From Rhodococcus oryzae (GTDB lineage: Bacteria > Actinomycetota > Actinomycetes > Mycobacteriales > Mycobacteriaceae): a DNA stretch of 64,000 nt. Position numbers and translations under genes: made by a program. The notes beneath the pieces were generated by a model that was given only the letters and a program-made list of their open reading frames with translations, was not told where the DNA came from and did not search any database. The stretch covers positions 1 to 64,000 of the forward strand of contig NZ_SUMD01000001.1 of the NCBI RefSeq assembly GCF_005049235.1, given 5' to 3'. Positions 1-64,000 of this stretch are shown in pieces (position 1 is the first letter of the stretch; every line of letters starts with the position of its first letter).

Positions 1-352
1 CGGCCGGACGCGGTGCCGGCTGCTGGGCGACGGGGGCCGGGGTCGGCGCGGCCGGGGCCGCGGGGGCGACCGGCTGAGCCGGAGCTGCCGGTGCGGGTGC
101 AGCCGGCTTCGGGCCGGGGCGCGGGGCACCGGGCTTCGCCGCGCTGGGCGACGGGGTCTTGGGCTTTGCTGCCTCGGCATCCGCCGACTGTGCGCCGGGG
201 AATGACTCCCTGACACGCCGTGCAACCGGGGCCTCCACGGTGGAGGACGCCGACTTCACGAACTCGCCTTGCTCCTTGAGCCTCGCGAGTAGTTCCTTGC
301 TTGTGACACCGAGTTCTTTAGCCAACTCGTGCACGCGGGCCTTGCCTGCCAC
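1..352 (-). CDS. infB: Translation initiation factor IF-2, N-terminal part (cut by window edge)
   Basis: IF-2 is the GTPase that brings initiator tRNA to the 30S subunit. Only its first ~117 residues are in the window. The start is a GTG at 352-350 with GGAGAG about five bases upstream. The first ~35 residues form the IF2 N-terminal helical module ([10 protein letters not shown], then K-E-L-L-A-R-L-K). A low-complexity Ala/Pro-rich linker follows, as in the long actinobacterial forms of IF-2. It is the last gene seen in the rimP-nusA-ylxR-infB run, its standard position. The G domain lies outside the window. Confidence 0.93.
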
Positions 353-487
353 TGCTCTCCTCACTGAGAGGTCGAGCGCGGCTGGGTGCCCGCACGACCT
401 CGGGTTATCTCCGATGGACGATCATCGCTGGTGCTTCACGGTGTGCTCATGATGTGTTTGCCTGACTTCTCGAGAGGTACTGCTCTG

Positions 488-796
488 TTATGGGAGCGAT
501 TCGATCATGTGATCGAGGGCCGCCGTGTCCAGGCTTCCGGACACTCGCAGTGCTCTGCCGAATGCTCGGCGCTTCTCGGCCTGACTCAGACACTGCGGGT
601 CGGGGTGCAACCAGGCACCTCGCCCCGGGAGTCTGCGTCGCGGGTCGGGCACCAGCGTCCAGCCTTCAGGCTGCACCTCTTGCGCAACGATCCTCAGCAG
701 ATCAGCGGCCAACGCTTGTCTACGGCATCCGATGCATGTGCGGACCGGTTTCCCGGGTTTCGCACGCGCCTGTACCGAAAGCTCACGCTGAGCCAT
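488..796 (-). CDS. ylxR: YlxR family (DUF448) RNA-binding protein
   Basis: A 102-residue basic protein of the YlxR/DUF448 family, found between nusA and infB in many bacteria and thought to bind nucleic acid. The family signature R-T-C-I-G-C-R lies near residues 19-25, and the GRGAW motif typical of the second half is near residues 58-62. It starts at an ATG at 796, 44 bases after the nusA stop, with no strong Shine-Dalgarno. About 135 bases separate it from infB. Length and position are normal for the family. Confidence 0.9.
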   Translation of the reverse strand: MAQRELSVQARAKPGKPVRTCIGCRRQALAADLLRIVAQEVQPEGWTLVPDPRRRLPGRGAWLHPDPQCLSQAEKRRAFGRALRVSGSLDTAALDHMIESLP

Positions 797-840
797 TGAC
801 CACTCTACCGCTGTTCGGGCCAGTTTCCCGCATGCCGCCC

Positions 841-1872
841 CTAGACACGCGAGGAAGCGGGTCCGGCAGGCCGATCCTGGGAGGGTTCGGCGTCACTGCG
901 GATGTCGATTCGCCACCCGGTCAACCGCGCTGCCAGGCGGGCATTTTGCCCTTCCTTGCCGATGGCAAGGGACAACTGGAAATCGGGGACGACCACCCGG
1001 GCAGCACGCGCATCCGCGTCCACGACTGTGACCGACACCACTTTCGACGGGGAGAGTGCGTTTCCGACGAACCGGGCCGGATCCGGGTCGTAATCGATGA
1101 TGTCGATCTTCTCGCCTGCGAGTTCGCTCATCACATTGCGCACCCGCTGACCCATCGGACCGATGCACGCACCCTTGGCGTTGAGACCCTGGACGCGCGA
1201 CTGCACCGCGATCTTCGACCGGTGACCGGCCTCGCGGGCGACGGCGATGATCTCGACCGAGCCGTCCGCGATCTCCGGGACCTCGAGCGCGAACAGCTTG
1301 CGGACGAGGTTCGGATGCGTCCGGGACAGGGTGATCTGCGGGCCACGCTGGCCGCGGGTGACGCCGACCACGTAGCACTTGATCCGCTCGCCGTGCTCGT
1401 AGGTCTCCCCCGGCACCTGCTCGGCGGCCGGGATGATGCCCTCGGCGCCGCTGGTCTCGCTGCCGATGTGCACGACGACCATGCCGCGGGCGTTGGCCCT
1501 GGTGTCGCGCTGGATGACGCCGCCGACGATTTCGCCTTCGTGCGTGGAGAATTCACCGAAGCTGCGCTCGTGCTCGGCGTCGCGCAGACGCTGCAGGATC
1601 ACCTGGCGAGCGGTGGTCGCGGCGATCCGCCCGAAGCCCTCAGGGGTGTCGTCGATCTCTTCGCCGATCATGTTCCCGTCGGCGTCGACGTCATGGGTCA
1701 TGACCCGGACGACACCGGTCTTGGTGTCCACGTCGATCCGCGCGTGCGCGTGGTGGCCCTCGGTGTGCCGGTACGCGGTCAGCAGCGCGGTCTGGATCGC
1801 CGCGATGATGGTGCCTGCGGAGATTCCCTTCTCCACCTCGATCGCGCGCAGCGCGGCAATGTCGATATTCAC
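841..1872 (-). CDS. nusA: Transcription termination/antitermination factor NusA
   Basis: NusA binds RNA polymerase and nascent RNA to control pausing, termination and antitermination. The 343-residue protein has the N-terminal RNAP-binding domain (residues ~1-115), an S1 domain (~120-195), then KH1 and KH2 (~200-325); G-P-M-G-Q-R-V-R and [10 protein letters not shown] are the KH GxxG-type loops. Like mycobacterial NusA it lacks the C-terminal acidic repeats of E. coli. It starts at a GTG at 1872-1870, four bases after the rimP stop, so the two are probably translationally coupled. The C terminus is a short Pro/Ser-rich tail. Confidence 0.96.
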
Positions 1873-1876
1873 TTGT

Positions 1877-2455
1877 CTACCCCTCTACCTCTTCATCAAC
1901 TTCATCAACCTGAAAATCTGTCTCATCGATCTGCGCCGAGGCCACCCGACCCTCGGCCACGCCACCGGCCAGTTCGAGCTCGCGCTCGTTCGGGGGCGAG
2001 AACTCCACCTGCACGACCGCCTTGTCGATGTCAGCGAGCGCGATCTCGCGCACCGACGGACCGCCCTTGCCGGGCAGCACGATCGCGATCACGCCGTCAC
2101 CGAGCAGACCGATGCGACCGGTCACGCTCTCGTCGGCGAGGTCGATCTTGACCTTGCGGCCCCGCGCCCGGCGCCAGTGCCGGTCCTCGGTCAAAGGCCG
2201 GTCGATCCCGGGCGAGGTGACCTCTAGCGTGTAGGGAGCCTCCCCGAATTCGGGTGTCGCGTCGAAGGTCTCGGAGATCGTCCGACTGAGCTCCGCGACG
2301 TCGTCGAGGTCGAGTCCGGTGTCGCTGTCGATCATCACCCGGACCACACTGTGCTTGCCCGCGAGAGTGACCGCCACATCCTCCAGGTCGTATCCCTGGC
2401 GATGAACCAGATCGGAGAGAAGCTCGATCACCCTCTCCTTCGGCGGAACCGGCAT
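1877..2455 (-). CDS. rimP: Ribosome maturation factor RimP
   Basis: RimP is needed for 30S subunit maturation. The 192-residue protein has the N-terminal alpha/beta domain with the hallmark Y[13 protein letters not shown] segment near residues 98-112, followed by the SH3-like C-terminal domain. The last ~40 residues are an acidic tail, as in other actinobacteria. The ATG at 2455 has GGGAG upstream. It is the first gene of the rimP-nusA-ylxR-infB transcription unit and diverges from the lipoprotein gene starting at 2619. The order rimP, divergent Ala-rich lipoprotein, Ala-rich ferritin-like protein is also that of the M. tuberculosis Rv2842c-Rv2844 region. Confidence 0.96.
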
Positions 2456-2618
2456 CAGTGGAGCTCCCTCGTTCAGTTGTGGTCGGCAGGCCTCGTGTGC
2501 ACAAGTCGGGCGCGCCCGAAATGGTTTCCGGCGCGATGATCAAGGATATCGCGCATTTGACCGCTCCGTGACCAGCCTCGGTCGTCGCGATCGACGGGGC
2601 ACCTGCCAAGATGGTCGA

Positions 2619-3134
2619 GTGCCTGTAGCCGTCACCCCGTCACCGATCTCCCGGCGTTCGGCCTTCCGGATCGCGGGCGCCGCGTCGGTCGGACTGACCG
2701 CGCTCGCGCTGTCCACCGGGTGCACATCCGACTCCTCAGACCGGGACTCCGCCGAACCCGATCCGTTGATCTCCGCGGCGGAATCGGCGCGCAGGGACGC
2801 CGCGACCGCGACCGCCGCGACCGCCCTCGCGCCCGAGCGAGCCGGGGCACTGAGCGTCATCGCGAGCGAGCGCGGCGCGCACGCCGACGCGCTCTCGGCC
2901 GAGGTCGCGCGCGCGGCCGGGGTCGATCCGACCGCGATGCCCTCACCCAGCCCGACGGGCTCCCCCACGGAACCGGCACCGCCCCCACCGACCGTCGACG
3001 AGTTGCGCACCCAGCTGGCCACTTCCCAGCGCGATGCCGCGGGCCTGGCCCGTCGCCTGTCCGGTTACCGGGCCGGCCTACTCGGTTCGATCAGCGCCGC
3101 CATCGCGGCAGAGCAGGCGGTGTTGCTGCTATGA
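2619..3134 (+). CDS. Ala-rich putative Tat/lipoprotein (partner of DUF4439 protein)
   Basis: A 171-residue exported protein of unknown function. Near the N terminus is a twin arginine (S-R-R-S-A-F), a hydrophobic stretch and a lipobox L-S-T-G-C, so it is probably membrane-anchored by lipid on Cys ~35. The mature part is Ala-rich and helical with a Pro/Ser-rich break (residues ~105-125). I chose the GTG at 2619 because it places the signal peptide at the N terminus; an upstream ATG at 2568 would add 17 basic residues. Its stop overlaps the next start (ATGA at 3131-3134). It corresponds in position to M. tuberculosis Rv2843. Confidence 0.75.
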   Translation: MPVAVTPSPISRRSAFRIAGAASVGLTALALSTGCTSDSSDRDSAEPDPLISAAESARRDAATATAATALAPERAGALSVIASERGAHADALSAEVARAAGVDPTAMPSPSPTGSPTEPAPPPPTVDELRTQLATSQRDAAGLARRLSGYRAGLLGSISAAIAAEQAVLLL

Positions 3135-3589
3135 CCTCACCCAGCCCCACATCGTCACTCGGGCCGGAGCAGCAGGCCCTGTCCGATGCGCTGCGCGCCG
3201 AGCACGCCGCCGTCTACGCCTACGGCCTGATCGCCGCCTTCTCGAACCCCGCCCGGATCGGCGACATCACGACCGATGCAGCGGCCCACCGGGCCAGGCG
3301 CGACGCCACCATCGATGCGCTCACCGCCGCCGGGGTCCGTGCGCCCGCGGCCGACTCGGGCTACACCATGCCCTTCCCTGTCGTCGATCCGATCTCCGCG
3401 ATCCAGTTGGCGGCGGCAGTCGAGGCCGATACCGCGGTCGCGTGGCGATCGGTGATCGAGCGGGCCGAGTCCGAGCACACCCGGCAGGCGGCGGTCGACG
3501 CACTGACGGAAACGGCTCTGCGCACGGCGAATTGGCGCGCGATCCTGGGAACGGCACCGCCGACGGTGCCGTTCCCTGGCCAGCCCTGA
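3131..3589 (+). CDS. Ferritin-like DUF4439 protein
   Basis: A 152-residue protein of the DUF4439 ferritin-like family, corresponding in position to M. tuberculosis Rv2844. The family signature is the early segment L-R-A-E-H-A-A-V-Y-A-Y-G (residues ~20-31), where Glu and His are typical of ferritin-like helices, followed by three more predicted helices. Its function is unknown. It starts at an ATG that overlaps the lipoprotein stop by four bases, so the pair is coupled. Its last codons include a perfect 13-bp inverted repeat (3547-3576). It converges with the MFS gene. Confidence 0.78.
   Translation: MTSPSPTSSLGPEQQALSDALRAEHAAVYAYGLIAAFSNPARIGDITTDAAAHRARRDATIDALTAAGVRAPAADSGYTMPFPVVDPISAIQLAAAVEADTAVAWRSVIERAESEHTRQAAVDALTETALRTANWRAILGTAPPTVPFPGQP
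3547..3576. terminator. Perfect 13-bp hairpin at the convergent junction
   Basis: The 13-base arm at 3547-3559 (GGGAACGGCACCG) is the exact reverse complement of 3564-3576, with a four-base CCGA loop. It lies within the last codons of the DUF4439 gene and 25 bases beyond the end of the MFS gene on the other strand, where a two-way terminator would be expected. There is no U tract, as is common in actinobacterial hairpin terminators. Confidence 0.5.
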
Positions 3590-3600
3590 CCGTCCTCCGG

Positions 3601-5034
3601 CTAGACCTGCTGCGCCTGCCGGCTCGGCATGAACAGTGCCGCGATGATGGCGACCCCGACGGCGCCCGCGCCGACGAGCAGCGCCGGCTGCAGTCCCTCC
3701 GCGTAGCCTGCCGGGGTGAGGCTGCCGCCGTTGCCGAGGAACACCGCCGTGAGGATCGCGATGCCGAGCGCCACGCCGATCTCCCGGATGGTGGAGTTCG
3801 CGGAGCTGGCGGTCGCGTGGTCCACCTCCGCCATGTCCGCCAGCACCGCGGTGGCGCTCGGGGCGAAGGTCAGCCCCATGCCGACGCCTGCCATCACGAA
3901 CGCGGGCACCATCTCGCCGTAGGCGGCGCCCGGCTCGAGCAGCTGGGACATCCACACCAGTGACGCCGCCTGCAGGGCGAGACCGGCGATCAGCAGGGGC
4001 CGCAGGCCCACCCGCGGCGCCAGGATGCCCGCGATGGGCGCCACCACCATCGGCGCGGCCGTCCACGGCAGGGTTCGCAGTCCCGCCTCGAAGGGGCTGT
4101 ACCCCATCACGATCTGGAGGTACTGGGCCAGCAGGAACACCGCCCCGAACATGCCTAGCGTGAACGCGAGACCGATGATGTTGGCCATCGAGAAGCTGCG
4201 CGAACGGAACAGCCGCAGCGGCATCACCGGGTTCGACGTCCGCGCCTCGCGGAACACGAACGCGGCGAGCGTGACCACGGAGCCTGCCAGCGCGCCCAGA
4301 ACGCTAACGGAGGTCCAGCCGTCGTCGTTGCCGTGCACGATTCCCCAGACACCGAGGAAGACGCCCGCGCCCGCCAGCACAACGCCGAGGACGTCGAGTC
4401 GCTCACGCCTGCCGCGGGATTCGCTGAGCGCGTAGAGCGCGAGCGGCACCGCGACCAGCGCGACCGGGACGTTGAGCCAGAAGATCGCCTGCCAGGAGAC
4501 GCCGTCGACCACGGCCCCACCGACCACCGGGCCGAGCGCGACGCCGAGGCCGGACACCCCGCCCCAGACACCGATGGCGAGCGCTCGCTTGGAGGCGGGC
4601 ACCGCACCCGCGAGCAGGGTCAGCGACAGCGGCATGATCGCGGCCGCGCCTGCTCCTTGCAGGGCGCGCGAGGCGATCAGCAGCTCCGGCGTGGTGGACA
4701 GCGCGGAGGCGATCGAGGCGACCGTGAACAGCCCGATGCCGAACAGGAACATGCGCCGCCTGCCCCACCGGTCCCCGAGCGTCGCTGCCGAGAGCATCAG
4801 CGTCGCGAAGCACAGCGTGTACGCGTTCATGAACCACTGCAACTGCCCGACCGAGGCACCGAGATCCGCCTGGATCACGGGCAGCGCGCTGGTCATCACC
4901 AGGTTGTCCAGGGTCGCCATGAACATCGGCAGCGAGGCCGCGAGCATCGCCAGCCAGATCGGCACCCGGCGCCCGGCCTGCGTTCGAGGCGGGCTCTCGA
5001 TCAGGACATCGAGTTCATCGGTCGTTGCGGTCAT
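3601..5034 (-). CDS. MFS drug:H+ antiporter, DHA2 (EmrB/QacA) family
   Basis: A 477-residue major facilitator with about 14 predicted membrane segments, the size and topology of the DHA2 (14-TMS) exporters. Visible signatures are the TM1 motif L-D-N-L-V-M-T-S-A-L-P, the antiporter loop G-D-R-W-G-R-R-R and motif C near G-P-V-V-G-G. The substrate cannot be read from sequence. I chose the ATG at 5034 because GAGGAG lies five bases upstream; a GTG at 5040 would overlap that site. It diverges from a TetR gene across an 89-base gap with two direct repeats, the usual repressor-exporter arrangement. It is not EfpA, whose N terminus differs. Confidence 0.9.
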   Translation of the reverse strand: MTATTDELDVLIESPPRTQAGRRVPIWLAMLAASLPMFMATLDNLVMTSALPVIQADLGASVGQLQWFMNAYTLCFATLMLSAATLGDRWGRRRMFLFGIGLFTVASIASALSTTPELLIASRALQGAGAAAIMPLSLTLLAGAVPASKRALAIGVWGGVSGLGVALGPVVGGAVVDGVSWQAIFWLNVPVALVAVPLALYALSESRGRRERLDVLGVVLAGAGVFLGVWGIVHGNDDGWTSVSVLGALAGSVVTLAAFVFREARTSNPVMPLRLFRSRSFSMANIIGLAFTLGMFGAVFLLAQYLQIVMGYSPFEAGLRTLPWTAAPMVVAPIAGILAPRVGLRPLLIAGLALQAASLVWMSQLLEPGAAYGEMVPAFVMAGVGMGLTFAPSATAVLADMAEVDHATASSANSTIREIGVALGIAILTAVFLGNGGSLTPAGYAEGLQPALLVGAGAVGVAIIAALFMPSRQAQQV

Positions 5035-5067
5035 CACCACTCCTCGAAGCGAACATCAGACTTGTAA

Positions 5068-5115
5068 GCATCGAATGATTACTTAAATGAGAACGCTAAG
5101 GCATCGAGTGATAAC
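5068..5115. promoter_or_regulatory. Putative TetR operator: two direct repeats between exporter and repressor
   Basis: GCATCGAATGATTAC at 5068-5082 and GCATCGAGTGATAAC at 5101-5115 match at 13 of 15 positions and are 33 bases apart, i.e. about three helical turns. They fill the short gap between the divergent MFS and TetR genes, where a TetR repressor would control both promoters. The sites are direct rather than palindromic, which is less usual for TetR proteins, so the assignment is tentative. Confidence 0.45.
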
Positions 5116-5123
5116 CTGTCAAC

Positions 5124-5804
5124 ATGGCAGTGCAAGGCGGCTCCGCTGAGTCGACGAAGTCCCCCCGTCCCGCGACCAGGATGAGCGCACCGGAGCGCCG
5201 CGAGCTCGTGCTGGCCGCGGCCTCGCGGGCCTTCGCGCGCGGCGGCTACGCCGGCACCAGCACGGACGCGGTCGCCAAGGAGGCAGGCGTGTCGCAGCCC
5301 TACGTGGTCCGGATGTTCGGCTCCAAGGCCGAACTCTTCCGCGAGGTGTTCGCCCGCGCGCTGACGAGCATCGTGGCGGCCTTCGACGAGGAACTGGACC
5401 GGATCGCGGCCGAGCCGGGCGGCATCGATCCCCAGAGCGAGGATTTCTGGTCCCGGCTCGGGGCCTCGTACGGCGAGCTCGTGTCCGACGGCGACCTGCT
5501 GCTGGTGATGATGCACGGGTTCTCCGCGGGCGGAACCCCCGAGATCGGCGCGCAGGCGCGGGCCGCGATGTCGGAGATCTACACCCAGATCCGGACCCGC
5601 ACCGGGTGCACCCCGGAGGAGGCGCGGGAGTTCATCGCGAAGGGGATGCTGCTCAACGTCCTGCTCGCCATGCAGGCCCCCGAGCATTTCGACGAGGACC
5701 CGGCGCTCGCCGAGCTCTCCGAGTGCGCCTTCGGCCAGACCCTGGACGCCGCGATCTCGGGGACGGCGGCCATCCTGAAAGCCGCCGCGGCCGCTCGGGA
5801 GTAG
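5124..5804 (+). CDS. TetR family transcriptional regulator
   Basis: A 226-residue TetR-type repressor. The HTH lies at about residues 24-70: R-R-E-L-V-L-A-A-A, G-G-Y-A-G-T-S-T-D-A-V-A, then the recognition helix V-S-Q-P-Y-V-V-R-M-F. The rest is the helical ligand and dimer domain. It probably represses the divergent exporter gene and itself. The ATG at 5124 lacks a Shine-Dalgarno; translation may be leaderless or start at an internal ATG (5181) just before the HTH. It may also influence the downstream SnoaL-SDR pair, which lies on the same strand after a 115-base gap. Confidence 0.92.
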   Translation: MAVQGGSAESTKSPRPATRMSAPERRELVLAAASRAFARGGYAGTSTDAVAKEAGVSQPYVVRMFGSKAELFREVFARALTSIVAAFDEELDRIAAEPGGIDPQSEDFWSRLGASYGELVSDGDLLLVMMHGFSAGGTPEIGAQARAAMSEIYTQIRTRTGCTPEEAREFIAKGMLLNVLLAMQAPEHFDEDPALAELSECAFGQTLDAAISGTAAILKAAAAARE

Positions 5805-5919
5805 CTCCCGCGCACGCTCAGCTTTTGCCCGCAGTGTGGGAAGGGTTGCTGCGCGGTGTGACCAGGGCCACCTATCGTCCAGGTCACAGAAGATCAGTGA
5901 CCAGAGAACGGGACACACC

Positions 5920-6420
5920 TTGGACCTCGCGCAACGGATCGCCGCCCTCGAAGAGATCGAAGCGATCAAGAACCTCAAGCACCGATACTGGCGGGCGTGC
6001 GACGGCAAGGACCCGAAGTCCTTCCGCGCCTGCTTCATCCGCTCCGGCGCGAACATCGACTACGGCCGGCTCGGCGCGTTCGACGACATCGAGCCGATGG
6101 CCGAGATCTTCGAGAAGATCGCCCTGCACCGGGTCGGCGGCAAGCACGTCATCCTCGACATGCACCACGGCATGCACCCCGACATCACCATCACGGGCGA
6201 GGGCACCGCGACGGGGCGGTGGACTCTGCGCTTTCGTCAGTTGAACCTGCTCGAGAACACCGAGACCGTCTCGACCGGCGAATACGACGACGAGTACGTG
6301 CTCGAGGACGGCGAGTGGCGCATGTCGAAGTGCCACTTCACCGAGACCTGGTCGCTGACCCGCCCGCTCTCCCCCGACGCCGTGGTGTCCGAGGGCCAGT
6401 TCGCGGGGGTGTCGCAGTGA
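5920..6420 (+). CDS. SnoaL-like / NTF2-fold protein
   Basis: A protein of about 166 residues with the SnoaL-like (NTF2 superfamily) fold: an N-terminal helix pair (E-E-I-E-A-I-K-N-L-K-H-R-Y), then the curved sheet. Family members include dehydratases, isomerases and hydroxylase-like enzymes. The His-rich part (M-H-H-G-M-H-P) could line the pocket, but the reaction cannot be named. A TTG at 5920 is chosen because homology begins there and a GGACA sequence precedes it; the next upstream start (5836) would add residues unlike the family. Its stop overlaps the SDR start by four bases (GTGA), so the two probably act on one substrate. Confidence 0.75.
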   Translation: MDLAQRIAALEEIEAIKNLKHRYWRACDGKDPKSFRACFIRSGANIDYGRLGAFDDIEPMAEIFEKIALHRVGGKHVILDMHHGMHPDITITGEGTATGRWTLRFRQLNLLENTETVSTGEYDDEYVLEDGEWRMSKCHFTETWSLTRPLSPDAVVSEGQFAGVSQ

Positions 6421-7265
6421 ATATTCATGAAGCAACGAGTGAGCGGCGGGTCGCCGTCGTCACCGGTGCCAGCCGCAGCGTCGGCAAGGGCATCGCGCTC
6501 GCCCTCGGCTCGGACGGCTGGACGGTCTATGTCACGGCCCGTGGCGAGGTCGGGACCGACGGCCCGCTCGACGCGACGGCGGCCGAGGTCACCGCGCGCG
6601 GCGGCACCGGGATCGCCGTGCAGTGCGACCACACCGACGACGCGCAGATCGAGGCGCTGTTCGCCCGCATCGCCAACGAGCAGTCCGGACGACTGGACCT
6701 GCTGGTCAACAACGTCTGGGCGCACCCAAAGGGCTTCGCCGGCTTCTCCGACCCGTTCTGGAAGCGTCCCATCAGCGACTGGGACACGCTCATCGGTGTC
6801 GGACTGCGCGCGCACTACGTCGCCAGCGTCGAGGCCGCCAAGCTCATGGTCCCGCGCGGTTCCGGACTCATCGGCAACATCTCATCCTTCGGCACCCGCG
6901 GCTACCTGCACTCGGTGCTGTACGGGATGTCCAAGGCCGGCCTCGACAAGATGGCGGCGGACATGGCGGTCGAACTCAAGGGCACCGGCGTCTCGGCTCT
7001 GTCCTTCTGGCCGGGACTGGTGCGCAACGAGGCGATGCTGGCGAGCGGGATGGAGAGCTTCGCCGGGTTCCCCCTCTCCGAGGCGGAGACCCCCGAGTTC
7101 ATCGGCCGGGTGATCGTCGCCCTCGCCAACGACCCTGAGGTCGGCAAGCTCAGCGGGAGCACCCAGATCACCGCGGAGACCGCGCTCGAGTACGGGATCA
7201 CCGACGTGGACGGCGCCCAGCCGGCCTCGCACCGCGCCGCGTTCGGTGGCGGTCCCCTGTTCTGA
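6417..7265 (+). CDS. Short-chain dehydrogenase/reductase, DHRS1-like
   Basis: A 282-residue classical SDR. The cofactor motif T-G-A-S-R-S-V-G-K-G lies near residues 17-26, N-N-V-W-A-H replaces the usual NNAG, and the catalytic Ser-Tyr-Lys are in I-S-S-F-G and Y-G-M-S-K. The long insert after NNV (A-H-P-K-G-F-A-G-F-S-D-P-F-W) is typical of the DHRS1-like subgroup. It starts at a GTG overlapping the preceding stop (6417-6420). The substrate is unknown. A strong hairpin follows eight bases after the stop. Confidence 0.88.
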   Translation: MNIHEATSERRVAVVTGASRSVGKGIALALGSDGWTVYVTARGEVGTDGPLDATAAEVTARGGTGIAVQCDHTDDAQIEALFARIANEQSGRLDLLVNNVWAHPKGFAGFSDPFWKRPISDWDTLIGVGLRAHYVASVEAAKLMVPRGSGLIGNISSFGTRGYLHSVLYGMSKAGLDKMAADMAVELKGTGVSALSFWPGLVRNEAMLASGMESFAGFPLSEAETPEFIGRVIVALANDPEVGKLSGSTQITAETALEYGITDVDGAQPASHRAAFGGGPLF

Positions 7266-7272
7266 CACCGAC

Positions 7273-7309
7273 GCCACCCAGGGGTGGTGAATCCATCACC
7301 CTGGGTGGC
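7273..7309. promoter_or_regulatory. Operator-like site A of a repeated motif; also a strong hairpin
   Basis: AGGGGTGG (7280-7287), nine bases, then CACCCT (7297-7302): the same motif found upstream of the synthetase operon and the hydrolase gene. The surrounding arms GCCACCCAGG (7273-7282) and CCTGGGTGGC (7300-7309) pair exactly, and the inner bases add six more pairs with one bulged G and an AATC loop. It could therefore also terminate the SDR transcript. The condensation-domain gene starts 105 bases downstream. Confidence 0.5.
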
Positions 7310-7413
7310 GCCCGCCCCACCGCTTGGGGGCCTGTCCGCACCCTCCCCCTCCGACGAGACTTTGAGACCAGAGCAGTTCCCGGTCACCGAAGTCCGAGTC
7401 GAGGGAGAGTTTC

Positions 7414-8724
7414 GTGAACCAGCCAGTGCAGCCCACCAGCATCTCCGGTTGTGGTACCCCGGCGCGGGTCCTCGCGCTCTCCGCCGCCGCGCACTCGGTC
7501 TGGTTCTCCCAGCGCGTCTCCTGTGACGCGCCGATCTCCGTCGCGCAGTACGTCGACATCCGCGGCGCGCTCGACGTCGACCTGCTCATGGACTCGGTCC
7601 GGTGGGCGGGAAGGGAATTCGGGGCTGGGCGCCTGCACGTCGTCGAGGTCGACGGATTCCCCTATCAGACCCTCGCCGCAGCCGACGACGACTTCGTCGC
7701 CGCGATCGACTTCCGCGGCCGGATGAACCCGGTTGCCGCCGCACAGGAATGGATGCGCGACGAACAGTCCCGACCGGTCGACATGTCGGCCGACCAGCTC
7801 ATCGTCGCTGCCGTGCTGCGGATCAGCGAGGAGCACACCTACTGGTACGTGCGGGCACACCAGGTTGCCCTCGACGCGTACGGACTGCGAACGCTGATCG
7901 AACGTTCCGCCGAGCTCTATACCCATGCGTTCGTCGGCGCCGCCGTCAGCCCGTCCGAGGCCCTCGACCTCGAGGCGGTGGTGGCATCCGACGCGACCTA
8001 CCGGGCATCCGACCGTTTCGAGCGCGACCGCGACTCCTGGGTGGAGCATCTCGTCGGCGTCGCGGACCCGGTCACGTTCGCAGGCGCGGCGGCACCGGCA
8101 CAGTCCGAGCCCCTGGTGATCGGCGGCGAGCTGGCGCCCGCCGGCCCCGACGCCGCCCTGTCGGCGCCGACGGTGATCGCCGCGTTCGGGGCCTTCCTCG
8201 CGCAGCACACCGGACGGGACGAGGTCACCGTCACGCTCCCGACCCCCGCCAGGGGCACCGCGGCACTGCGTCGCTCGGGTGGATCGCTCGCCAATGTGAT
8301 CCCGCTGCGCCTGTCCTCGGGCGCGGGGATGACGGTCGGTGACGCGAGCATGGCGGCAGGCCGGGAGCTAGCGGGAGCACTGAGCCGTCAGCGGTACCGC
8401 CAGGAGGACATCGCACGCGAGGTCGGCGTGATCGGCGACCGCGCGGCCTCCTTCGGCCCCACCATCGAGCTGATGCTCGCCGACAGCGAGGTCCCGCTCG
8501 GACCGCTGGACGGCGCGCTCCACGTCCTGACCACGGGCCGGGTCGACGACCTGACCGTCCGGGTCCGCCCGGGCGCGGTCGAGGGCGCCACCCGGATCGA
8601 CTTCCTGGCGAACCGGGACCTGTACTCGGAGACCGAACTCCGCCGGCTGCACCAGCGGTTCCTGGTCTTCGTCGAGGGCTTCCTCGCCGCGGACGCGGAC
8701 AGCCCGCTGTCGACGATCGCCTGA
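7414..8724 (+). CDS. Stand-alone condensation-domain protein with degenerate active site
   Basis: A 436-residue single condensation (C) domain with no adenylation or carrier domain. It is clearly paralogous to the first C domain of the synthetase encoded convergently next door: shared features are L-S-A-A start, I-(S/T)-(V/I)-A-Q-Y-V, V-I/V-E-V-D-G and D-F-R-G. The catalytic motif HHxxxDG, intact in the synthetase (HHVALDG), is H-Q-V-A-L-D-A here (residues 149-155), so the catalytic second His and the structural Gly are lost. It is probably not a condensation catalyst; a role as partner, chaperone or docking protein for the starter C domain is inference. The start is GTG at 7414 with GAGGGAGAG upstream. 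Confidence 0.88.
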   Translation: MNQPVQPTSISGCGTPARVLALSAAAHSVWFSQRVSCDAPISVAQYVDIRGALDVDLLMDSVRWAGREFGAGRLHVVEVDGFPYQTLAAADDDFVAAIDFRGRMNPVAAAQEWMRDEQSRPVDMSADQLIVAAVLRISEEHTYWYVRAHQVALDAYGLRTLIERSAELYTHAFVGAAVSPSEALDLEAVVASDATYRASDRFERDRDSWVEHLVGVADPVTFAGAAAPAQSEPLVIGGELAPAGPDAALSAPTVIAAFGAFLAQHTGRDEVTVTLPTPARGTAALRRSGGSLANVIPLRLSSGAGMTVGDASMAAGRELAGALSRQRYRQEDIAREVGVIGDRAASFGPTIELMLADSEVPLGPLDGALHVLTTGRVDDLTVRVRPGAVEGATRIDFLANRDLYSETELRRLHQRFLVFVEGFLAADADSPLSTIA

Positions 8725-8789
8725 CCTGACGCACCGGGAGTGCGGTCGGCGCCGGCGGATCAGGCCGCGAGTTCACCGGAAGACCTTCC

Positions 8790-11700
8790 TCAGAATACGC
8801 CCCCCACCGGCACATCGAGGTGCTCCGCCAGCACCGGACCGATCACCGCGACCGCCTCGGGCTCGATCATCTGATTGTGTTCGCAGTCCACCTCGATCTC
8901 CCGGAGCTCGCCGGTGATCGCCTGCCGCCATTCCTGGGCGGAGTGCCCACTCTCCGACCTCACCGCGGAGAAGAACAGCAGGTCGCCGTCGAAGAGAGCC
9001 GGGCTGAACCGGGACATGTTCTCAGCGGAATCGGCGAAGCCGTCGGCGATCCGCTCGAGGTGCGCCGCGGTCAGTCCCAGGTCCTGGCCCAGCGAATCGC
9101 CCAGCAGCTCGGCGGCGCGCTCGTAGGTCAGGCCGCCGTCGCCCGTTTCCTCGACCTCGAGGCCGAGGCCGGCGAGCAGGTCCTCGGCACTGAGCCGCGG
9201 TTGGACCGGCTCCCCGGCCACCGCGTAACTGTCCATGAGGGCGAGGGTCGCCACCTCATTGCCTGCGCCGCGCAGTTCGACCGCCATCGCGTGCGCCACA
9301 CACCCGCCCAGTGACCAGCCCAGCAGGTGGTACGGGCCCTGCGGCTGGATCGAGCGCAATTCCTCGACGTAGCGATGCGCGAGCTGCTCGACCGAATCGA
9401 AGTGCACGCCTTCGCTGATGGTCGGCAGCTGCAGTCCGTAAACGGGCCGGTCCGCGGCGAGCTGCGCGGCCAGGCCGGCATACCCCCAGGACAGACCGAT
9501 TCCGGGGTGCACGCAGAACAGCGGCGCCTTGCTACCGGTCGCGCGTAGGGAGATCACCACCGACAGCGCCTCCTCGAGGCCCGAGGCCCCGACCCCGGTG
9601 ACCTCACCGTCCAGGTCCGCGATGCGCCGGGCGAGACCTGCGGGTGTCGGATCGAAGAACATCAGTTGCAGCGGGATCCGCCTGCCGAGCCGCTCGTGCA
9701 GCTCCGCCATCACCCGGGTGGCGACCAGAGAATTCCCGCCGAGGTCGAAGAAGCTGTCGTCGACACCGACCCGCTCGAGGCCGAGGATCGCCTCGAAGGC
9801 GCCGACGACGGCCTCCTCGAGCGGATTGCCCGGCGCCCGGAATCCCTCCGCCCGCGCACCGAATTCGGGTGCGGGCAACGCATTTCGGTCGAGCTTTCCG
9901 ACCGGCGTCAACGGGACCTCGCTCAGCACGCGGATGGACGAGGGCACCATGTACGCGGGGAGGAACGCCGCCGCATGGGCCTTGACCTCCCCCGGCTCGA
10001 GGGTGACGCCCTCGTGTGGCAGCACGTACGACACCAGGACGGTGTCGCCGGTGGGACCGGCGTGCCCGATCGTGGTCGCGAAGCTGACCCCCTGGTGACC
10101 CATCAGCACGGCGTCGATCTCGCCCAGCTCGATCCGGAACCCGCGCACCTTGACCTGGAAGTCGCTGCGACCGAGGTAGTCGAGAGTGTGGTCGGGCAGC
10201 CATCGCACGAGATCCCCGGTCCGGTACATCCTCGACCCGTTCGGTGCGAACGGATTGGCCACGAATCGCTGTGCGGTCAGGCCTCCCTTGCCGTTGTAGC
10301 CGCGAGCGAGGGCGGGACCGAACACGTACAACTCGCCGGACACCCCCATCGGCACGGGCCGCAGCCGGGAGTCGAGCACCGCCACACCGAAACCGATTGC
10401 GGGCCCACCGATGTCCACCGGCTTCCCCGAGATCATCGGCCCGCCGACGGCCGCCTGCACCGTCGTCTCGGTGGGGCCGTACCCGTTGTACATCCGGCGT
10501 CCCGGCGCCCAGCGCGCGACGAGTTCCGGCGGGCATGCCTCCCCGGCGACGACGAGGACCTCCACGTCGTCGAGTCCGCGGTGGTCGATCGACGAGAGCG
10601 CGGTCGGGGTGACCAGCGCGTGGGTGACGCCCTCGTCGCGCAGCAGGTCGGCGAGCTCGGCGCCGCCGAAGACGGTGGGCGGGACGATCACCAGGCGCGC
10701 GGCCGCCCCGAACGCCATCAGCAGCTCGTACACCGACGCATCGAAACTGGGCGACGCCAGGTGCGAGACCCGCGACTCGTGCGTCACCTCGAAGAGCTCG
10801 CGCTCCTGCCGCGCGAGGTTCGCCAGCCCGCCGTGGGTGACAACGACGCCCTTGGGCACGCCGGTCGAGCCCGAGGTGTAGATCAGGTAGGCGGGGTGCA
10901 CGTGCCGCAGCGGGGAGATCCGGTCGTGGTCGGTCAGTGGCGCGGCCGAGTACCCCTGAACCCAGGCCTGCACCTCGGCCGCATCGAGCGCCAGCCACGG
11001 CACGAGGTCCGGCAGGTTCGCCCTGCTGCCGCTCGCCGTCAGGCCCAGCAGCGCCCCGGAATCGGTCAGCATGTGGCCGATTCGCATCGCGGGATGGTTC
11101 GGGTCCACCGGCACGAAGGCGGCGCCCGCCTTGGTCACGGCCCACACCGAGAGCACCGATTCGACGGATCTCGGCAGCCCGAGCGCCACCACGGACTCGG
11201 GTCCGACGCCCCGATCGACCAGGGCACGCGCCAACCGGTTCGAGCGCTCGTCCAGCTCGCGGTAGGTCATCGAGGATCCTCGGTAGGTCAGCGCCACCGA
11301 GTCGGGCCTGGCGGCCACCGAGTCGGCGAGCAACTCCGGCCAGGTCCGCGGCGGCTCGCCCGGCAGTCCCATCGCGGGCGCCAGCGCGGTCCGTTCCCTG
11401 CCGTCGAGGATCTCGATGTCACCGACCGGCCGGGCCGGGTCCATCGTGACGGACTCGAGGATGCGCAGGAACCGCTCGGCGAAGCCGCGCACCGTGCCGG
11501 GGTCGAACAGGTCCGTCGCGAAGTCGAAGCCTGCCGTCATCCCCGCGGGCGTGCCGTCGGCGCCGAACTCCTCGGACAGCAGCAGTTCCAGATCCTCCTT
11601 CGCCACGTTCACCTCGAGGTCGACGCCGGACACGGTCAGTCCGGGCAGTTCCAGCCGGGGACGGAGGTTGTTCTGGAACTCCAGCGACACCTGGAAGATC

Positions 11701-14700
11701 GGCGAGTAGGAGGTGGACCGGATCGGGTTGAGCGCCTCGACGATCCGCTCGAACGGGACGTCGGCATTACCGAACGCCGCCAGGTCGATCTCGCGCGCCC
11801 CGGCGAGCAGTTCGGTGAACGACGCGGCCCCGTCGACGCGGCTGCGGAGCACCAGCGTGTTGACGAACATCCCGACGAGGTCGTCGAGTTCCTCCTCCCC
11901 CCGGCCCGCGACCGGCGTGCCGATCGCGACGTCATCGGTGCCGCCGAGCCTGCTGAGCAGCACGGCCAGCGCGGCGTGGACGACCATGAACACGCTCGTG
12001 TTGTTCTCCCGCGCCAGTGCGACCAGCCGGCGGTGCAGGTCGGGTTCGACTGTGAAGTCGACCCGGTCGCCGTGGAAGGACTGCTGAACGGGCCGGGGCC
12101 GATCGGCCGGCAGCTGCAACACGTCGGGCAGTCCCGCCAGCGTCTCCGTCCAGAAGTCGAGCTGGCGCGACGCCAGGCTGCCCGGATCGTCCGTGGAGCC
12201 GAGCAGTTCATGCTGCCAGAGCGCGTAGTCGGCGTACTGGATCTCCAGCGGCGCCCAGTCCGGCGCTCGGCCGTCGATCCGGCAGGTGTATGCGGTCATC
12301 ACGTCGCGGGCCAACGGCGCCATCGAGAACCCGTCGGCGCAGATGTGGTGGACCACCATCGCAAGCACGTGCTCGTCCGGCGCCAGCCGGAACAGGGCGA
12401 TGCGGTGCGGGATGGCGGTGGTCACATCGAATCCGGTGGCCATGAAGCGGCCGAGGCGATCCGGCAGATCGGTCTCGTCGCCGAGATCGATGGGGGTGAG
12501 ATCGGGCACGACCCCGGTCACCGGATGGATCACCTGGCGCGGTCCCTCTGTCGACTCCGGGAAGGTGGTCCGCAACGACTCGTGCCGGGCCACGACATCG
12601 GCGAGCGCTGTCTGCAGCGCAGGCAGGTCGAGGTCGCCGGAGAGACGGACCGCGAGCGGGATGTTGTACGCGGCCGAGGACGGGTCGAACTGGTTGATGA
12701 ACCACATCCGCTGCTGGGCAAGGGAGAGCGGGATGTCCGCGGGGCGCGGTCCAGCGGTCAGCGCGGGCCGTGTGGTGCCGACCCCCGCGTGCCGCTCGAC
12801 ACGGTTGGCCAGCTCCCACACGGTGGGGGCCTCGAACAGCGCGCGCACACCGATCTCGGTGTGCAGCGCCGCATTCAGGCGGGCCATCACCCGGGTGGCG
12901 GTCAGCGAATTGCCGCCCAGATCGAAGAAGTTGTCGTCGAGGCCCGCGCGATCGCAACCGATGACCGCGGTGAAGACGTCCGCGACGGTCTCCTCGATCG
13001 GCGTCGTCGGGGCGCGGAACTCGGTGGTGGCGAAGACGAAGTCGGGTTCCGGCAACGCTTTTCGGTCGAGCTTGCCGACCGGGTTCAACGGGATCTCGTC
13101 GAGCACGGTGATCGCCGATGGCACCATGTGCGCGGGCAGCCGGCTCGCGAGGTGCTCGGTGAGCTCGCGGGTGGCCACCGGCGCGCCGCCTGCAGGCAGC
13201 ACGTACGAGACCAGCACGGTGTCGCCCGATCGTCCCGTGTGCCCGAGGGTCGCGGCGAAGGCGACGTCGGGATGATCGGTGAGCGCCGTGTCGATCTCGC
13301 CGAGCTCGACACGGAACCCGCGGACCTTGACCTGGAAGTCGCTGCGGCCCACATACTCGATCGCCAGGTCGCCGCTCTCGGTATCCCTCGTCCAGCGGAC
13401 GATGTCCCCGGTCCGGTACATCCGGGCGCCCGGCTCGAACGGGTTGGCCACGAAGCGGCCCGCGGTCAGCGCCGCCCGCCGGTGGTACCCGCGCGCCAGC
13501 CCGACGCCTGCGAGGTACAGCTCCCCCGCGACGCCGACCGGCACCGGTTGCAGCCTGGAGTCCAGCACCAACTCCGCGACGCCGCGGAGCGGACCGCCGA
13601 TGGTGATCGGCTCCCCCGAGGTCATCGCCGCGCTGATGTTCGACATGACGGTGGTCTCGGTCGGGCCGTACGCGTTGAACAGCCGGCGCCCCGGCGCCCA
13701 CCTCGCAACCAGGTCCGGCGGGCAGGCCTCGCCGCCGAAGACCACGAACTGGAAGTCGTCGAGGCCGGCGGGATCCATGGTGGAGAACGCCGCGGTGGTG
13801 ATGAACCCGTGCGTGACGCGTTCCGCCGCCAGCAGCCGGGTCAGCTCGACGCCGCCGTAGACGGTCGGCGGAACCACCACCATGGTCGCGCCCGCCCCAC
13901 AGGCCTGCAGGTATTCGTAGATCGACCCGTCGAAACTCGGCGACGAGAAGTGCAGTGTCCGCGACGCGGGCGTGGCGTGGAACCGCTCGGTCTGCATGGC
14001 CGCGAAGTTGTCGAGCCCGCGGTGGGTGACGACGACGCCCTTGGGCACGCCGGTCGACCCCGAGGTGTAGACGATGTACGCGGCGGAGTCGAGCGTGATC
14101 GGCGAGGTCCGGTCGGTGTCGGTCAGGTCCGCGCAGGAGGTTCCGGCACAGTCCGACTCGAACGCGGGGTCGTCGAGCGCGATCCAGTGCGCAGCGGCGG
14201 GGAGTCGATCCCGCTCGGCCGCCGTCGTCAGACCGAGGGTGGCGCCTGCGTCGGTGAGCATGTGCTCGATCCGCTCGGCCGGGTAGTTCGGGTCGACCGG
14301 CACGAAGGCGGCCCCGGTCTTGGCCACCGCCCAGACCCCGAGTACCGACTCCACCGATCGTGGGATGCCCAGCGCGACAAAGGTCTCCGGCCCGGCGCCC
14401 CGTGCGATCAGCTGTCGGGCGATCCGGTTCGAGCGCTCGTCGAGTTCGCGGTAGCTGACCTGCCTGCCCTGGAAGCTCAGCGCGATCGCCTCGGGGTCCG
14501 TCGCCGCGGCGTCCGAGAAGATCTGCGGCAGTGTGCGGATCGACCCGCCGGGGTGCCCGCGCACCGGTGCCAGCTCGCGGCGCTCGCGCTCGTCGAGCAC
14601 CTGTATCCGGGCCACCGGCAGGTCGAGGTCTAGGAGGTCGAGCACGCGCTCGACCCGCCGGGCGATGGACTCGACGCTGTCGCGGTCGAACAGATCGGGG

Positions 14701-17700
14701 AGGTACTCGAGCTTGAGGTGCATGCGGGAGTCGACGGATACGACGAGGCACAGCGGGTAGTGCGCGGAGTCCGAACCCTCCACGTCGACCACCCGCATGC
14801 CCGCGATGTCCGTCTCCTCGGACAGTCCGGAGCGGTCGACGGGGTAGGACTCGAACACGGCGAGCGTGTCGAAACCGAGCCCCTCCCCGACCGCGCGCTT
14901 GATCTCGGGCAGGCCCATGTAGTGGTGATCGAGCACGGCGGCCTGTTCGGTCTGGACCCGGTCCAGCAGTTCGCCGAGGGTCTCCCCCGGCACCAACCGG
15001 ACCCGCACCGGGATCGTGTTGATGAACAGCCCGATCATCGATTCGATCCCGGAGATCTGCGGCGGGCGGCCGGACACCGTTGCGCCGAAGACGATATCGT
15101 CGCGGCCGGTCATGGCGCCGAGCACGATGGCCCACACGGCCTGCACGACGGTGTTGAGAGTCAATCCGCGTTCGCGGGCCAACGCCCGCAGGCGGTCGGT
15201 CTGCTGCTCGGTGAGCGAGAGCTGCACCTCGTTCGAGACCGTGGACACCTCCCGGCCCGGATCGGCGGGGACGAGCAGGGTCGGATCGGTGACCCCGGCG
15301 AGGGCGGTCGTCCACGCCGCGGTGGACTCGGCGGCATCGCGCTCCGACAGCCATTCGAGGTAGTCGCGGTACGAGCGGACCCGCGGCAGGACCTCCGGGT
15401 CGCCGTCCGTCGCGTAGAGGACCAGCAGTTCGCGCAGCAGCAGCGGGGTGGACCAGCCGTCGAGCAGGACGTGGTGGTTGGTCATCACCAGGCGGTAGTG
15501 CTCCGGCGCCGTCCTGATCATCGTGAACCGCAGCAGTGGCGCCCGCGCCATGTCGAAGCTGGTGACCCGGTCCGCGGCGAGTCGCGCCGTCAGCTCGGCC
15601 TCGCGCACCACCGGATCCAGGGCCGAGAGGTCGACCTCGGTCCACGGCAGTGTCACCCGGTCCTGGATGACCTGTACCGACCGGCCCTCCTCGTCCTGGA
15701 CGAAGGCCGCCCGCAGGTTCGCGTGCCGGTCCAGCAGCGCCTGCCCCGCCCGGCGCATCCGCTGTGGGTCGACGGCACCGCGCAGTTCCAGCCCGAGCTG
15801 GACCAGATAGGAGTCGACGCTCTCGTCGGACAGCAAGGCGTGGAACAGCATTCCGGATTGGAGCGGCGACATCGACCAGACGTCGGTCAGGTCGGGGTAC
15901 CGGCTCTCGAGGCGATCGATCGCGGACTGGTCGAGGTCCACGAGGTCCAGGTCCGAGGGGGTCAGCCCGCCCGCGCGGGGACCGGCGGCGTGTGTCGCCA
16001 GTGCCCGGAGTGCGCGGATCCACATCGCCGCGACGTCCTCCACCTCGGCCACGGTGAGCACGCCGCCGGGGAACGACCACGTCGCCCGCAGCTGCGGACC
16101 GTTCTCGGTGGTCCTCGTCATGGCGTTGATGTCCAGTACCGCCGCGACCGGCATCTCCGGGTTGTGTGGGTCGCCCAGACCCGCGTAGTCGACCGGCAGC
16201 CATGCCGCCTCACCGGAACCGCCCGCTGTGGCCGTCGCGAACCGGCCCAGGTAGTTGAAGCTGACCTGCGGCACCGGCAGCTCCCGGAGCACGGCCGCCG
16301 ACGCGTCGTCGAGATACCTCAGCATGCCGAAACCGATGCCGTGGTCCGGGATCGCCAGCAGCTGCTCCTTGACTGCCTTCACCGCCGCGCCCGCCGCAGG
16401 CCCGCCCGCGAACGCATCGTCGAGATCAATGCCCGAGAGATCAAGGCGGACAGGGAATATCGTGGTGAACCAACCGAGGGTCCGGGCGAGGTCGGCGCCG
16501 GGAACGACCTGTTCCTCGCGACCGTGACCCTCGAGGTTGACCAGCGCACTGTCGGCCCACACTCCCCGCTCCCGCCGCCACCGGGTGATCGCCATCGCCA
16601 GCGCCGCGAGCAGCGCGTCGTTGACGCTGCCGTGGAACGCCTGCGGCAAGGAGGTCAGGACTGCCTCGGTCACGTCGGTCGGCACCGAGACCTGAACCTT
16701 CTGCACGGTCGCGTTGAGATCGAGGGCACGGTCCCGCGGCCTGCTGCCCAGCACCGGGTCCTCGCCCGCCAGCATCTCCCGCCACAGGTCCAGCTCCGCG
16801 ATGCGCTCCTCAAGGTGCACCGCCTCGGTCAGGCCGTGCGACCACCGCCGCAGGGATGTCCCGATCGGCGCGAGCACGGGCTCGGCACCGGAGGCGACCT
16901 GCGCCCAGGCGGCGGCCAGATCCGGGACCAGGATGCGCCAGGACACCCCGTCGATCGCGACGTGGTGCGCGAGCACCAGCAGCCGGCCCTGCCCCTCGGG
17001 CGGGTCGAACCAGACGGCCTGCAGCATGATCCCGGCCGCGGGGTCCAGCCGGTCGGCCGCCGCGTCCAGCTCGGCCGCGGCGATCGCGGTGAACTCCTCG
17101 CCCACCACGGACGGCACGGCGACCCGGCGGACCATCCGGTCCCCGTGCTCCGAGCCGACGGGCTGCACCTCCAGGAACCAGTCGCCCCGGTCCGACCGCA
17201 ACCGCGCGCGCAGCGCGTCGTGCTGGTCGACGACGGCCTGCACGGTCCGCCGCAACGAGATCTCGTCGATGTCGGGCGGCAGGGCCAGCACCGCCGCCTG
17301 TGCGTAGCGGTGGAACTCGCCGCCGCGTTCGAGCATCCAGCGCACGATCGGAGTGAGCGGAACCGTCCCGACGCCACCGTCCGGGAGCTCCTCCAGTACC
17401 GCGGCCCCGGCGGCCTCCGCGACGCGGGCCACCTCGGCGAGCGCGGCGACTGTCTTGCGCTCGAAGACATCCCGGGGCGTGATGACGACCCCGGCGGACT
17501 TCGCCCTCGCCACCAGCTGGATCGACATGATGCTGTCGCCGCCGAGCGCGAAGAACGAGTCATCGACGCCGACCGACTCGAGCCCGAGCGCCTCCGCGAA
17601 CAGTCCGGCCAGCACCCGTTCCGCCTCGCTGACCGGCGCCCGGCTCGCCGTCACCCGCGCCCCGAAGTCCGGCGCGGGCAGCGCCTTCCGGTCCAGCTTG

Positions 17701-20700
17701 CCGTTCGCGGTCAGCGGCAACTCGTCGAGGACCACCAGCGCGGCGGGCACCATGTGCGCGGCCAGCACCTCCGCCGCGAAATCGGAGGCGGCGCCGACGT
17801 CGAGGACCGTGCCCGCCTCCGGCACGAGGTACCCGACGAGGCGGACTCCACCGCTGCCGTCGTCGCGGGCCAGCACCACGGTCTGTGCGACGCCCGGGCA
17901 GCGCAGCAGCGCGGATTCGATCTCGCCGAGCTCGATCCGGAACCCGCGGACCTTCACCTGGAAGTCGCTGCGGCCCAAATACTCCAGCTCGCCATCGGTG
18001 TTCCACCTGGCCACGTCGCCGGACCGGTACATCCGCGCGCCGTCGGCACGGAACGGATCGGCCACGAAACGACCGGAGGTGAGCGCGGCCCGGCCGAGGT
18101 AGCCGCGGGCGGCCTGGGCACCCGAGACGTACATCTCGCCCGAGACGCCGGGCGGGACCGGGTGCAGTCGCTCGTCGAGCACGTACACCCGGAGGCCGGG
18201 CAGACCCCGGCCGATGACGGACGCGGACGCCTCGGCCGCGAACTCCCGGTCCAGGGGGATGTGGCTGACGTGCACCGTGGTCTCGGTGATGCCGTACATG
18301 TTGACCAGAGCGGGGGCCCGGTCGCTGTGTCTGCCGTACCAGCGGCCGAGCTGACCGAGGTCGAGCGCCTCGCCGCCGAAGATCACGTACCGCAGGCTGA
18401 GTCCGGCCGGGTCTCCGCGCTCCGCCGCCACCCGGTCGGCCTCGGCCAACTGGTAGAACGCGGTCGGCGTCTGGTTGAGCACCGTCACCCGCTCGCGCCG
18501 CAACAGCTCCAGGAACATCTCCGGCGCTCGGGCGGTGAAGTAGTCGACGACCACCAGCGTGCCGCCGTACACGAGCGGGCCCCACAGCTCCCACACCGAG
18601 AAATCGAAGGCGTAGGAGTGGAACATCGTCCACACGTCCGTGTGGTCGAATCCGAACCTGTCCTCGGTGTTGGCCATCAGTGTCGCCACGTTCCGATGCG
18701 AGACGACGACGCCCTTGGGCCTGCCGGTGGACCCCGAGGTGTAGATCACGTACGCCAACGACGCCGGTTCCAGCACAGCGCGACGATCCGCGTCGGTGAT
18801 CGGGGCGGAGGGCAGGGCGTCGAGCCGGCTGACGACCGCCGGCTCGTCGAGCCGGACGGTCGGGATCGCCGACCCGGGAACCGACTCGGCGTCGGCCACC
18901 GTGGTCAGGACGCACACGGGCCGTGAGTCCTCGAGCATGAACACAAGCCGTTCCGCGGGATAGGTCACGTCGACCGGCAGATAGCCGCCGCCCGCCTTGA
19001 TCACCGCGAGGAGCGCGACGACCAGCTCGGCGGAGCGCGGCATCGCCACGGCCACCAGGTCCTCCGGCCCCACGCCCAGGGAGATCAGGTGCCGCGCCAG
19101 GCGGTTGGCGCGGTCGTCGAGTTCCGCATAGGTCAGGGAGGTGTTCTCGTAGGTGACCGCGACGGCTCCGGGATGCTCCGCGGCGCTGCGCGCGAACAGG
19201 TCCGCGAGCGTGACAGAGGGGACGGCGACGCCCTCCTCGCCTACGAGCATCCGATCCCGCTCCGCGGGGTCCACGATGTCGATGTCGCCGATGGTGCGGT
19301 CCGGGTCGGCGGTGACCGCTTCGAGGATGCGCAGGTACCGCTGGGCGAAGGTCGCGGCGGTGCCCCGGTTGAAAAGGTCGGTGGCGAAGGTGAACCCGGC
19401 GCTCATGCCAGCGGGCTCGCCGTGGTCGTCGTGTCGTTCGCCGAGGGTGAGCTGCAGATCGAACTTCGACACGCCCAGGTCGTGGTCGACCGCGTCGACG
19501 GCGAGTCCGGGCAGCTCGAGGTGGGCGGACAGGTTGTTCTGGTACTCGATCAACACCTGGAACAGCGGCGAGTGGGCGGTGGAGCGTTCGGGCGCAAGCA
19601 CGTCGACCAGTCGCTCGAACGGCAGGTCCGCGTTCCCGAACGCCGCCAGGTCGGTCTCGCGAACCTGGGTCAGCAGGTCGGCGAAGGTCGCCGCCGCCTC
19701 GACGTCGCTGCGCAGGACGAGGGTGTTGACGAACATCCCGACCATGTCGTCGAGCTCCGCCTCGCCCCGTCCGGCGACCGGGGTGCCGATGGCGATGTCG
19801 GCGGTCCCGGACAGGCGGGCGAGCAGCACCGCGAGGGCGGCGTGCGCCACCATGAACATCGTCGAGTTGTGCTGCCGGGCAATCGTTGCCAGCTCCCGGT
19901 GGACACGCGGGCCGATGTCGAAATCGACCACCTCGCCGCGGAAGGAGCGGGCGAGCGGGCGCGGGCGGTCCGCCGGTAGCTGCAGCAGATCGGGCAGCCC
20001 GGCGAGGTTCGACGTCCAGTAGGCCAGTTGCTGGGAGATCACCGAGTCGGGGTCGTCCTCCGATCCGAGCAGTTCGTGCTGCCAGAGTGTGAAGTCGGCG
20101 TACTGCACGGCCAGCGGGGCCCACTCGGGTTCCCGCCCCTCCACCCGGGAGCTGTACGCGGTCATGACGTCTCGGGCCAACGGCGCCATCGAGAAGCCGT
20201 CCGCGGCGATGTGGTGCACGACGACCGTGAGGACGTGCTCGGCCTCACCGAGTTCGAAAAGGCCCGCGCGCAACGGGACCTCACGCGTGACATCGAATCC
20301 GGCCGAGACGAAGGAGGCGATCCGGTCCGCCAGGTCCGCCTCGGCCACCTCCACCGGAACCAGATCCGGCCCGGCCTCCGCGGCGTCCACGATCCGCTGG
20401 ACCGGCTGCCCGTCGATGGTCGGGAACTCGGTGCGCAGCGACTCGTGCCTGGTCAGCACGTCGCGGATCGCGGCGCGCAGGGCGACCACGTCCAGGCGGC
20501 CGGTGAGCCGGATGGCGAGGGGGATGTTGTACGCCGACGAGGCGGTGTCGAACTGGTTGATGAACCACATCCGCTGCTGCGCCAGCGAGAGCGGGATGCG
20601 GTCGGGGCGAGGGACCGGACGCAGCACGGGGCGGTCCCGCCGGTCGGCGGTGTGGTGCTCGATGGAGGTCGCCAGGCGGTGCACGGTGGGCGCCTCGAAC

Positions 20701-23700
20701 AGCACGCGCACGCCGATGTCCGAGCCGAGCGCCTCGTTGACCCGGGCGATGACGCGCGTGGCGGTCAGCGAGTTGCCGCCGAGATCGAAGAAGTCGTCGT
20801 CGACACCGATCCGATCGGCGCCGAGGACCGCGACGAACACGTCCGCGATGGCTTCCTCCGCCGGGGTCGCCGGCGCCCGGAACTCCGCGGTGGACAGCAC
20901 GTACTCCGGTGCGGGCAGCGCCTTTCGATCGAGCTTCCCGACCGGGGTCAGGGGGATCTCCTCGATCATCACGATCGAGGACGGCACCATGTGCCCGGGC
21001 AGCCGGGTGGCGGCGTGCGCGGTGAGCCGGGCCGCGAGGTCGGCCGCGGATCCGTTCGCGGCGGCGGCATCGAGGACGGGCAGCACGTAGGCGACCAGCC
21101 TGGTGTCCCCGGACGGACCGGTGTGACCGACCGTCGTCGCGAAGTCGACCTCCGGGTGATCGGTGAGAACGGCGTCGATCTCGCCGAGCTCGATCCGGAA
21201 CCCGCGGACCTTCACCTGAGAGTCGGCGCGCCCCAGGTACTCGAGCCTGCCGTCGTCCGTCCACCGGGCGAGGTCGCCGGTTCGGTACATCCGCGAACCG
21301 GGCTCACCGTGCGGGCTCGCGACGAACCGCTCCGCGGTCAGCGGACCGCGGCGGTGATAGCCCCTGGCCAGGCCGGCTCCGGCGACGTACAACTCGCCCG
21401 GCACACCCACCGGCACCGGCTGCAGCCGGGAGTCGAGGACGACCTCGGCGACGCCACGGATCGGGCCACCGATGGTGACGGACTCACCCGCCGACATCGC
21501 GTCGCTCATGTTCGTCGCGACGGTGGCCTCGGTGGGGCCGTACGCGTTGAACAGCCGTCGCGGCGGTGTCGCCCACTCGCCGACCAGCTCCCGCGGGACG
21601 GCCTCGCCGCCGACGACAACGGAGGTGAACTCGTCCAGGCCGTCGGGTTCGATCGAGGCCAGGGCGGACGGGGTGAGGAAGCCGTGCGTGACGCGATGGG
21701 CGCGCAGCAGTTCCGCGAGTTCGGCGCCGCCGTAGACGGTCGGCGGCGCGATCACCATCGTCGCGCCCGGCCCGAACACCAGCAGGTACTCGAGGACCGA
21801 GGCGTCGAAGCTGGGCGAGGAGAAGTGCAGCACCCGTGAGGTCGCCTCGGTCCGGCAGCGGGCCCGCTCCTCGGCGGCGAAGTTGTCCAGCCCCCGATGC
21901 GTGACCACGACGCCCTTCGGCATGCCCGTCGATCCCGAGGTGTAGATCAGGTAGGCCGGATGGTCGAAGCGCAGCGCGGTGCGCCGGTCGGCATCGGTGA
22001 CGGGGGCCGAGGACATGCGCGCACAGTCGCGCTCGAGATCGGGATCGTCGATCGCCATCCAGTCGACCCGGCCCGGCAACGAGTCGCGTTCGGTCGTGAC
22101 CGTCAGCCCCTCGGTCACGCCGGCGTCGGTGAGCATGTGCACGATGCGCTCCGACGGGTAGTTCGGGTCGACCGGCACGAAGGCCGCACCGCTCTTGGCA
22201 ACCGCCCACACGGCGAGCACGGACTCGATCGATCGGGAGATCGCCACCGCCACAAAGGTCTCGGCACATGCTCCGCGTTCGATCAGGACGCGGGCCATCC
22301 GATTGGAGCGTTCGTCGAGTTCACGGTATGTCACCGAGTCGTGGGCGCAGATCACCGCGATCGCGTCGGCCCGGCGGGCCGCCGCGTCGGCGAGCAACTG
22401 TGGCAGCAGCCGGATGGACAGTCCCCTCGGCCCGTACACGGGCGCGAGGCGATCACGCTCGGCGGTGCTGAGCAGGTCGAGACCGGCCAGCGCCGTGCCT
22501 GGATCGGCGGCGACCGCCGCCAGTACCCGGACCACCCGATCCGCGATGGATTCCACCGCGGCTCGATCCAGCAGGTCCGGCAGGTACGTGAGCCGCAGCC
22601 GCAGTTCCGCATCGGCGGAGGCGATGACGGTCAGCGGATAGTGCGTCGCGTCGCCACCCTCGATCACATCCGCGATCCGCATCCCGGCGATGTCGGTGAC
22701 CTGGGACAGCCCGGCCCGGTCGACGGGATACGACTCGAACACGGTGAGGGTGTCGAAGCCGAGCCCGGATCCGACCGCCTGGGCGATCTCCGGCAGCCCG
22801 AGGTGGTGGTGGTCGAGCAGGGCGGCCTGTTCGGTCTGGACGCGGCTCAACAACTCACCGAGAGTCTCGTTGGGGTCCAGGGTGATTCGAACCGGCAGTG
22901 TGTTGATGAACAATCCGACCATCGTCTCGACGCCCGCGATCTGCGGTGGCCTGCCGGAGACCGTTGCCCCGAACACCACGTCGTCGCGGCCGGTCAGCAT
23001 CCCGAGCACGATGCCCCAGGCCGCCTGCACCATGGTGTTCAGCGTGACCCCGTGCGTCCGGGCCACCTCGCGCAACGCGTCGGTCTGCTCCTCGCTGACC
23101 GAGGCGTACACCTCCCCCGGGATGGTGCTGACCTCGCGTCCCGGCTCTGCCGGGACGAGCAGCGTCGGGTCCTCGACGTCCGCGAACGCGCGCACCCACA
23201 CGTCCGTCGACTCCGCAATATCTTGGCGCGCAAGCCATTCCAGATAGTTCCGGTAGGGCGCCACCCGCGGGAGCACGCCGGCATCGCCATCGGTGGCGTA
23301 CAGGACGAGCAGCTCCTTGAGCAGCAACGGTGTCGACCAGCCGTCGAGCAGGATGTGATGGTTGGTCATGTAGATCCGGTGCCGATTCGGTGCCGTCTTG
23401 ATCAGCATGAACCGCATCAGCGGCGGCGTCGCCATGTCGAAGCTGGTGGCGCGGTCCGCCGCGAGGATCGTCGCGAGCCGTGCCTCGAGCACCGCCGGAA
23501 CCTCCTCGGACAGGTCCAGTTCGACCCACGGCACCTCGACGCGCTCGGCGATCAGCTGGACGGGCTCGGCGTCGCCGTCCTGATGGAAGGCGGCACGCAG
23601 ATTGGGGTGCCGATCAAGCAGTGCCTGCGCGGCACGACGCATCCGCTCCGCGTCGACGACGCCGTCCAGCTCCAGTCCGAGCTGGACGAGGTAGGCGTCG

Positions 23701-26700
23701 ACCGACCGATCCGACAGCAGCGCGTGGAACAGCAGACCCTTCTGCAGCGGGGCCATCGTCCACACGTCGGTCAGGTCCGGGTACCGGATCTCGAGCCGGT
23801 CGATCGCGGCCTGGTCCAGCGACACCAATCCGAGGTCCGAGGGCGTCAGGCCACCCGCTCCGGGGGATTGGGCGTACCCGGCGAGCGCCGTGAGCGCCGT
23901 GACCCACAGCTCGGCGAGCTCCTCGACCTCGTCCTCGGCGAGCACTCCGGTGGGGAACGCCCAGGTGGCCCGCAGCTGGGGGCCTGCGGCGGTCGTCGCG
24001 GTCACCGCGTTGACGTCGACGGCCGCCGCGACGGGCAGCCGAGGATCCGTGACGCCGCCGAGGTCCCCCGCGTCCTCGACCGGAAGCCAGGCGGTGTCAC
24101 CGTGATCGGATGTGGCCGTGGCGAACCGGCCGAGGTAGTTGAAGCTGATCTGGGGTGTGGCCAGCTCGCCGAGCACCGAGGAGGCGGCGTGGTCGAGGTG
24201 GCGCAGCATCCCGTACCCGATGCCGTGGTCCGGGATCGCCAGCAGTTGCTCCTTCACGGACTTGATCGCCGCACCGGCGGCCGGTCCGCCTGCGAACGCG
24301 TCGTCGAGGTCGATGCCGGACAGGTCGAGGCGCACCGGGAACACCGCGGTGAACCAGCCGACCGTGCGGGTCAGGTCCGCGCCCGGCACCACCTGCGCCT
24401 CACGACCGTGGCCCTCGAGGGTGACGAGCGCGCCGTTCGCGCGCACGCCCCTGTTCTGACGCCACCGGGTCAACGCCAGAGCCAGGGCGGTGAGCAGGCC
24501 GTCGTTCACGCTGCCGTGGAACGCCGAAGGCAGCGCGGTGAGCACCGCCTCGGTCACCGCGGGCGGGAGCTCGATCTCGACCCTGGCCACCGTGGCATTG
24601 ACGTCGACGGCCGGATCGAGCGGCCGCGACCCGAGCAGCGGGTCCGGTTCGGCGAGCATCCGGGTCCAGGTGTCCAGCTCATCGGAGCGGTCGCGCGCGG
24701 CGTCGACCAGCGCGTGCGCCCAGCGGCGCATCGAGGTACCGACGGCGGCGAGGTCCGGCCGCTCGCCCGCCTCCAGCTGTGCCCATGCGGTCGCGAGGTC
24801 GGGTATCAGGACCCGCCAGGACACCCCGTCCACCACGAGGTGATGCGCGACCACGAGCAGCCGTCCGACCCCGGCGGGGGTCTCGAACCACACCGCCTGC
24901 ACCATGTTCCCCACGGAAGGGTCGAGTCGGCCCTGTGTCTGCGCGAGGGTGTCTGCCACCACGGCCGCGAACTCCTGGCCGGTGACCGCGTCGACCGGGA
25001 TCCGGCGCAGCACTGTCTCCGACGACACCGATCCGGTCGGCAGTACCTCGAGCCCCCAGCCTCCTGGCCCGCCGTGCAATCGGGAACGGAGCATGTCGTG
25101 GCGGTCCAGCACCGCTTGCAACGCGCGTTCGAGCACGTCGCGGTCCATGCCAGGCGGGAGTGTGAGCAGCACGGACTGGGAGTAGCGGTCGAAGTCGCCC
25201 CCGCGATCGAGCAGCCAGCGCACGATCGGCGTGAGCGGGACCTCGCCCACCCCGCCGCCGGGGAGCTCGTCGAGGGCCGGCACCTCGGCCGTCTCGCCGA
25301 CCACTGCCACCTCGGCGAGCGCGGCGACGGTCTTGTGCTCGAAGACATCCCGCGGCGACAGGAACACCCCGGCGGTCTTGGCCCGCGAGACCAGCTGGAT
25401 CGACATGATGCTGTCGCCGCCAAGGGCGAAGAAGGAATCGTCGACGCCGATCGACTCCACCCCGAGCACCTCGGCGAACAGCTCGGCCAGCAGGCGTTCG
25501 GTCTCGGTGACCGGAGCCCGGCTCTCGGTCGTGCGGGCGCCGAAGTCGGGCGCGGGCAGCACCTTCCGATCGATCTTGCCCGCGGGCGTCAGCGGCAGCT
25601 CGTCGAGCATCACCAGCGCGGCAGGCACCATGTGCGGCGCCAGCACCTCCCCGACCGAGGCCAGGATCTCCGTGGCAGCGAGCTCGGCGCCCTCCTCGGG
25701 CACCACGTAGCCGACCAGTCGCCCGACGCCGCGGCCGTCATCCCGGACGGTGGCTACCGCGTCGGCCACCCCCGCGCAGCCCCGCAAGGCGGATTCGACC
25801 TCGCCGAGTTCGATCCGGAATCCGCGAACCTTGACCTGGAAGTCGCTGCGGCCCAGGTAGGCCAGTTGGCCGTCGGGACGCCAGCGGACCACGTCGCCGG
25901 TGCGGTACATCCGGGATCCGGGGTCACCGAAGGGATTCGCCAGGAACCGGTCCGCGGTCGCCCTCGCCCTGCGGTGGTACCCGCGGGCAAGCCCGGGTCC
26001 CATGACATAGAGCTCACCCGCGACACCCACCGGAACCGGGTGCAGGCGCTCGTCGAGGACCGCAACGCCGCACCCGACCGGGGGCCGCCCGATCGCGACC
26101 GCCGTGCCAGGGACCATCGGGTCGCTGACGGCGGCGACGACGGTGGCCTCGGTCGGGCCGTAGGCGTTGAACATCGTCACAGCGGCCCACTGGCGCACCA
26201 GTTCCGGCGGGCAGGTGTCGCCACCGGTCACCACGCACTCGAGGGCATCGAGCCCGGCCGGGTCAACGGAGGCCAGCGCGGCGGGGGTGACGAAGGCGTG
26301 GGTGACCCGCTCGCGGGCGAGCAGTTCGGCCAGTTCCGCGCCGCCGTAGATGGTGGGCGGCGCGATCACCATCGCGGCACCCGCGCCGAAGGCCAGCAGC
26401 AACTCCAGCACGGATGCGTCGAAGCTCGGCGAGGAGAAGTGCAGTGTCCGCGCGGACGGGCCGACGCCGAACCGGATTCGCTCGTCGGCAGCGAAGTTCG
26501 CGAGGCCGCGGTGCGTCAGCACCACGCCCTTGGGGACCCCGGTCGAGCCGGAGGTGTAGATCAGGTAGGCGGGGTGCCCGAGCAGCAGCGGCGCACGCCG
26601 GTCGGCGTCGGTGACCGCCGTTCCCGGCTGCCCGTCGATCTCGGCGGCGAATCCCGGGTCGTCGAGGACCAGCCACTCCGTCGTGTCCGGTAGGTGCGTA

Positions 26701-29700
26701 CGCGACCGCGAGACCGTGAGTCCCAGCGCGGTCCCGGAATCGGTCAGCATGTGCTCGATGCGCTCGGCCGGATAGCTCGGATCCACCGGCACATAGGCGG
26801 CCCCCGCTTTCGCCACGGCCCACACCGACAGCACCGACTCGATCGACCGCGCCATCCCGAGCGCCACGATCGATTCCGGGCCGACGTCCCGGCCGATGAG
26901 CACCCGCGCCAACCTGTTCGCGCGTTCGTCCAGCTCGCGGTACGTCAGACTGTTGCCCTCGCATATCACCGCGACGGCATCGGGATCGCTGGCGGCGGCG
27001 TCCGAGAGCAATTCGGGCAGGGTGCGCGGCGCCGCCCCTGCGGGTCCGGTGACCGGCGTCAGCGACCGGCGCTCGCTCGGATCGAGCAGCTCGATGTCCC
27101 CCACCGCGATCGACGGATCTGCGGTCGCGGTCTCGAGGACCCGGACGAACCGCGCGGCGAGGCCGTCGATCGTCGCCGCGTCGAAGAGGTCGGTGGCGAA
27201 GGTGAACGCGGCCGCCACCCCCGCGGGGGCGCCGTCCCCGTCATAGCGCTCGTCGAGGGTCAGCTGCAGATCGAAGTTCGCTGTGACGGAATCGAGTTCG
27301 ACGGGCTCGATGACGAGCCCTGGCAGCTCCAGCCGCGCCCGTTCGGTGTTCTTGAACTCGAGCATCACCTGGAACAACGGGGAGTGCGCGGTCGACCGTT
27401 GCGGGGCCAGGACGTCCACCAGGCGCTCGAACGGGAGGTCGGCGTGACCGAACGCGCCGAGATCCGTCTCGCGCACGGAGTCGAGCAACTCGGCGAAGGT
27501 GGTCGAGCGATCGACGCGGGTGCGCAGGACGAGGGTGTTGACGAACATGCCGACGAGGTCGTCGAGTGCGGCCTCGCCGCGGCCTGCGATCGGCGTGCCG
27601 ACCGCGACATCGTCGGTGTCCGCCAGTCTGCTCAGCAGCACAGCCAGGACGGCGTGCATCGCCATGAACACGCTCGAGCTGCGCTCCCTCGCGGTCGCGA
27701 CGAGCCTGCGATGGGTATCGGCGTCGATCGAGAACTCCACCCGGTCGCCGCGCAGCGAGCGTTCCGCGGGCCGCTGCCGGTCGACCGGCAGGGCCAGCGC
27801 CTCGGGCAGGCCGGACAGTGTCCGCGTCCAGTAGTCCAGCTGCCGCGCGATCAGGGACTCGGGGTCATCCTCGGAGCCGAGCATCTCGCGCTGCCAGAGT
27901 GCGTAGTCGGCATACTGCACCGGCAGCGGTGCCCACTGCGGTGACTCGCCCGCCATCCGGGAGCTGTACGCCGCCATGACATCCCGGGCCAGCGGGACCA
28001 GCGAGAAGCCGTCGGCCGAGATGTGGTGGACGACGACGACCAGGACGTGCTCGGTCTCGCTCAGTCCGAACAGCGCCGCCCGCAGCGGAGCCCACGCGGT
28101 CACGTCGAAGCCGGCGGCGACGAACCGGGCGAGTTCCCCTGACATCGCTTCCGGTGGCACCGCGATCGGTGACAGGTCCCCCACCACGTCGTCGGCGTCG
28201 ACGATCACCTGCATGGGTTCCCCGTCGACGAGCGGGAACATCGTGCGCAGTGCCTCGTGCCGGTCGACGACGTCGAGGATCGCCTTGGCCATGGCGTCCG
28301 CGTCGAGCGCACCGGAGAGCCGGACCGGCAGTGCCACGTTGTAGGCGGCGGAGGACGTGTCGAACTGGTTCATGAACCACATCCGTCGCTGCGCGAGCGA
28401 GACGGACACCCGCGGCGCACGAGCGGCCGCCAGCAACGCGGGGCGCGGAACCGCCCGTGAACTCTCGGTCTCGGCGCACACGGCGAGCGCGGCCACCGTC
28501 GGGGAGTCGAAGAGTTCGCGCACCCCGATCCGGGTGTCGACCGCCGCGTTCACCCTGGCCACCAGCCTGGTTGCCACCAGCGAGTTCCCACCGAGGTCGA
28601 AGAAGTTGTCGTACACGCCGATCCGGCCGAGGCCGAGCAGGTCCCCGAAGATCGACGCGATGATCTCCTCGATCGGGTTCCGCGGCGCCACGAACTCGGA
28701 GGTCTTGGCCGCGAACACCGGTTCCGGCAGCGCGGAACGGTTGAGCTTGCCGGTCGAACCGAGGGGGAATTCCTCCAGCACCATCAGCTGCGCGGGAACC
28801 ATGTAGCCGGGCAGCCGCGAGGCGACGCCCTCGAGCACGCCGTCGGTGTCGATCTCCTGGCCGCGCTCGGCGACCAGGTAGCCGATCAGCGAGTCGCCCG
28901 TGAGCGCGTCGCTGTGCATCGTCACCGCCGCCTGCGCCACCGCCGGGTGTTCGAGCAATGCCAGCTCGATCTCGGACAGCTCGATGCGCAGGCCCCGCAG
29001 CTTGACCTGGAAGTCGGTGCGGCCGATGTACTCGATGTTCCCGGTCTCGTTCCACCGCACCAGGTCACCGGTGCGGTACATCCGCTCACCCGGTGCGAAG
29101 GGATCCGCCACGAAACGGTCCGCGGTGAGGTCCGCGCGACCGACGTAGCCGCGCGCCAGCTGGACACCGCTCAGATACAGCTCGCCCGCGACACCGACCG
29201 GGACCGGGTTCAACCGGCCGTCGAGCACGTACACCCGGGTGTTCCACACCGGCGCGCCGATGGGCACGACCACCTCGTCCGCGGCGCTGCACGCCCAGTG
29301 CGTCACGTCGACCGAGGCCTCGGTAGGCCCGTACAGGTTGTGCAGTTCCGCGACGCTGAACTCACGGAACGCCTCGGCCGCCGACGGCGCGAGCGCCTCG
29401 CCGCTGCAGAACACCCGGCGTAGCGACCGGCATCGGGCCGGATGCGCGCCCGCGGTGAAGGTCGACAGCATCGAGGGCACGAAGTGGATCGTGGTGACCC
29501 GCTCGCTCTCGATCAGCCGCGACAGGTAGTCCGGATCCCGGTGACCGTCCGGGGCGGCGACCACCAGCCGGGCACCGGTCTGCAGCGGCCAGAAGAACTC
29601 CCACACCGAGACGTCGAAAGTGGCCGGGGTCTTCTGCACCACCACGTCCTCGGAGGTGAGGGGGTACCGGTGCTGCATCCACGACAACCTGTTGGCGATC

Positions 29701-32700
29701 CCGGCGTGCGTGACCGCGACGCCCTTCGGCCTGCCGGTCGAGCCCGAGGTGTAGATCACGTACGCGACGTCGTCGGGGCGCAGGCAGCCGAGCCGGTCGG
29801 CGTCCACGATCGGCGACGGGTCCTGCGCGCCGAGGTCGAGCCGGTCGATCTCCAACGCCTGCAACGACTCCGGGAGTGCGCCGCGATCGGCGTGGGTGGT
29901 GAGCACGCACACCGGCCGGGCGCTGCCCAGCACGTACTCGGTCCGGTCCGCCGGATGATCGGGATCGATCGGCACGTAGGCGCCGCCCGCCTTGACCACC
30001 GCGTACATGCCGATCACCAGCTCCAGGGAGCGGCGCATGGCGAGGCCGACGGTCGACTCCGGTCCGACCCCCAGCGAGATCAGGTGACGGGCCAGCCGAT
30101 TGGCCGCAGCGTCGAGTTCGGCGTAGGTCAGCCGGTCCTCCCCGAACACGAGGGCGACCGCGTCGGGCGTGCGTGCGACCTGTGCATCGAAGAGGTTGCC
30201 GAGGGTGGTCGCGGGCAACTCCTGCTCGGTGGCGTTCCACTCGGTCAGCACCTGCGAACGCTCGCTCCCGGCGAGGAGGTCGACATCACCGACCGTCACC
30301 GCGACGTCCTCGGTGACCGATTCGAGCACCCGGACGAAACGCTGCGCGAACCGGCGGACGCTCGGCGCGTCGAACAGGTCGGTGGCGTAGGAGAACGCCG
30401 CCTTGATCCGGCCGGGCGCGCCCTGGTCGTCATAGGTCTCGGTCAGGGTGAGCTGCAGGTCGAACTTGGCGGTTCCGTTGTCCAGCGCCTCGACGTCCAC
30501 GATCAGGTCGGGTAGTTCGAGTCTCGTGTGGCCGGTGTTCTGGAGCACCAACAGCACCTGGAACAGCGGGGAGTAGGCGGTGGATCGCGTCGGGTTGAGC
30601 ACCTCCACAACCCGCTCGAACGGGACGTCGGTGTGACCGAACGCGTTCAGGTCCACCGTGCGGGTCTGCCTGACCATCTCCGAGAAGGTCATCCCGGCAT
30701 CGACGGGTGTGCGGAGCACCAGCGTGTTGACGAACATGCCGACCAGGTCGTCGAGCGCGGCCTCACCCCTGCCCGCGATCGGCGTCCCGATGGAGATGTC
30801 GGATGACCCGCTCAGCCGCGCCAGCAGCACCGCCAAGGCGGAGTGCAGCACCATGAACAGGCTCGAATCCATCTGCCCTGCACGCGAGATCAGCTTGTTG
30901 TGCAGCTCGGCGGGGATCGTGAACTCCTCGACCGCGCCCCGGAACGACTGCTCGGGCGGGCGCGGATGATCTGTGGGCAGCTCGAGCACGTCGGGGGCGC
31001 CCGACAGCGCCCTCGTCCAGTAGTCGAGCTGGCGAGCGATCAGGCTGCCGGGGTCGTGTTCGTCACCGAGCAGCTCGCGCTGCCACAGGGAGTAATCCGC
31101 GTACTGCACCTCGAGCGGAGCCCAGTCCGGGGCGCCGCCGAGCCTGCGGGAGTTGTACGCGGTCATGACGTCCCGCGCCAGCGGTGCCATGGAGAAGCCG
31201 TCGGCGGCGATGTGGTGCACGACCAGGACCAATACGTGTTCGGTCGGTCCGAGGCGAAGCAGCTCGGTCCGCACCGGGAACTCGGTGGTGACATCGAAGC
31301 CGGTCGACGCCAGCCCGGTGACCATGTCGCGCAGACCGGTCTCGGACACGGGCACGGGCGTGAGGTCCGGCACCACCTCGGAGGCGGGCCGGATCAGCTG
31401 GAAGGGACCGTCGGGAGAGTCGGGGAAGAGGGTGCGCAGCGACTCGTGCCGTTCGACGACATCTGCCAGCGCCCTGGCCAACGCGTCGGGGTCCAGTTCA
31501 CCAGCGAGCCGCACGGCGATCGGGATGTTGTACGCGGCCGAGGACGGATCGAACCGGTTGATGAACCACATCCGTTGCTGCGCGAGGGATACCGGGATAC
31601 GGTCCGGCCGCTCCCCCGCCACCAGCACGGGCCGGTCCGAGTCCCGCCGACCGATCGAGTCGATCCGCGCGGCAAGCGTCTCGACCGTCGGCGCCTCGAA
31701 CAGATCCAGCACCCCGATGTCGCTGTCGAGGACGGCGTTGATGCGCGCGACGACCCGGGTCGCGATCAGTGAGTTGCCACCGAGGTCGAAGAAGCTGTCC
31801 CTTGTGCTGATCCGCTCGACGCTGAGAACCGTCGCGAAGACTCCGGCGACCGCCTCTTCGCTGTGGGTTTCCGGGGCCAGGAACTCGGCGGTCGAGGTGA
31901 CGAAGTCCGGTGCGGGCAGTGCTTTCCTGTCGAACTTCCCCGCGGGCGTCATCGGGATCTCGTCGAGCAGGACGATGCTGGACGGCACCATGTGCCCCGG
32001 CAGCCGGGCAGCCAGATGCGCGGTCAGCTCGGCGGCGGCGATCGCGGCGTCGTTGGTCGGGTGCACGTACGACACCAGCACGGTGTCCCCGAACGGGCCG
32101 GGGTGGCCGACGGTGGCGGCGAAGCTGACGTCGGGGTGGGTGGTCAGGGTGGCGTCGATCTCGCCGAGCTCGATCCGGAAGCCTCTGATCTTCACCTGGA
32201 AGTCGCTTCGTCCGAGGTACTCGAGGGTGTAGCCACTCCCGTCGTCGGTCCTGGTCCAGCGCGCGAGGTCCCCCGTTCGGTACATCCGGGTGCCGGGCCC
32301 ACCGAACGGGCTGGCCACGAAGCGATCCGCCGTGGGGACCGGCCGCCTGTGATAGCCACGGGCGAGACCGGTGCCGGTGACATAGAGCTCACCGGGCACC
32401 CCCGCGGGCACCGGGTGCAGCCTGCCGTCGAGCACCACCTCACCGCACCCGAGCGGCGGCCTGCCGATGGTGACCTGTTCACCGGGGGTCATCCGGTGGC
32501 TGATCGACGAGACGATCGTCGTCTCGGTCGGTCCGTACGCGTTGAACATCCGATGGCCGGGCGCCCACTGCTGCACCAGTTCCGGCGGGCAGGTGTCGCC
32601 GCCGGTGACGAGGCACTCGATGTCATCGAGGCCGGCTGGGTCCACGGAGGCCAGCGCGGCCGGGGTGACGAAGGCATGGGTGACCCGGCGTCGGCCGAGT

Positions 32701-35564
32701 AGTTCGGCCAGTTCCGCGCCGCCGTACACGCTCGGCGGGGCGACCACCATCGTCGCGCCCGCGCCGAAGGCCATCAGCAGTTCGAGGACGGAGGCGTCGA
32801 AACTCGGCGACGAGAAGTGCAGGGTTCGCGACGCCGGGGTCACGGCGAAACGGTCGCGCTCCTCGGCCGCGAGGCTGGCGAGGCCGCGGTGGCTCAGCAC
32901 CACGCCCTTGGGCACACCCGTCGAGCCCGAGGTGTAGATCAGGTAGGCCGGGTGCGTGAGCAGCAGCGCGGCGCGACGGTCCTCGTCCGTCACCTGCGCC
33001 GGGGAGTAGCGCTCGAGTTCTGCCTCCAGGTCGGGTGCGTCGAGGACCAGCCACGGCACCGCGTCGGGAAGTCGATTCCTGCGTTCGTCCACGGTCAGGC
33101 CGAGGGCGGCACCGGAATCGGTGAGCATGTGCTCGATGCGCTCGGCCGGATAGTTCGGGTCGACCGGCACGAACGCGGCGCCTGCCTTGGCCACCGCCCA
33201 CACCGACAGTACGGACTCGACGGACCGGGCCATCCCCAGCGCCACAATCGATTCCGGGCCCGCTCCCCGATCGATCAACAGCCGAGCCAGCCGATTCGAG
33301 CGCTCGTCGAGTTCGCGGTACGTCAGGCTCACGTCCTGGAACACGAGCGCCGCCGAATCGGGGTCGATGTGCGCGGCGTCGGCGAACAGCTCCGGCAACG
33401 TCCGCGGCGGCGCCTCCGGGCCCCCGAACACCGGTGCCAGGGCCTCGCGTTCCTCGGGGTCGAGTAGTTCGATGTCCCCCACCGCGATCGACGGGTCCGC
33501 GGTCGCGGCATCGAGTATCCGGATGAACCGGGTCGCGAAGCGCTCGACCGTCCCCGGATCGAACAGGTCGGTGGCGTAGGTGAACGCGGCCGACATGCCA
33601 GCAAGGGCGCCGTCCGCGTCGTGCCGCTCGGCGATGGTCAGGCACAGATCCACCTCGCCTGCGATACCGTCGGCATCGGCATATTCGACTGTGAGCCCTG
33701 GCAGTTCGAGATGTGGTCGCCGCGCATTGCGCACCTCGAGCAGCACCTGGACCAGGGGCGCGTAGGCCGTCGAGCGGACCGGACAGACCGTCTCGACGAG
33801 ACGCTCGAAGGACTGCTCGGCGTGGTTGAAGGCGCTGAGCTCGCCGAGGCACGCCTCGTGCAGGAGTTTGCCGAACGAGTCGCCGCCGTCGACCCGCGTG
33901 CGCAGGACGACCGTGTTGTCGGAGGGTTCGACGGTGCCGTCCACGGTCGCGGCGTGAACCGTGACCTGGGTGCCGATGGCCACGTCGTCGGTGTCGCCGA
34001 GCCTGCTCAGCAGCACCCCCAACGCCGCGTGCACCGCGGTGAACACACTCGAGCTCCGGTCCCGGGTCAGCGCGATCAACCGCTCCTGGAGATCGACGCC
34101 GATGTCGAACTCCACACGATGGCGTCGGTCCGACAGCACAATCGGGCGGGGTCGATCCGCAGGCAGCGTCAGCACCTCGGGTATCCCCGAGAGGACTCGC
34201 GACCAGTGCGCCAGCAGCGACGCGGCCTTGTGCTTGCGCCCGGCCATCCGGAAGCTCCGCGCGTGGATCTCCATCAGCCTGGTATCGGGATCGGCCGCGA
34301 CGAACCCCTCGAGCATCTCGACGAAGGCGTGGTGCCGCGAGCGCAGGTCGTCGTCCTCGTAGAGGTTCGGATTGCCCCGGAAGTCGATGACGGTGCTCGG
34401 CGGGCTGCCGCTCTGATAGATGTTGACCAGCAGGTCATCGACCGGGCCCGAGGTCATGATGCGGTTCTCGCCGACGACGGGGCCGAGCGTGACCTGTTGG
34501 CTGAACAGCATCACGTTGACCATCGGCGCATGCAGGGAGCGTTCGCCGCTGCGCCCGGCGTCCCTGCGGATGTCCTCGAGGCTGCAACGCTGATGCCGCA
34601 GCGCACCCATCAACTCGAGGTTGACCCGCTGCACCAGTTCGGCGACGGTGTCGCCCGGCCGCACGCTCAGCCGCAGCGGCACCACATTGACCAGCATCCC
34701 GCCAGATCGGTGCAGAACCGAGGTGGTCCGCGCCGAGACGGGGATGTTGACCAGGACGTCCTCGGTACCGGTCATCTGGGACAGGTAGCAGGCGAATCCC
34801 GCGATCACCACGGCCGCCGACGTCGCGCCGCGCCGGAGGTCGGAATCCTCGAGCAGCCGGACGGCGTCCTCGGTCAGGGGCGCGCTCGCGAGCCGGCTAC
34901 GGGCGGCGGCGGGCGCCACCTCCGTCACCAGGCTCGAGCCCTCCTCGATTCCACGGATCCGATCGGCCCAGAACTTGCGGTCCGACTCGAACCGGCTGGA
35001 TGTCCGGTACTTCGCGTCGAGCTCGTACAGATCCGTCAGCGGAGAGCATTTGGCCGGACCGGCGTCCCCGCCCTCCACCGCGGCGGTGTACAGCGCGGCG
35101 ATCCGGTTCATCACGGTCGCGCCGCCGTAGCCGTCGAGGGCGACGTGGTGAATTCGGCTGTACCAGAGGTAGTCCCGGTCGCCGACCTGCAGGATGGTGA
35201 TGTCGAACAGGCGGTCGTTCGAGAGGTTCACCGGGGTCGCATAGTCCCGGTGCATCCACTCCTCGGCCGCCGCGGCCGGATCGTCCTCGCCCCGGAAGTC
35301 CACGAAGCCGAGCGGTAGGCCGATGGATTCGTCGACGAGCTGGAACGGTTCACCGTCGACCTCGATCACCCGGAGATAGGGCGACTGGAACTCGTGTGCC
35401 GCGGTCTTCGCCGCCTGGTGAAGCACCTCGAAATCGAGGTCCCCGTGCAACTCGACGTACTGGGCGATGGTGATCGGGACCGTCGGGGTGAGCTGCTGGG
35501 CGAACCACATGGCTCGTTGCGCGGCGGAGAGGGGGAACGCTCCGGCTGGAATGTTGGTAGCCAC
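8790..35564 (-). CDS. Seven-module non-ribosomal peptide synthetase (humimycin-type, acyl-heptapeptide)
   Basis: A single 8924-residue NRPS. Domain order: C1 (1-430), C-lobe-only half C (~440-707), A1, T1; C2-A2-T2; C3-A3-T3-E3; C4-A4-T4; C5-A5-T5-E5; C6-A6-T6; C7-A7-T7-TE. A2 has the textbook Ser code and A5 the textbook Thr code; E domains after modules 3 and 5 give D-residues there. C4 and C6, which follow E domains, look like D-L-type C domains (HHxLLDGWS). The TE nucleophile is Ser 8751. The layout matches my recollection of the humimycin synthetases (3-hydroxymyristoyl-Phe-Ser-D-Tyr-Tyr-D-Thr-Phe-Val, from Rhodococcus, acting on the lipid II flippase). The start is GTG at 35564 with AAAGGGG upstream, 12 bases after the S74-like gene. 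No MbtH-like gene, fatty acyl-AMP ligase or phosphopantetheinyl transferase is nearby. Confidence 0.95.
8793..9590 (-). other. NRPS terminal type I thioesterase
   Basis: About 265 residues of alpha/beta-hydrolase thioesterase. The nucleophile elbow is G-W-S-L-G-G with Ser 8751, followed by an Asp in L-M-D-S-Y and a C-terminal His near residue 8896 (C-E-H-N-Q). The N-terminal segment H-P-G-I-G-L-S-W resembles the EntF thioesterase. It would release the finished peptide, by hydrolysis if the product is linear. Confidence 0.88.
9610..12780 (-). other. NRPS module 7: C7, A7, T7
   Basis: C7 (~7601-8054) has HHICADG. A7 (~8061-8568) gives D-A-Y-L-V-A-G-V-Q-K, unlike the other modules and not a code I can assign; valine would fit a humimycin-type product. 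T7 carries the phosphopantetheine serine at residue 8612 (L-G-G-N-S-L). Confidence 0.82.
12790..15940 (-). other. NRPS module 6: C6 (D-L type), A6, T6
   Basis: C6 (~6545-6998) has [10 protein letters not shown], as expected after an epimerase. A6 (~7005-7511) reads D-G-Y-F-V-G-A-V-M-K. The conserved Pro after the fourth code position is replaced by Thr (F-I-T-T-A-A). This is not a code I can assign; an aromatic residue is plausible from its similarity to A1, A3 and A4. T6 has L-G-G-N-S-L. Confidence 0.82.
15950..20640 (-). other. NRPS module 5: C5, A5 (threonine), T5, epimerase
   Basis: C5 (~4985-5435, HHIAADG), A5 (~5441-5968), T5 with G-G-D-S-I and E5 (~6061-6538). The A5 code is D-F-W-N-I-G-M-V-H-K, the standard threonine code, read from D-F-S-V-W, N-Q-T-P, I-F-G-G and [11 protein letters not shown]5 is closely similar to E3 over its whole length. 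Position 5 should be D-Thr (or D-allo-Thr). Confidence 0.9.
20660..23840 (-). other. NRPS module 4: C4 (D-L type), A4, T4
   Basis: C4 (~3915-4375) has [10 protein letters not shown], a form found in C domains that take a D-residue from the upstream T-E pair. A4 (~4378-4888) reads D-A-L-F-V-G-A-V-A-K, close to A1 and A3. T4 has L-G-G-N-S-L. No epimerase, so the residue stays L. Confidence 0.85.
23850..28460 (-). other. NRPS module 3: C3, A3, T3, epimerase
   Basis: C3 (~2378-2831), A3 (~2838-3335), T3 and E3 (~3428-3902). The A3 code D-A-L-F-V-G-A-V-V-K differs from A1 in one position, so again probably an aromatic residue. T3 has G-G-D-S-I, the variant that precedes E domains. E3 has HHLVVDG, E-G-H-G-R-E and T-V-G-W-F-T, all typical of active epimerases, so position 3 should be D-configured. 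Confidence 0.85.
28480..31650 (-). other. NRPS module 2: C2, A2 (serine), T2
   Basis: C2 (~1318-1771) has HHIAADG and the features of an L-L type domain. A2 (~1778-2281) gives the code D-V-W-H-F-S-L-V-D-K, identical to the serine code of EntF, read from D-V-S-V-W, H-F-V-P-S, F-C-S-G and [11 protein letters not shown]2 has L-G-G-N-S-L and no E domain follows, so L-Ser is incorporated. Confidence 0.9.
31680..35564 (-). other. NRPS loading and module 1: C1, half C, A1, T1
   Basis: C1 (residues 1-430) has an intact HHVALDG motif (139-145) and, being at the N terminus, probably adds the acyl group. It is followed by a second, incomplete C domain (~440-707) consisting only of the C-terminal lobe, without HHxxxDG. 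A1 spans ~716-1221; its ten-residue code reads D-A-L-F-V-G-A-I-V-K. It is near-identical to the codes of A3 and A4 and probably prefers an aromatic residue; Phe would fit a humimycin. T1 has L-G-G-N-S-L. Confidence 0.82.
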
Positions 35565-35576
35565 CGCGGGCCCCTT

Positions 35577-36017
35577 TCAGAGTTCCTCACGGGCCGAGCG
35601 CAGCTGCGCCACCTCGGTCTCGAGTTCGACGAGGCGCCGATGGAGTGCCTGGATGGCGGCCATGCACACCCCGTTCGCGTCGGCGACGGAGATCCGCCGG
35701 TCCGTGGATCCCAGCCCGAACGCCGCGGCGAAGTCCTGTGCCATCGGACCCATGTGGCGCACCGACGGGTGATCGAACCCGTATGTCCACACGCTGAGCG
35801 GCATCTCGGCGAGGCGTTGCAGGACCTCGTCGGCGCCTCCAGGCACGGACCGGTCGGTCTGAACCCCGCGCCGGTGGCTCAGGGCCGAATTCAGCCAGGC
35901 CAGCGGGTGCCGGGTTCGGGCGGAAAGGCGCGCACGCGCTCGCCCCTGGCCGGTGTCCACCCACTGGCCAGGGGCGTCCTGCGCGCGCTCGGTGCTCGCT
36001 TTCATGGCTTCGGTCAC
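35577..36017 (-). CDS. Peptidase S74-like (tail-fibre chaperone-type) protein, lacking its catalytic dyad
   Basis: A 146-residue protein. Residues ~60-140 carry the core of the S74 intramolecular chaperone domain: G-A-D-E-V-L-Q-R-L, then V-R-H-M-G-P-M-A-Q-D-F, A-F-G-L-G, and D-A-N-G-V-x-x-A-A-I-Q-A-L, ending in a coiled coil (R-R-L-V-E-L-E-T-E-V-A). S74 domains occur at the ends of phage tail fibres and some bacterial surface proteins, where they trimerise and often cut themselves off. The usual opening S-D-x-x-L-K, which holds the catalytic Ser-Lys dyad, is absent here; it is in the small upstream peptide instead. The start is GTG at 36017 with GAGG upstream. It lies directly before the synthetase gene (12 bases) and must be co-transcribed with it. 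The link to peptide synthesis is unknown. Confidence 0.8.
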   Translation of the reverse strand: MTEAMKASTERAQDAPGQWVDTGQGRARARLSARTRHPLAWLNSALSHRRGVQTDRSVPGGADEVLQRLAEMPLSVWTYGFDHPSVRHMGPMAQDFAAAFGLGSTDRRISVADANGVCMAAIQALHRRLVELETEVAQLRSAREEL

Positions 36018-36031
36018 CGAATCGCCTCGGT

Positions 36032-36172
36032 TCAGTCCGTGAGTTCTGTGACGTCGTGCTTGATGGTCGCGTCGCTGAGCAAGAGCCCGAGCCCGAGCCC
36101 GATCGCTCCGAGTCCGAGTCCGAGCCCGATACTGAGCGCCGCGCCGCCGAGTCCGATTACAAGTCCGAGCAT
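36032..36172 (-). CDS. 46-residue hydrophobic Gly-Leu peptide ending in the S74 catalytic motif
   Basis: A short peptide starting at an ATG at 36172 with a perfect AGGAGG four bases upstream. Residues 1-32 form one very hydrophobic segment built of G-L-G-L repeats, likely a membrane helix. It then reads S-D-A-T-I-K-H-D-V-T-E-L; Ser33 and Lys38 have the spacing of the S74 Ser/Lys dyad. The rest of an S74 domain is encoded by the next gene, which starts 14 bases after this stop in another frame. The G-L coding repeats give short repeats in the DNA (about 36082-36128). It is the first gene of the synthetase operon, about 110 bases downstream of operator site B. An earlier in-frame start at 36238 has no such ribosome site. 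Confidence 0.65.
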   Translation of the reverse strand: MLGLVIGLGGAALSIGLGLGLGAIGLGLGLLLSDATIKHDVTELTD

Positions 36173-36280
36173 GATTCCTCCTGATTGTCGTCTGGTGTCG
36201 GAAGTCGGCCGATATGCCGAACTCCCTGTTGTGAACACCTACAACCCTGATTCATCGATGCGGGCGCCGAAACCAACCCA

Positions 36281-36301
36281 AGGGGTGGTGACGCCCACCC
36301 T
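36281..36301. promoter_or_regulatory. Operator-like site B upstream of the synthetase operon
   Basis: AGGGGTGG (36281-36288), seven bases, CACCCT (36296-36301). It lies about 110 bases upstream of the 46-residue peptide gene that heads the synthetase operon. With the preceding A the arms AAGGG and CCCTT pair and TGG pairs with CCA around one bulged G, the same geometry as site A. It could control the minus-strand operon, the divergent FHA gene, or both. Confidence 0.5.
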
Positions 36302-36374
36302 TCCCGAAACCCGTGCGGCGGAACTCAACGACTGGAACAGCTGTGCCACAAGAGAGTTGATGCCTCTACCTTGG

Positions 36375-36557
36375 TCAGGGCGTCATCAGATCATCACCAG
36401 AAATCCTGTGCATGAGCATGCTGGGGCGACCATCCCCGACTCTTGGCTCGGTCCCCGATCGGGACCGACTCCGGGGCGTGATGTGCGTCTGCCGCCCGCC
36501 GCTCGAATAGGCGGGCGCCGCGCCGGCGGGTCTGCCGGCCTGCACGTACGCGTTCAT
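36375..36557 (-). CDS. Possible 60-residue basic peptide (doubtful)
   Basis: A short frame starting at an ATG at 36557 with AAGGTGG five bases upstream, a good ribosome site. The N-terminal half uses GC-rich third positions; the second half is Arg/Ser-rich with weaker coding character. No family is recognised. It lies upstream of site B on the synthetase strand. It may be a leader peptide or chance. Confidence 0.22.
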   Translation of the reverse strand: MNAYVQAGRPAGAAPAYSSGGRQTHITPRSRSRSGTEPRVGDGRPSMLMHRISGDDLMTP

Positions 36558-36748
36558 CACAACCACCTTTGACGCAGGTCTTTCACGATACGCCGAAGCC
36601 CCTCTGCGCGGTCGGCGGCGAGTTTCCCGATTCGACCCTCACGAAAAAGTATTCGACGTGGTCGAGGCGGGCGTCAAGGCGATCAAGGTTGTTCCTTACC
36701 GCAGCTATCGAGAATTCGATCTTGCTGCGCGCACCTCCGGAGGGCACG

Positions 36749-37393
36749 ATGGAACCGTGCCCTGGGGTTGTCGTGGACCGAGCAACTGAGTCTCGCCTGA
36801 TCTACTCGGACAGGGAAGGTCGCCAGCACAAGCTGGACCTCTCCCCCGATAACCCACGCCTGACGGTCGGGCGCTCACCCGATTCCGGGCTTCCGTTGAC
36901 CGCCGACGAGGAAGTGTCGCGGCTGCACGCGGTCATCGAATGCGTGGGCAGCCACTGGACCGTCGTCGACGACGGCATGTCCCGCAACGGCACCTTCGTC
37001 AACGGCGAGCGGATCACCGGGCGCCGACGTCTGCGCCAGGGCGACAGCATCAGAATCGGCGGAACCCTGTTGACCTACAACGAGTTCGGCGGTGTGATCG
37101 ACGACGCGACCATGGTCGCCGCGAACATGCCGAACGTGCGGTCGTTGACCGAAACGCAACGCGCGGTGCTGACCGGGCTGTGCAGGCCGTACAAGCACGG
37201 TGCGACGTTCGCCAATCCGGCGTCGAATCAGCAGATCGCCGCGGAGCTGTTCCTCAGCGTCGATGCGATCAAGACGCATCTGCGGGCACTGTTCGCCAAG
37301 TTCGATGTCGAGGACCTCCCTCAGAACCAGAAACGGGTACGGCTGGCCGAGCTGGCCATGCAGAGCGGCATCATCAACGAGCGCGACCTGTGA
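36749..37393 (+). CDS. FHA-domain protein with C-terminal LuxR-like HTH
   Basis: A 214-residue candidate regulator. The FHA domain (~residues 38-105) has the phosphothreonine-binding residues in place: G-R-S (41-43), S-R-L-H (57-60), S-R-N-G-T (78-82). The C-terminal part (~132-205) begins S-L-T-E-T-Q-R-A-V-L and contains N-Q-Q-I-A-A-E-L and V-D-A-I-K-T-H-L-R-A-L-F, the pattern of a GerE/LuxR-type HTH with a loop insertion. The ATG at 36749 has GGAGG five bases upstream; an ATG at 36569 would add 60 residues unlike FHA proteins. It diverges from the synthetase operon and its stop abuts the stop of the convergent hydrolase. It could act as a phospho-responsive regulator of the locus; this is inference. 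Confidence 0.85.
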   Translation: MEPCPGVVVDRATESRLIYSDREGRQHKLDLSPDNPRLTVGRSPDSGLPLTADEEVSRLHAVIECVGSHWTVVDDGMSRNGTFVNGERITGRRRLRQGDSIRIGGTLLTYNEFGGVIDDATMVAANMPNVRSLTETQRAVLTGLCRPYKHGATFANPASNQQIAAELFLSVDAIKTHLRALFAKFDVEDLPQNQKRVRLAELAMQSGIINERDL

Positions 37394-38362
37394 TCAGCCG
37401 GCGTTGGCGAGGATCTCCTTGTCCGCCGAGGTAGGCGACCCACCGTGACCTGCGCGGGCGACGAGCGCGGCCACCGCGTGCGCGACCTCGGCCGCGCGCT
37501 CCAGGATCACCGAGTGACCGGCCCCGCTGATGCGCACCAGCTCGGAGGCAGGCAGCCGGGACGCGATGGCTGCGGAGTGCTCGAACGGGGTCATCACGTC
37601 CGCGTCGCCGCACAGGACCAACGAGGGGATCCCCACCAGGGAGGACAGCGACTCCGACTCATCGAAGCCGATCAGTGATTCCAGGAAGCTGGACATCGTG
37701 ACCACCGAGGTGTCGTTGACCATCGCCGCCGCGAGCGCGACGACCCTCGAATCCACCCGGCGGCTGCCGCACCCGATCACTCGGACGATGCCGGCGCACA
37801 GCATGCGGCTGAGCTGCTTGGAGCCCTGCATCACCCGCGGCGCCCTGCGGACGGCCTTTCGGAAGGCGGAGACCATCGGGGAGTGCAGGAGGCGGCCGAG
37901 ACCGGCGTCCGTGAGCCCGTTTGCGGCCGATGCGATGAACGCCATCCCGACGATCCGCGAGCCGATCGAGTCCGGGTACTGCCGCGCATAGGCCAGGGCC
38001 GTCATCCCGCCCATCGAGTGGCCGATCAGCACCACCGGGCCCTCGGGTACCACCGTGCGGATGACGGCTTCCAGGTCGTGTCCGAGCTGGTCGATCGTGT
38101 AGGTGTCGACGGGGCCGTGGCCGGAGTCGCCGTGCCCGCGGTGATCGTAGAAGACCATGCGGACGTCGGCGCCCCAGGAGTAGGACAGGTATTCGCGGAT
38201 GAAGGACCACGATTCCGTGCGTAGGCAGTGACCGTGCACGAATACGGCGGTGATCGGGGCATCTACCCGGCCGAACTCCTGGACGGCGAGGGGGACGCCA
38301 TCGTCGGCGAGCACCGTGATGCGGCGACCGGAATGATCTCGTGCGCTCGGCGTGCTCAACAT
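37394..38362 (-). CDS. Alpha/beta hydrolase
   Basis: A 322-residue alpha/beta-hydrolase fold enzyme. The oxyanion-hole region is F-V-H-G-H (41-45), the nucleophile elbow G-H-S-M-G (Ser116), the acid is probably in C-G-D-A-D and the His in G-A-G-H-S near residue 293. The substrate is unknown. It is not a typical type II thioesterase. The ATG at 38362 has GGAGG six bases upstream. Two copies of the repeated inverted motif (sites C and D) lie 114 and 214 bases before the start, which suggests it belongs to the synthetase regulon, perhaps as a tailoring or editing enzyme. It ends exactly where the FHA gene ends. Confidence 0.88.
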   Translation of the reverse strand: MLSTPSARDHSGRRITVLADDGVPLAVQEFGRVDAPITAVFVHGHCLRTESWSFIREYLSYSWGADVRMVFYDHRGHGDSGHGPVDTYTIDQLGHDLEAVIRTVVPEGPVVLIGHSMGGMTALAYARQYPDSIGSRIVGMAFIASAANGLTDAGLGRLLHSPMVSAFRKAVRRAPRVMQGSKQLSRMLCAGIVRVIGCGSRRVDSRVVALAAAMVNDTSVVTMSSFLESLIGFDESESLSSLVGIPSLVLCGDADVMTPFEHSAAIASRLPASELVRISGAGHSVILERAAEVAHAVAALVARAGHGGSPTSADKEILANAG

Positions 38363-38475
38363 TGCGTCCTCCGTACCTGGGTTCGTCCTGTTCCGCCCTC
38401 GTCTGCGGGTACTTACCAATCTGCTATCTGCGGTGATACGGAGCCAGCTACCCAAGTACTCGCTATATCGACCTG

Positions 38476-38503
38476 AGGGTGGAGTTTCTTACACCTGGGG
38501 TGG
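38476..38503. promoter_or_regulatory. Operator-like site C upstream of the hydrolase
   Basis: AGGGTGG (38476-38482), then CACCTG (38492-38497) and an adjoining GGGGTGG (38497-38503). It is the weakest of the four copies: the right half is CACCTG instead of CACCCT. It lies 114 bases before the hydrolase start on its promoter side. Confidence 0.35.
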
Positions 38504-38575
38504 CATCCGTGGAAAATTTGCTCGACTGGAGCCATTCAAGGATGACTCGCGCGGGGCCCGTCGGACCATCACCAC

Positions 38576-38597
38576 AGGGGTGGAAAGCCCTCACCCT
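38576..38597. promoter_or_regulatory. Operator-like site D upstream of the hydrolase
   Basis: AGGGGTGG (38576-38583), eight bases, CACCCT (38592-38597). The same core as sites A and B. It lies just past the end of the decayed DUF222 gene, 214 bases before the hydrolase start, and may be a second upstream site for that promoter. Confidence 0.42.
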
Positions 38598-40764
38598 CAG
38601 AACGGCGGGGGTTGGTGGCGGAGACGTTCGCTCAGGATCGCGAGGTGTTCGGTGTGGTGGGTGCGGAGTTGTGCGCATCGGGCGAGGTGGGCGGGGTCGG
38701 TGATGGTGGCGAGTTCTGGGAGTGTCGGGGGTAGGTCGGTGGGGTGCATGTGGGTTTCCCACCAGGTCGGTTCGTAGATTCCGAGGTCGGGCGGTTCGGG
38801 TTGTGGTGCCGGGCTCGGCTTCGGCTTCTGGATCGGTCGGGGCCGTGGTTTCTTGATGCGGGCGCTTGGTCGTTGGTCGACGGGCAGCGGCGCGGTGATG
38901 CCGACTGCGCCGTGCGCGCCGATCCAGGCGATGACGTCGCCGTCGAGGCGGACGACGCGGAAGAGGCGGTCTGTTTTGGCTTAGTGGTGCCAGATGCAGG
39001 CGGGTTTGCCGTTGCTCTCGATGGTCCAGCCGCCCGCGTGGGGGTTGTCGGGGTCGAATTCGACGATGTGGTCGAACTGGCAGTCGCGGGCTTTGACGGT
39101 GCAGCCGGGGAAGGTGCAGGTGTCGTATTTGTCGAAGACGGCGGCGCGGACGGCGTTGCTGGGCCGGTAGGTCAGTGCGCCGCGGGGCGGGTGGTCGTAT
39201 CCGCCGTGCCCGTCGGGGTATTGGCCGTCGAGCAGGGCCGGGTTCGCGGCGATAGCGTCGAGGATGTCGGTGACCCGAGGCTCGCGCGGGCCGGCCCCAG
39301 GTGGCTGCGTCGGTGGGTCCTTCCGTGGCGGAAGTTGCCCTGCGGTCCTGCCTCGGAGGCGGTAGCGGGTCGGAACTCCAGGTGTCGGGATCGAGACAGA
39401 GCTATCCCCTGGGGCGGGTTCCCCTGATCCACTGTCGGCCTTCGGTTCTCGTGGCAGTTCGCCGATCGAAGGGTCGGTCGGTTCGGGGTCAATCGGGCCG
39501 CCGCGCCCACGCAGGTCGCGGCGTGAGACCCGCGCTGGGTCCTCGTGCGTCGTCTCGCCCGACTCGACCTCGCTATCGCCGTCAGTGTCAGTGTCAGTGT
39601 CAGTGTGTGCCGTTGTCGTCAGTGCCGTTGTTGCAGGCAATCTCACCGCCGTTGACTCCGCCATCAGCGCCGTCGCCAAGGCCGTTGGTGCCGCCGCCGT
39701 TGTAGCTGTCGGTCTCGCCCTCATCGCCCTCATCGCCGACAGAGCCGTTTCGTTCGGCCTGGATGCGCCTTGCATCGGTGATCACCGCCTGCCACGTCGC
39801 GTCACCTGCGAGCAGCCTCGCAAGCTCCGGATCGATCGGCCCGTGCCCCTCCACATGCCCGGGACGATCGGCCAACCGCAGCAGACTCTCCAAGTCGATG
39901 TGGATGTGCACCTCGGGCTTTGGTCGTTCCGGCCGCGGCAAATGCGCAGTCGGACAATCATCGCGCCCGCACAGGCAATGCAGATAGGTCTCGCCGTGCA
40001 CCAACGCCATGAACGCATCTGTCCGCAGATTGTGTCGACCGTCCGCGGATCCTCCCGACAGACCGTGCCCGCCATCTCCTGGACGAGCGAATCGAGGGTC
40101 CGACCCTCCGCGGCGGTCAGCGTCGCGTACACCTGCGCCATGCCATGCACGTCCGCGGTCACCGACACCCGACGGGAGTGCCGCTCGCGTCGCTTGCGGA
40201 GTTCCTCCGCCTCGGCCGGGTTGATGCGGATCAACTCCCGCATCACCTCCGCTACAAGTTTCTTCGGCGTCAGATACAGCGCGGCGTCCGCGAGATGGCC
40301 TCCATCAGGGCGAGCGTGGCATCGGAGATCTCCGCGGTCGCGTCGACGATCGCGAACACCCGAGAAAAGTCCACCCGACCCGACACGAACACCTCACGAA
40401 TCAACGGCAACCGCAGATCCAACGCATTACCCACCGCCACATACCGTTCCGCAGTGAACGCACTCACCCCCAACGCCAGAGAGGTCTCCATCTCCGCCGA
40501 ACGCCCGGTCCGATAGGCGAACTCCTCGCCGAACAGATCCACCTCGTGCGCGAACTGCCGCCGCGCAAACGCCGCCGCCGTCAACACCTTGTGGGCGGCG
40601 GCGATGTTCTCCGCCCGGCCGAACTCCCGTAACGCCGACAACGCCGCAGCACCGTCCTCGAAATCCACCCGGCGCTCGTCACCGCAGGTGCCCTCACCTG
40701 CGGCGCAACCTCGAAACCCCCCGGCATCGAACATGCGTACGAGTCTACGCTCGACCACCGACAA
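38597..40764 (-). pseudogene. DUF222/HNH endonuclease (13E12-repeat family), decayed
   Basis: Fragments of one DUF222-HNH protein follow each other in three frames. The N-terminal part (from 40764, or an ATG at 40734) runs to about 40291, where a missing base shifts to D-A-A-L-Y-L-T-P-K-K; a second shift near 40030 leads into the D-A-F-M-A-L-V-H-G segment; a third lies near 39605 at four copies of GTCAGT. The HNH motif (C-T-F-P-G-C, D-H-I-V-E-F, W-H-H) is intact, but a TAA directly after W-H-H interrupts the frame, which then stays open to a TGA at 38597 with a normal family C terminus. Sequencing errors cannot be excluded, but three shifts plus a stop indicate real decay. Confidence 0.8.
39581..39604. 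repeat. Short tandem repeat, four copies of GTCAGT
   Basis: Four exact 6-bp units, encoding Thr-Asp repeats in one frame of the decayed DUF222 gene. One of that gene's frame breaks maps to its edge, so slippage here may have caused it. Confidence 0.85.
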
Positions 40765-40767
40765 CCG

Positions 40768-41150
40768 TCAGTCCGCGTCATCGCGAACGCCCCGGTAGCG
40801 CTCGTAGATCACGCGCGAGCCGAACGTCATGGTCTCGATCAGGCCGAGCGGGACGTCATCAGTGACCGGCGGCAGGAACGGCGTGCCGCCACCGATGATG
40901 ACCGGATTACGGAACATGCGCAGCTCATCGACAAGGCCGAGCTCGATGGCCGCCGCGGCCAAGCCGGCGCCGCCGATCGAGACATCCTTGTCGGTCGCGT
41001 CGAGCCAGAAGCGGCCTCCTCGGCCAGTGATGTCTCGACGAGCCGGGCGTTGCCCTGGACGCTGTCGAGCGTGCGACTGAAGACGACCTGCGGGGTCGTG
41101 CACCAGGCATCGGCGAACGGGGCTCCGAGCTCGTGTCACGCATCGAGGCG
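40768..41150 (-). pseudogene. Dihydrofolate-reductase-like (RibD C-terminal family) remnant
   Basis: The C-terminal half of a RibD-C/dihydrofolate-reductase-like protein is readable: S-I-G-G-A-G-L-A-A-A-A-I-E-L-G-L-V-D-E-L, then P-V-I-I-G-G-G-T-P-F and a normal end at 40768. Before it, in another frame, is a matching segment (P-Q-V-V-F-S-R-T-L-D-S, up to about 41135), so a frameshift lies near 41010-41020. No N terminus with the usual start and cofactor strand is found upstream. It lies next to another decayed gene. Confidence 0.68.
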
Positions 41151-41385
41151 ATGAAGCCGTCCACGGGACGCTCATCGAGTAGATCAGCATGGCTGCGGAC
41201 CGTCGGGCCGGAGCTACCGACGATGATCGGTGATGAGGCCAACCCTCAAGCTCGACATCGGGATCTCCATCCTTACTGCGGTGCCTCGCCGTTGACCGAT
41301 CGCGAGACGAGAACTCATGGCACGACGGTCGCGGGAGTCTGCCGTGGCGTCTGGGATCCGCAGGCTCAGCCGTTAGCGTGACACC

Positions 41386-41880
41386 ATGGAACTTGGGGTA
41401 CATTTCGCGCTTTCTGACCGCGTAGCAGCGGAACTTCTCGACGCGCGTGGCGACGACGGCAGGCTCGGTGCGGTGGTCGAGGACATCGAGGAGACGGGGC
41501 GCTCCGAGTTCTCGTGCGACACGGACAAGGCGTGGGACCCGATCCTGTGCTCCCTCTCCAGTGCCGGGTATGAGCGCGCGCCCGAGAACTGGCCGGCATA
41601 TGGCGTAATCCTGGGGGACGAGGACCTCAACACGGATACCGACGACCAACTGATCACCTACCTGACGCCCGACCGGGTCGCCGAAGTCGCCGAGTATTTG
41701 GCCGGCATCACCGAATCCGGGTTCGGCGCAGGCTACGGCGCGATGCCGCTCGACGATCGCAACCCCGAGTACGGCGCGGACGAGCGCTCATACGCCTGGG
41801 GTTGGCTACAGGAGGTGATGGAGTTCTTCCAACGCGCAACCCGCAACGATCGACACGTGGTGTTCACCGTGCGGTTCTGA
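41386..41880 (+). CDS. DUF1877 (YfbM-like) protein
   Basis: A 164-residue protein of the DUF1877 family. Visible family features are the early segment F-A-L-S-D, the D-K-A-W-D-P-I-L-C region near residues 48-56, and Y-L-T-P-D-R-V-A-E-V-A-E-Y-L in the middle. The C-terminal part contains the aromatic cluster Y-A-W-G-W-L. The function of the family is unknown. It starts at ATG 41386 without a clear ribosome site. It stands alone, and its base composition is lower in GC than the flanking operons. Confidence 0.78.
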   Translation: MELGVHFALSDRVAAELLDARGDDGRLGAVVEDIEETGRSEFSCDTDKAWDPILCSLSSAGYERAPENWPAYGVILGDEDLNTDTDDQLITYLTPDRVAEVAEYLAGITESGFGAGYGAMPLDDRNPEYGADERSYAWGWLQEVMEFFQRATRNDRHVVFTVRF

Positions 41881-41988
41881 CTACCCGCTGTTCGCGATCG
41901 CCATACTCGGCGTACCGCCAATCCAACGACCAACGAGTCGGCAATAGACGCCACAGCCACGGCGGTTGAAACAGGGCGACACTCCCCG

Positions 41989-42309
41989 CTAGTCGCCGAG
42001 ATATCCAGTCTCAGGGTTGATCTGGCTGAGGAAGTCGCGGATCGACTCGCGATGCTCGTCAACCGCCATCGGCTGAACTGCGGACGGGGTGCCTGCTCGA
42101 TCTTGAATGCTGGGGTAGGCCACCTGTTGAAAGCTCGAAAATCCGTACCCTTTGTTCGATCCGGATACCCATTCGTAGTCGCAGGCGCCTGGTTCCTTCG
42201 GGCGCAGCCTCACAGTGAAGACCTCCCCGTCGACTGTCAGGGTAAACGGCCCATCGGTTGCGGTCGGGCGCCGGTCGCCTGGTGGCTCGTCGTGTTCGCC
42301 AGTATTCAT
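41989..42309 (-). CDS. Conserved small protein of unknown function
   Basis: A 106-residue soluble, acidic protein. Its middle (F-T-V-R-L-R-P-K-E-P-G-A-C-D-Y-E-W, then G-Y-G-F-S-S-F) resembles a small family of actinobacterial proteins of unknown role, recalled rather than searched. The ATG at 42309 has a strong AGGAGG seven bases upstream, which supports expression. It is followed by no partner and converges with the DUF1877 gene. Confidence 0.6.
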   Translation of the reverse strand: MNTGEHDEPPGDRRPTATDGPFTLTVDGEVFTVRLRPKEPGACDYEWVSGSNKGYGFSSFQQVAYPSIQDRAGTPSAVQPMAVDEHRESIRDFLSQINPETGYLGD

Positions 42310-42453
42310 GCTTCCCTCCTGTCATTCGAGTGAAGATCGGTCCTCTGAACTCTCAAACCTTCATCGTCTCTTGATGATCCGCGAGCGAGAACTCCAGGCT
42401 CATACGCCAGGCTTCAGCGCACGTCCGACGCGATCTCTTCCCATTGGCACCAC

Positions 42454-42900
42454 TCAAGGAGAATCTGTGGCAGTAGACCCATTCCCTGACTTTCCTCGGC
42501 GCGGTGCGACCTGCTGGACCGTGGCAGCGACCAAGCCAAGGGCCGCCATGGGAGCAGCGAAAAGCAGCGCCATCCAGTGTGAAGACCAGTTCGCCAGCCC
42601 TACGATCGACAAACCGACGAGTACTGCGACCGCCAACCAGGAAACCCACCTTTGCATCGCTAGCGCCGCAACCACAGGTGGAGTGACGAGCAACAGTCCG
42701 AGCCAGACCAGCGGCCGTACCCCCAACACGTGGACGATCGAGTCATCGCATTGCAGGGAGTATCGGCCACCACCGAGGTACAGCTCACCGCTCTTCGAGC
42801 ACGACAACGACACGTCAGCCATCGGCCGAGTACCGACCCACGCGGCAAATCCCAACGCAACAACAGCTGAGGCCCACCACACTGCTCTCGGTATCGACAC
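42454..42900 (-). CDS. Small membrane protein of unknown function
   Basis: A 148-residue protein with four hydrophobic segments: one at the N terminus (~8-22), then a loop of ~40 residues with two Cys (C-S-K-S and Q-C-D-D) that would lie outside, then three closely spaced helices (~63-80, 85-104, 110-128) and a charged tail. The two Cys could form a disulfide. No family is recognised. It lies alone between a minus-strand neighbour and the plus-strand AhpD gene. Confidence 0.5.
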   Translation of the reverse strand: MSIPRAVWWASAVVALGFAAWVGTRPMADVSLSCSKSGELYLGGGRYSLQCDDSIVHVLGVRPLVWLGLLLVTPPVVAALAMQRWVSWLAVAVLVGLSIVGLANWSSHWMALLFAAPMAALGLVAATVQQVAPRRGKSGNGSTATDSP

Positions 42901-43221
42901 GTCCGGAGCCTAGACCGGTGCATGCCCTAACAGCCGGTCACCGCCGCTGTTCCCATGGCGGCAGGCACCCGAACTCGGCAATTATCCTGTTTGCCGCTGT
43001 ACTTGTCGTCCGCACAATCGTCGACTTGGTCGCTCCACCTGAACGTCGCGACCCGAACAGTTGGGCAGGACCGCTCTCGCTTCTCAGAACAGCGCTCTTC
43101 GTCGTCCCCCCACCCAATAGTTGCGGCAAACTCGTTCGTGCTCGTGTGCCTCCAGAAGCGACCCCTGGCGAACGGTTCCGCGCTTGACTGCAGACAGGCT
43201 TCGTAGGCGGCTCCGCCCGGG
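42901..43221. other. Intergenic stretch with no recognised feature
   Basis: Short frames exist on both strands, but none has a ribosome site together with recognisable sequence. The base composition is lower in GC than the neighbouring genes. The ECF41 promoter begins directly after it. Confidence 0.5.
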
Positions 43222-43248
43222 TGTCACATTCGATCCTCCGCCGGTGTC
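43222..43248 (+). promoter_or_regulatory. ECF41-type promoter
   Basis: TGTCACA (43222-43228), 16 bases, TGTC (43245-43248). The known ECF41 consensus is TGTCACA-N16-CGTC; here the -35 element and spacing are exact and the -10 element differs in one base. It lies 31 bases before the AhpD-like gene, which is coupled to the ECF41 sigma gene, so the sigma factor probably drives its own operon. Confidence 0.75.
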
Positions 43249-43279
43249 TTCATGCCGAGAGCACGTAATCGGAGGAGGA

Positions 43280-43855
43280 ATGATGACTACCAGGATCCCC
43301 AAGGCCGAGCTGACCGGCATCTACGGCGCGATCGTCAAGCGGATGTCCCGCAAGATGCTCGGTGACGTGGCCGAACCGGTCGAGGTGGCGTGGCACAACC
43401 GCAAGGTACTGAACTTCAGCTTCACCATCGGCCGCAAGGCGCAGAAGTGGGATCTGTGCGACGAGAATCTGAAGTCGTTCGCGCACATGGCGGTCGCCAG
43501 CATGGTCGGCTGCAGCTTCTGCCTGGACTTCGGCTACTTCCAAGCCAACAACGACGGGCTCGATCTGACCAAGGCACGCGAGGTGCCGCGCTGGCGCGAG
43601 TCGGACGCGTTCACCCCGTTGGAGCGCGACGTCATGGAGTACGCCGAGGCGATGACCCAGACCCCGCCGACGGTGACCGACGAGATGTCGGCGCGACTGC
43701 TCGAGCAGATCGGTGCACCCGCGCTGGTGGAGTTGACCGCGTACATCGCGGTGGCGAACCTCGTCACCCGCACCAACACCGCCTTCGGCATCGAATCGCA
43801 AGGCTTCTCGGCTGCCTGTGGCCTCAAGCCCCTCGCCGTACGCTCGACGACATGA
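43280..43855 (+). CDS. AhpD-like / carboxymuconolactone decarboxylase family protein
   Basis: A 191-residue all-helical protein of the AhpD/CMD family. The redox motif is G-C-S-F-C-L-D-F-G with Cys78 and Cys81, in the usual place after the long N-terminal helices. Such proteins act as peroxidase partners or related thiol oxidoreductases. GGAGGAGG precedes two adjacent ATGs (43280 and 43283); either could be used. Its stop overlaps the sigma-factor start (ATGA at 43852-43855). CMD-type genes are the commonest partners of ECF41 sigma factors, and this fits that pairing. Confidence 0.88.
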   Translation: MMTTRIPKAELTGIYGAIVKRMSRKMLGDVAEPVEVAWHNRKVLNFSFTIGRKAQKWDLCDENLKSFAHMAVASMVGCSFCLDFGYFQANNDGLDLTKAREVPRWRESDAFTPLERDVMEYAEAMTQTPPTVTDEMSARLLEQIGAPALVELTAYIAVANLVTRTNTAFGIESQGFSAACGLKPLAVRSTT

Positions 43856-44715
43856 CCGACGACCCGTTCGTCACTCATCGCAGCCTGCTCTTCACCGTCG
43901 CCTACGAGATGCTCGGCTCCGCCGCAGACGCAGAGGACGTCGTCCAGGAGACCTGGCTGCGGTGGGCCGACGTCGACCGGGCCGAGGTTCACGACCCGCG
44001 GGCTTTTCTGGTCCGGATCGTCACCCGGCAGGCACTGAACAGGCTCCGATCGGTGTCGCGCCGCCGGGAGGAGTACGTCGGGGAATGGCTGCCCGAACCG
44101 CTGCTCACCAGTCCCGATGTGGCCGAGGACATCGAGCTCGCCGAGAGCGTCTCGATCGCGATGCTCACCGTGCTCGAGACCCTCGGTCCGGTCGAGCGGG
44201 CGGTGTTCGTGTTGCACGAGGTGTTCGAGACGCCGTACCAGGAGATCGCCGAGGTGGTGGGCAAGACGCCTGCCGCGGTCCGGCAGATCGCGCACCGTGC
44301 CCGCGAACACGTCGCCGCGCGGCGGCCACGGATGCAGGTGGACCGAGCTCAACAGCAGGCGGCCGTAGAGAAACTGATGGCCGCACTCTCCACCGGTGAC
44401 ATACAGGGCCTGATGGAAGTGATCGCCCCGGACGTGGTGGTGATCGCAGACGGCGGCGGCATCGCGACGGCGGCGCGCAAGCCCATCGTCGGGGTCGAAC
44501 GGGTGGCGGCGTTCCTGGCCCGCGCGGCACAGTTCCCGGACTTCGCGATCATTCCGACGTGCTTCAACGGCATGCCGGGAGTTCGGATCGACGTCGGTGG
44601 CGAGGCCACCGCGGTGAGTCTGGTGGTCGAGGACGGCCTGATCACCCGGGTATACGCAATCCGCAACCCGCACAAGCTGGGATGGCTGGACAAGGAGGCG
44701 AAACTGCGGCGCTGA
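43852..44715 (+). CDS. ECF sigma factor, ECF41 (SigJ-like) with SnoaL-like C-terminal domain
   Basis: A 287-residue RNA polymerase sigma factor of the ECF41 group. Region 2 (~residues 8-72) contains D-A-E-D-V-V-Q-E-T-W-L-R-W, and region 4 (~105-165) has Y-Q-E-I-A-E-V-V-G-K-T. The linker carries W-L-P-E-P (79-83), a hallmark of ECF41. The C-terminal ~115 residues form a SnoaL-like fold that modulates activity in cis instead of an anti-sigma factor, ending with N-P-H-K-L in place of the usual NPDKL. It is coupled to the AhpD-like gene and preceded by an ECF41-type promoter, so autoregulation is likely. Confidence 0.92.
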   Translation: MTDDPFVTHRSLLFTVAYEMLGSAADAEDVVQETWLRWADVDRAEVHDPRAFLVRIVTRQALNRLRSVSRRREEYVGEWLPEPLLTSPDVAEDIELAESVSIAMLTVLETLGPVERAVFVLHEVFETPYQEIAEVVGKTPAAVRQIAHRAREHVAARRPRMQVDRAQQQAAVEKLMAALSTGDIQGLMEVIAPDVVVIADGGGIATAARKPIVGVERVAAFLARAAQFPDFAIIPTCFNGMPGVRIDVGGEATAVSLVVEDGLITRVYAIRNPHKLGWLDKEAKLRR

Positions 44716-44725
44716 GGATCGGCAC

Positions 44726-45574
44726 CTACCCGAGCTCGCCGAGTCGCTGCTCGGCCTCCTCGAGACGCCTGCGGGCGCCGTGGAGGTCGCTCTCGCTCCG
44801 CTCCGCTGCTTCGGCCGCCGCGGTCTCGGCGCTGCGCGCGAACTGCCGTTCCTGTTCGGCCCGCTCGAGTTCGCCCCTGAGCGTGGCGATCCGGACATCG
44901 ATCCCCGCCGTACCCTCCGATGCTCGTTCGAGTTCCGCCCGTGCGCGCTCGGCGGCCGCGGTCGCCTGCTCCACGTCCGCGGTCGCCTCGGCTAGCTCGG
45001 TTCGGGCGCCGACCAGCAGGTCCGCGTCGACCTCCGCAGTCTCAGGCGTCGGCTCCGGCTTCGTCGCGGCAGGCTTCTGATCGGCGACCACGCTCAGCCC
45101 CGCAGGCCCGAACCCGCTGTAACTGGCCGCGGTGACCACGTGGCCCGTACGGACCCGGTCCGCGACCTCGGGATCCGCGAGCGCCGCGTGCAGGGTCTGC
45201 CCGACCTCCCGCAGCGAACCCTCGCCGACCTTCCGCCCGTGCTCAGCCGCGAGCCGACCCGCCCGCCGGGCGAGCGCACGGACGACCTGCTGCCGCTGCG
45301 AGGACAGCTGCCTCAGGTCCTCGCCGGACAGCTGCCGCTGGGCGGCGCGTAGCTCCTCGCCCAATCGGATCAGCGCCGCGACCTCGTCCGGCGACTCGCG
45401 GGCCAGGAGATTGACCAACCATCCGACCGTCGTCGGCCTCCGCAGGGCGGTGATCGCGGTCGCGAGCGCCCGGTCACCGCCCTCGCGGGCCTCGGCGGCG
45501 CGAGCCGTCCTCTTCTCGACGAACTCGCTGGGGTCGAGGGCGTAGAGCTCGTCGGTGACATCGTCAAGATCCAC
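44726..45574 (-). CDS. Conserved coiled-coil protein
   Basis: A 282-residue, Ala/Glu/Arg-rich protein without membrane segment or signal peptide. An N-terminal helical domain (residues ~1-130, with F-V-E-K-R-T-A-R-A and W-L-V-N-L-L-A-R near 52-59) resembles a family found in many actinobacteria whose function is not known. A Pro-rich hinge near 165-180 is followed by a long coiled coil (~185-280). GTG at 45574 is the likely start; its ribosome site is poor. It lies 47 bases after the last Mce-associated gene on the same strand and could be read through from that operon, but it is probably unrelated. Confidence 0.68.
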   Translation of the reverse strand: MDLDDVTDELYALDPSEFVEKRTARAAEAREGGDRALATAITALRRPTTVGWLVNLLARESPDEVAALIRLGEELRAAQRQLSGEDLRQLSSQRQQVVRALARRAGRLAAEHGRKVGEGSLREVGQTLHAALADPEVADRVRTGHVVTAASYSGFGPAGLSVVADQKPAATKPEPTPETAEVDADLLVGARTELAEATADVEQATAAAERARAELERASEGTAGIDVRIATLRGELERAEQERQFARSAETAAAEAAERSESDLHGARRRLEEAEQRLGELG

Positions 45575-45621
45575 CTCTCGATCCTGTCACCGTCGCCACC
45601 GCGGCGCGGTCGACCCACCGA

Positions 45622-46110
45622 TCAGATCGGGGTCATCTCGGCGATCAACCACTCGTCGCCGACGCGCTCCATCGTCACGATCACCCGACTCGACGTCGAG
45701 GTCGGCGCCGGCGACAGCGTGCTGGTGGTGATCTGGTCGACGAAGGCGAGCAGTCGCGCATGGTCCGCTTCCCCGCTGAGATAGCCGGTCTCCGCGATCC
45801 GCGCCCTGGTGCTGATCCCCTCGCTCTTCGACTTCGGGGCGACGGTGTTCGCCGCGAAGTCGCGGAACCCCTCCGCGAACGTCCCGGTTGCGCCGCGCAC
45901 CGCCTCGTCGAGGTCGGCGTCCACGGTCGCGGCGTCGTAGCTCAGCAGCGCCCCGATTCGCTCCGGCGCGGCGGCCAGCGCCTCGCTGCGGGCCGACTCC
46001 CGCTGCGCCGCCGTCCGGTTGGTCCACATCAGCGCCGCGGCCACGAGCAGCGATGCGACGAGCACCAGAACGGCCCCGCCTGCCGCGACCCGCCGCGTCC
46101 GCCCGCTCAC
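45622..46110 (-). CDS. Mce-associated membrane protein (second)
   Basis: A 162-residue protein with one N-terminal membrane helix (~residues 8-29) and an extracytoplasmic domain of the Mce-associated (Mas) type: helical start (R-S-E-A-L-A-A-A), the segment G-T-F-A-E-G-F-R-D-F-A-A-N-T and a C-terminal sheet ending V-G-D-E-W-L-I-A-E-M. Mas proteins close many mce operons, and some stabilise the transporter. GTG start overlaps the preceding stop by four bases. It is the last gene of the sterol/mce array. Confidence 0.85.
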   Translation of the reverse strand: MSGRTRRVAAGGAVLVLVASLLVAAALMWTNRTAAQRESARSEALAAAPERIGALLSYDAATVDADLDEAVRGATGTFAEGFRDFAANTVAPKSKSEGISTRARIAETGYLSGEADHARLLAFVDQITTSTLSPAPTSTSSRVIVTMERVGDEWLIAEMTPI

Positions 46111-46655
46111 GGCACGAACTCCACACCCGACATCAGCAGCCGGCCCTCGACCTCGTCGATCGTCACCCGCAGCCGGTAGCTGCGCGGCGTCGCGGTCGGA
46201 CTGTCCACATTGCCGACCTGTGACGATGCCGCCACGATCACCACACCCGATTCTCCCGACTCGCTCACCAGCGCGGCCGAGTCGATCCGCCCGTCCGAGT
46301 TCACCGCCGCGTCCCGGATCGACGCCGCGAGTCCGTCGGAATTGTCGCCGAGCTCCTGCGCGAACGCACCGGTGCTCCGCTCACGCAGCTGCGCCAGGTC
46401 GTCCTCCGTGGTGTCGGTGTGCACGTCGATCAGCGCCAGCACCCCGTCGCCTGCGGCCTCGACCAGCGCCTCGCGGTGCGACTCGCGCGAGCGATCGCCG
46501 AGATAGGTGCTGGTCGCCACGACGGCGCAGGCAACCACTGCGATCGCCGCAACGCCTGCCAACGCGGACAACAGGATTCGACGTCGTGCCGACGGCGAGC
46601 GGGTGCCGTCATCCACGACGCGCGATTCGGGGACCTCCGTCTCGACCTCGGTCAT
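46107..46655 (-). CDS. Mce-associated membrane protein (first)
   Basis: A 182-residue Mas-type protein: a short cytoplasmic part, one membrane helix (~residues 25-48) and an extracytoplasmic domain with R-E-S-T/H-x-E-A-L-V-E-A and the typical R-E-R-S-T-G-A-F-A-Q-E-L. The ATG at 46655 overlaps the mceF stop (ATGA), which is preferred over an upstream start at 46685 that would overlap mceF by 34 bases. Two Mas genes in this place are also seen after the mycobacterial mce4 genes. Confidence 0.85.
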   Translation of the reverse strand: MTEVETEVPESRVVDDGTRSPSARRRILLSALAGVAAIAVVACAVVATSTYLGDRSRESHREALVEAAGDGVLALIDVHTDTTEDDLAQLRERSTGAFAQELGDNSDGLAASIRDAAVNSDGRIDSAALVSESGESGVVIVAASSQVGNVDSPTATPRSYRLRVTIDEVEGRLLMSGVEFVP

Positions 46656-47977
46656 GGCCGCGGTCCCGTCAGCAGCTGCTGCCATCCCGGCGCCCCCTCA
46701 GTGGGGGCTGAGGCGGGCGCCGACGCGGGGGCGAGATCGGTGTGTCGGGTTCCCGCTGGTCCCGTGTACAGCTCGTCCGGCGCATTGGTCCCGCTCGGAA
46801 CGAACGGCTCGGGGCTGCGGCAGATCTGGGGGTTCGGCGCCCGCTTGCCCGGTACCTCCGTGCACGGGATGTTCCGGGATCCGCGCACCGCGAAGATCGA
46901 GTCCTGCGGCACCTTGCAGTACAGGTCCGGGGGTGTGTCGGGGACGCTCGTCTGGTTGGGATCACGACGCTCCGAGGCGGGCAGGTACCCGGTCGAGCAG
47001 GCCGCCGGGTCCTGGGCCTCCAGGTGGAAGTTGACGTTGGCGGCGCCGTCGGCCTGGCCGCGCTGCACCACCGTCTCCTGGGCCGCGATGAGCGGCGGGA
47101 GGATCACCAGGACCTGTTCGAGGGACGCGTTGTACGTGACCGCGACCTGCTCGGTGCTGGTCAGGTTCGCCAGCAGCAGCGGCAGGGTCGGGCGCAGGTC
47201 CTGGAACAGCGTGTCGGCCTCGTCGGCGAACCCCGGGCCCTTGTCGAGGATGCCGCGCACCGACCCGTCTGCGGTCGCCAACTCGCCGCTCAGGTGCGCC
47301 ACATTCGTGGTCCACTGCCGGATCTGATCGCCGGTCACCACCTGGGTCTCGAGTAGCGGGGCGAGTTGCTGCACCAGCGTGGTCGCGGGAGTGGTCGCCG
47401 CCGACGCCTGGTCGATGAACGAAGTGGTCGAGTCCAGCAACCGCGCGAGGTCCGGAGCCCGGCCCGCAAAGGCGGCCGCGGATTCGTCGATCACCGCGCG
47501 CAACTTCTCCCGCGGAACCGATTCCAGCATCGCCTTCGCCTGGTCGAGAACCGGGCCGATCTCCTGCGGCACCGTCACCTGATCGGCCGCGATGACGTCG
47601 CCGTCGGCGAGGAACGGCCCCTCGGTACCGGTCGGCTGCAGATCCACGTACTGCTCACCGATCGCGGAGACGCTGCGTACTGCGACCGTCAGGTCGCTGC
47701 TCGGCACCGGCACCGCGCTCTCCAGCGTCAGGTCGGCGCGCACACTGTCCGGGTCGAGTCGCACCTCCCGCACCCGGCCCACGGTGTCACCGCGGTAGGT
47801 GACGTTCGCGTTGCGGTACAGGCCACCGGCATTCGGCAATTCCACGGTCACCGTGTAGCGGCCGATCCCGAGCGCCGTCGGGACCCTCAGGTAGGAGACC
47901 GCGGCCGCGGTCATGCCGATCACCGCGATGATCGCGAAGACGGTCAACTGCGTGCGGACCATGCGTGTCAGGATCAT
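46652..47977 (-). CDS. mceF: MceF
   Basis: A 441-residue Mce subunit. One N-terminal membrane helix (~10-30) is followed by the MCE/MlaD domain (~35-125; N-A-G-G-L-Y-R-N-A-N-V-T-Y-R-G and V-G-R-V), then a long helical domain, then a Pro-rich tail with several Cys. In Mce complexes six such proteins form a channel that carries lipids or sterols across the periplasm. The ATG at 47977 overlaps the mceE stop by four bases; the frame is open further upstream but without family sequence. Confidence 0.92.
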   Translation of the reverse strand: MILTRMVRTQLTVFAIIAVIGMTAAAVSYLRVPTALGIGRYTVTVELPNAGGLYRNANVTYRGDTVGRVREVRLDPDSVRADLTLESAVPVPSSDLTVAVRSVSAIGEQYVDLQPTGTEGPFLADGDVIAADQVTVPQEIGPVLDQAKAMLESVPREKLRAVIDESAAAFAGRAPDLARLLDSTTSFIDQASAATTPATTLVQQLAPLLETQVVTGDQIRQWTTNVAHLSGELATADGSVRGILDKGPGFADEADTLFQDLRPTLPLLLANLTSTEQVAVTYNASLEQVLVILPPLIAAQETVVQRGQADGAANVNFHLEAQDPAACSTGYLPASERRDPNQTSVPDTPPDLYCKVPQDSIFAVRGSRNIPCTEVPGKRAPNPQICRSPEPFVPSGTNAPDELYTGPAGTRHTDLAPASAPASAPTEGAPGWQQLLTGPRP

Positions 47978-49080
47978 CGACCACTCCCGTCCTGGCCTGC
48001 CGCGGCCGTGAGCGGCGCGGTCATCGGGTTGGTTGGCTTGCCGCCGGACACGGACGGCGGTGGACCGAACGGCGTGCCGAAGCCGAGTCCGGTCCGCAAC
48101 CGATCCGAGGTCAGGTCCATCAGCGCCCACAGATTCGTGTAGTCGCCGCGCATGCCCTGGTCGATCGCCGTCTGCGGGAACGGGAAGGTGCTGAGGTTAC
48201 CCAGGTTGTTGATCAGGTCCGGCCCCGCCTCGACGACCTTGGCCAGGGTCGGCTCCAGTGCCGCGAGATCGGCCTTGAGATCCTCGCGGCTCCTGTTCAC
48301 GAGGTCGGTGCCCACGTCGCCGAATCTCCCGACCGCGTCCAGGGCCGCCGTCAGGTCGGCGCGCTGCGCGGCCAGCACCGCCATCGCCGGGTCCAGGGTC
48401 TCGATGGCCTGACCGAGAACCTCTCGCTGAGAGCTGATCTCGCCCGCGAACAGGTCGAGGTTCGCCATCGTGGTCACCATCGCCTCCCGCTGCCGGTCCA
48501 GGATCTCGGTGAGCGAGTCCAGCTGCGGCAGCAGGTCCCGCACCGCATCCTGCCTGCCGTCGAGCGCCTTGTTCAGTTCGGTGGTGATGGTCTGCACCTG
48601 GGCGAGCCCGCCGCCGTTGAGGACGACGGACAGCGCGGTCAGCGCCTCCTCCGTGGTCGGGTACACCCCCGCCGAGGCCAGCGGGATCACGGACCCCTCT
48701 TCGAGCCTGCCCTCCGGCGCGACATCGGTCGGCGGCGCCAGCGCGATGTGCTTGGAGCCGAGCAGGCTGGTCTGGCCGATCTTCGCGGTCGCGTTGGCCG
48801 GGAGCTGCACCGAATCCTCCAGCGACACGGTCACTCTCGCATGCCAGTTCTGCGTCTCGATGGAGCTGATGCTGCCGACCGTGACGTCGTCGACGAGCAC
48901 CGGCGAGTTCGGGCTGATCGTGGTGACGTCGGGCATCTCGATCACCACGGTGTAGCTCCCCTCGCCCCTGCCGGCCGCGCCGGGCAGGGCCACCGAGTTC
49001 AGCCCGCTCCACTGGCAGCCGGACAGCAGCGTCGCGGCGGCCACCACCGCGCCGCCGATCCCCCACGCGCGCTTCGTCAT
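47974..49080 (-). CDS. mceE: MceE, lipoprotein subunit
   Basis: A 368-residue Mce protein with a lipoprotein signal: hydrophobic segment and L-L-S-G-C near residues 18-22. This is the lipid-anchored subunit (LprN-like), always the fifth in mce operons. The MCE domain follows (T-I-S-P-N-S-P-V-L-V-D-D-V-T-V-G), then the helical part. The ATG at 49080 overlaps the mceD stop by four bases. Confidence 0.93.
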   Translation of the reverse strand: MTKRAWGIGGAVVAAATLLSGCQWSGLNSVALPGAAGRGEGSYTVVIEMPDVTTISPNSPVLVDDVTVGSISSIETQNWHARVTVSLEDSVQLPANATAKIGQTSLLGSKHIALAPPTDVAPEGRLEEGSVIPLASAGVYPTTEEALTALSVVLNGGGLAQVQTITTELNKALDGRQDAVRDLLPQLDSLTEILDRQREAMVTTMANLDLFAGEISSQREVLGQAIETLDPAMAVLAAQRADLTAALDAVGRFGDVGTDLVNRSREDLKADLAALEPTLAKVVEAGPDLINNLGNLSTFPFPQTAIDQGMRGDYTNLWALMDLTSDRLRTGLGFGTPFGPPPSVSGGKPTNPMTAPLTAAAGQDGSGR

Positions 49081-50336
49081 CGGGTCGACCTCCCTGGTGT
49101 CATCAGATCGGCCAGGCTCGGCGGCACCGGAACCGTCGGCATGGTCAGCGCAGGCATCGACGTGGCGGCAGGCGCCGGCTTCAGCTGCGGTTCGCTGTAC
49201 ACCAACTGGTCGGGGGTGGCGCCGAGCGCCCGCGTCGGATTGAGGCTCAGGTCCGGGTAGTTGGCCCGGACGGTGTTCAGCAGCGGACCGAGATACTGGG
49301 CGCACAGTTCCGCGCCCTGCTCCGAGGTCTCGTTCGCCAGACCGGCGATGCCGCCGCAGATCAGGTCGATCGGGTTGCCGATGTTCTGGAAGGCGGGCAC
49401 CCCGACCATCGCGCCCTGTGCCGGTCGGTAGACGTTGTAGTAGTTCGACAGTGCGGTCGGCCCCAGGTGCAGCACCTTCTCGAGGCCGTCCTTCTTGTCC
49501 ACCAACACCTGCGACACGTCCGCGAGTGTGCGCACCTGCTCGGTCAACCCGGCCCGGTTCTGCGCGACGAAACGCTGCACATCGGCGATCGCGGTGTCCA
49601 GCTGGGCCAGTGCGGGCGCCAATTGTGTTCGGCTGTCGGCCAGTACCCCCGTCACGGTCGCGAGGCGGCCCTGGAACTGCACGATCTGCTCGTTGCTGGC
49701 CGCCAGCGCGGTGGTGAACGCCTGCAGACCGCGAATCGTGCCGAACAGGTCGCCGCCGCTGCCTGCGAGGGTGCTCATCGCCCGCGACAGCTCCACCACG
49801 GACTCCCCCAGCGCGGCGCCGTTGCCCTGCAACGCGGTTCCCGCCCCGTCGAGCAGGTTCGCCGCGGGACCGGGGTCGTCCCCGTTCGGCCCCAACGCCT
49901 CCGCCGCCCGGCCCAGTTCCTGCTTGACCCGGTCCCACTCGACCGGAACGGCGGTGCGATCGAGTCCGATCTCGGCGCCGTCGGCCAGAGCCGGCGTCGA
50001 CTCCTCCGTCACCGCGGGCGTCAGCTGAACGAAGCGCGCGGAGACGAGGGACTGCGCCACGATCACCGCCTTCGCGTCCGCCGACACGGGCACCGAGCGA
50101 TCCAGTTCGAGGCGCACCCGCATCCGGTCGCCATCCGGGTCGATACCGGTCACCTTGCCGACGTCGACCCCGACCACGCGCACGTCGTCGCCGACGTACA
50201 AGCCGGTGACGGAGGTGAAGTAGGCGGTCACCCGGTAGTGCCGGAAATGGTCCACCGCAAGGTAACCGGACACCACGACCGCGGCAGCCAGTGCGAGTCC
50301 CACCCCGCCAACGGCAATCTTGCGCCAGGTGATCAT
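49077..50336 (-). CDS. mceD: MceD
   Basis: A 419-residue Mce subunit: N-terminal membrane helix (~8-28), MCE domain (Y-F-T-S-V-T-G-L-Y-V-G-D-D-V-R-V-V-G-V-D-V-G-K-V near 39-63), helical domain, and a Pro-rich C-terminal tail (P-A-P-A-A-T, P-T-V-P-V-P-P). Fourth mce gene by order. ATG start; the last base of mceC's stop coincides with its first base region, so spacing is minimal. Confidence 0.92.
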   Translation of the reverse strand: MITWRKIAVGGVGLALAAAVVVSGYLAVDHFRHYRVTAYFTSVTGLYVGDDVRVVGVDVGKVTGIDPDGDRMRVRLELDRSVPVSADAKAVIVAQSLVSARFVQLTPAVTEESTPALADGAEIGLDRTAVPVEWDRVKQELGRAAEALGPNGDDPGPAANLLDGAGTALQGNGAALGESVVELSRAMSTLAGSGGDLFGTIRGLQAFTTALAASNEQIVQFQGRLATVTGVLADSRTQLAPALAQLDTAIADVQRFVAQNRAGLTEQVRTLADVSQVLVDKKDGLEKVLHLGPTALSNYYNVYRPAQGAMVGVPAFQNIGNPIDLICGGIAGLANETSEQGAELCAQYLGPLLNTVRANYPDLSLNPTRALGATPDQLVYSEPQLKPAPAATSMPALTMPTVPVPPSLADLMTPGRSTR

Positions 50337-51358
50337 CAGCGGACCTCCGGAATCGGCAGCGGGGCGGGCGGTAGCCCGAACATCGCATTGATCAGCGGCT
50401 GGTTGTACTGGGCGGGCAACAGGTTCTGGATGTACGCGTAGTAGAACGGGCCGCTGGCCACGGTGTCACCGAGGGTGCCGACGTAGGTTCCCAACCCGTC
50501 GATGCCCTGCGCAAGGTTGTCCCGGTTCTTCTGCAGGATCCCCACCACGGTGTTGAGCTCGTCGAGGACCGGGCTCAACTGCGCCTCGTTGTCCTGCACC
50601 AGCCCGCTCAACTGTGTCGAGACCGCGGAGACGTTCGTGATCACCTCGGACAGGGCGCCCTGGCGACTGACGAGCTCTCCGAGCAGCGCATTGCCGTCCA
50701 CGAGAAGGGAATTCACCTGCGGACCACGCTCGGCAAGCAGGCCGGCCACATTGTTCGCGTCGGCGAGCAGCGCCCGCAGGGTCTCGTCACGGCTGCTGAG
50801 ACTGGTCGAGATCCGGCTGACGCCGTCGAGGGCGGGCCGCAGGTTCGGCGCGCTGTCCGCCATCACCTTCCCCACCTCGTCGAGCGAAGCCGACAACTGG
50901 TCGAGGTCGATGTCCTCCACGGTCGTGGTGAGGTCCCCCAGGACATCCGGCAAGGAGTACGCCGACCTGGTGCGTTCGAGGGATATCTGCCCGCCAACCG
51001 GCATCCGGCCGTCGTCCGCCAGGTCGAGGGTGACCGCCCGCTTGCCGAGCAGCGACATGGTGGTGATGGCGGCGGCGGTGCTCTCCCCCACACCGATCGA
51101 TCCGTCGAGGGTGAAGCTCACCACGGCTCGCCCACCCTCGACACCGATCTCCTCGACGGTGCCGATCTTCACTCCCGCGGCGTTGACCTCGTCGCCGACG
51201 GCCAGCCCGCTGGCATCGTCGAACACCGCGCTGTACCCCACACCGGACTTCAGGAACTGAAGGTCCTGATACTGCAGCGCGGTCAGCACCACCGCCGCCG
51301 TGACGGCGAGGCCGATCACCCCGACCCGCACCGCGTGGCTCTCCACCATGTTCCTCAT
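50336..51358 (-). CDS. mceC: MceC
   Basis: A 340-residue Mce subunit. The membrane helix is at ~residues 10-30, and the MCE domain follows with S-A-V-F-D-D-A-S-G-L-A-V-G-D-E-V and A-A-G-V-K-I-G-T-V. It lacks the long Pro-rich tail often found on MceC and ends P-L-P-I-P-E-V-R. The ATG at 51358 overlaps the mceB stop by four bases; the longer open frame (to 51448) is discounted. Confidence 0.92.
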   Translation of the reverse strand: MRNMVESHAVRVGVIGLAVTAAVVLTALQYQDLQFLKSGVGYSAVFDDASGLAVGDEVNAAGVKIGTVEEIGVEGGRAVVSFTLDGSIGVGESTAAAITTMSLLGKRAVTLDLADDGRMPVGGQISLERTRSAYSLPDVLGDLTTTVEDIDLDQLSASLDEVGKVMADSAPNLRPALDGVSRISTSLSSRDETLRALLADANNVAGLLAERGPQVNSLLVDGNALLGELVSRQGALSEVITNVSAVSTQLSGLVQDNEAQLSPVLDELNTVVGILQKNRDNLAQGIDGLGTYVGTLGDTVASGPFYYAYIQNLLPAQYNQPLINAMFGLPPAPLPIPEVR

Positions 51359-52377
51359 CGCGGCGCACACCTTCCGGTCTTCTGGTCGACCAGGTCGACC
51401 GTGATCGGCCTGCCGTCGGCACCGTCGACCTTCATCGCGATCCCGCACAGGTAGAAGTTGAAGAAGGAGCCGTACGCTCCCACCCGGATCAGCTGCCGGT
51501 AGTTCGCGGGCATCGATTCCACGATCCGGTTCAGCTCGCCCTGCTGCTCGATCAGTGGATCCAGGCTCGTGTTCAGCTCGGTCAGGGTGCCCGCGATGTT
51601 CGGCCGGGTGTCGGTCAGGAGGTCGGCGAACGTGCCGGTCGCGGTGTTCACGCTCGTCACCGCGTCGCCGATCAGTTGGCGGTCCGCATCCAGACCGCTG
51701 ACCAGCTGCTGCAGGTGGTCCAGGGTGCCGCTGAACTGCCCACCGCGAGCGCGTAGTTCGCTCAGCACCCCGTCGAGATTGTCGATCACGCGGCCGATCA
51801 GCTCGTCGCGGTCCGCCAGGGTGTTGGTGAGCGAGCCCGTGTGCGCGAGCACCGACGAGACGGTCCCCGACTGCCCCTGGAACACCTCCAGCAACGACAT
51901 CGACAGCGCGTTCACCTGCTCCGGGTCCAGAGCCTGGAAAAGGGGCTTGAAGCCGCCGAGCAGTGCGTCGAGATCCAGCGCGGGCGCGGTGCGTTCGACC
52001 GGGATGGTCGCGTCCTCGACGAGCGGCTCGGCGGTGCCCGGGCTGTCGAGCAGCTCGAGGTACCGGTTGCCCACCAGATCCTGGTACCGCACCGCCGCTC
52101 TGGTCTCGACGGTCACCGTGTTGGCTGCGTCGACGGTGAACTCCACCTGTGCCCGCCGGTTCTCGCCGAGCTCGACCGTGCTGACCGCGCCAACCGGCAC
52201 CCCCGCGATCCGCACCTTGTCGCCGGGCTTGAGGCCGGACACGCTGGTGAACTCGGCGCCGTACGAGGTCGCGCCACCGCTACGCAACTGACCGAAAACG
52301 AGGATCAGTCCCGCGTTCACCAGCAGCATCACCAGGACGAAGATCCCGAACTTGACGGTGTACCCGCGCACTTTCAT
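51355..52377 (-). CDS. mceB: MceB
   Basis: A 340-residue Mce subunit with N-terminal membrane helix (~10-29), MCE domain (F-T-S-V-S-G-L-K-P-G-D-K-V-R-I-A-G-V-P-V-G-A-V) and the MceB-typical V-R-Y-Q-D-L-V-G-N-R-Y-L-E-L near residues 93-106. Two Cys in the C-terminal part (F-Y-L-C-G-I and G-R-C-A-P-R) may form a disulfide. ATG start, overlapping the mceA stop by four bases. Confidence 0.93.
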   Translation of the reverse strand: MKVRGYTVKFGIFVLVMLLVNAGLILVFGQLRSGGATSYGAEFTSVSGLKPGDKVRIAGVPVGAVSTVELGENRRAQVEFTVDAANTVTVETRAAVRYQDLVGNRYLELLDSPGTAEPLVEDATIPVERTAPALDLDALLGGFKPLFQALDPEQVNALSMSLLEVFQGQSGTVSSVLAHTGSLTNTLADRDELIGRVIDNLDGVLSELRARGGQFSGTLDHLQQLVSGLDADRQLIGDAVTSVNTATGTFADLLTDTRPNIAGTLTELNTSLDPLIEQQGELNRIVESMPANYRQLIRVGAYGSFFNFYLCGIAMKVDGADGRPITVDLVDQKTGRCAPR

Positions 52378-53543
52378 CGGACCGCCGTTCCGAACAGGTA
52401 GGTCATCAGGTTCGCCGTCGCACCGCTCGGCAGGCCGCCGTTCGGCTGACGCTCGGGGGCAAAGGGATTCACTCCGATATCGGTGACCAGGAAGGGTGCG
52501 TTGACGTTCGGGTCACGCAGTGGCAGTCCCATGCAGTGCGGGCCGCCGGTCGCCGCGACCTTGGGCAGGTCGTCGGGGTAGTGGTATGGCTCGGTGCCCG
52601 CGATCAGGCCGATGGACATCTTGATCCCCGGCTGGCCGTTGTACGCGCCGTCACCGATCTTCTTGCTCTCCTGCAGTCCGGTGAACATGCAGGGGATCAC
52701 CGGCGAGTACTCCTCGAGGAGCACCGCGGTGGGGCGCAGCAGCGAGACCACGTCGACGGCTGCGTTGCTGTTCTGCGTCAACACCTCGTCCCCCGTGTTC
52801 GCGAGCCCGGTCACCTCGAGCAGCAACAGGTCCAGGTCCGCCTGCCGGTCCACCACGGTGTTCCCTGTGGTGGTCAGCGCGGCGAGCGAACGCATCAGAT
52901 CCGGGGCCACCGCGGCGTAGGTGTCGCTCACGGGCGGCAGCTCGGTCAGCACCTGGTCGAGCGCGCCGTGGGCCGCCCCGAATTCCACCAGCGACGAGTC
53001 CGCCTGTCCGAGTGCGACGCCGAGCCGGTCACCACGACCCTGCAGCGCGCTCGACAGGGCAGCCAGTGTGGCGTCGAGCTTCTCGGGCTGGACGGTGCGC
53101 AGCACCTCGGTCAGGTTCTCGAAGACAGTGTTCATCTCCACCGTCACGTGTGAGGCGTCGATGGTCGAACCGGCGGCGAGCCGCTCCGTGCTCGGCTGCT
53201 CGGGCGCGGACATGCTGACGAACTTGGCTCCGAACGCCGTGTTCGACGTGACCTGCACGTCGACGTTCGCCGGGATCGCGTCGAGCGCCTCAGGATCGAT
53301 CAGCAGCGACAGGAGTGCGGTGGACTCGCCGGACGGGTCGATCGAATCGACAGTGCCGATCGTGACGCCGGCCATCTTCACCCTGGCTCCCGGATCCATC
53401 ACCAGGCCCGCGCGCTGCGCGACCACGGTCACCGGAACCCGGTCGGAGAAGGACTGATCGAACATCGCCACGGCCAGTGCGACGACGCCGCCGATCGCGA
53501 CGACCAGCGCGAGTGCGGCCAGCTTGTACCCGTTCGTGCGCAT
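52374..53543 (-). CDS. mceA: MceA
   Basis: A 389-residue Mce subunit. Membrane helix at ~8-28, MCE domain (A-Q-R-A-G-L-V-M-D-P-G-A-R-V-K-M-A-G-V-T-I-G-T-V), then S-N-T-A-F-G-A-K-F-V, which is characteristic of MceA. The ATG at 53543 has GGGAGG just upstream; the open frame extends to 53759 but overlaps yrbEB there. First of the six mce genes, eight bases after yrbEB. Confidence 0.93.
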   Translation of the reverse strand: MRTNGYKLAALALVVAIGGVVALAVAMFDQSFSDRVPVTVVAQRAGLVMDPGARVKMAGVTIGTVDSIDPSGESTALLSLLIDPEALDAIPANVDVQVTSNTAFGAKFVSMSAPEQPSTERLAAGSTIDASHVTVEMNTVFENLTEVLRTVQPEKLDATLAALSSALQGRGDRLGVALGQADSSLVEFGAAHGALDQVLTELPPVSDTYAAVAPDLMRSLAALTTTGNTVVDRQADLDLLLLEVTGLANTGDEVLTQNSNAAVDVVSLLRPTAVLLEEYSPVIPCMFTGLQESKKIGDGAYNGQPGIKMSIGLIAGTEPYHYPDDLPKVAATGGPHCMGLPLRDPNVNAPFLVTDIGVNPFAPERQPNGGLPSGATANLMTYLFGTAVR

Positions 53544-53551
53544 CTGCCTCC

Positions 53552-54403
53552 CTAACCCGACAGGTTGAAGTTGCCGGACCCGCCGTAGATGGCGAGCGAG
53601 ACGAGCAGGGTCACCGCGACCACACAGATCAGTGACAACCGGACCGCACGACCGACCGCGGTGCCGACCCCGGAGGGCCCACCCGTCGCGTTGTAGCCGT
53701 AATAGGTGTGGATCAGCATGACCAGCATCGCCATCACGAGGACCTGCACGAACGACCACATGACGTCGATCGGGTCGAGGAAGGTCGAGAAGTAGTGGTC
53801 GTAGAGCCCGGACGACTGGCCGAACAGCACCACGGTGGTGAACCGGCCCGCCAGGAACGAGGCGACCAGCGCCAGCGAGTAGAGCGGCAGGATCGAGATC
53901 ATGCCCGCCACCACCCGGGTACTGACCACGTACGGAACGGAACTGATCGCCATCGATTCGAGCGCGTCGATCTCCTCGCTGATCCGCATCGCACCGAGCT
54001 GCGCCGTCGAACCGGCGCCGATGGTGGCGGACAGCCCGATGCCCGCGATCACCGGCGCCGCGATCCGCACGTTGATGAAGGCGGAGAAGAACCCGGTCAG
54101 CGCCTCGACCCCGATGTTGCCCAGCGAGCTGAAACCCTGGATCGCGATCGTGCCACCGGAGGCAAGGGTGAGAAATCCGACGACGGCCACGGTCCCGCCG
54201 ATCAGGGCCAATGCGCCTGTGCCCATACTGATCTCGGCGATCAGCCGGAGCACCTCCTTGGGATGTTTACGCAGCGCCCACGGCACGTGCGCGAGCGCGC
54301 GGACGAAGAAGACCGCCTGGCGGCCGATGTCGTCAACGGTTCGGGACAGGCCAGCCGCACGATTGCGGGTACGGCCGAACTTGCCGGTCGTCGCCAATGC
54401 CAT
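53552..54403 (-). CDS. yrbEB: YrbEB, Mce transporter permease
   Basis: A 283-residue MlaE/YrbE-type permease with about five to six membrane segments. The family motif G-A-M-R-I-S-E-E-I-D-A-L-E-S-M lies near residues 133-147, the EQxDAL-like signature for coupling to the ATPase. The Mce ATPase (MceG/Mkl) itself is not in the window, as usual in actinobacteria where one ATPase serves several mce loci. It follows yrbEA after four bases. Confidence 0.93.
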   Translation of the reverse strand: MALATTGKFGRTRNRAAGLSRTVDDIGRQAVFFVRALAHVPWALRKHPKEVLRLIAEISMGTGALALIGGTVAVVGFLTLASGGTIAIQGFSSLGNIGVEALTGFFSAFINVRIAAPVIAGIGLSATIGAGSTAQLGAMRISEEIDALESMAISSVPYVVSTRVVAGMISILPLYSLALVASFLAGRFTTVVLFGQSSGLYDHYFSTFLDPIDVMWSFVQVLVMAMLVMLIHTYYGYNATGGPSGVGTAVGRAVRLSLICVVAVTLLVSLAIYGGSGNFNLSG

Positions 54404-54407
54404 CGCG

Positions 54408-55175
54408 TCAGCCCGCCGTCAGCCGGATGCCGACCGCGGTGACGATGGTGTTGACCACGAAGAGCGCCATGAAGGCGTACACCACGGTCTCGTTGACCGC
54501 CTCCCCCACACCCTTGGGCCCACCCCGCACCGTCAGCCCCCGATAGCAGGCGACCAGGCCCGCGAGCAGGCCGAACAGCGCCGCCTTCACCATCGAGATC
54601 GCCACCTCCGGCAGGCCGGTCAGCAGCGTGATGCCGTCCGCGAACGCGCCAGGGTTGACACCCTGCAGGAACACCGAGAACACGAACCCGCCCGCGATGC
54701 CGATCACACAGACCAACCCGTTGAGCAGCAGCGCGACCACCGTCGACGCCACCACCCGCGGGATCACCAGCCGGGTCACCGGATCGATGCCGAGCACCTC
54801 CATCGCATCGATCTCCTCGCGGATGGTGCGCGAGCCGAGGTCGGCGCAGATCGCGGTGGCCCCGGCACCCGCGACGATCAGCACCGTCACCACCGGGCCC
54901 ACCTGGGTGACCGCGCCGAGGGCGGCGCCCGCCCCGCTGAGGTCGGCCGCCCCGATCTCACGGAGCAGGATGTTGAGTGTGAAGCTGACCAGCACGGTGA
55001 ACGGCACCGCGACCAGCACCGTCGGCACGATCGACACCCGCGCGATCATCCAGCTCTGTTCCAGGAACTCCTGGAGCTGGAATCGGGTGCGCACCAACCC
55101 GACCGCGACATCCGCCCCCATCCGGTAGAAGTGGCCGAGCTCGCGCATCGGCCCCTTCAATGTCGTACTCCCCAC
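54408..55175 (-). CDS. yrbEA: YrbEA, Mce transporter permease
   Basis: A 255-residue MlaE/YrbE permease with five to six membrane segments. The coupling motif reads R-T-I-R-E-E-I-D-A-M-E-V-L-G-I-D near residues 112-127. With YrbEB it forms the inner-membrane core of the Mce importer. It starts 24 bases after the CYP125-type gene, so it is in the same transcription unit as the oxidation genes; in mce4 the equivalent permeases (SupA/SupB) serve steroid uptake. Confidence 0.93.
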   Translation of the reverse strand: MGSTTLKGPMRELGHFYRMGADVAVGLVRTRFQLQEFLEQSWMIARVSIVPTVLVAVPFTVLVSFTLNILLREIGAADLSGAGAALGAVTQVGPVVTVLIVAGAGATAICADLGSRTIREEIDAMEVLGIDPVTRLVIPRVVASTVVALLLNGLVCVIGIAGGFVFSVFLQGVNPGAFADGITLLTGLPEVAISMVKAALFGLLAGLVACYRGLTVRGGPKGVGEAVNETVVYAFMALFVVNTIVTAVGIRLTAG

Positions 55176-55199
55176 GAGCCCTCCCTCGTCGTGTGCCTG

Positions 55200-56471
55200 T
55201 CAGTGCGCTACGGGACACCCAGACGTGCGGGTTCCGTAGTCGACCTCGAAACTCGTGACCCCGTTGATCCATCCGGACTGCAGGCGGCGAGGGTCACCGA
55301 GCTTCGAGATGTCGGGCATGTGGTCTGCGATCTTGTTGAAGATCAAATCCAGTTCCATTCGGGCCAAGTTGGCCCCGATGCAGTAGTGCGGCCCGGTCCC
55401 GCCGAAGGCGAGGTGCGGGTTCGGATCCCTGGTGATGTCGAAGGTGCGTGGGTTGTCGAACACGTCTTCGTCGAAATTCGCTGACCCGTACAGCAGTACC
55501 ACTCGCTGTCCCGCCTTGATGGCAGTTCCACCGATTTCCGTGTCCACCAGCGCCGTTCGCTGCAGCGAGGTCAGCGGCGACGCCCAGCGGATGATCTCGT
55601 CCGCCGCGGTGCGGGGACGCTCACGTTTGTAGTGCTCCCACTGCTCGGGGTGCTCCATGAACGCCATCATGCCGAGCGTCGTCGCGTTTCGGGTCGTTTC
55701 GTTGCCTGCAACCGCGAGCATGATCACGAAGAAGCCGAACTGCTCGGGGGTCAGGGCCTCCCCGTCGACGTCGGCGTGCACCAGCGTGGAGATGATGTCC
55801 TCGAGCGGCTCCGTGCGGCGTGCCTCCGCGAGCTGGTAGGCGTAACCGAGAATCTGCGCCGACGCCATCCGCGACGCGCCCTCGAGGGTCTCGTCGTCGT
55901 ATCCGGTCATCTGGTTGGACCACTCGAAGAGCTGCTTCCTCGCGTCCTCCGGGACCCCGAGCAGTTCCGAGATCGCCTGCATCGGGAGTTCACTGGCGAC
56001 CTCGGAGACGAAGTCCCCGCTCGGGTTCGCCACCGCGGTGCGGGCGATGAGGTCCGCGCGCTCGTCGAGGGCGGCCCGCATCGACTCGACCGCACGCGGG
56101 GTGAACAGCCGGGAGACCAGTTTGCGCAGCTGGGTGTGTTCGGGCGCGTCCTTGTTGATCAGGACGTGCTTGGTCACCTCCAGCTCCTCGGCGGAGATGT
56201 CGTCCTGGTGCCGCGGGATCGACCCGTTCACGTGGTTCGAGAAGTGCTCGGGGCGGCGCGAGATCTCGCGCACGTCGGCGTGCCGCGAAACCACCCAGCA
56301 GCCGCCGTCGTGGAAGCCGCCGGTGCCCGGTTCCTGCTCGTTCCACCACACCGGGGCGCAGCGGCGCAGTTGCGCGAACTCGGCGAGCGGCACGCGGTCG
56401 CCGTACAGCTTGGGATCGGTGACGTCGAAGCCCTTCGGGAGGTCGAGCGCCGGGACGTGCAGATCGGTCAT
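55200..56471 (-). CDS. cyp125: Cytochrome P450, CYP125 type
   Basis: A 423-residue P450. The N-terminal half matches CYP125 (steroid C26/27-hydroxylase) segment by segment: P-K-G-F-D-V-T-D-P, E-F-A-Q-L-R, A-P-V-W-W-N-E-Q, P-G-T-G-G-F-H-D-G-G. The I-helix is A-G-N-E-T-T-R-N and the heme loop F-G-G-T-G-P-H-Y-C-I-G. CYP125 enzymes start cholesterol side-chain degradation. The ATG at 56471 has AAAGG upstream. It lies between an acyl-CoA synthetase and the mce permeases, which supports a steroid side-chain role. Other CYP125-like P450s are possible, so the exact substrate is open. Confidence 0.83.
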   Translation of the reverse strand: MTDLHVPALDLPKGFDVTDPKLYGDRVPLAEFAQLRRCAPVWWNEQEPGTGGFHDGGCWVVSRHADVREISRRPEHFSNHVNGSIPRHQDDISAEELEVTKHVLINKDAPEHTQLRKLVSRLFTPRAVESMRAALDERADLIARTAVANPSGDFVSEVASELPMQAISELLGVPEDARKQLFEWSNQMTGYDDETLEGASRMASAQILGYAYQLAEARRTEPLEDIISTLVHADVDGEALTPEQFGFFVIMLAVAGNETTRNATTLGMMAFMEHPEQWEHYKRERPRTAADEIIRWASPLTSLQRTALVDTEIGGTAIKAGQRVVLLYGSANFDEDVFDNPRTFDITRDPNPHLAFGGTGPHYCIGANLARMELDLIFNKIADHMPDISKLGDPRRLQSGWINGVTSFEVDYGTRTSGCPVAH

Positions 56472-56491
56472 GGCAGGCCTTTCAGGCAGGG

Positions 56492-58150
56492 TCAGTCGAT
56501 TCGGTGATCGGGCGCGCGGCCGGCGGCGTGGTCCTTGGCCCAGCGGTAGTCCGGCTTGCCGCTCGGCGTCCGCTCGACCTCGGCGGCGATCCAGAAGTCT
56601 CGCGGGATCTTGTACCCGGCGAGGTGGCTGCGGGCGTGCTTCTCGAGACTCTCGAAGTCGGGCGCGCCGTCGCGGGGGCACAGCACCGTGGCCACCCGGT
56701 ATCCCCAGCGCTCGTCGGGCACCCCGATCACGATGGCGTCGTACACGTCCGGATGGGCCTTGACGATCGCCTCGACCTCCTCGGCGAACACCTTCTCGCC
56801 GCCGGTGTTGATCACCATGTTTCCGCGACCGAGCAGCGTGACCGACCCGTCGTCCTCGATCCTGGCCCGATCGCCGGTCACCACGGCTCGTTGCGTGGAG
56901 CCTGCGGAATGCACATCGGCACAGCCGTCGATCTCCCGGAAGATCTCAGCCGATTTGACGGGGTCGTTGTAGTAGCCGAGGGGGACGTAGCCAAGCTTCG
57001 CCAGCCATCCCTCCCCGCCGGATCCCGGTGCGAGCACCCGGTTCTCGTCGTCGACCACCACGGTGTGCCGATGCGAGCCCACCTTCGGGCCGCCGTGCTG
57101 CTCGAAACCCTTCGTGGCGAATCCGATACCACCGAAGCCGGTTTCGGACGAACCCACCGAGTCCGAGATCATCAGGTTCGGGATGGCCTCGAAGAACGCA
57201 TCCTTGACCGACGCAGAGAACAGCGCCGCACCCGAGGCCACCACGGCCAGGCTCGAGGTGTCCGCCTGGACGTTCCGGTAGGCCTCCACCAGCGGCCGAC
57301 CCATCGCGTCGCCGGTGATGACCATCGCCGTCGGCCGGTGCCGGGCGACCAGGTCCCAGGTGCGTTCGGCATCGAACTTCGCGTCGTAGACCACCACATT
57401 GCCCGACAGCAGCGCGGTGAACGTCGGCATCAGCGCCGAGGTGTGGATCAGCGGCGGCAGGATCAGCATCCGGATCTGCTCACCCGCCGCCCCGGTACGG
57501 GACTGCTGGTACTCGTCGGCGATCGGTTCCCCGGTGAAGAAGTCGAGGCCGCCGCCGAGGACCCGCCACATGTCCTCCTGCCGCCACACCACCCCCTTGG
57601 GCCTGCCGGTGGTGCCGCCGGTGTACAGGATGTAGACGTCGTCGCCGCTGCGTTCGTCGAAGCCGCGGGCCGGCGACTCGGCGGCGAGCGCTTCCTCGTA
57701 TCGGACCGCGCCCCGAACGAGCACCGGGGCGTCGACGGCGGCCGGTTCCAGCTCGTCCGGCACCTCGATGAGATGCCGGATCCGGGGCATCGCGGGCGCG
57801 ACCTCCGCGACCCGCTCGCCGAACCCGCGATGATAGACCACCGCATCCAGGTCGGCATCGTCGTAGAGGTAGGCCAGTTCGTCGGCCGTGTAGCGATAGT
57901 TGACGGTCAGCGGCACCGCCCGGATCTTGAAGGCCGCCAGCACCGCCTCCATGGTCTCGATCGAGTTGTGCATCTGGATACCGACATGCGCTCCCACGCC
58001 CAGCCCGACGGACTCCAGGTGATGGGCTAGCCGGTTCGCGCGCTCGTCCAACTCCCGGTAGGTCACCTGCCCGTCGCCCGCGATCACGGCGACGCGATCG
58101 CCCATGGCGTCGACGGCGTGCTCGAACAGGTCCGCGAACGTATATGCCAT
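56492..58150 (-). CDS. Acyl-CoA synthetase (FadD, FadD19-like)
   Basis: A 552-residue AMP-forming acyl-CoA ligase. The P-loop is Y-T-G-G-T-T-G-R-P-K-G (~residues 175-185); the A5-type motif is S-V-G-S-S-E-T-G-F-G-G; the hinge and C-terminal motifs T-G-D-R-A-R, G-R-G-N-M-V-I-N-T-G-G-E-K and the catalytic Lys in S-G-K-P-D-Y-R-W are present. It resembles FadD19-type enzymes, which activate long steroid side chains after CYP125 oxidation. It is 20 bases from the CYP125 gene. The start is ATG at 58150. Confidence 0.9.
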   Translation of the reverse strand: MAYTFADLFEHAVDAMGDRVAVIAGDGQVTYRELDERANRLAHHLESVGLGVGAHVGIQMHNSIETMEAVLAAFKIRAVPLTVNYRYTADELAYLYDDADLDAVVYHRGFGERVAEVAPAMPRIRHLIEVPDELEPAAVDAPVLVRGAVRYEEALAAESPARGFDERSGDDVYILYTGGTTGRPKGVVWRQEDMWRVLGGGLDFFTGEPIADEYQQSRTGAAGEQIRMLILPPLIHTSALMPTFTALLSGNVVVYDAKFDAERTWDLVARHRPTAMVITGDAMGRPLVEAYRNVQADTSSLAVVASGAALFSASVKDAFFEAIPNLMISDSVGSSETGFGGIGFATKGFEQHGGPKVGSHRHTVVVDDENRVLAPGSGGEGWLAKLGYVPLGYYNDPVKSAEIFREIDGCADVHSAGSTQRAVVTGDRARIEDDGSVTLLGRGNMVINTGGEKVFAEEVEAIVKAHPDVYDAIVIGVPDERWGYRVATVLCPRDGAPDFESLEKHARSHLAGYKIPRDFWIAAEVERTPSGKPDYRWAKDHAAGRAPDHRID

Positions 58151-58174
58151 GCGAGTCCTTCCAGCGTTGGGCGC

Positions 58175-59431
58175 TCAGATCACCGTGAGCGGCAGGGGGA
58201 TTCCACGATCTGCGAACACGAACCCGGCTCCGGTACTGACCCGGGTGATGGCGACCTCGACACACTCGGGCGCGGGTTCGTCCTCGGTCACCACCTCGAC
58301 GAGGAGCGCGTCGACGTCCTCCGAGAGCAGTCGGACGGTGAACCGGGGATCGACCCCGCGTACCAGTGCCTGCAGCGGCTCGAGGTGGTCGCCGTCGACC
58401 AGGGCGGGCCAGGCTCCGTCGGCGTCCGCCGCTCCGCCGCGACCGAGCAGCAGCTCCAGCCGACCACCACCGAGCCGGATGTCGCTGTCCACGTACTGCT
58501 TCGGGTTCAGCAGCGGATGCACCGACAGCACCTCGGCAAGGCCGGCCAGGTCACGCGGCAGCCCGAGCGCATCGCGGATCCGCTGCGCGGCCACGCCCGC
58601 GATCCCGGTCAGTTGCTTGCGCGTGATCTCGAGCGCCTTGTCCTCCTGCGCCCGCTTGCGGACCGCGAGGAGGAAGCCGAGCGCGAGCAGGTGGTGTTGC
58701 AGGCAGACCTCCTCGGCGATCCGCACCAGGGCCGAGTGCGAGAAGTCCGCGAAACGGACGTCGGAGAGCAAAGGGCCCGAGTAGTCGTGCGCGCCCTCCC
58801 CCGTACGGTCGATGGGGCTCAGCTCCACCGTGTTGGCCGCGGTGCGGCCGATCTGCTCGGTGTGCGTAGTCATCTGGGGCGGCACGTGCGACGGGTCGAT
58901 GACCACCGTCCACGCGCAGTGCGGCTTCCGGTCGGCCGGTCGGCGCGGCGGGCGGTGGATGGGCCGCACCTGTGCGTGTGGATTGGTGGCAAGCGCGGTC
59001 GCATCGAAAGTCGGGTCCTCGATGTCATGGCACATCGTCGTCACGTACTCGTCACCGAGCGGCTCGACATCCATCAGTGCGCCGCAGTGATCAAGCCAGA
59101 ACTCGCCGTGTGCGGGATCGTCGACCCGATACCGAAAGTCCATGAACTGGGGCGGTGCCCCGATATCGAGCTGCAGGCCCTTGAAGATCGTGACCACGTC
59201 GTCGCCCTCGTATCCCAGCGCCTTCTGCATCCTGCGCGTGTACCAGGGGCTCGACGCCTGCCACTCCTCGATCGCGACGGCCGCCATGCCCTCGCGCCCG
59301 AACTCCACGATGAGGTGAGCCATTCCCGAGCGATCGATCAGCTGCCCGCACAGCAGCAACTCGGGCACCAGTGTCGCGAGATCCGCCCGCGACAGCGCCG
59401 CGAACGAATCGCTGACCGCCACCCCGCTCAC
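58175..59431 (-). CDS. Unknown 418-residue protein in the sterol operon
   Basis: A soluble protein without membrane helix or signal peptide. I do not recognise a named family. The N-terminal half has a distinctive stretch F-R-Y-R-V-D-D-P-A-H-G-E-F-W-L-D-H-C-G-A-L (~residues 97-117), rich in possible metal- or acid-base residues (two His, Cys, Asp), followed by M-C-H-D-I-E-D-P. The C-terminal half is alpha-helical with a conserved-looking A-V-R-K-R-A-Q-E-D-K. It starts with a GTG that overlaps the preceding stop (GTGA at 59431-59428). It is framed by a SnoaL-like gene and a FadD gene, so an enzymatic role in steroid or lipid oxidation is likely, but unproven. Confidence 0.8.
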   Translation of the reverse strand: MSGVAVSDSFAALSRADLATLVPELLLCGQLIDRSGMAHLIVEFGREGMAAVAIEEWQASSPWYTRRMQKALGYEGDDVVTIFKGLQLDIGAPPQFMDFRYRVDDPAHGEFWLDHCGALMDVEPLGDEYVTTMCHDIEDPTFDATALATNPHAQVRPIHRPPRRPADRKPHCAWTVVIDPSHVPPQMTTHTEQIGRTAANTVELSPIDRTGEGAHDYSGPLLSDVRFADFSHSALVRIAEEVCLQHHLLALGFLLAVRKRAQEDKALEITRKQLTGIAGVAAQRIRDALGLPRDLAGLAEVLSVHPLLNPKQYVDSDIRLGGGRLELLLGRGGAADADGAWPALVDGDHLEPLQALVRGVDPRFTVRLLSEDVDALLVEVVTEDEPAPECVEVAITRVSTGAGFVFADRGIPLPLTVI

Positions 59432-59978
59432 CACAGTGGAACCGGGGCGCCGCCGGCCGGGTACCAGCCGGGGAGCTTCTCCCCGGAGACCGACCGCTGG
59501 ATGCGCGCGTTCATTCCGTCCGAGAGCGCGCCGTCGGTGATCATCTCCAGGAACAGCGCCGAGACGTTGCCGAAGTCGAAGAAATCACGCTGCCAGGACC
59601 ACTGGAAGTCTCCGCCGTAGCGGAACCAGCTGCCACCGATGCCGTGGACGGAGTAGTTGCTGCCGTCGGCGCGGGTGGCGTCGGCAATCTGCTTCCAGAG
59701 GCCGATGACGTTGCCGCTGCGCTCGTCGACGACGAACTCCTGGTAGGGGTACTGCCAGCCCTCGAGCCCGAACATCTCCTGGCCGAGGGCGATGTCGCGG
59801 ATCTCGTCGCGGCCGACGGCCATGAAGTCCTGCTGCGGGCCGTAGTTCCAGCCGTAGGTCGCGTCCTCGGTGTACATCTGCGCCAACGGCTTCCAGTCGC
59901 CTGCTGCCTCGCAACGCTTGTTCTCCTCGACCCAACGCGACACCATCTCGTCGAGTTCCGCACGATCGAACTGGGTCA

Positions 59979-59979
<1 letters not shown>
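59428..59979 (-). CDS. SnoaL-like / NTF2-fold protein
   Basis: A 183-residue protein with the NTF2-like fold: an N-terminal helix pair (V-S-R-W-V-E-E-N-K-R-C-E-A-A-G-D-W), then A-T-Y-G-W-N-Y-G-P. Homologues sit in steroid and polyketide pathways as isomerases, dehydratases or hydratases. The role here is unknown. The ATG at 59979 overlaps the ferredoxin stop (TGATG), so it is coupled to the cyp51-ferredoxin pair. Confidence 0.82.
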
Positions 59980-61533
<1,554 letters not shown>

Positions 61534-61537
<4 letters not shown>

Positions 61538-62352
61538 CTCTTCGCCTCCTTCGAGTCGGGGTGGTTCTCGGTGTCGCGGGCGCTCAGCGGCGCCTCCGGC
61601 TGGACCTCGACCAGCACCAGGTGTGCGCCGCGCGGCGCCGACACCACCGCGACGACTGCGTTCGCGATGTCGGAGGCACGCAGGAAGTAGCCGTGCCGGG
61701 CGAACCCCCAGGTCTTCCAGGATTCGGCGAGCGGGCCGATGACCTCCGGGGTGGAATCCATGCCCATCCCGGTGAGCGTCGGCCCCGGCCTGACGATGGA
61801 GGCGCGGATCCCGGTGCCCTCGAGCTCCATTCGCATCTGCCGCCCCATCGCCTCGAGCCCCGCCTTGGCCGCGTCGTAGGCGCCCATCAGCGGTCGTGGA
61901 CGGTCCGCGCAGTCGGATCCGATCAGAACGAAGTCGCCGCGGCGCCGCTCACGCATCCCGGGCAGGATCCGGTACGCCAGCCGTTGCGCACCGACCAGGT
62001 GCACCTCGACCTGCTTCAGGAATCGCTCCGGCTCCATCTGGTCGGCCGCACCGAACTCGAGGTCGCCCGCGCCGGAGAGCACGATCTCCGTCGGCCCCAA
62101 GGCGTCCTCGGCGGCGGTGACGAACTCGTCGACCGAGGCGGCGTCGGTCACGTCCAGGAAATGCGCGAACGCCTCGCCGCCGCCCTGCCGGATCTTCTCC
62201 GCAATCGCCTCGCACTCCGCGACGCGCCTGGCGCCCAGCGCCACCGGATGGCCGAGCTCGGCGAGCGCGTAGGCGGTGGCGGCGCCGATCCCCGAGGACG
62301 CGCCGGAGATCACCGCGGGCCTGCGCTCCGGGTTCGGTTCGAATCGTGGCAT
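61534..62352 (-). CDS. Short-chain dehydrogenase/reductase (Rv0765c-like)
   Basis: A 272-residue SDR. Cofactor motif S-G-A-S-S-G-I-G near residues 16-23; S-G-A-G-D replaces NNAG; the catalytic Ser and the Y-D-A-A-K motif are near 145-163. It occupies the position of M. tuberculosis Rv0765c between cyp51 and cyp123. It might handle the alcohol or aldehyde intermediates of the neighbouring P450s. Its ATG shares one base with the cyp123 stop. Confidence 0.9.
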
Positions 62353-63557
62353 CAGCGCACCTGCACCTTCACCGGCAGGGCCGCGAAGCCCCTGACGTTC
62401 GTCGAATGGACGCGCTCGAGCCCGGACTCGTCGACCTCGAAGTCGGACACCTTCCTGGCGAACTCGGCGAGCGCGATGTTGGCCTCGAGCCTGGCCAGGT
62501 GGGCACCGAGGCAGAAGTGCACGCCGCCACCGAAACTCGCCAGCTTGTTGGTCGAGTTCCGGCCGATCTGGAACTCGTCGGCGTCCTCGAACACGCCGGA
62601 GTCCCGATTGGCGGAGCCGATCAGGAGCAGCATCTTCTCCCCCGCCGGCACGGTCTGGCCGTAGTACTCGAGGTCAACCGCCGTGGTGCGGGCGACGATC
62701 TGGCTCGAGGTGTCGTAGCGCAGCGTCTCCTCCACCCAGTCCGGTGCCCGGTCCGGGTCGGCGAGCACCGGCGCGACCTGGCCGGGATGCCGTGAACCCC
62801 AGTACAGTGCGTTCCCCAGCAGCTTCGTGGTGGTCTCGTTGCCCGCCACCACCATCAGGAACATGAACCCGAGGATCTCCTCGTCGCTGAGCCGGTCCCC
62901 GTCGATCTCGGCCTCGAGGAGCGCGGAGGTCAGGTCCTCCGTCGCCGACCGCCTGCGCTCGGCGATCATGTCCCGGTAGTAGCCCATCAGGCTGATCGAG
63001 GACTCCACCGCGGCCTGCGGGACGTCCTGGACCCCGTCCTCCCGGTGCACAACCAGGTCTGCCATCCGTCGCAGCTCCGCGCGATCCGGTTCCGGCACCC
63101 CCATCAGCTCGGAGATCACATCCATCGGCAGCCTGCCTGCCACCTCGGCGATCCAGTCGAACTCGCCCGCCGCCAGGGCAGGATCCAGGTACTGATCGGT
63201 CAGTTCCAGGATGCGCCCCTCGAGCTCGGCCACCCGGCGGGGCGTGAACCCGCGAGAGACCAACTGCCGCAACCGCATATGCCTCGGGTCGTCCATCGCG
63301 AGGAAGGACATCACCAGATGCGCGTGCGGTCCGTACGCGGCTGGATCGAGCGATACGCCGTTGGCACTCGAGAGCCGGCGATTGTCCTTGAAGGCGTCGG
63401 CGATATCGCCGTGCCGCGAGAGCGCCCAGAACCCGATGTCCGGATTGTGATAGATCGGCGACTCCTCACGCAGCCGCTTGTATGTGGGGTACGGATCGTC
63501 ATGGAAGTCGTAGTCGTACGGATTGAAGACCACCGGGGTGATCAGGGCTTCGGTCAT
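62352..63557 (-). CDS. cyp123: Cytochrome P450, CYP123 type
   Basis: A 401-residue P450 that follows mycobacterial CYP123 closely: F-N-P-Y-D-Y-D-F-H-D-D-P-Y-P, S-L-D-P, S-R-G-F-T-P-R-R, L-P-M-D-V-I-S-E-L, V-L/V-H-R-E-D-G-V, I-helix V-A-G-N-E-T-T-T-K-L, heme loop F-G-G-G-V-H-F-C-L-G. The substrate of CYP123 is not established. Same place as Rv0766c relative to cyp51. ATG start, overlapping the TetR stop by four bases. Confidence 0.92.
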   Translation of the reverse strand: MTEALITPVVFNPYDYDFHDDPYPTYKRLREESPIYHNPDIGFWALSRHGDIADAFKDNRRLSSANGVSLDPAAYGPHAHLVMSFLAMDDPRHMRLRQLVSRGFTPRRVAELEGRILELTDQYLDPALAAGEFDWIAEVAGRLPMDVISELMGVPEPDRAELRRMADLVVHREDGVQDVPQAAVESSISLMGYYRDMIAERRRSATEDLTSALLEAEIDGDRLSDEEILGFMFLMVVAGNETTTKLLGNALYWGSRHPGQVAPVLADPDRAPDWVEETLRYDTSSQIVARTTAVDLEYYGQTVPAGEKMLLLIGSANRDSGVFEDADEFQIGRNSTNKLASFGGGVHFCLGAHLARLEANIALAEFARKVSDFEVDESGLERVHSTNVRGFAALPVKVQVR

Positions 63558-64000
63558 CGTGGCTCCAGGATCAGTCTGGCGGAGGCCTCTAGTCGCTGCG
63601 CGAGTTGCGGGTAGGACCCGTATCCCATCCCGGCGCGCAGGAGAGCTCCCGCGTAGAGAAGTTCGAGGGTTTCGAGCAGTTCTGGGTCGTATCCCGGGCC
63701 GAGGGCCTGCCCGAGCCGGTTGTGGATCTCGAATCCGATCCGGCCGCGCAGGTGCTCGACATCCGGATCGGCGCCGAGCAGCGCGCCGGTCACCGCGTCG
63801 GACACCTCCGGCTCGTCGGCCAGCAGCAGTGCGATCCCGCGCAGGACCGCCAGCACCCGTTCCGTGCGGTCCAGGCCGGTGCCGTCCGGAACCTCGGAGG
63901 CCTCGAGCCGTCGCCAGAAGACCTCGGCGACGAGATGTTCCTTCGACGAAAAGTAGGTGTACGCGGTCGCCGGGCCGACGCCCGCCCGCGCGGCAACCGC
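63554..64000 (-). CDS. TetR family regulator (N terminus beyond window)
   Basis: About 148 residues are visible, open to the window edge. The sequence starts inside the HTH: A-V-A-A-R-A-G-V, then the recognition helix G-P-A-T-A-Y-T-Y-F and K-E-H-L-V-A-E-V-F, a standard TetR pattern. The rest is the helical ligand domain. It corresponds in position to M. tuberculosis Rv0767c. It is the first visible gene of the ~18 kb sterol/mce array and overlaps cyp123 by four bases, so it may control the whole array. Confidence 0.88.
   Translation of the reverse strand, partial: AVAARAGVGPATAYTYFSSKEHLVAEVFWRRLEASEVPDGTGLDRTERVLAVLRGIALLLADEPEVSDAVTGALLGADPDVEHLRGRIGFEIHNRLGQALGPGYDPELLETLELLYAGALLRAGMGYGSYPQLAQRLEASARLILEPR

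Follow-up and report, generated by a model that had tools for sequence, protein, structure and literature searches.

A seven-module synthetase of Rhodococcus oryzae that very probably represents a sister line in the humimycin-type lipoheptapeptide family

Results

The window, a stretch of 64,000 nucleotides that forms the first part of contig NZ_SUMD01000001.1 of Rhodococcus oryzae (genome of 5.37 Mb in 31 contigs), carries an NRPS gene on its minus strand at 8790-35564, here called the window synthetase. We conclude that this gene very probably encodes, in one protein, a lipoheptapeptide synthetase that belongs to the humimycin-type family as a sister line and is not the humimycin synthetase itself. 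Its product is probably an N-acyl heptapeptide that resembles humimycin and is altered at positions 4, 6 and 7.

Domain organisation of the window synthetase

The open reading frame starts with GTG at 35564, ends with a stop at 8790 and encodes 8,924 aa with zero internal stops. PF00668 matched a starter C domain, a copy consisting of the C-lobe only, C2 to C7 and two E domains, while TIGR01720 (E) matched behind modules 3 and 5 and nowhere else. The motif counts were seven A, seven T, nine HHxxxDG, two EGHGR and one GWSLGG, and the motif order was h A h A h A h E h A h A h E h A h A TE (h stands for HHxxxDG). The seven modules, the N-terminal C domain and the epimerases behind modules 3 and 5 that the sequence-only reading had described are thus borne out by the domain matches and the motif order. 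The features are given below.

8790..35564, minus strand: seven-module NRPS, single gene, 8,924 aa (ORF, PF00668, TIGR01720, motifs)
34262..35564, minus strand: starter (acyl-transferring) condensation domain with HHVALDG (PF00668 match 34494-35540; PDB sequence and fold matches)
about 33400..34261, minus strand: vestigial condensation domain, C-lobe only, without HHxxxDG (PF00668 match 33438-34229, profile positions 190-455 only)
31602..33399, minus strand: A1-T1, code DALFVGAIVK (alignment columns; bounds approximate, equal to the gaps between C-domain matches)
28410..31601, minus strand: C2-A2-T2, code DVWHFSLVDK, presumably Ser-type (PF00668, alignment columns, motifs)
25242..28409, minus strand: C3-A3-T3, code DALFVGAVVK (PF00668, alignment columns, motifs)
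23793..25241, minus strand: epimerization domain of module 3, HHLVVDG and EGHGRE intact (PF00668, TIGR01720, motifs)
20601..23762, minus strand: C4-A4-T4, code DALFVGAVAK, with C4 downstream of an E domain (PF00668, alignment columns, motifs)
17367..20600, minus strand: C5-A5-T5, code DFWNIGMVHK, presumably Thr-type (PF00668, alignment columns, motifs)
15909..17366, minus strand: epimerization domain of module 5, HHVAIDG and EGHGRE intact (PF00668, TIGR01720, motifs)
12738..15881, minus strand: C6-A6-T6, code DGYFVGAVMK (PF00668, alignment columns, motifs)
9560..12737, minus strand: C7-A7-T7, code DAYLVAGVQK (PF00668, alignment columns, motifs)
8790..9559, minus strand: terminal thioesterase with GWSLGG (motif; start approximate)

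The first condensation domain has an intact HHxxxDG motif (HHVALDG) and is nearest to solved starter C domains; its best PDB matches, both by sequence and by fold, include the starter C of RzmA and C1 of the CDA synthetase. The fold searches bear on this starter domain and scarcely probed the protein beyond residue 448. Since the RzmA and CDA starter domains are among its best matches, we can soundly infer that it puts the acyl group on residue 1.

Directly behind the starter domain lies a second, partial C domain which the sequence-only reading had overlooked. It retains the C-lobe only, shares 55% identity with the C-lobe of C3 and 54% with that of C7, and was modelled with helices and strands. 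The same remnant stands behind the starter domain in the family members that were aligned. Its dN/dS against R. maanshanensis was 0.185, near the 0.188 of C3 (the other domains ranged over 0.088-0.188), so this comparison gave no clear sign of relaxed selection on the remnant. A plausible origin is the fusion of a starter domain ahead of an older C domain, of which the remnant would be the trace.

The A-domain codes were read from alignment columns, with the tenth letter (Lys) appended and not read. Codes 2 and 5 are presumably exact Ser and Thr codes of the published tables. Both, together with the near-identical codes at 1, 3 and 4, agree with what had been read from the letters alone. By the nearest known codes, we expect Tyr-like residues at positions 1 and 3 of the product and perhaps also at position 4. 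In a tree of 84 A domains from 12 of 23 synthetases, A1 and A4 of the window synthetase stood apart from the same-position domains of the others.

The layout is shared by a whole family of synthetases

We compared 22 full-length synthetases, the window synthetase included, and all 22 had one motif order; three of them are in the R. oryzae genome. They were chosen because they have an open frame of around 8.9 kb and resemble the N-terminus of the window synthetase, so the agreement in layout is partly due to this selection. The T-domain pattern was found seven times in 11 of them, six times in nine and five times in two. The R. erythropolis C19 synthetase (6,341 aa, with five A domains in its assembly) was kept in the trees and outside this count, and a 4,123-aa antisense frame that also arose from the R. 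tukisamuensis C7a region was dropped.

The window synthetase has every feature of the broad humimycin-type lipoheptapeptide family: a starter C domain, seven modules, E domains at 3 and 5, one TE, all in one protein, and a Ser-type code at 2 with a Thr-type code at 5 (the residues being presumed from the codes). The seven-module pattern with D-residues at 3 and 5 is not a matter of chance, as the sequence-only reading held, yet it is common to the family and does not single out humimycin. The part of that reading in which length and D-positions pointed to humimycin falls away, as two more R. oryzae synthetases and NRPS-5 share the layout. The latter is a cluster with other substrates at 1, 3, 4, 6 and 7 that is accompanied by a long-chain acyl-CoA ligase and an mce operon, as PMC5550956 describes it.

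By codes and tree the family falls into four lines: a humimycin clade of 12 rows, an NRPS-5 type, a type whose code 2 is Thr-like, and the window synthetase with its counterpart on contig C31 of R. maanshanensis. The two other R. oryzae synthetases, C26a (C26:342116-369121) and C26b (C26:397643-424636), have the same layout as the window synthetase and belong to the humimycin clade and to the Thr-like-at-2 type, respectively. C26a is 62.4% identical to the window synthetase; C26b is 55.8% identical and has the Thr-like code DFWCIGMVHK at 2. They lie within about 30 kb of one another, and with the window synthetase this one genome has three of the kind. The genome as a whole has a large NRPS load, with 77 condensation-family matches in its 5.37 Mb.

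The nearest named relative found is R. maanshanensis NBRC 100610 (NZ_BCXA01000031), whose copy of the synthetase is 93.6% identical over the full length, with the same seven codes and the same immediate neighbours. When contigs were scanned with the N-terminus of the window synthetase, R. maanshanensis scored 92% and all others at most 56%. A survey of 301 genomes from a larger family, in which three candidates were scored in each, gave 27 that passed a cut-off of E 1e-225, which leaves weaker relatives out of view; at this cut-off, only R. oryzae and one other genome of the 301 exceeded 56% identity. Our literature search found no paper on R. maanshanensis with nonribosomal synthesis. One paper on biosynthetic gene clusters found for this species, PMC6310278, concerns a polyketide from a related strain, and its text has no "humimycin".

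Relation to the humimycin synthetases

PMC5550956 assigns humimycin A to the synthetase IupU of R. equi and humimycin B to an R. erythropolis synthetase; iupU is REQ23810 in the text of PMC2947987. Humimycin A is Tyr-Ser-D-Tyr-Phe-D-Thr-Val-Val in Table 1 of PMC12024397. This contradicts the Phe-Ser-D-Tyr-Tyr-D-Thr-Phe-Val that the sequence-only reading had given. Humimycin B has Tyr and Ile substitutions in the same source, where the columns of the text table are ambiguous.

As IupU we took, by inference and not by locus tag, the synthetase of P. equi DSM 20307 at G009:C4:265288-292089 (NZ_LWTX01000004). Of two matches with E <1e-140 in this genome, it is the one whose alignment extends over the C-lobe remnant as well. 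Its layout is the expected one, and an MbtH gene lies just upstream (264864-265016), with an apolipoprotein N-acyltransferase next to this gene. In R. erythropolis NBRC 15567, the C19 synthetase lies near an mce/acyl-CoA-ligase block and was therefore taken as NRPS-5, which leaves the one on C5 (G019:C5) as the humimycin B candidate.

The presumed IupU shares with the window synthetase the layout, the Ser-2/Thr-5 type codes and the E domains at 3 and 5. The R. erythropolis C5 synthetase also has this layout and the Ser-2/Thr-5 type codes, but it is 55.8% identical to the window synthetase and falls inside the humimycin clade. We therefore weighed whether the window synthetase could be the humimycin synthetase of R. 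oryzae, that is, an IupU orthologue with a slightly changed product. Its identity to the presumed IupU is 63.7%, and after R. maanshanensis its nearest rows by tree path are those of the humimycin clade. Compared with the presumed IupU, 9, 10, 9, 7, 9, 7 and 6 of 10 code letters are alike in modules 1-7 (the tenth letter being assumed). Codes 1, 3 and 5 are thus each one position away from R. equi, and the product could differ little from humimycin A. Codes 4, 6 and 7 depart at 3-4 of nine positions; at 6 and 7, the third letter is Phe in R. equi and Tyr in the window synthetase. Since the humimycin residues were themselves predicted from synthetase sequences, equating the two sets of codes is partly circular.

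Identity does not discriminate here, as C26a is 64.6% identical to the R. equi synthetase. The tree and the AU test argue against orthology. In the full-length tree (a quick tree with SH-aLRT support only and midpoint rooting, in which 15 of the 23 proteins have an unusual residue composition), the window synthetase and R. maanshanensis pair outside the 12-row humimycin clade with support 100, and so outside the clade that holds the R. equi and R. erythropolis synthetases. With a midpoint root the word "sister" depends on the root, whereas the position outside the 12-row clade does not. The AU test, run on 17 of the 23 rows (10 of them unusual in composition), rejected a grouping of the window synthetase with R. 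equi/P. agglutinans (p-AU 0.00013) as well as with the C26a pair (8.2e-6).

The flanking genes point the same way. Humimycin clusters contain an amidohydrolase, an N-acyltransferase and MbtH, as stated in PMC5550956, and the presumed IupU is flanked by N-acyltransferase, MbtH, AurF and chorismate-enzyme genes, unlike the window synthetase. The best R. oryzae match of the N-acyltransferase of the R. equi locus is C26:338445-340229 (71%), beside C26a, and that of its chorismate-binding gene is C26:373517-375574 (71%), on the other side of C26a; the R. oryzae counterpart of AurF is also at C26a. MbtH lies directly beside the synthetase in P. equi, P. agglutinans and P. defluvii, while none was found near the window synthetase, near C26a or near the R. 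erythropolis C5 synthetase; the two MbtH genes of R. oryzae are on C13 and C29. MbtH alone is therefore not decisive and marks the Prescottella loci among those tested.

Taken together, the tree, the AU test and the flanking genes place C26a with the presumed IupU, and C26a is likely the humimycin counterpart in the R. oryzae genome. We consider it quite improbable that the window synthetase is the IupU orthologue, which is what the sequence-only reading had proposed. The same reading had allowed for a possible new congener, and was right to do so. It had also offered another residue at position 2 or 5 as its own refutation, but Ser-2/Thr-5 type codes are present in the NRPS-5 type too, so this test is blind between the lines.

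Neighbouring genes and the NRPS-5 type

Three genes on the side of the thioesterase end accompany the window synthetase.

3601..5040, minus strand: DHA2/EmrB-type MFS efflux transporter, candidate exporter (domain match; linked by position)
5997..7265, plus strand: SDR oxidoreductase (domain at ORF residues 151-345; true start further in)
7411..8724, plus strand: stand-alone condensation-like protein with the degenerate active site HQVALDA (PF00668 on ORF 7414-8724)

In a comparison that reached about 5-6 kb to either side in the relatives, these flanks were matched only by R. maanshanensis among 22 other regions, with the exception of a 25-26% acyl-CoA-ligase match to other synthetases. The transporter is 97% and the condensation-like protein 89% identical in R. 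maanshanensis, where the SDR gene is also kept; the link of all three to the NRPS is by position only. The condensation-like protein, with HQVALDA for HHxxxDG, shares 40% identity with the starter domain of the window synthetase.

A block of mce, MlaE, P450 and acyl-CoA-ligase genes lies at 46652-63557 of the window, 11 kb from the NRPS. Its genes are 71-93% identical to those of the block that accompanies NRPS-5 in R. qingshengii and R. erythropolis, and the NRPS-5 type lies near such a block as the window synthetase does, which raised the question of whether the window holds the cluster described as NRPS-5 by Ceniceros et al. (2017). We took the synthetases R. erythropolis G019:C19 and R. 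qingshengii G018:C22 as NRPS-5; the full-length R. qingshengii copy has the layout of the window synthetase. However, the codes of the NRPS-5 types are Ser-type in modules 2 and 4 alike and read DAFTDVG in module 7; these synthetases form a clade of their own, and their block is on the opposite side of the synthetase. The window synthetase has neither these codes nor a place in this clade, and we rejected its identity as NRPS-5 as extremely unlikely.

The P450 of the block is present in 16 of 18 genomes. The block is near a family synthetase in five of these 16, while in the other 11 it is separated from the listed synthetases by a contig boundary or by more than 600 kb (the distances are from draft contigs, so that some of the 11 may be nearer). 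As a candidate part of the cluster the block was therefore dropped and treated as core genome.

Within the NRPS-5 type, modules 2 and 4 of the R. qingshengii synthetase have identical A-domain segments, and the module-4 A domains cluster with the module-2 ones in the A-domain tree. This points to a copy of A2 in module 4.

Discussion

We propose that the window synthetase works as follows. The starter C domain would join an acyl group, putatively from a fatty acyl-CoA as in solved starter domains, to the residue of module 1. Modules 1-3 would add an aromatic-type residue, Ser and an aromatic-type residue turned to D, and modules 4-5 a residue with a code similar to those of 1 and 3, then Thr turned to D. 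Two further residues would be added by modules 6-7; codes 4, 6 and 7 are the most unlike the humimycin ones. The TE would then release a linear or a cyclic product. For the linear Tyr-Ser-Tyr-Phe-Thr-Val-Val carrying a 3-hydroxymyristoyl group, the calculated neutral mass is 1103.615, and for its Tyr-4 variant 1119.610.

The product could be cyclic or further modified by the SDR and the condensation-like protein, and instead of inhibiting MurJ it could act as a surfactant, a signal or in an iron-related role. Ring closure by the TE is conceivable at Ser, at Thr or at a possible beta-hydroxyl, and the iupU deletion in R. equi affects growth in low iron, as reported in PMC5550956. The published humimycins were synthesised from predictions, according to PMC5550956 and PMC12024397. 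On the other hand, nothing direct in the window sequence speaks for such a product, and the synthetic linear humimycins are active and require the C-terminal acid (PMC12024397). We regard this possibility, which is compatible with a sister line of the humimycin-type family, as a serious one that falls somewhat short of an even chance.

A bolder proposal is that the window synthetase, C26a and C26b are three parallel lines of common descent, in which the D-residues at 3 and 5 and the Thr-like code 5 are fixed and the other side chains varied. Together they would amount to a combinatorial series of humimycin-like MurJ inhibitors assembled by nature, in which the window line contributes a new and active congener with changes at 4, 6 and 7. 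We put this forward as a speculation that is rather unlikely to hold in full.

The window synthetase, very probably a sister line of the humimycin-type family, is a caution not to assign a product by the number of modules and the D-positions. It also supplies a further predicted peptide sequence. Found here in two genomes only, and in R. oryzae together with a likely humimycin orthologue in the same genome, this line makes it possible to compare directly how much, and how little, a common layout tells about the product.
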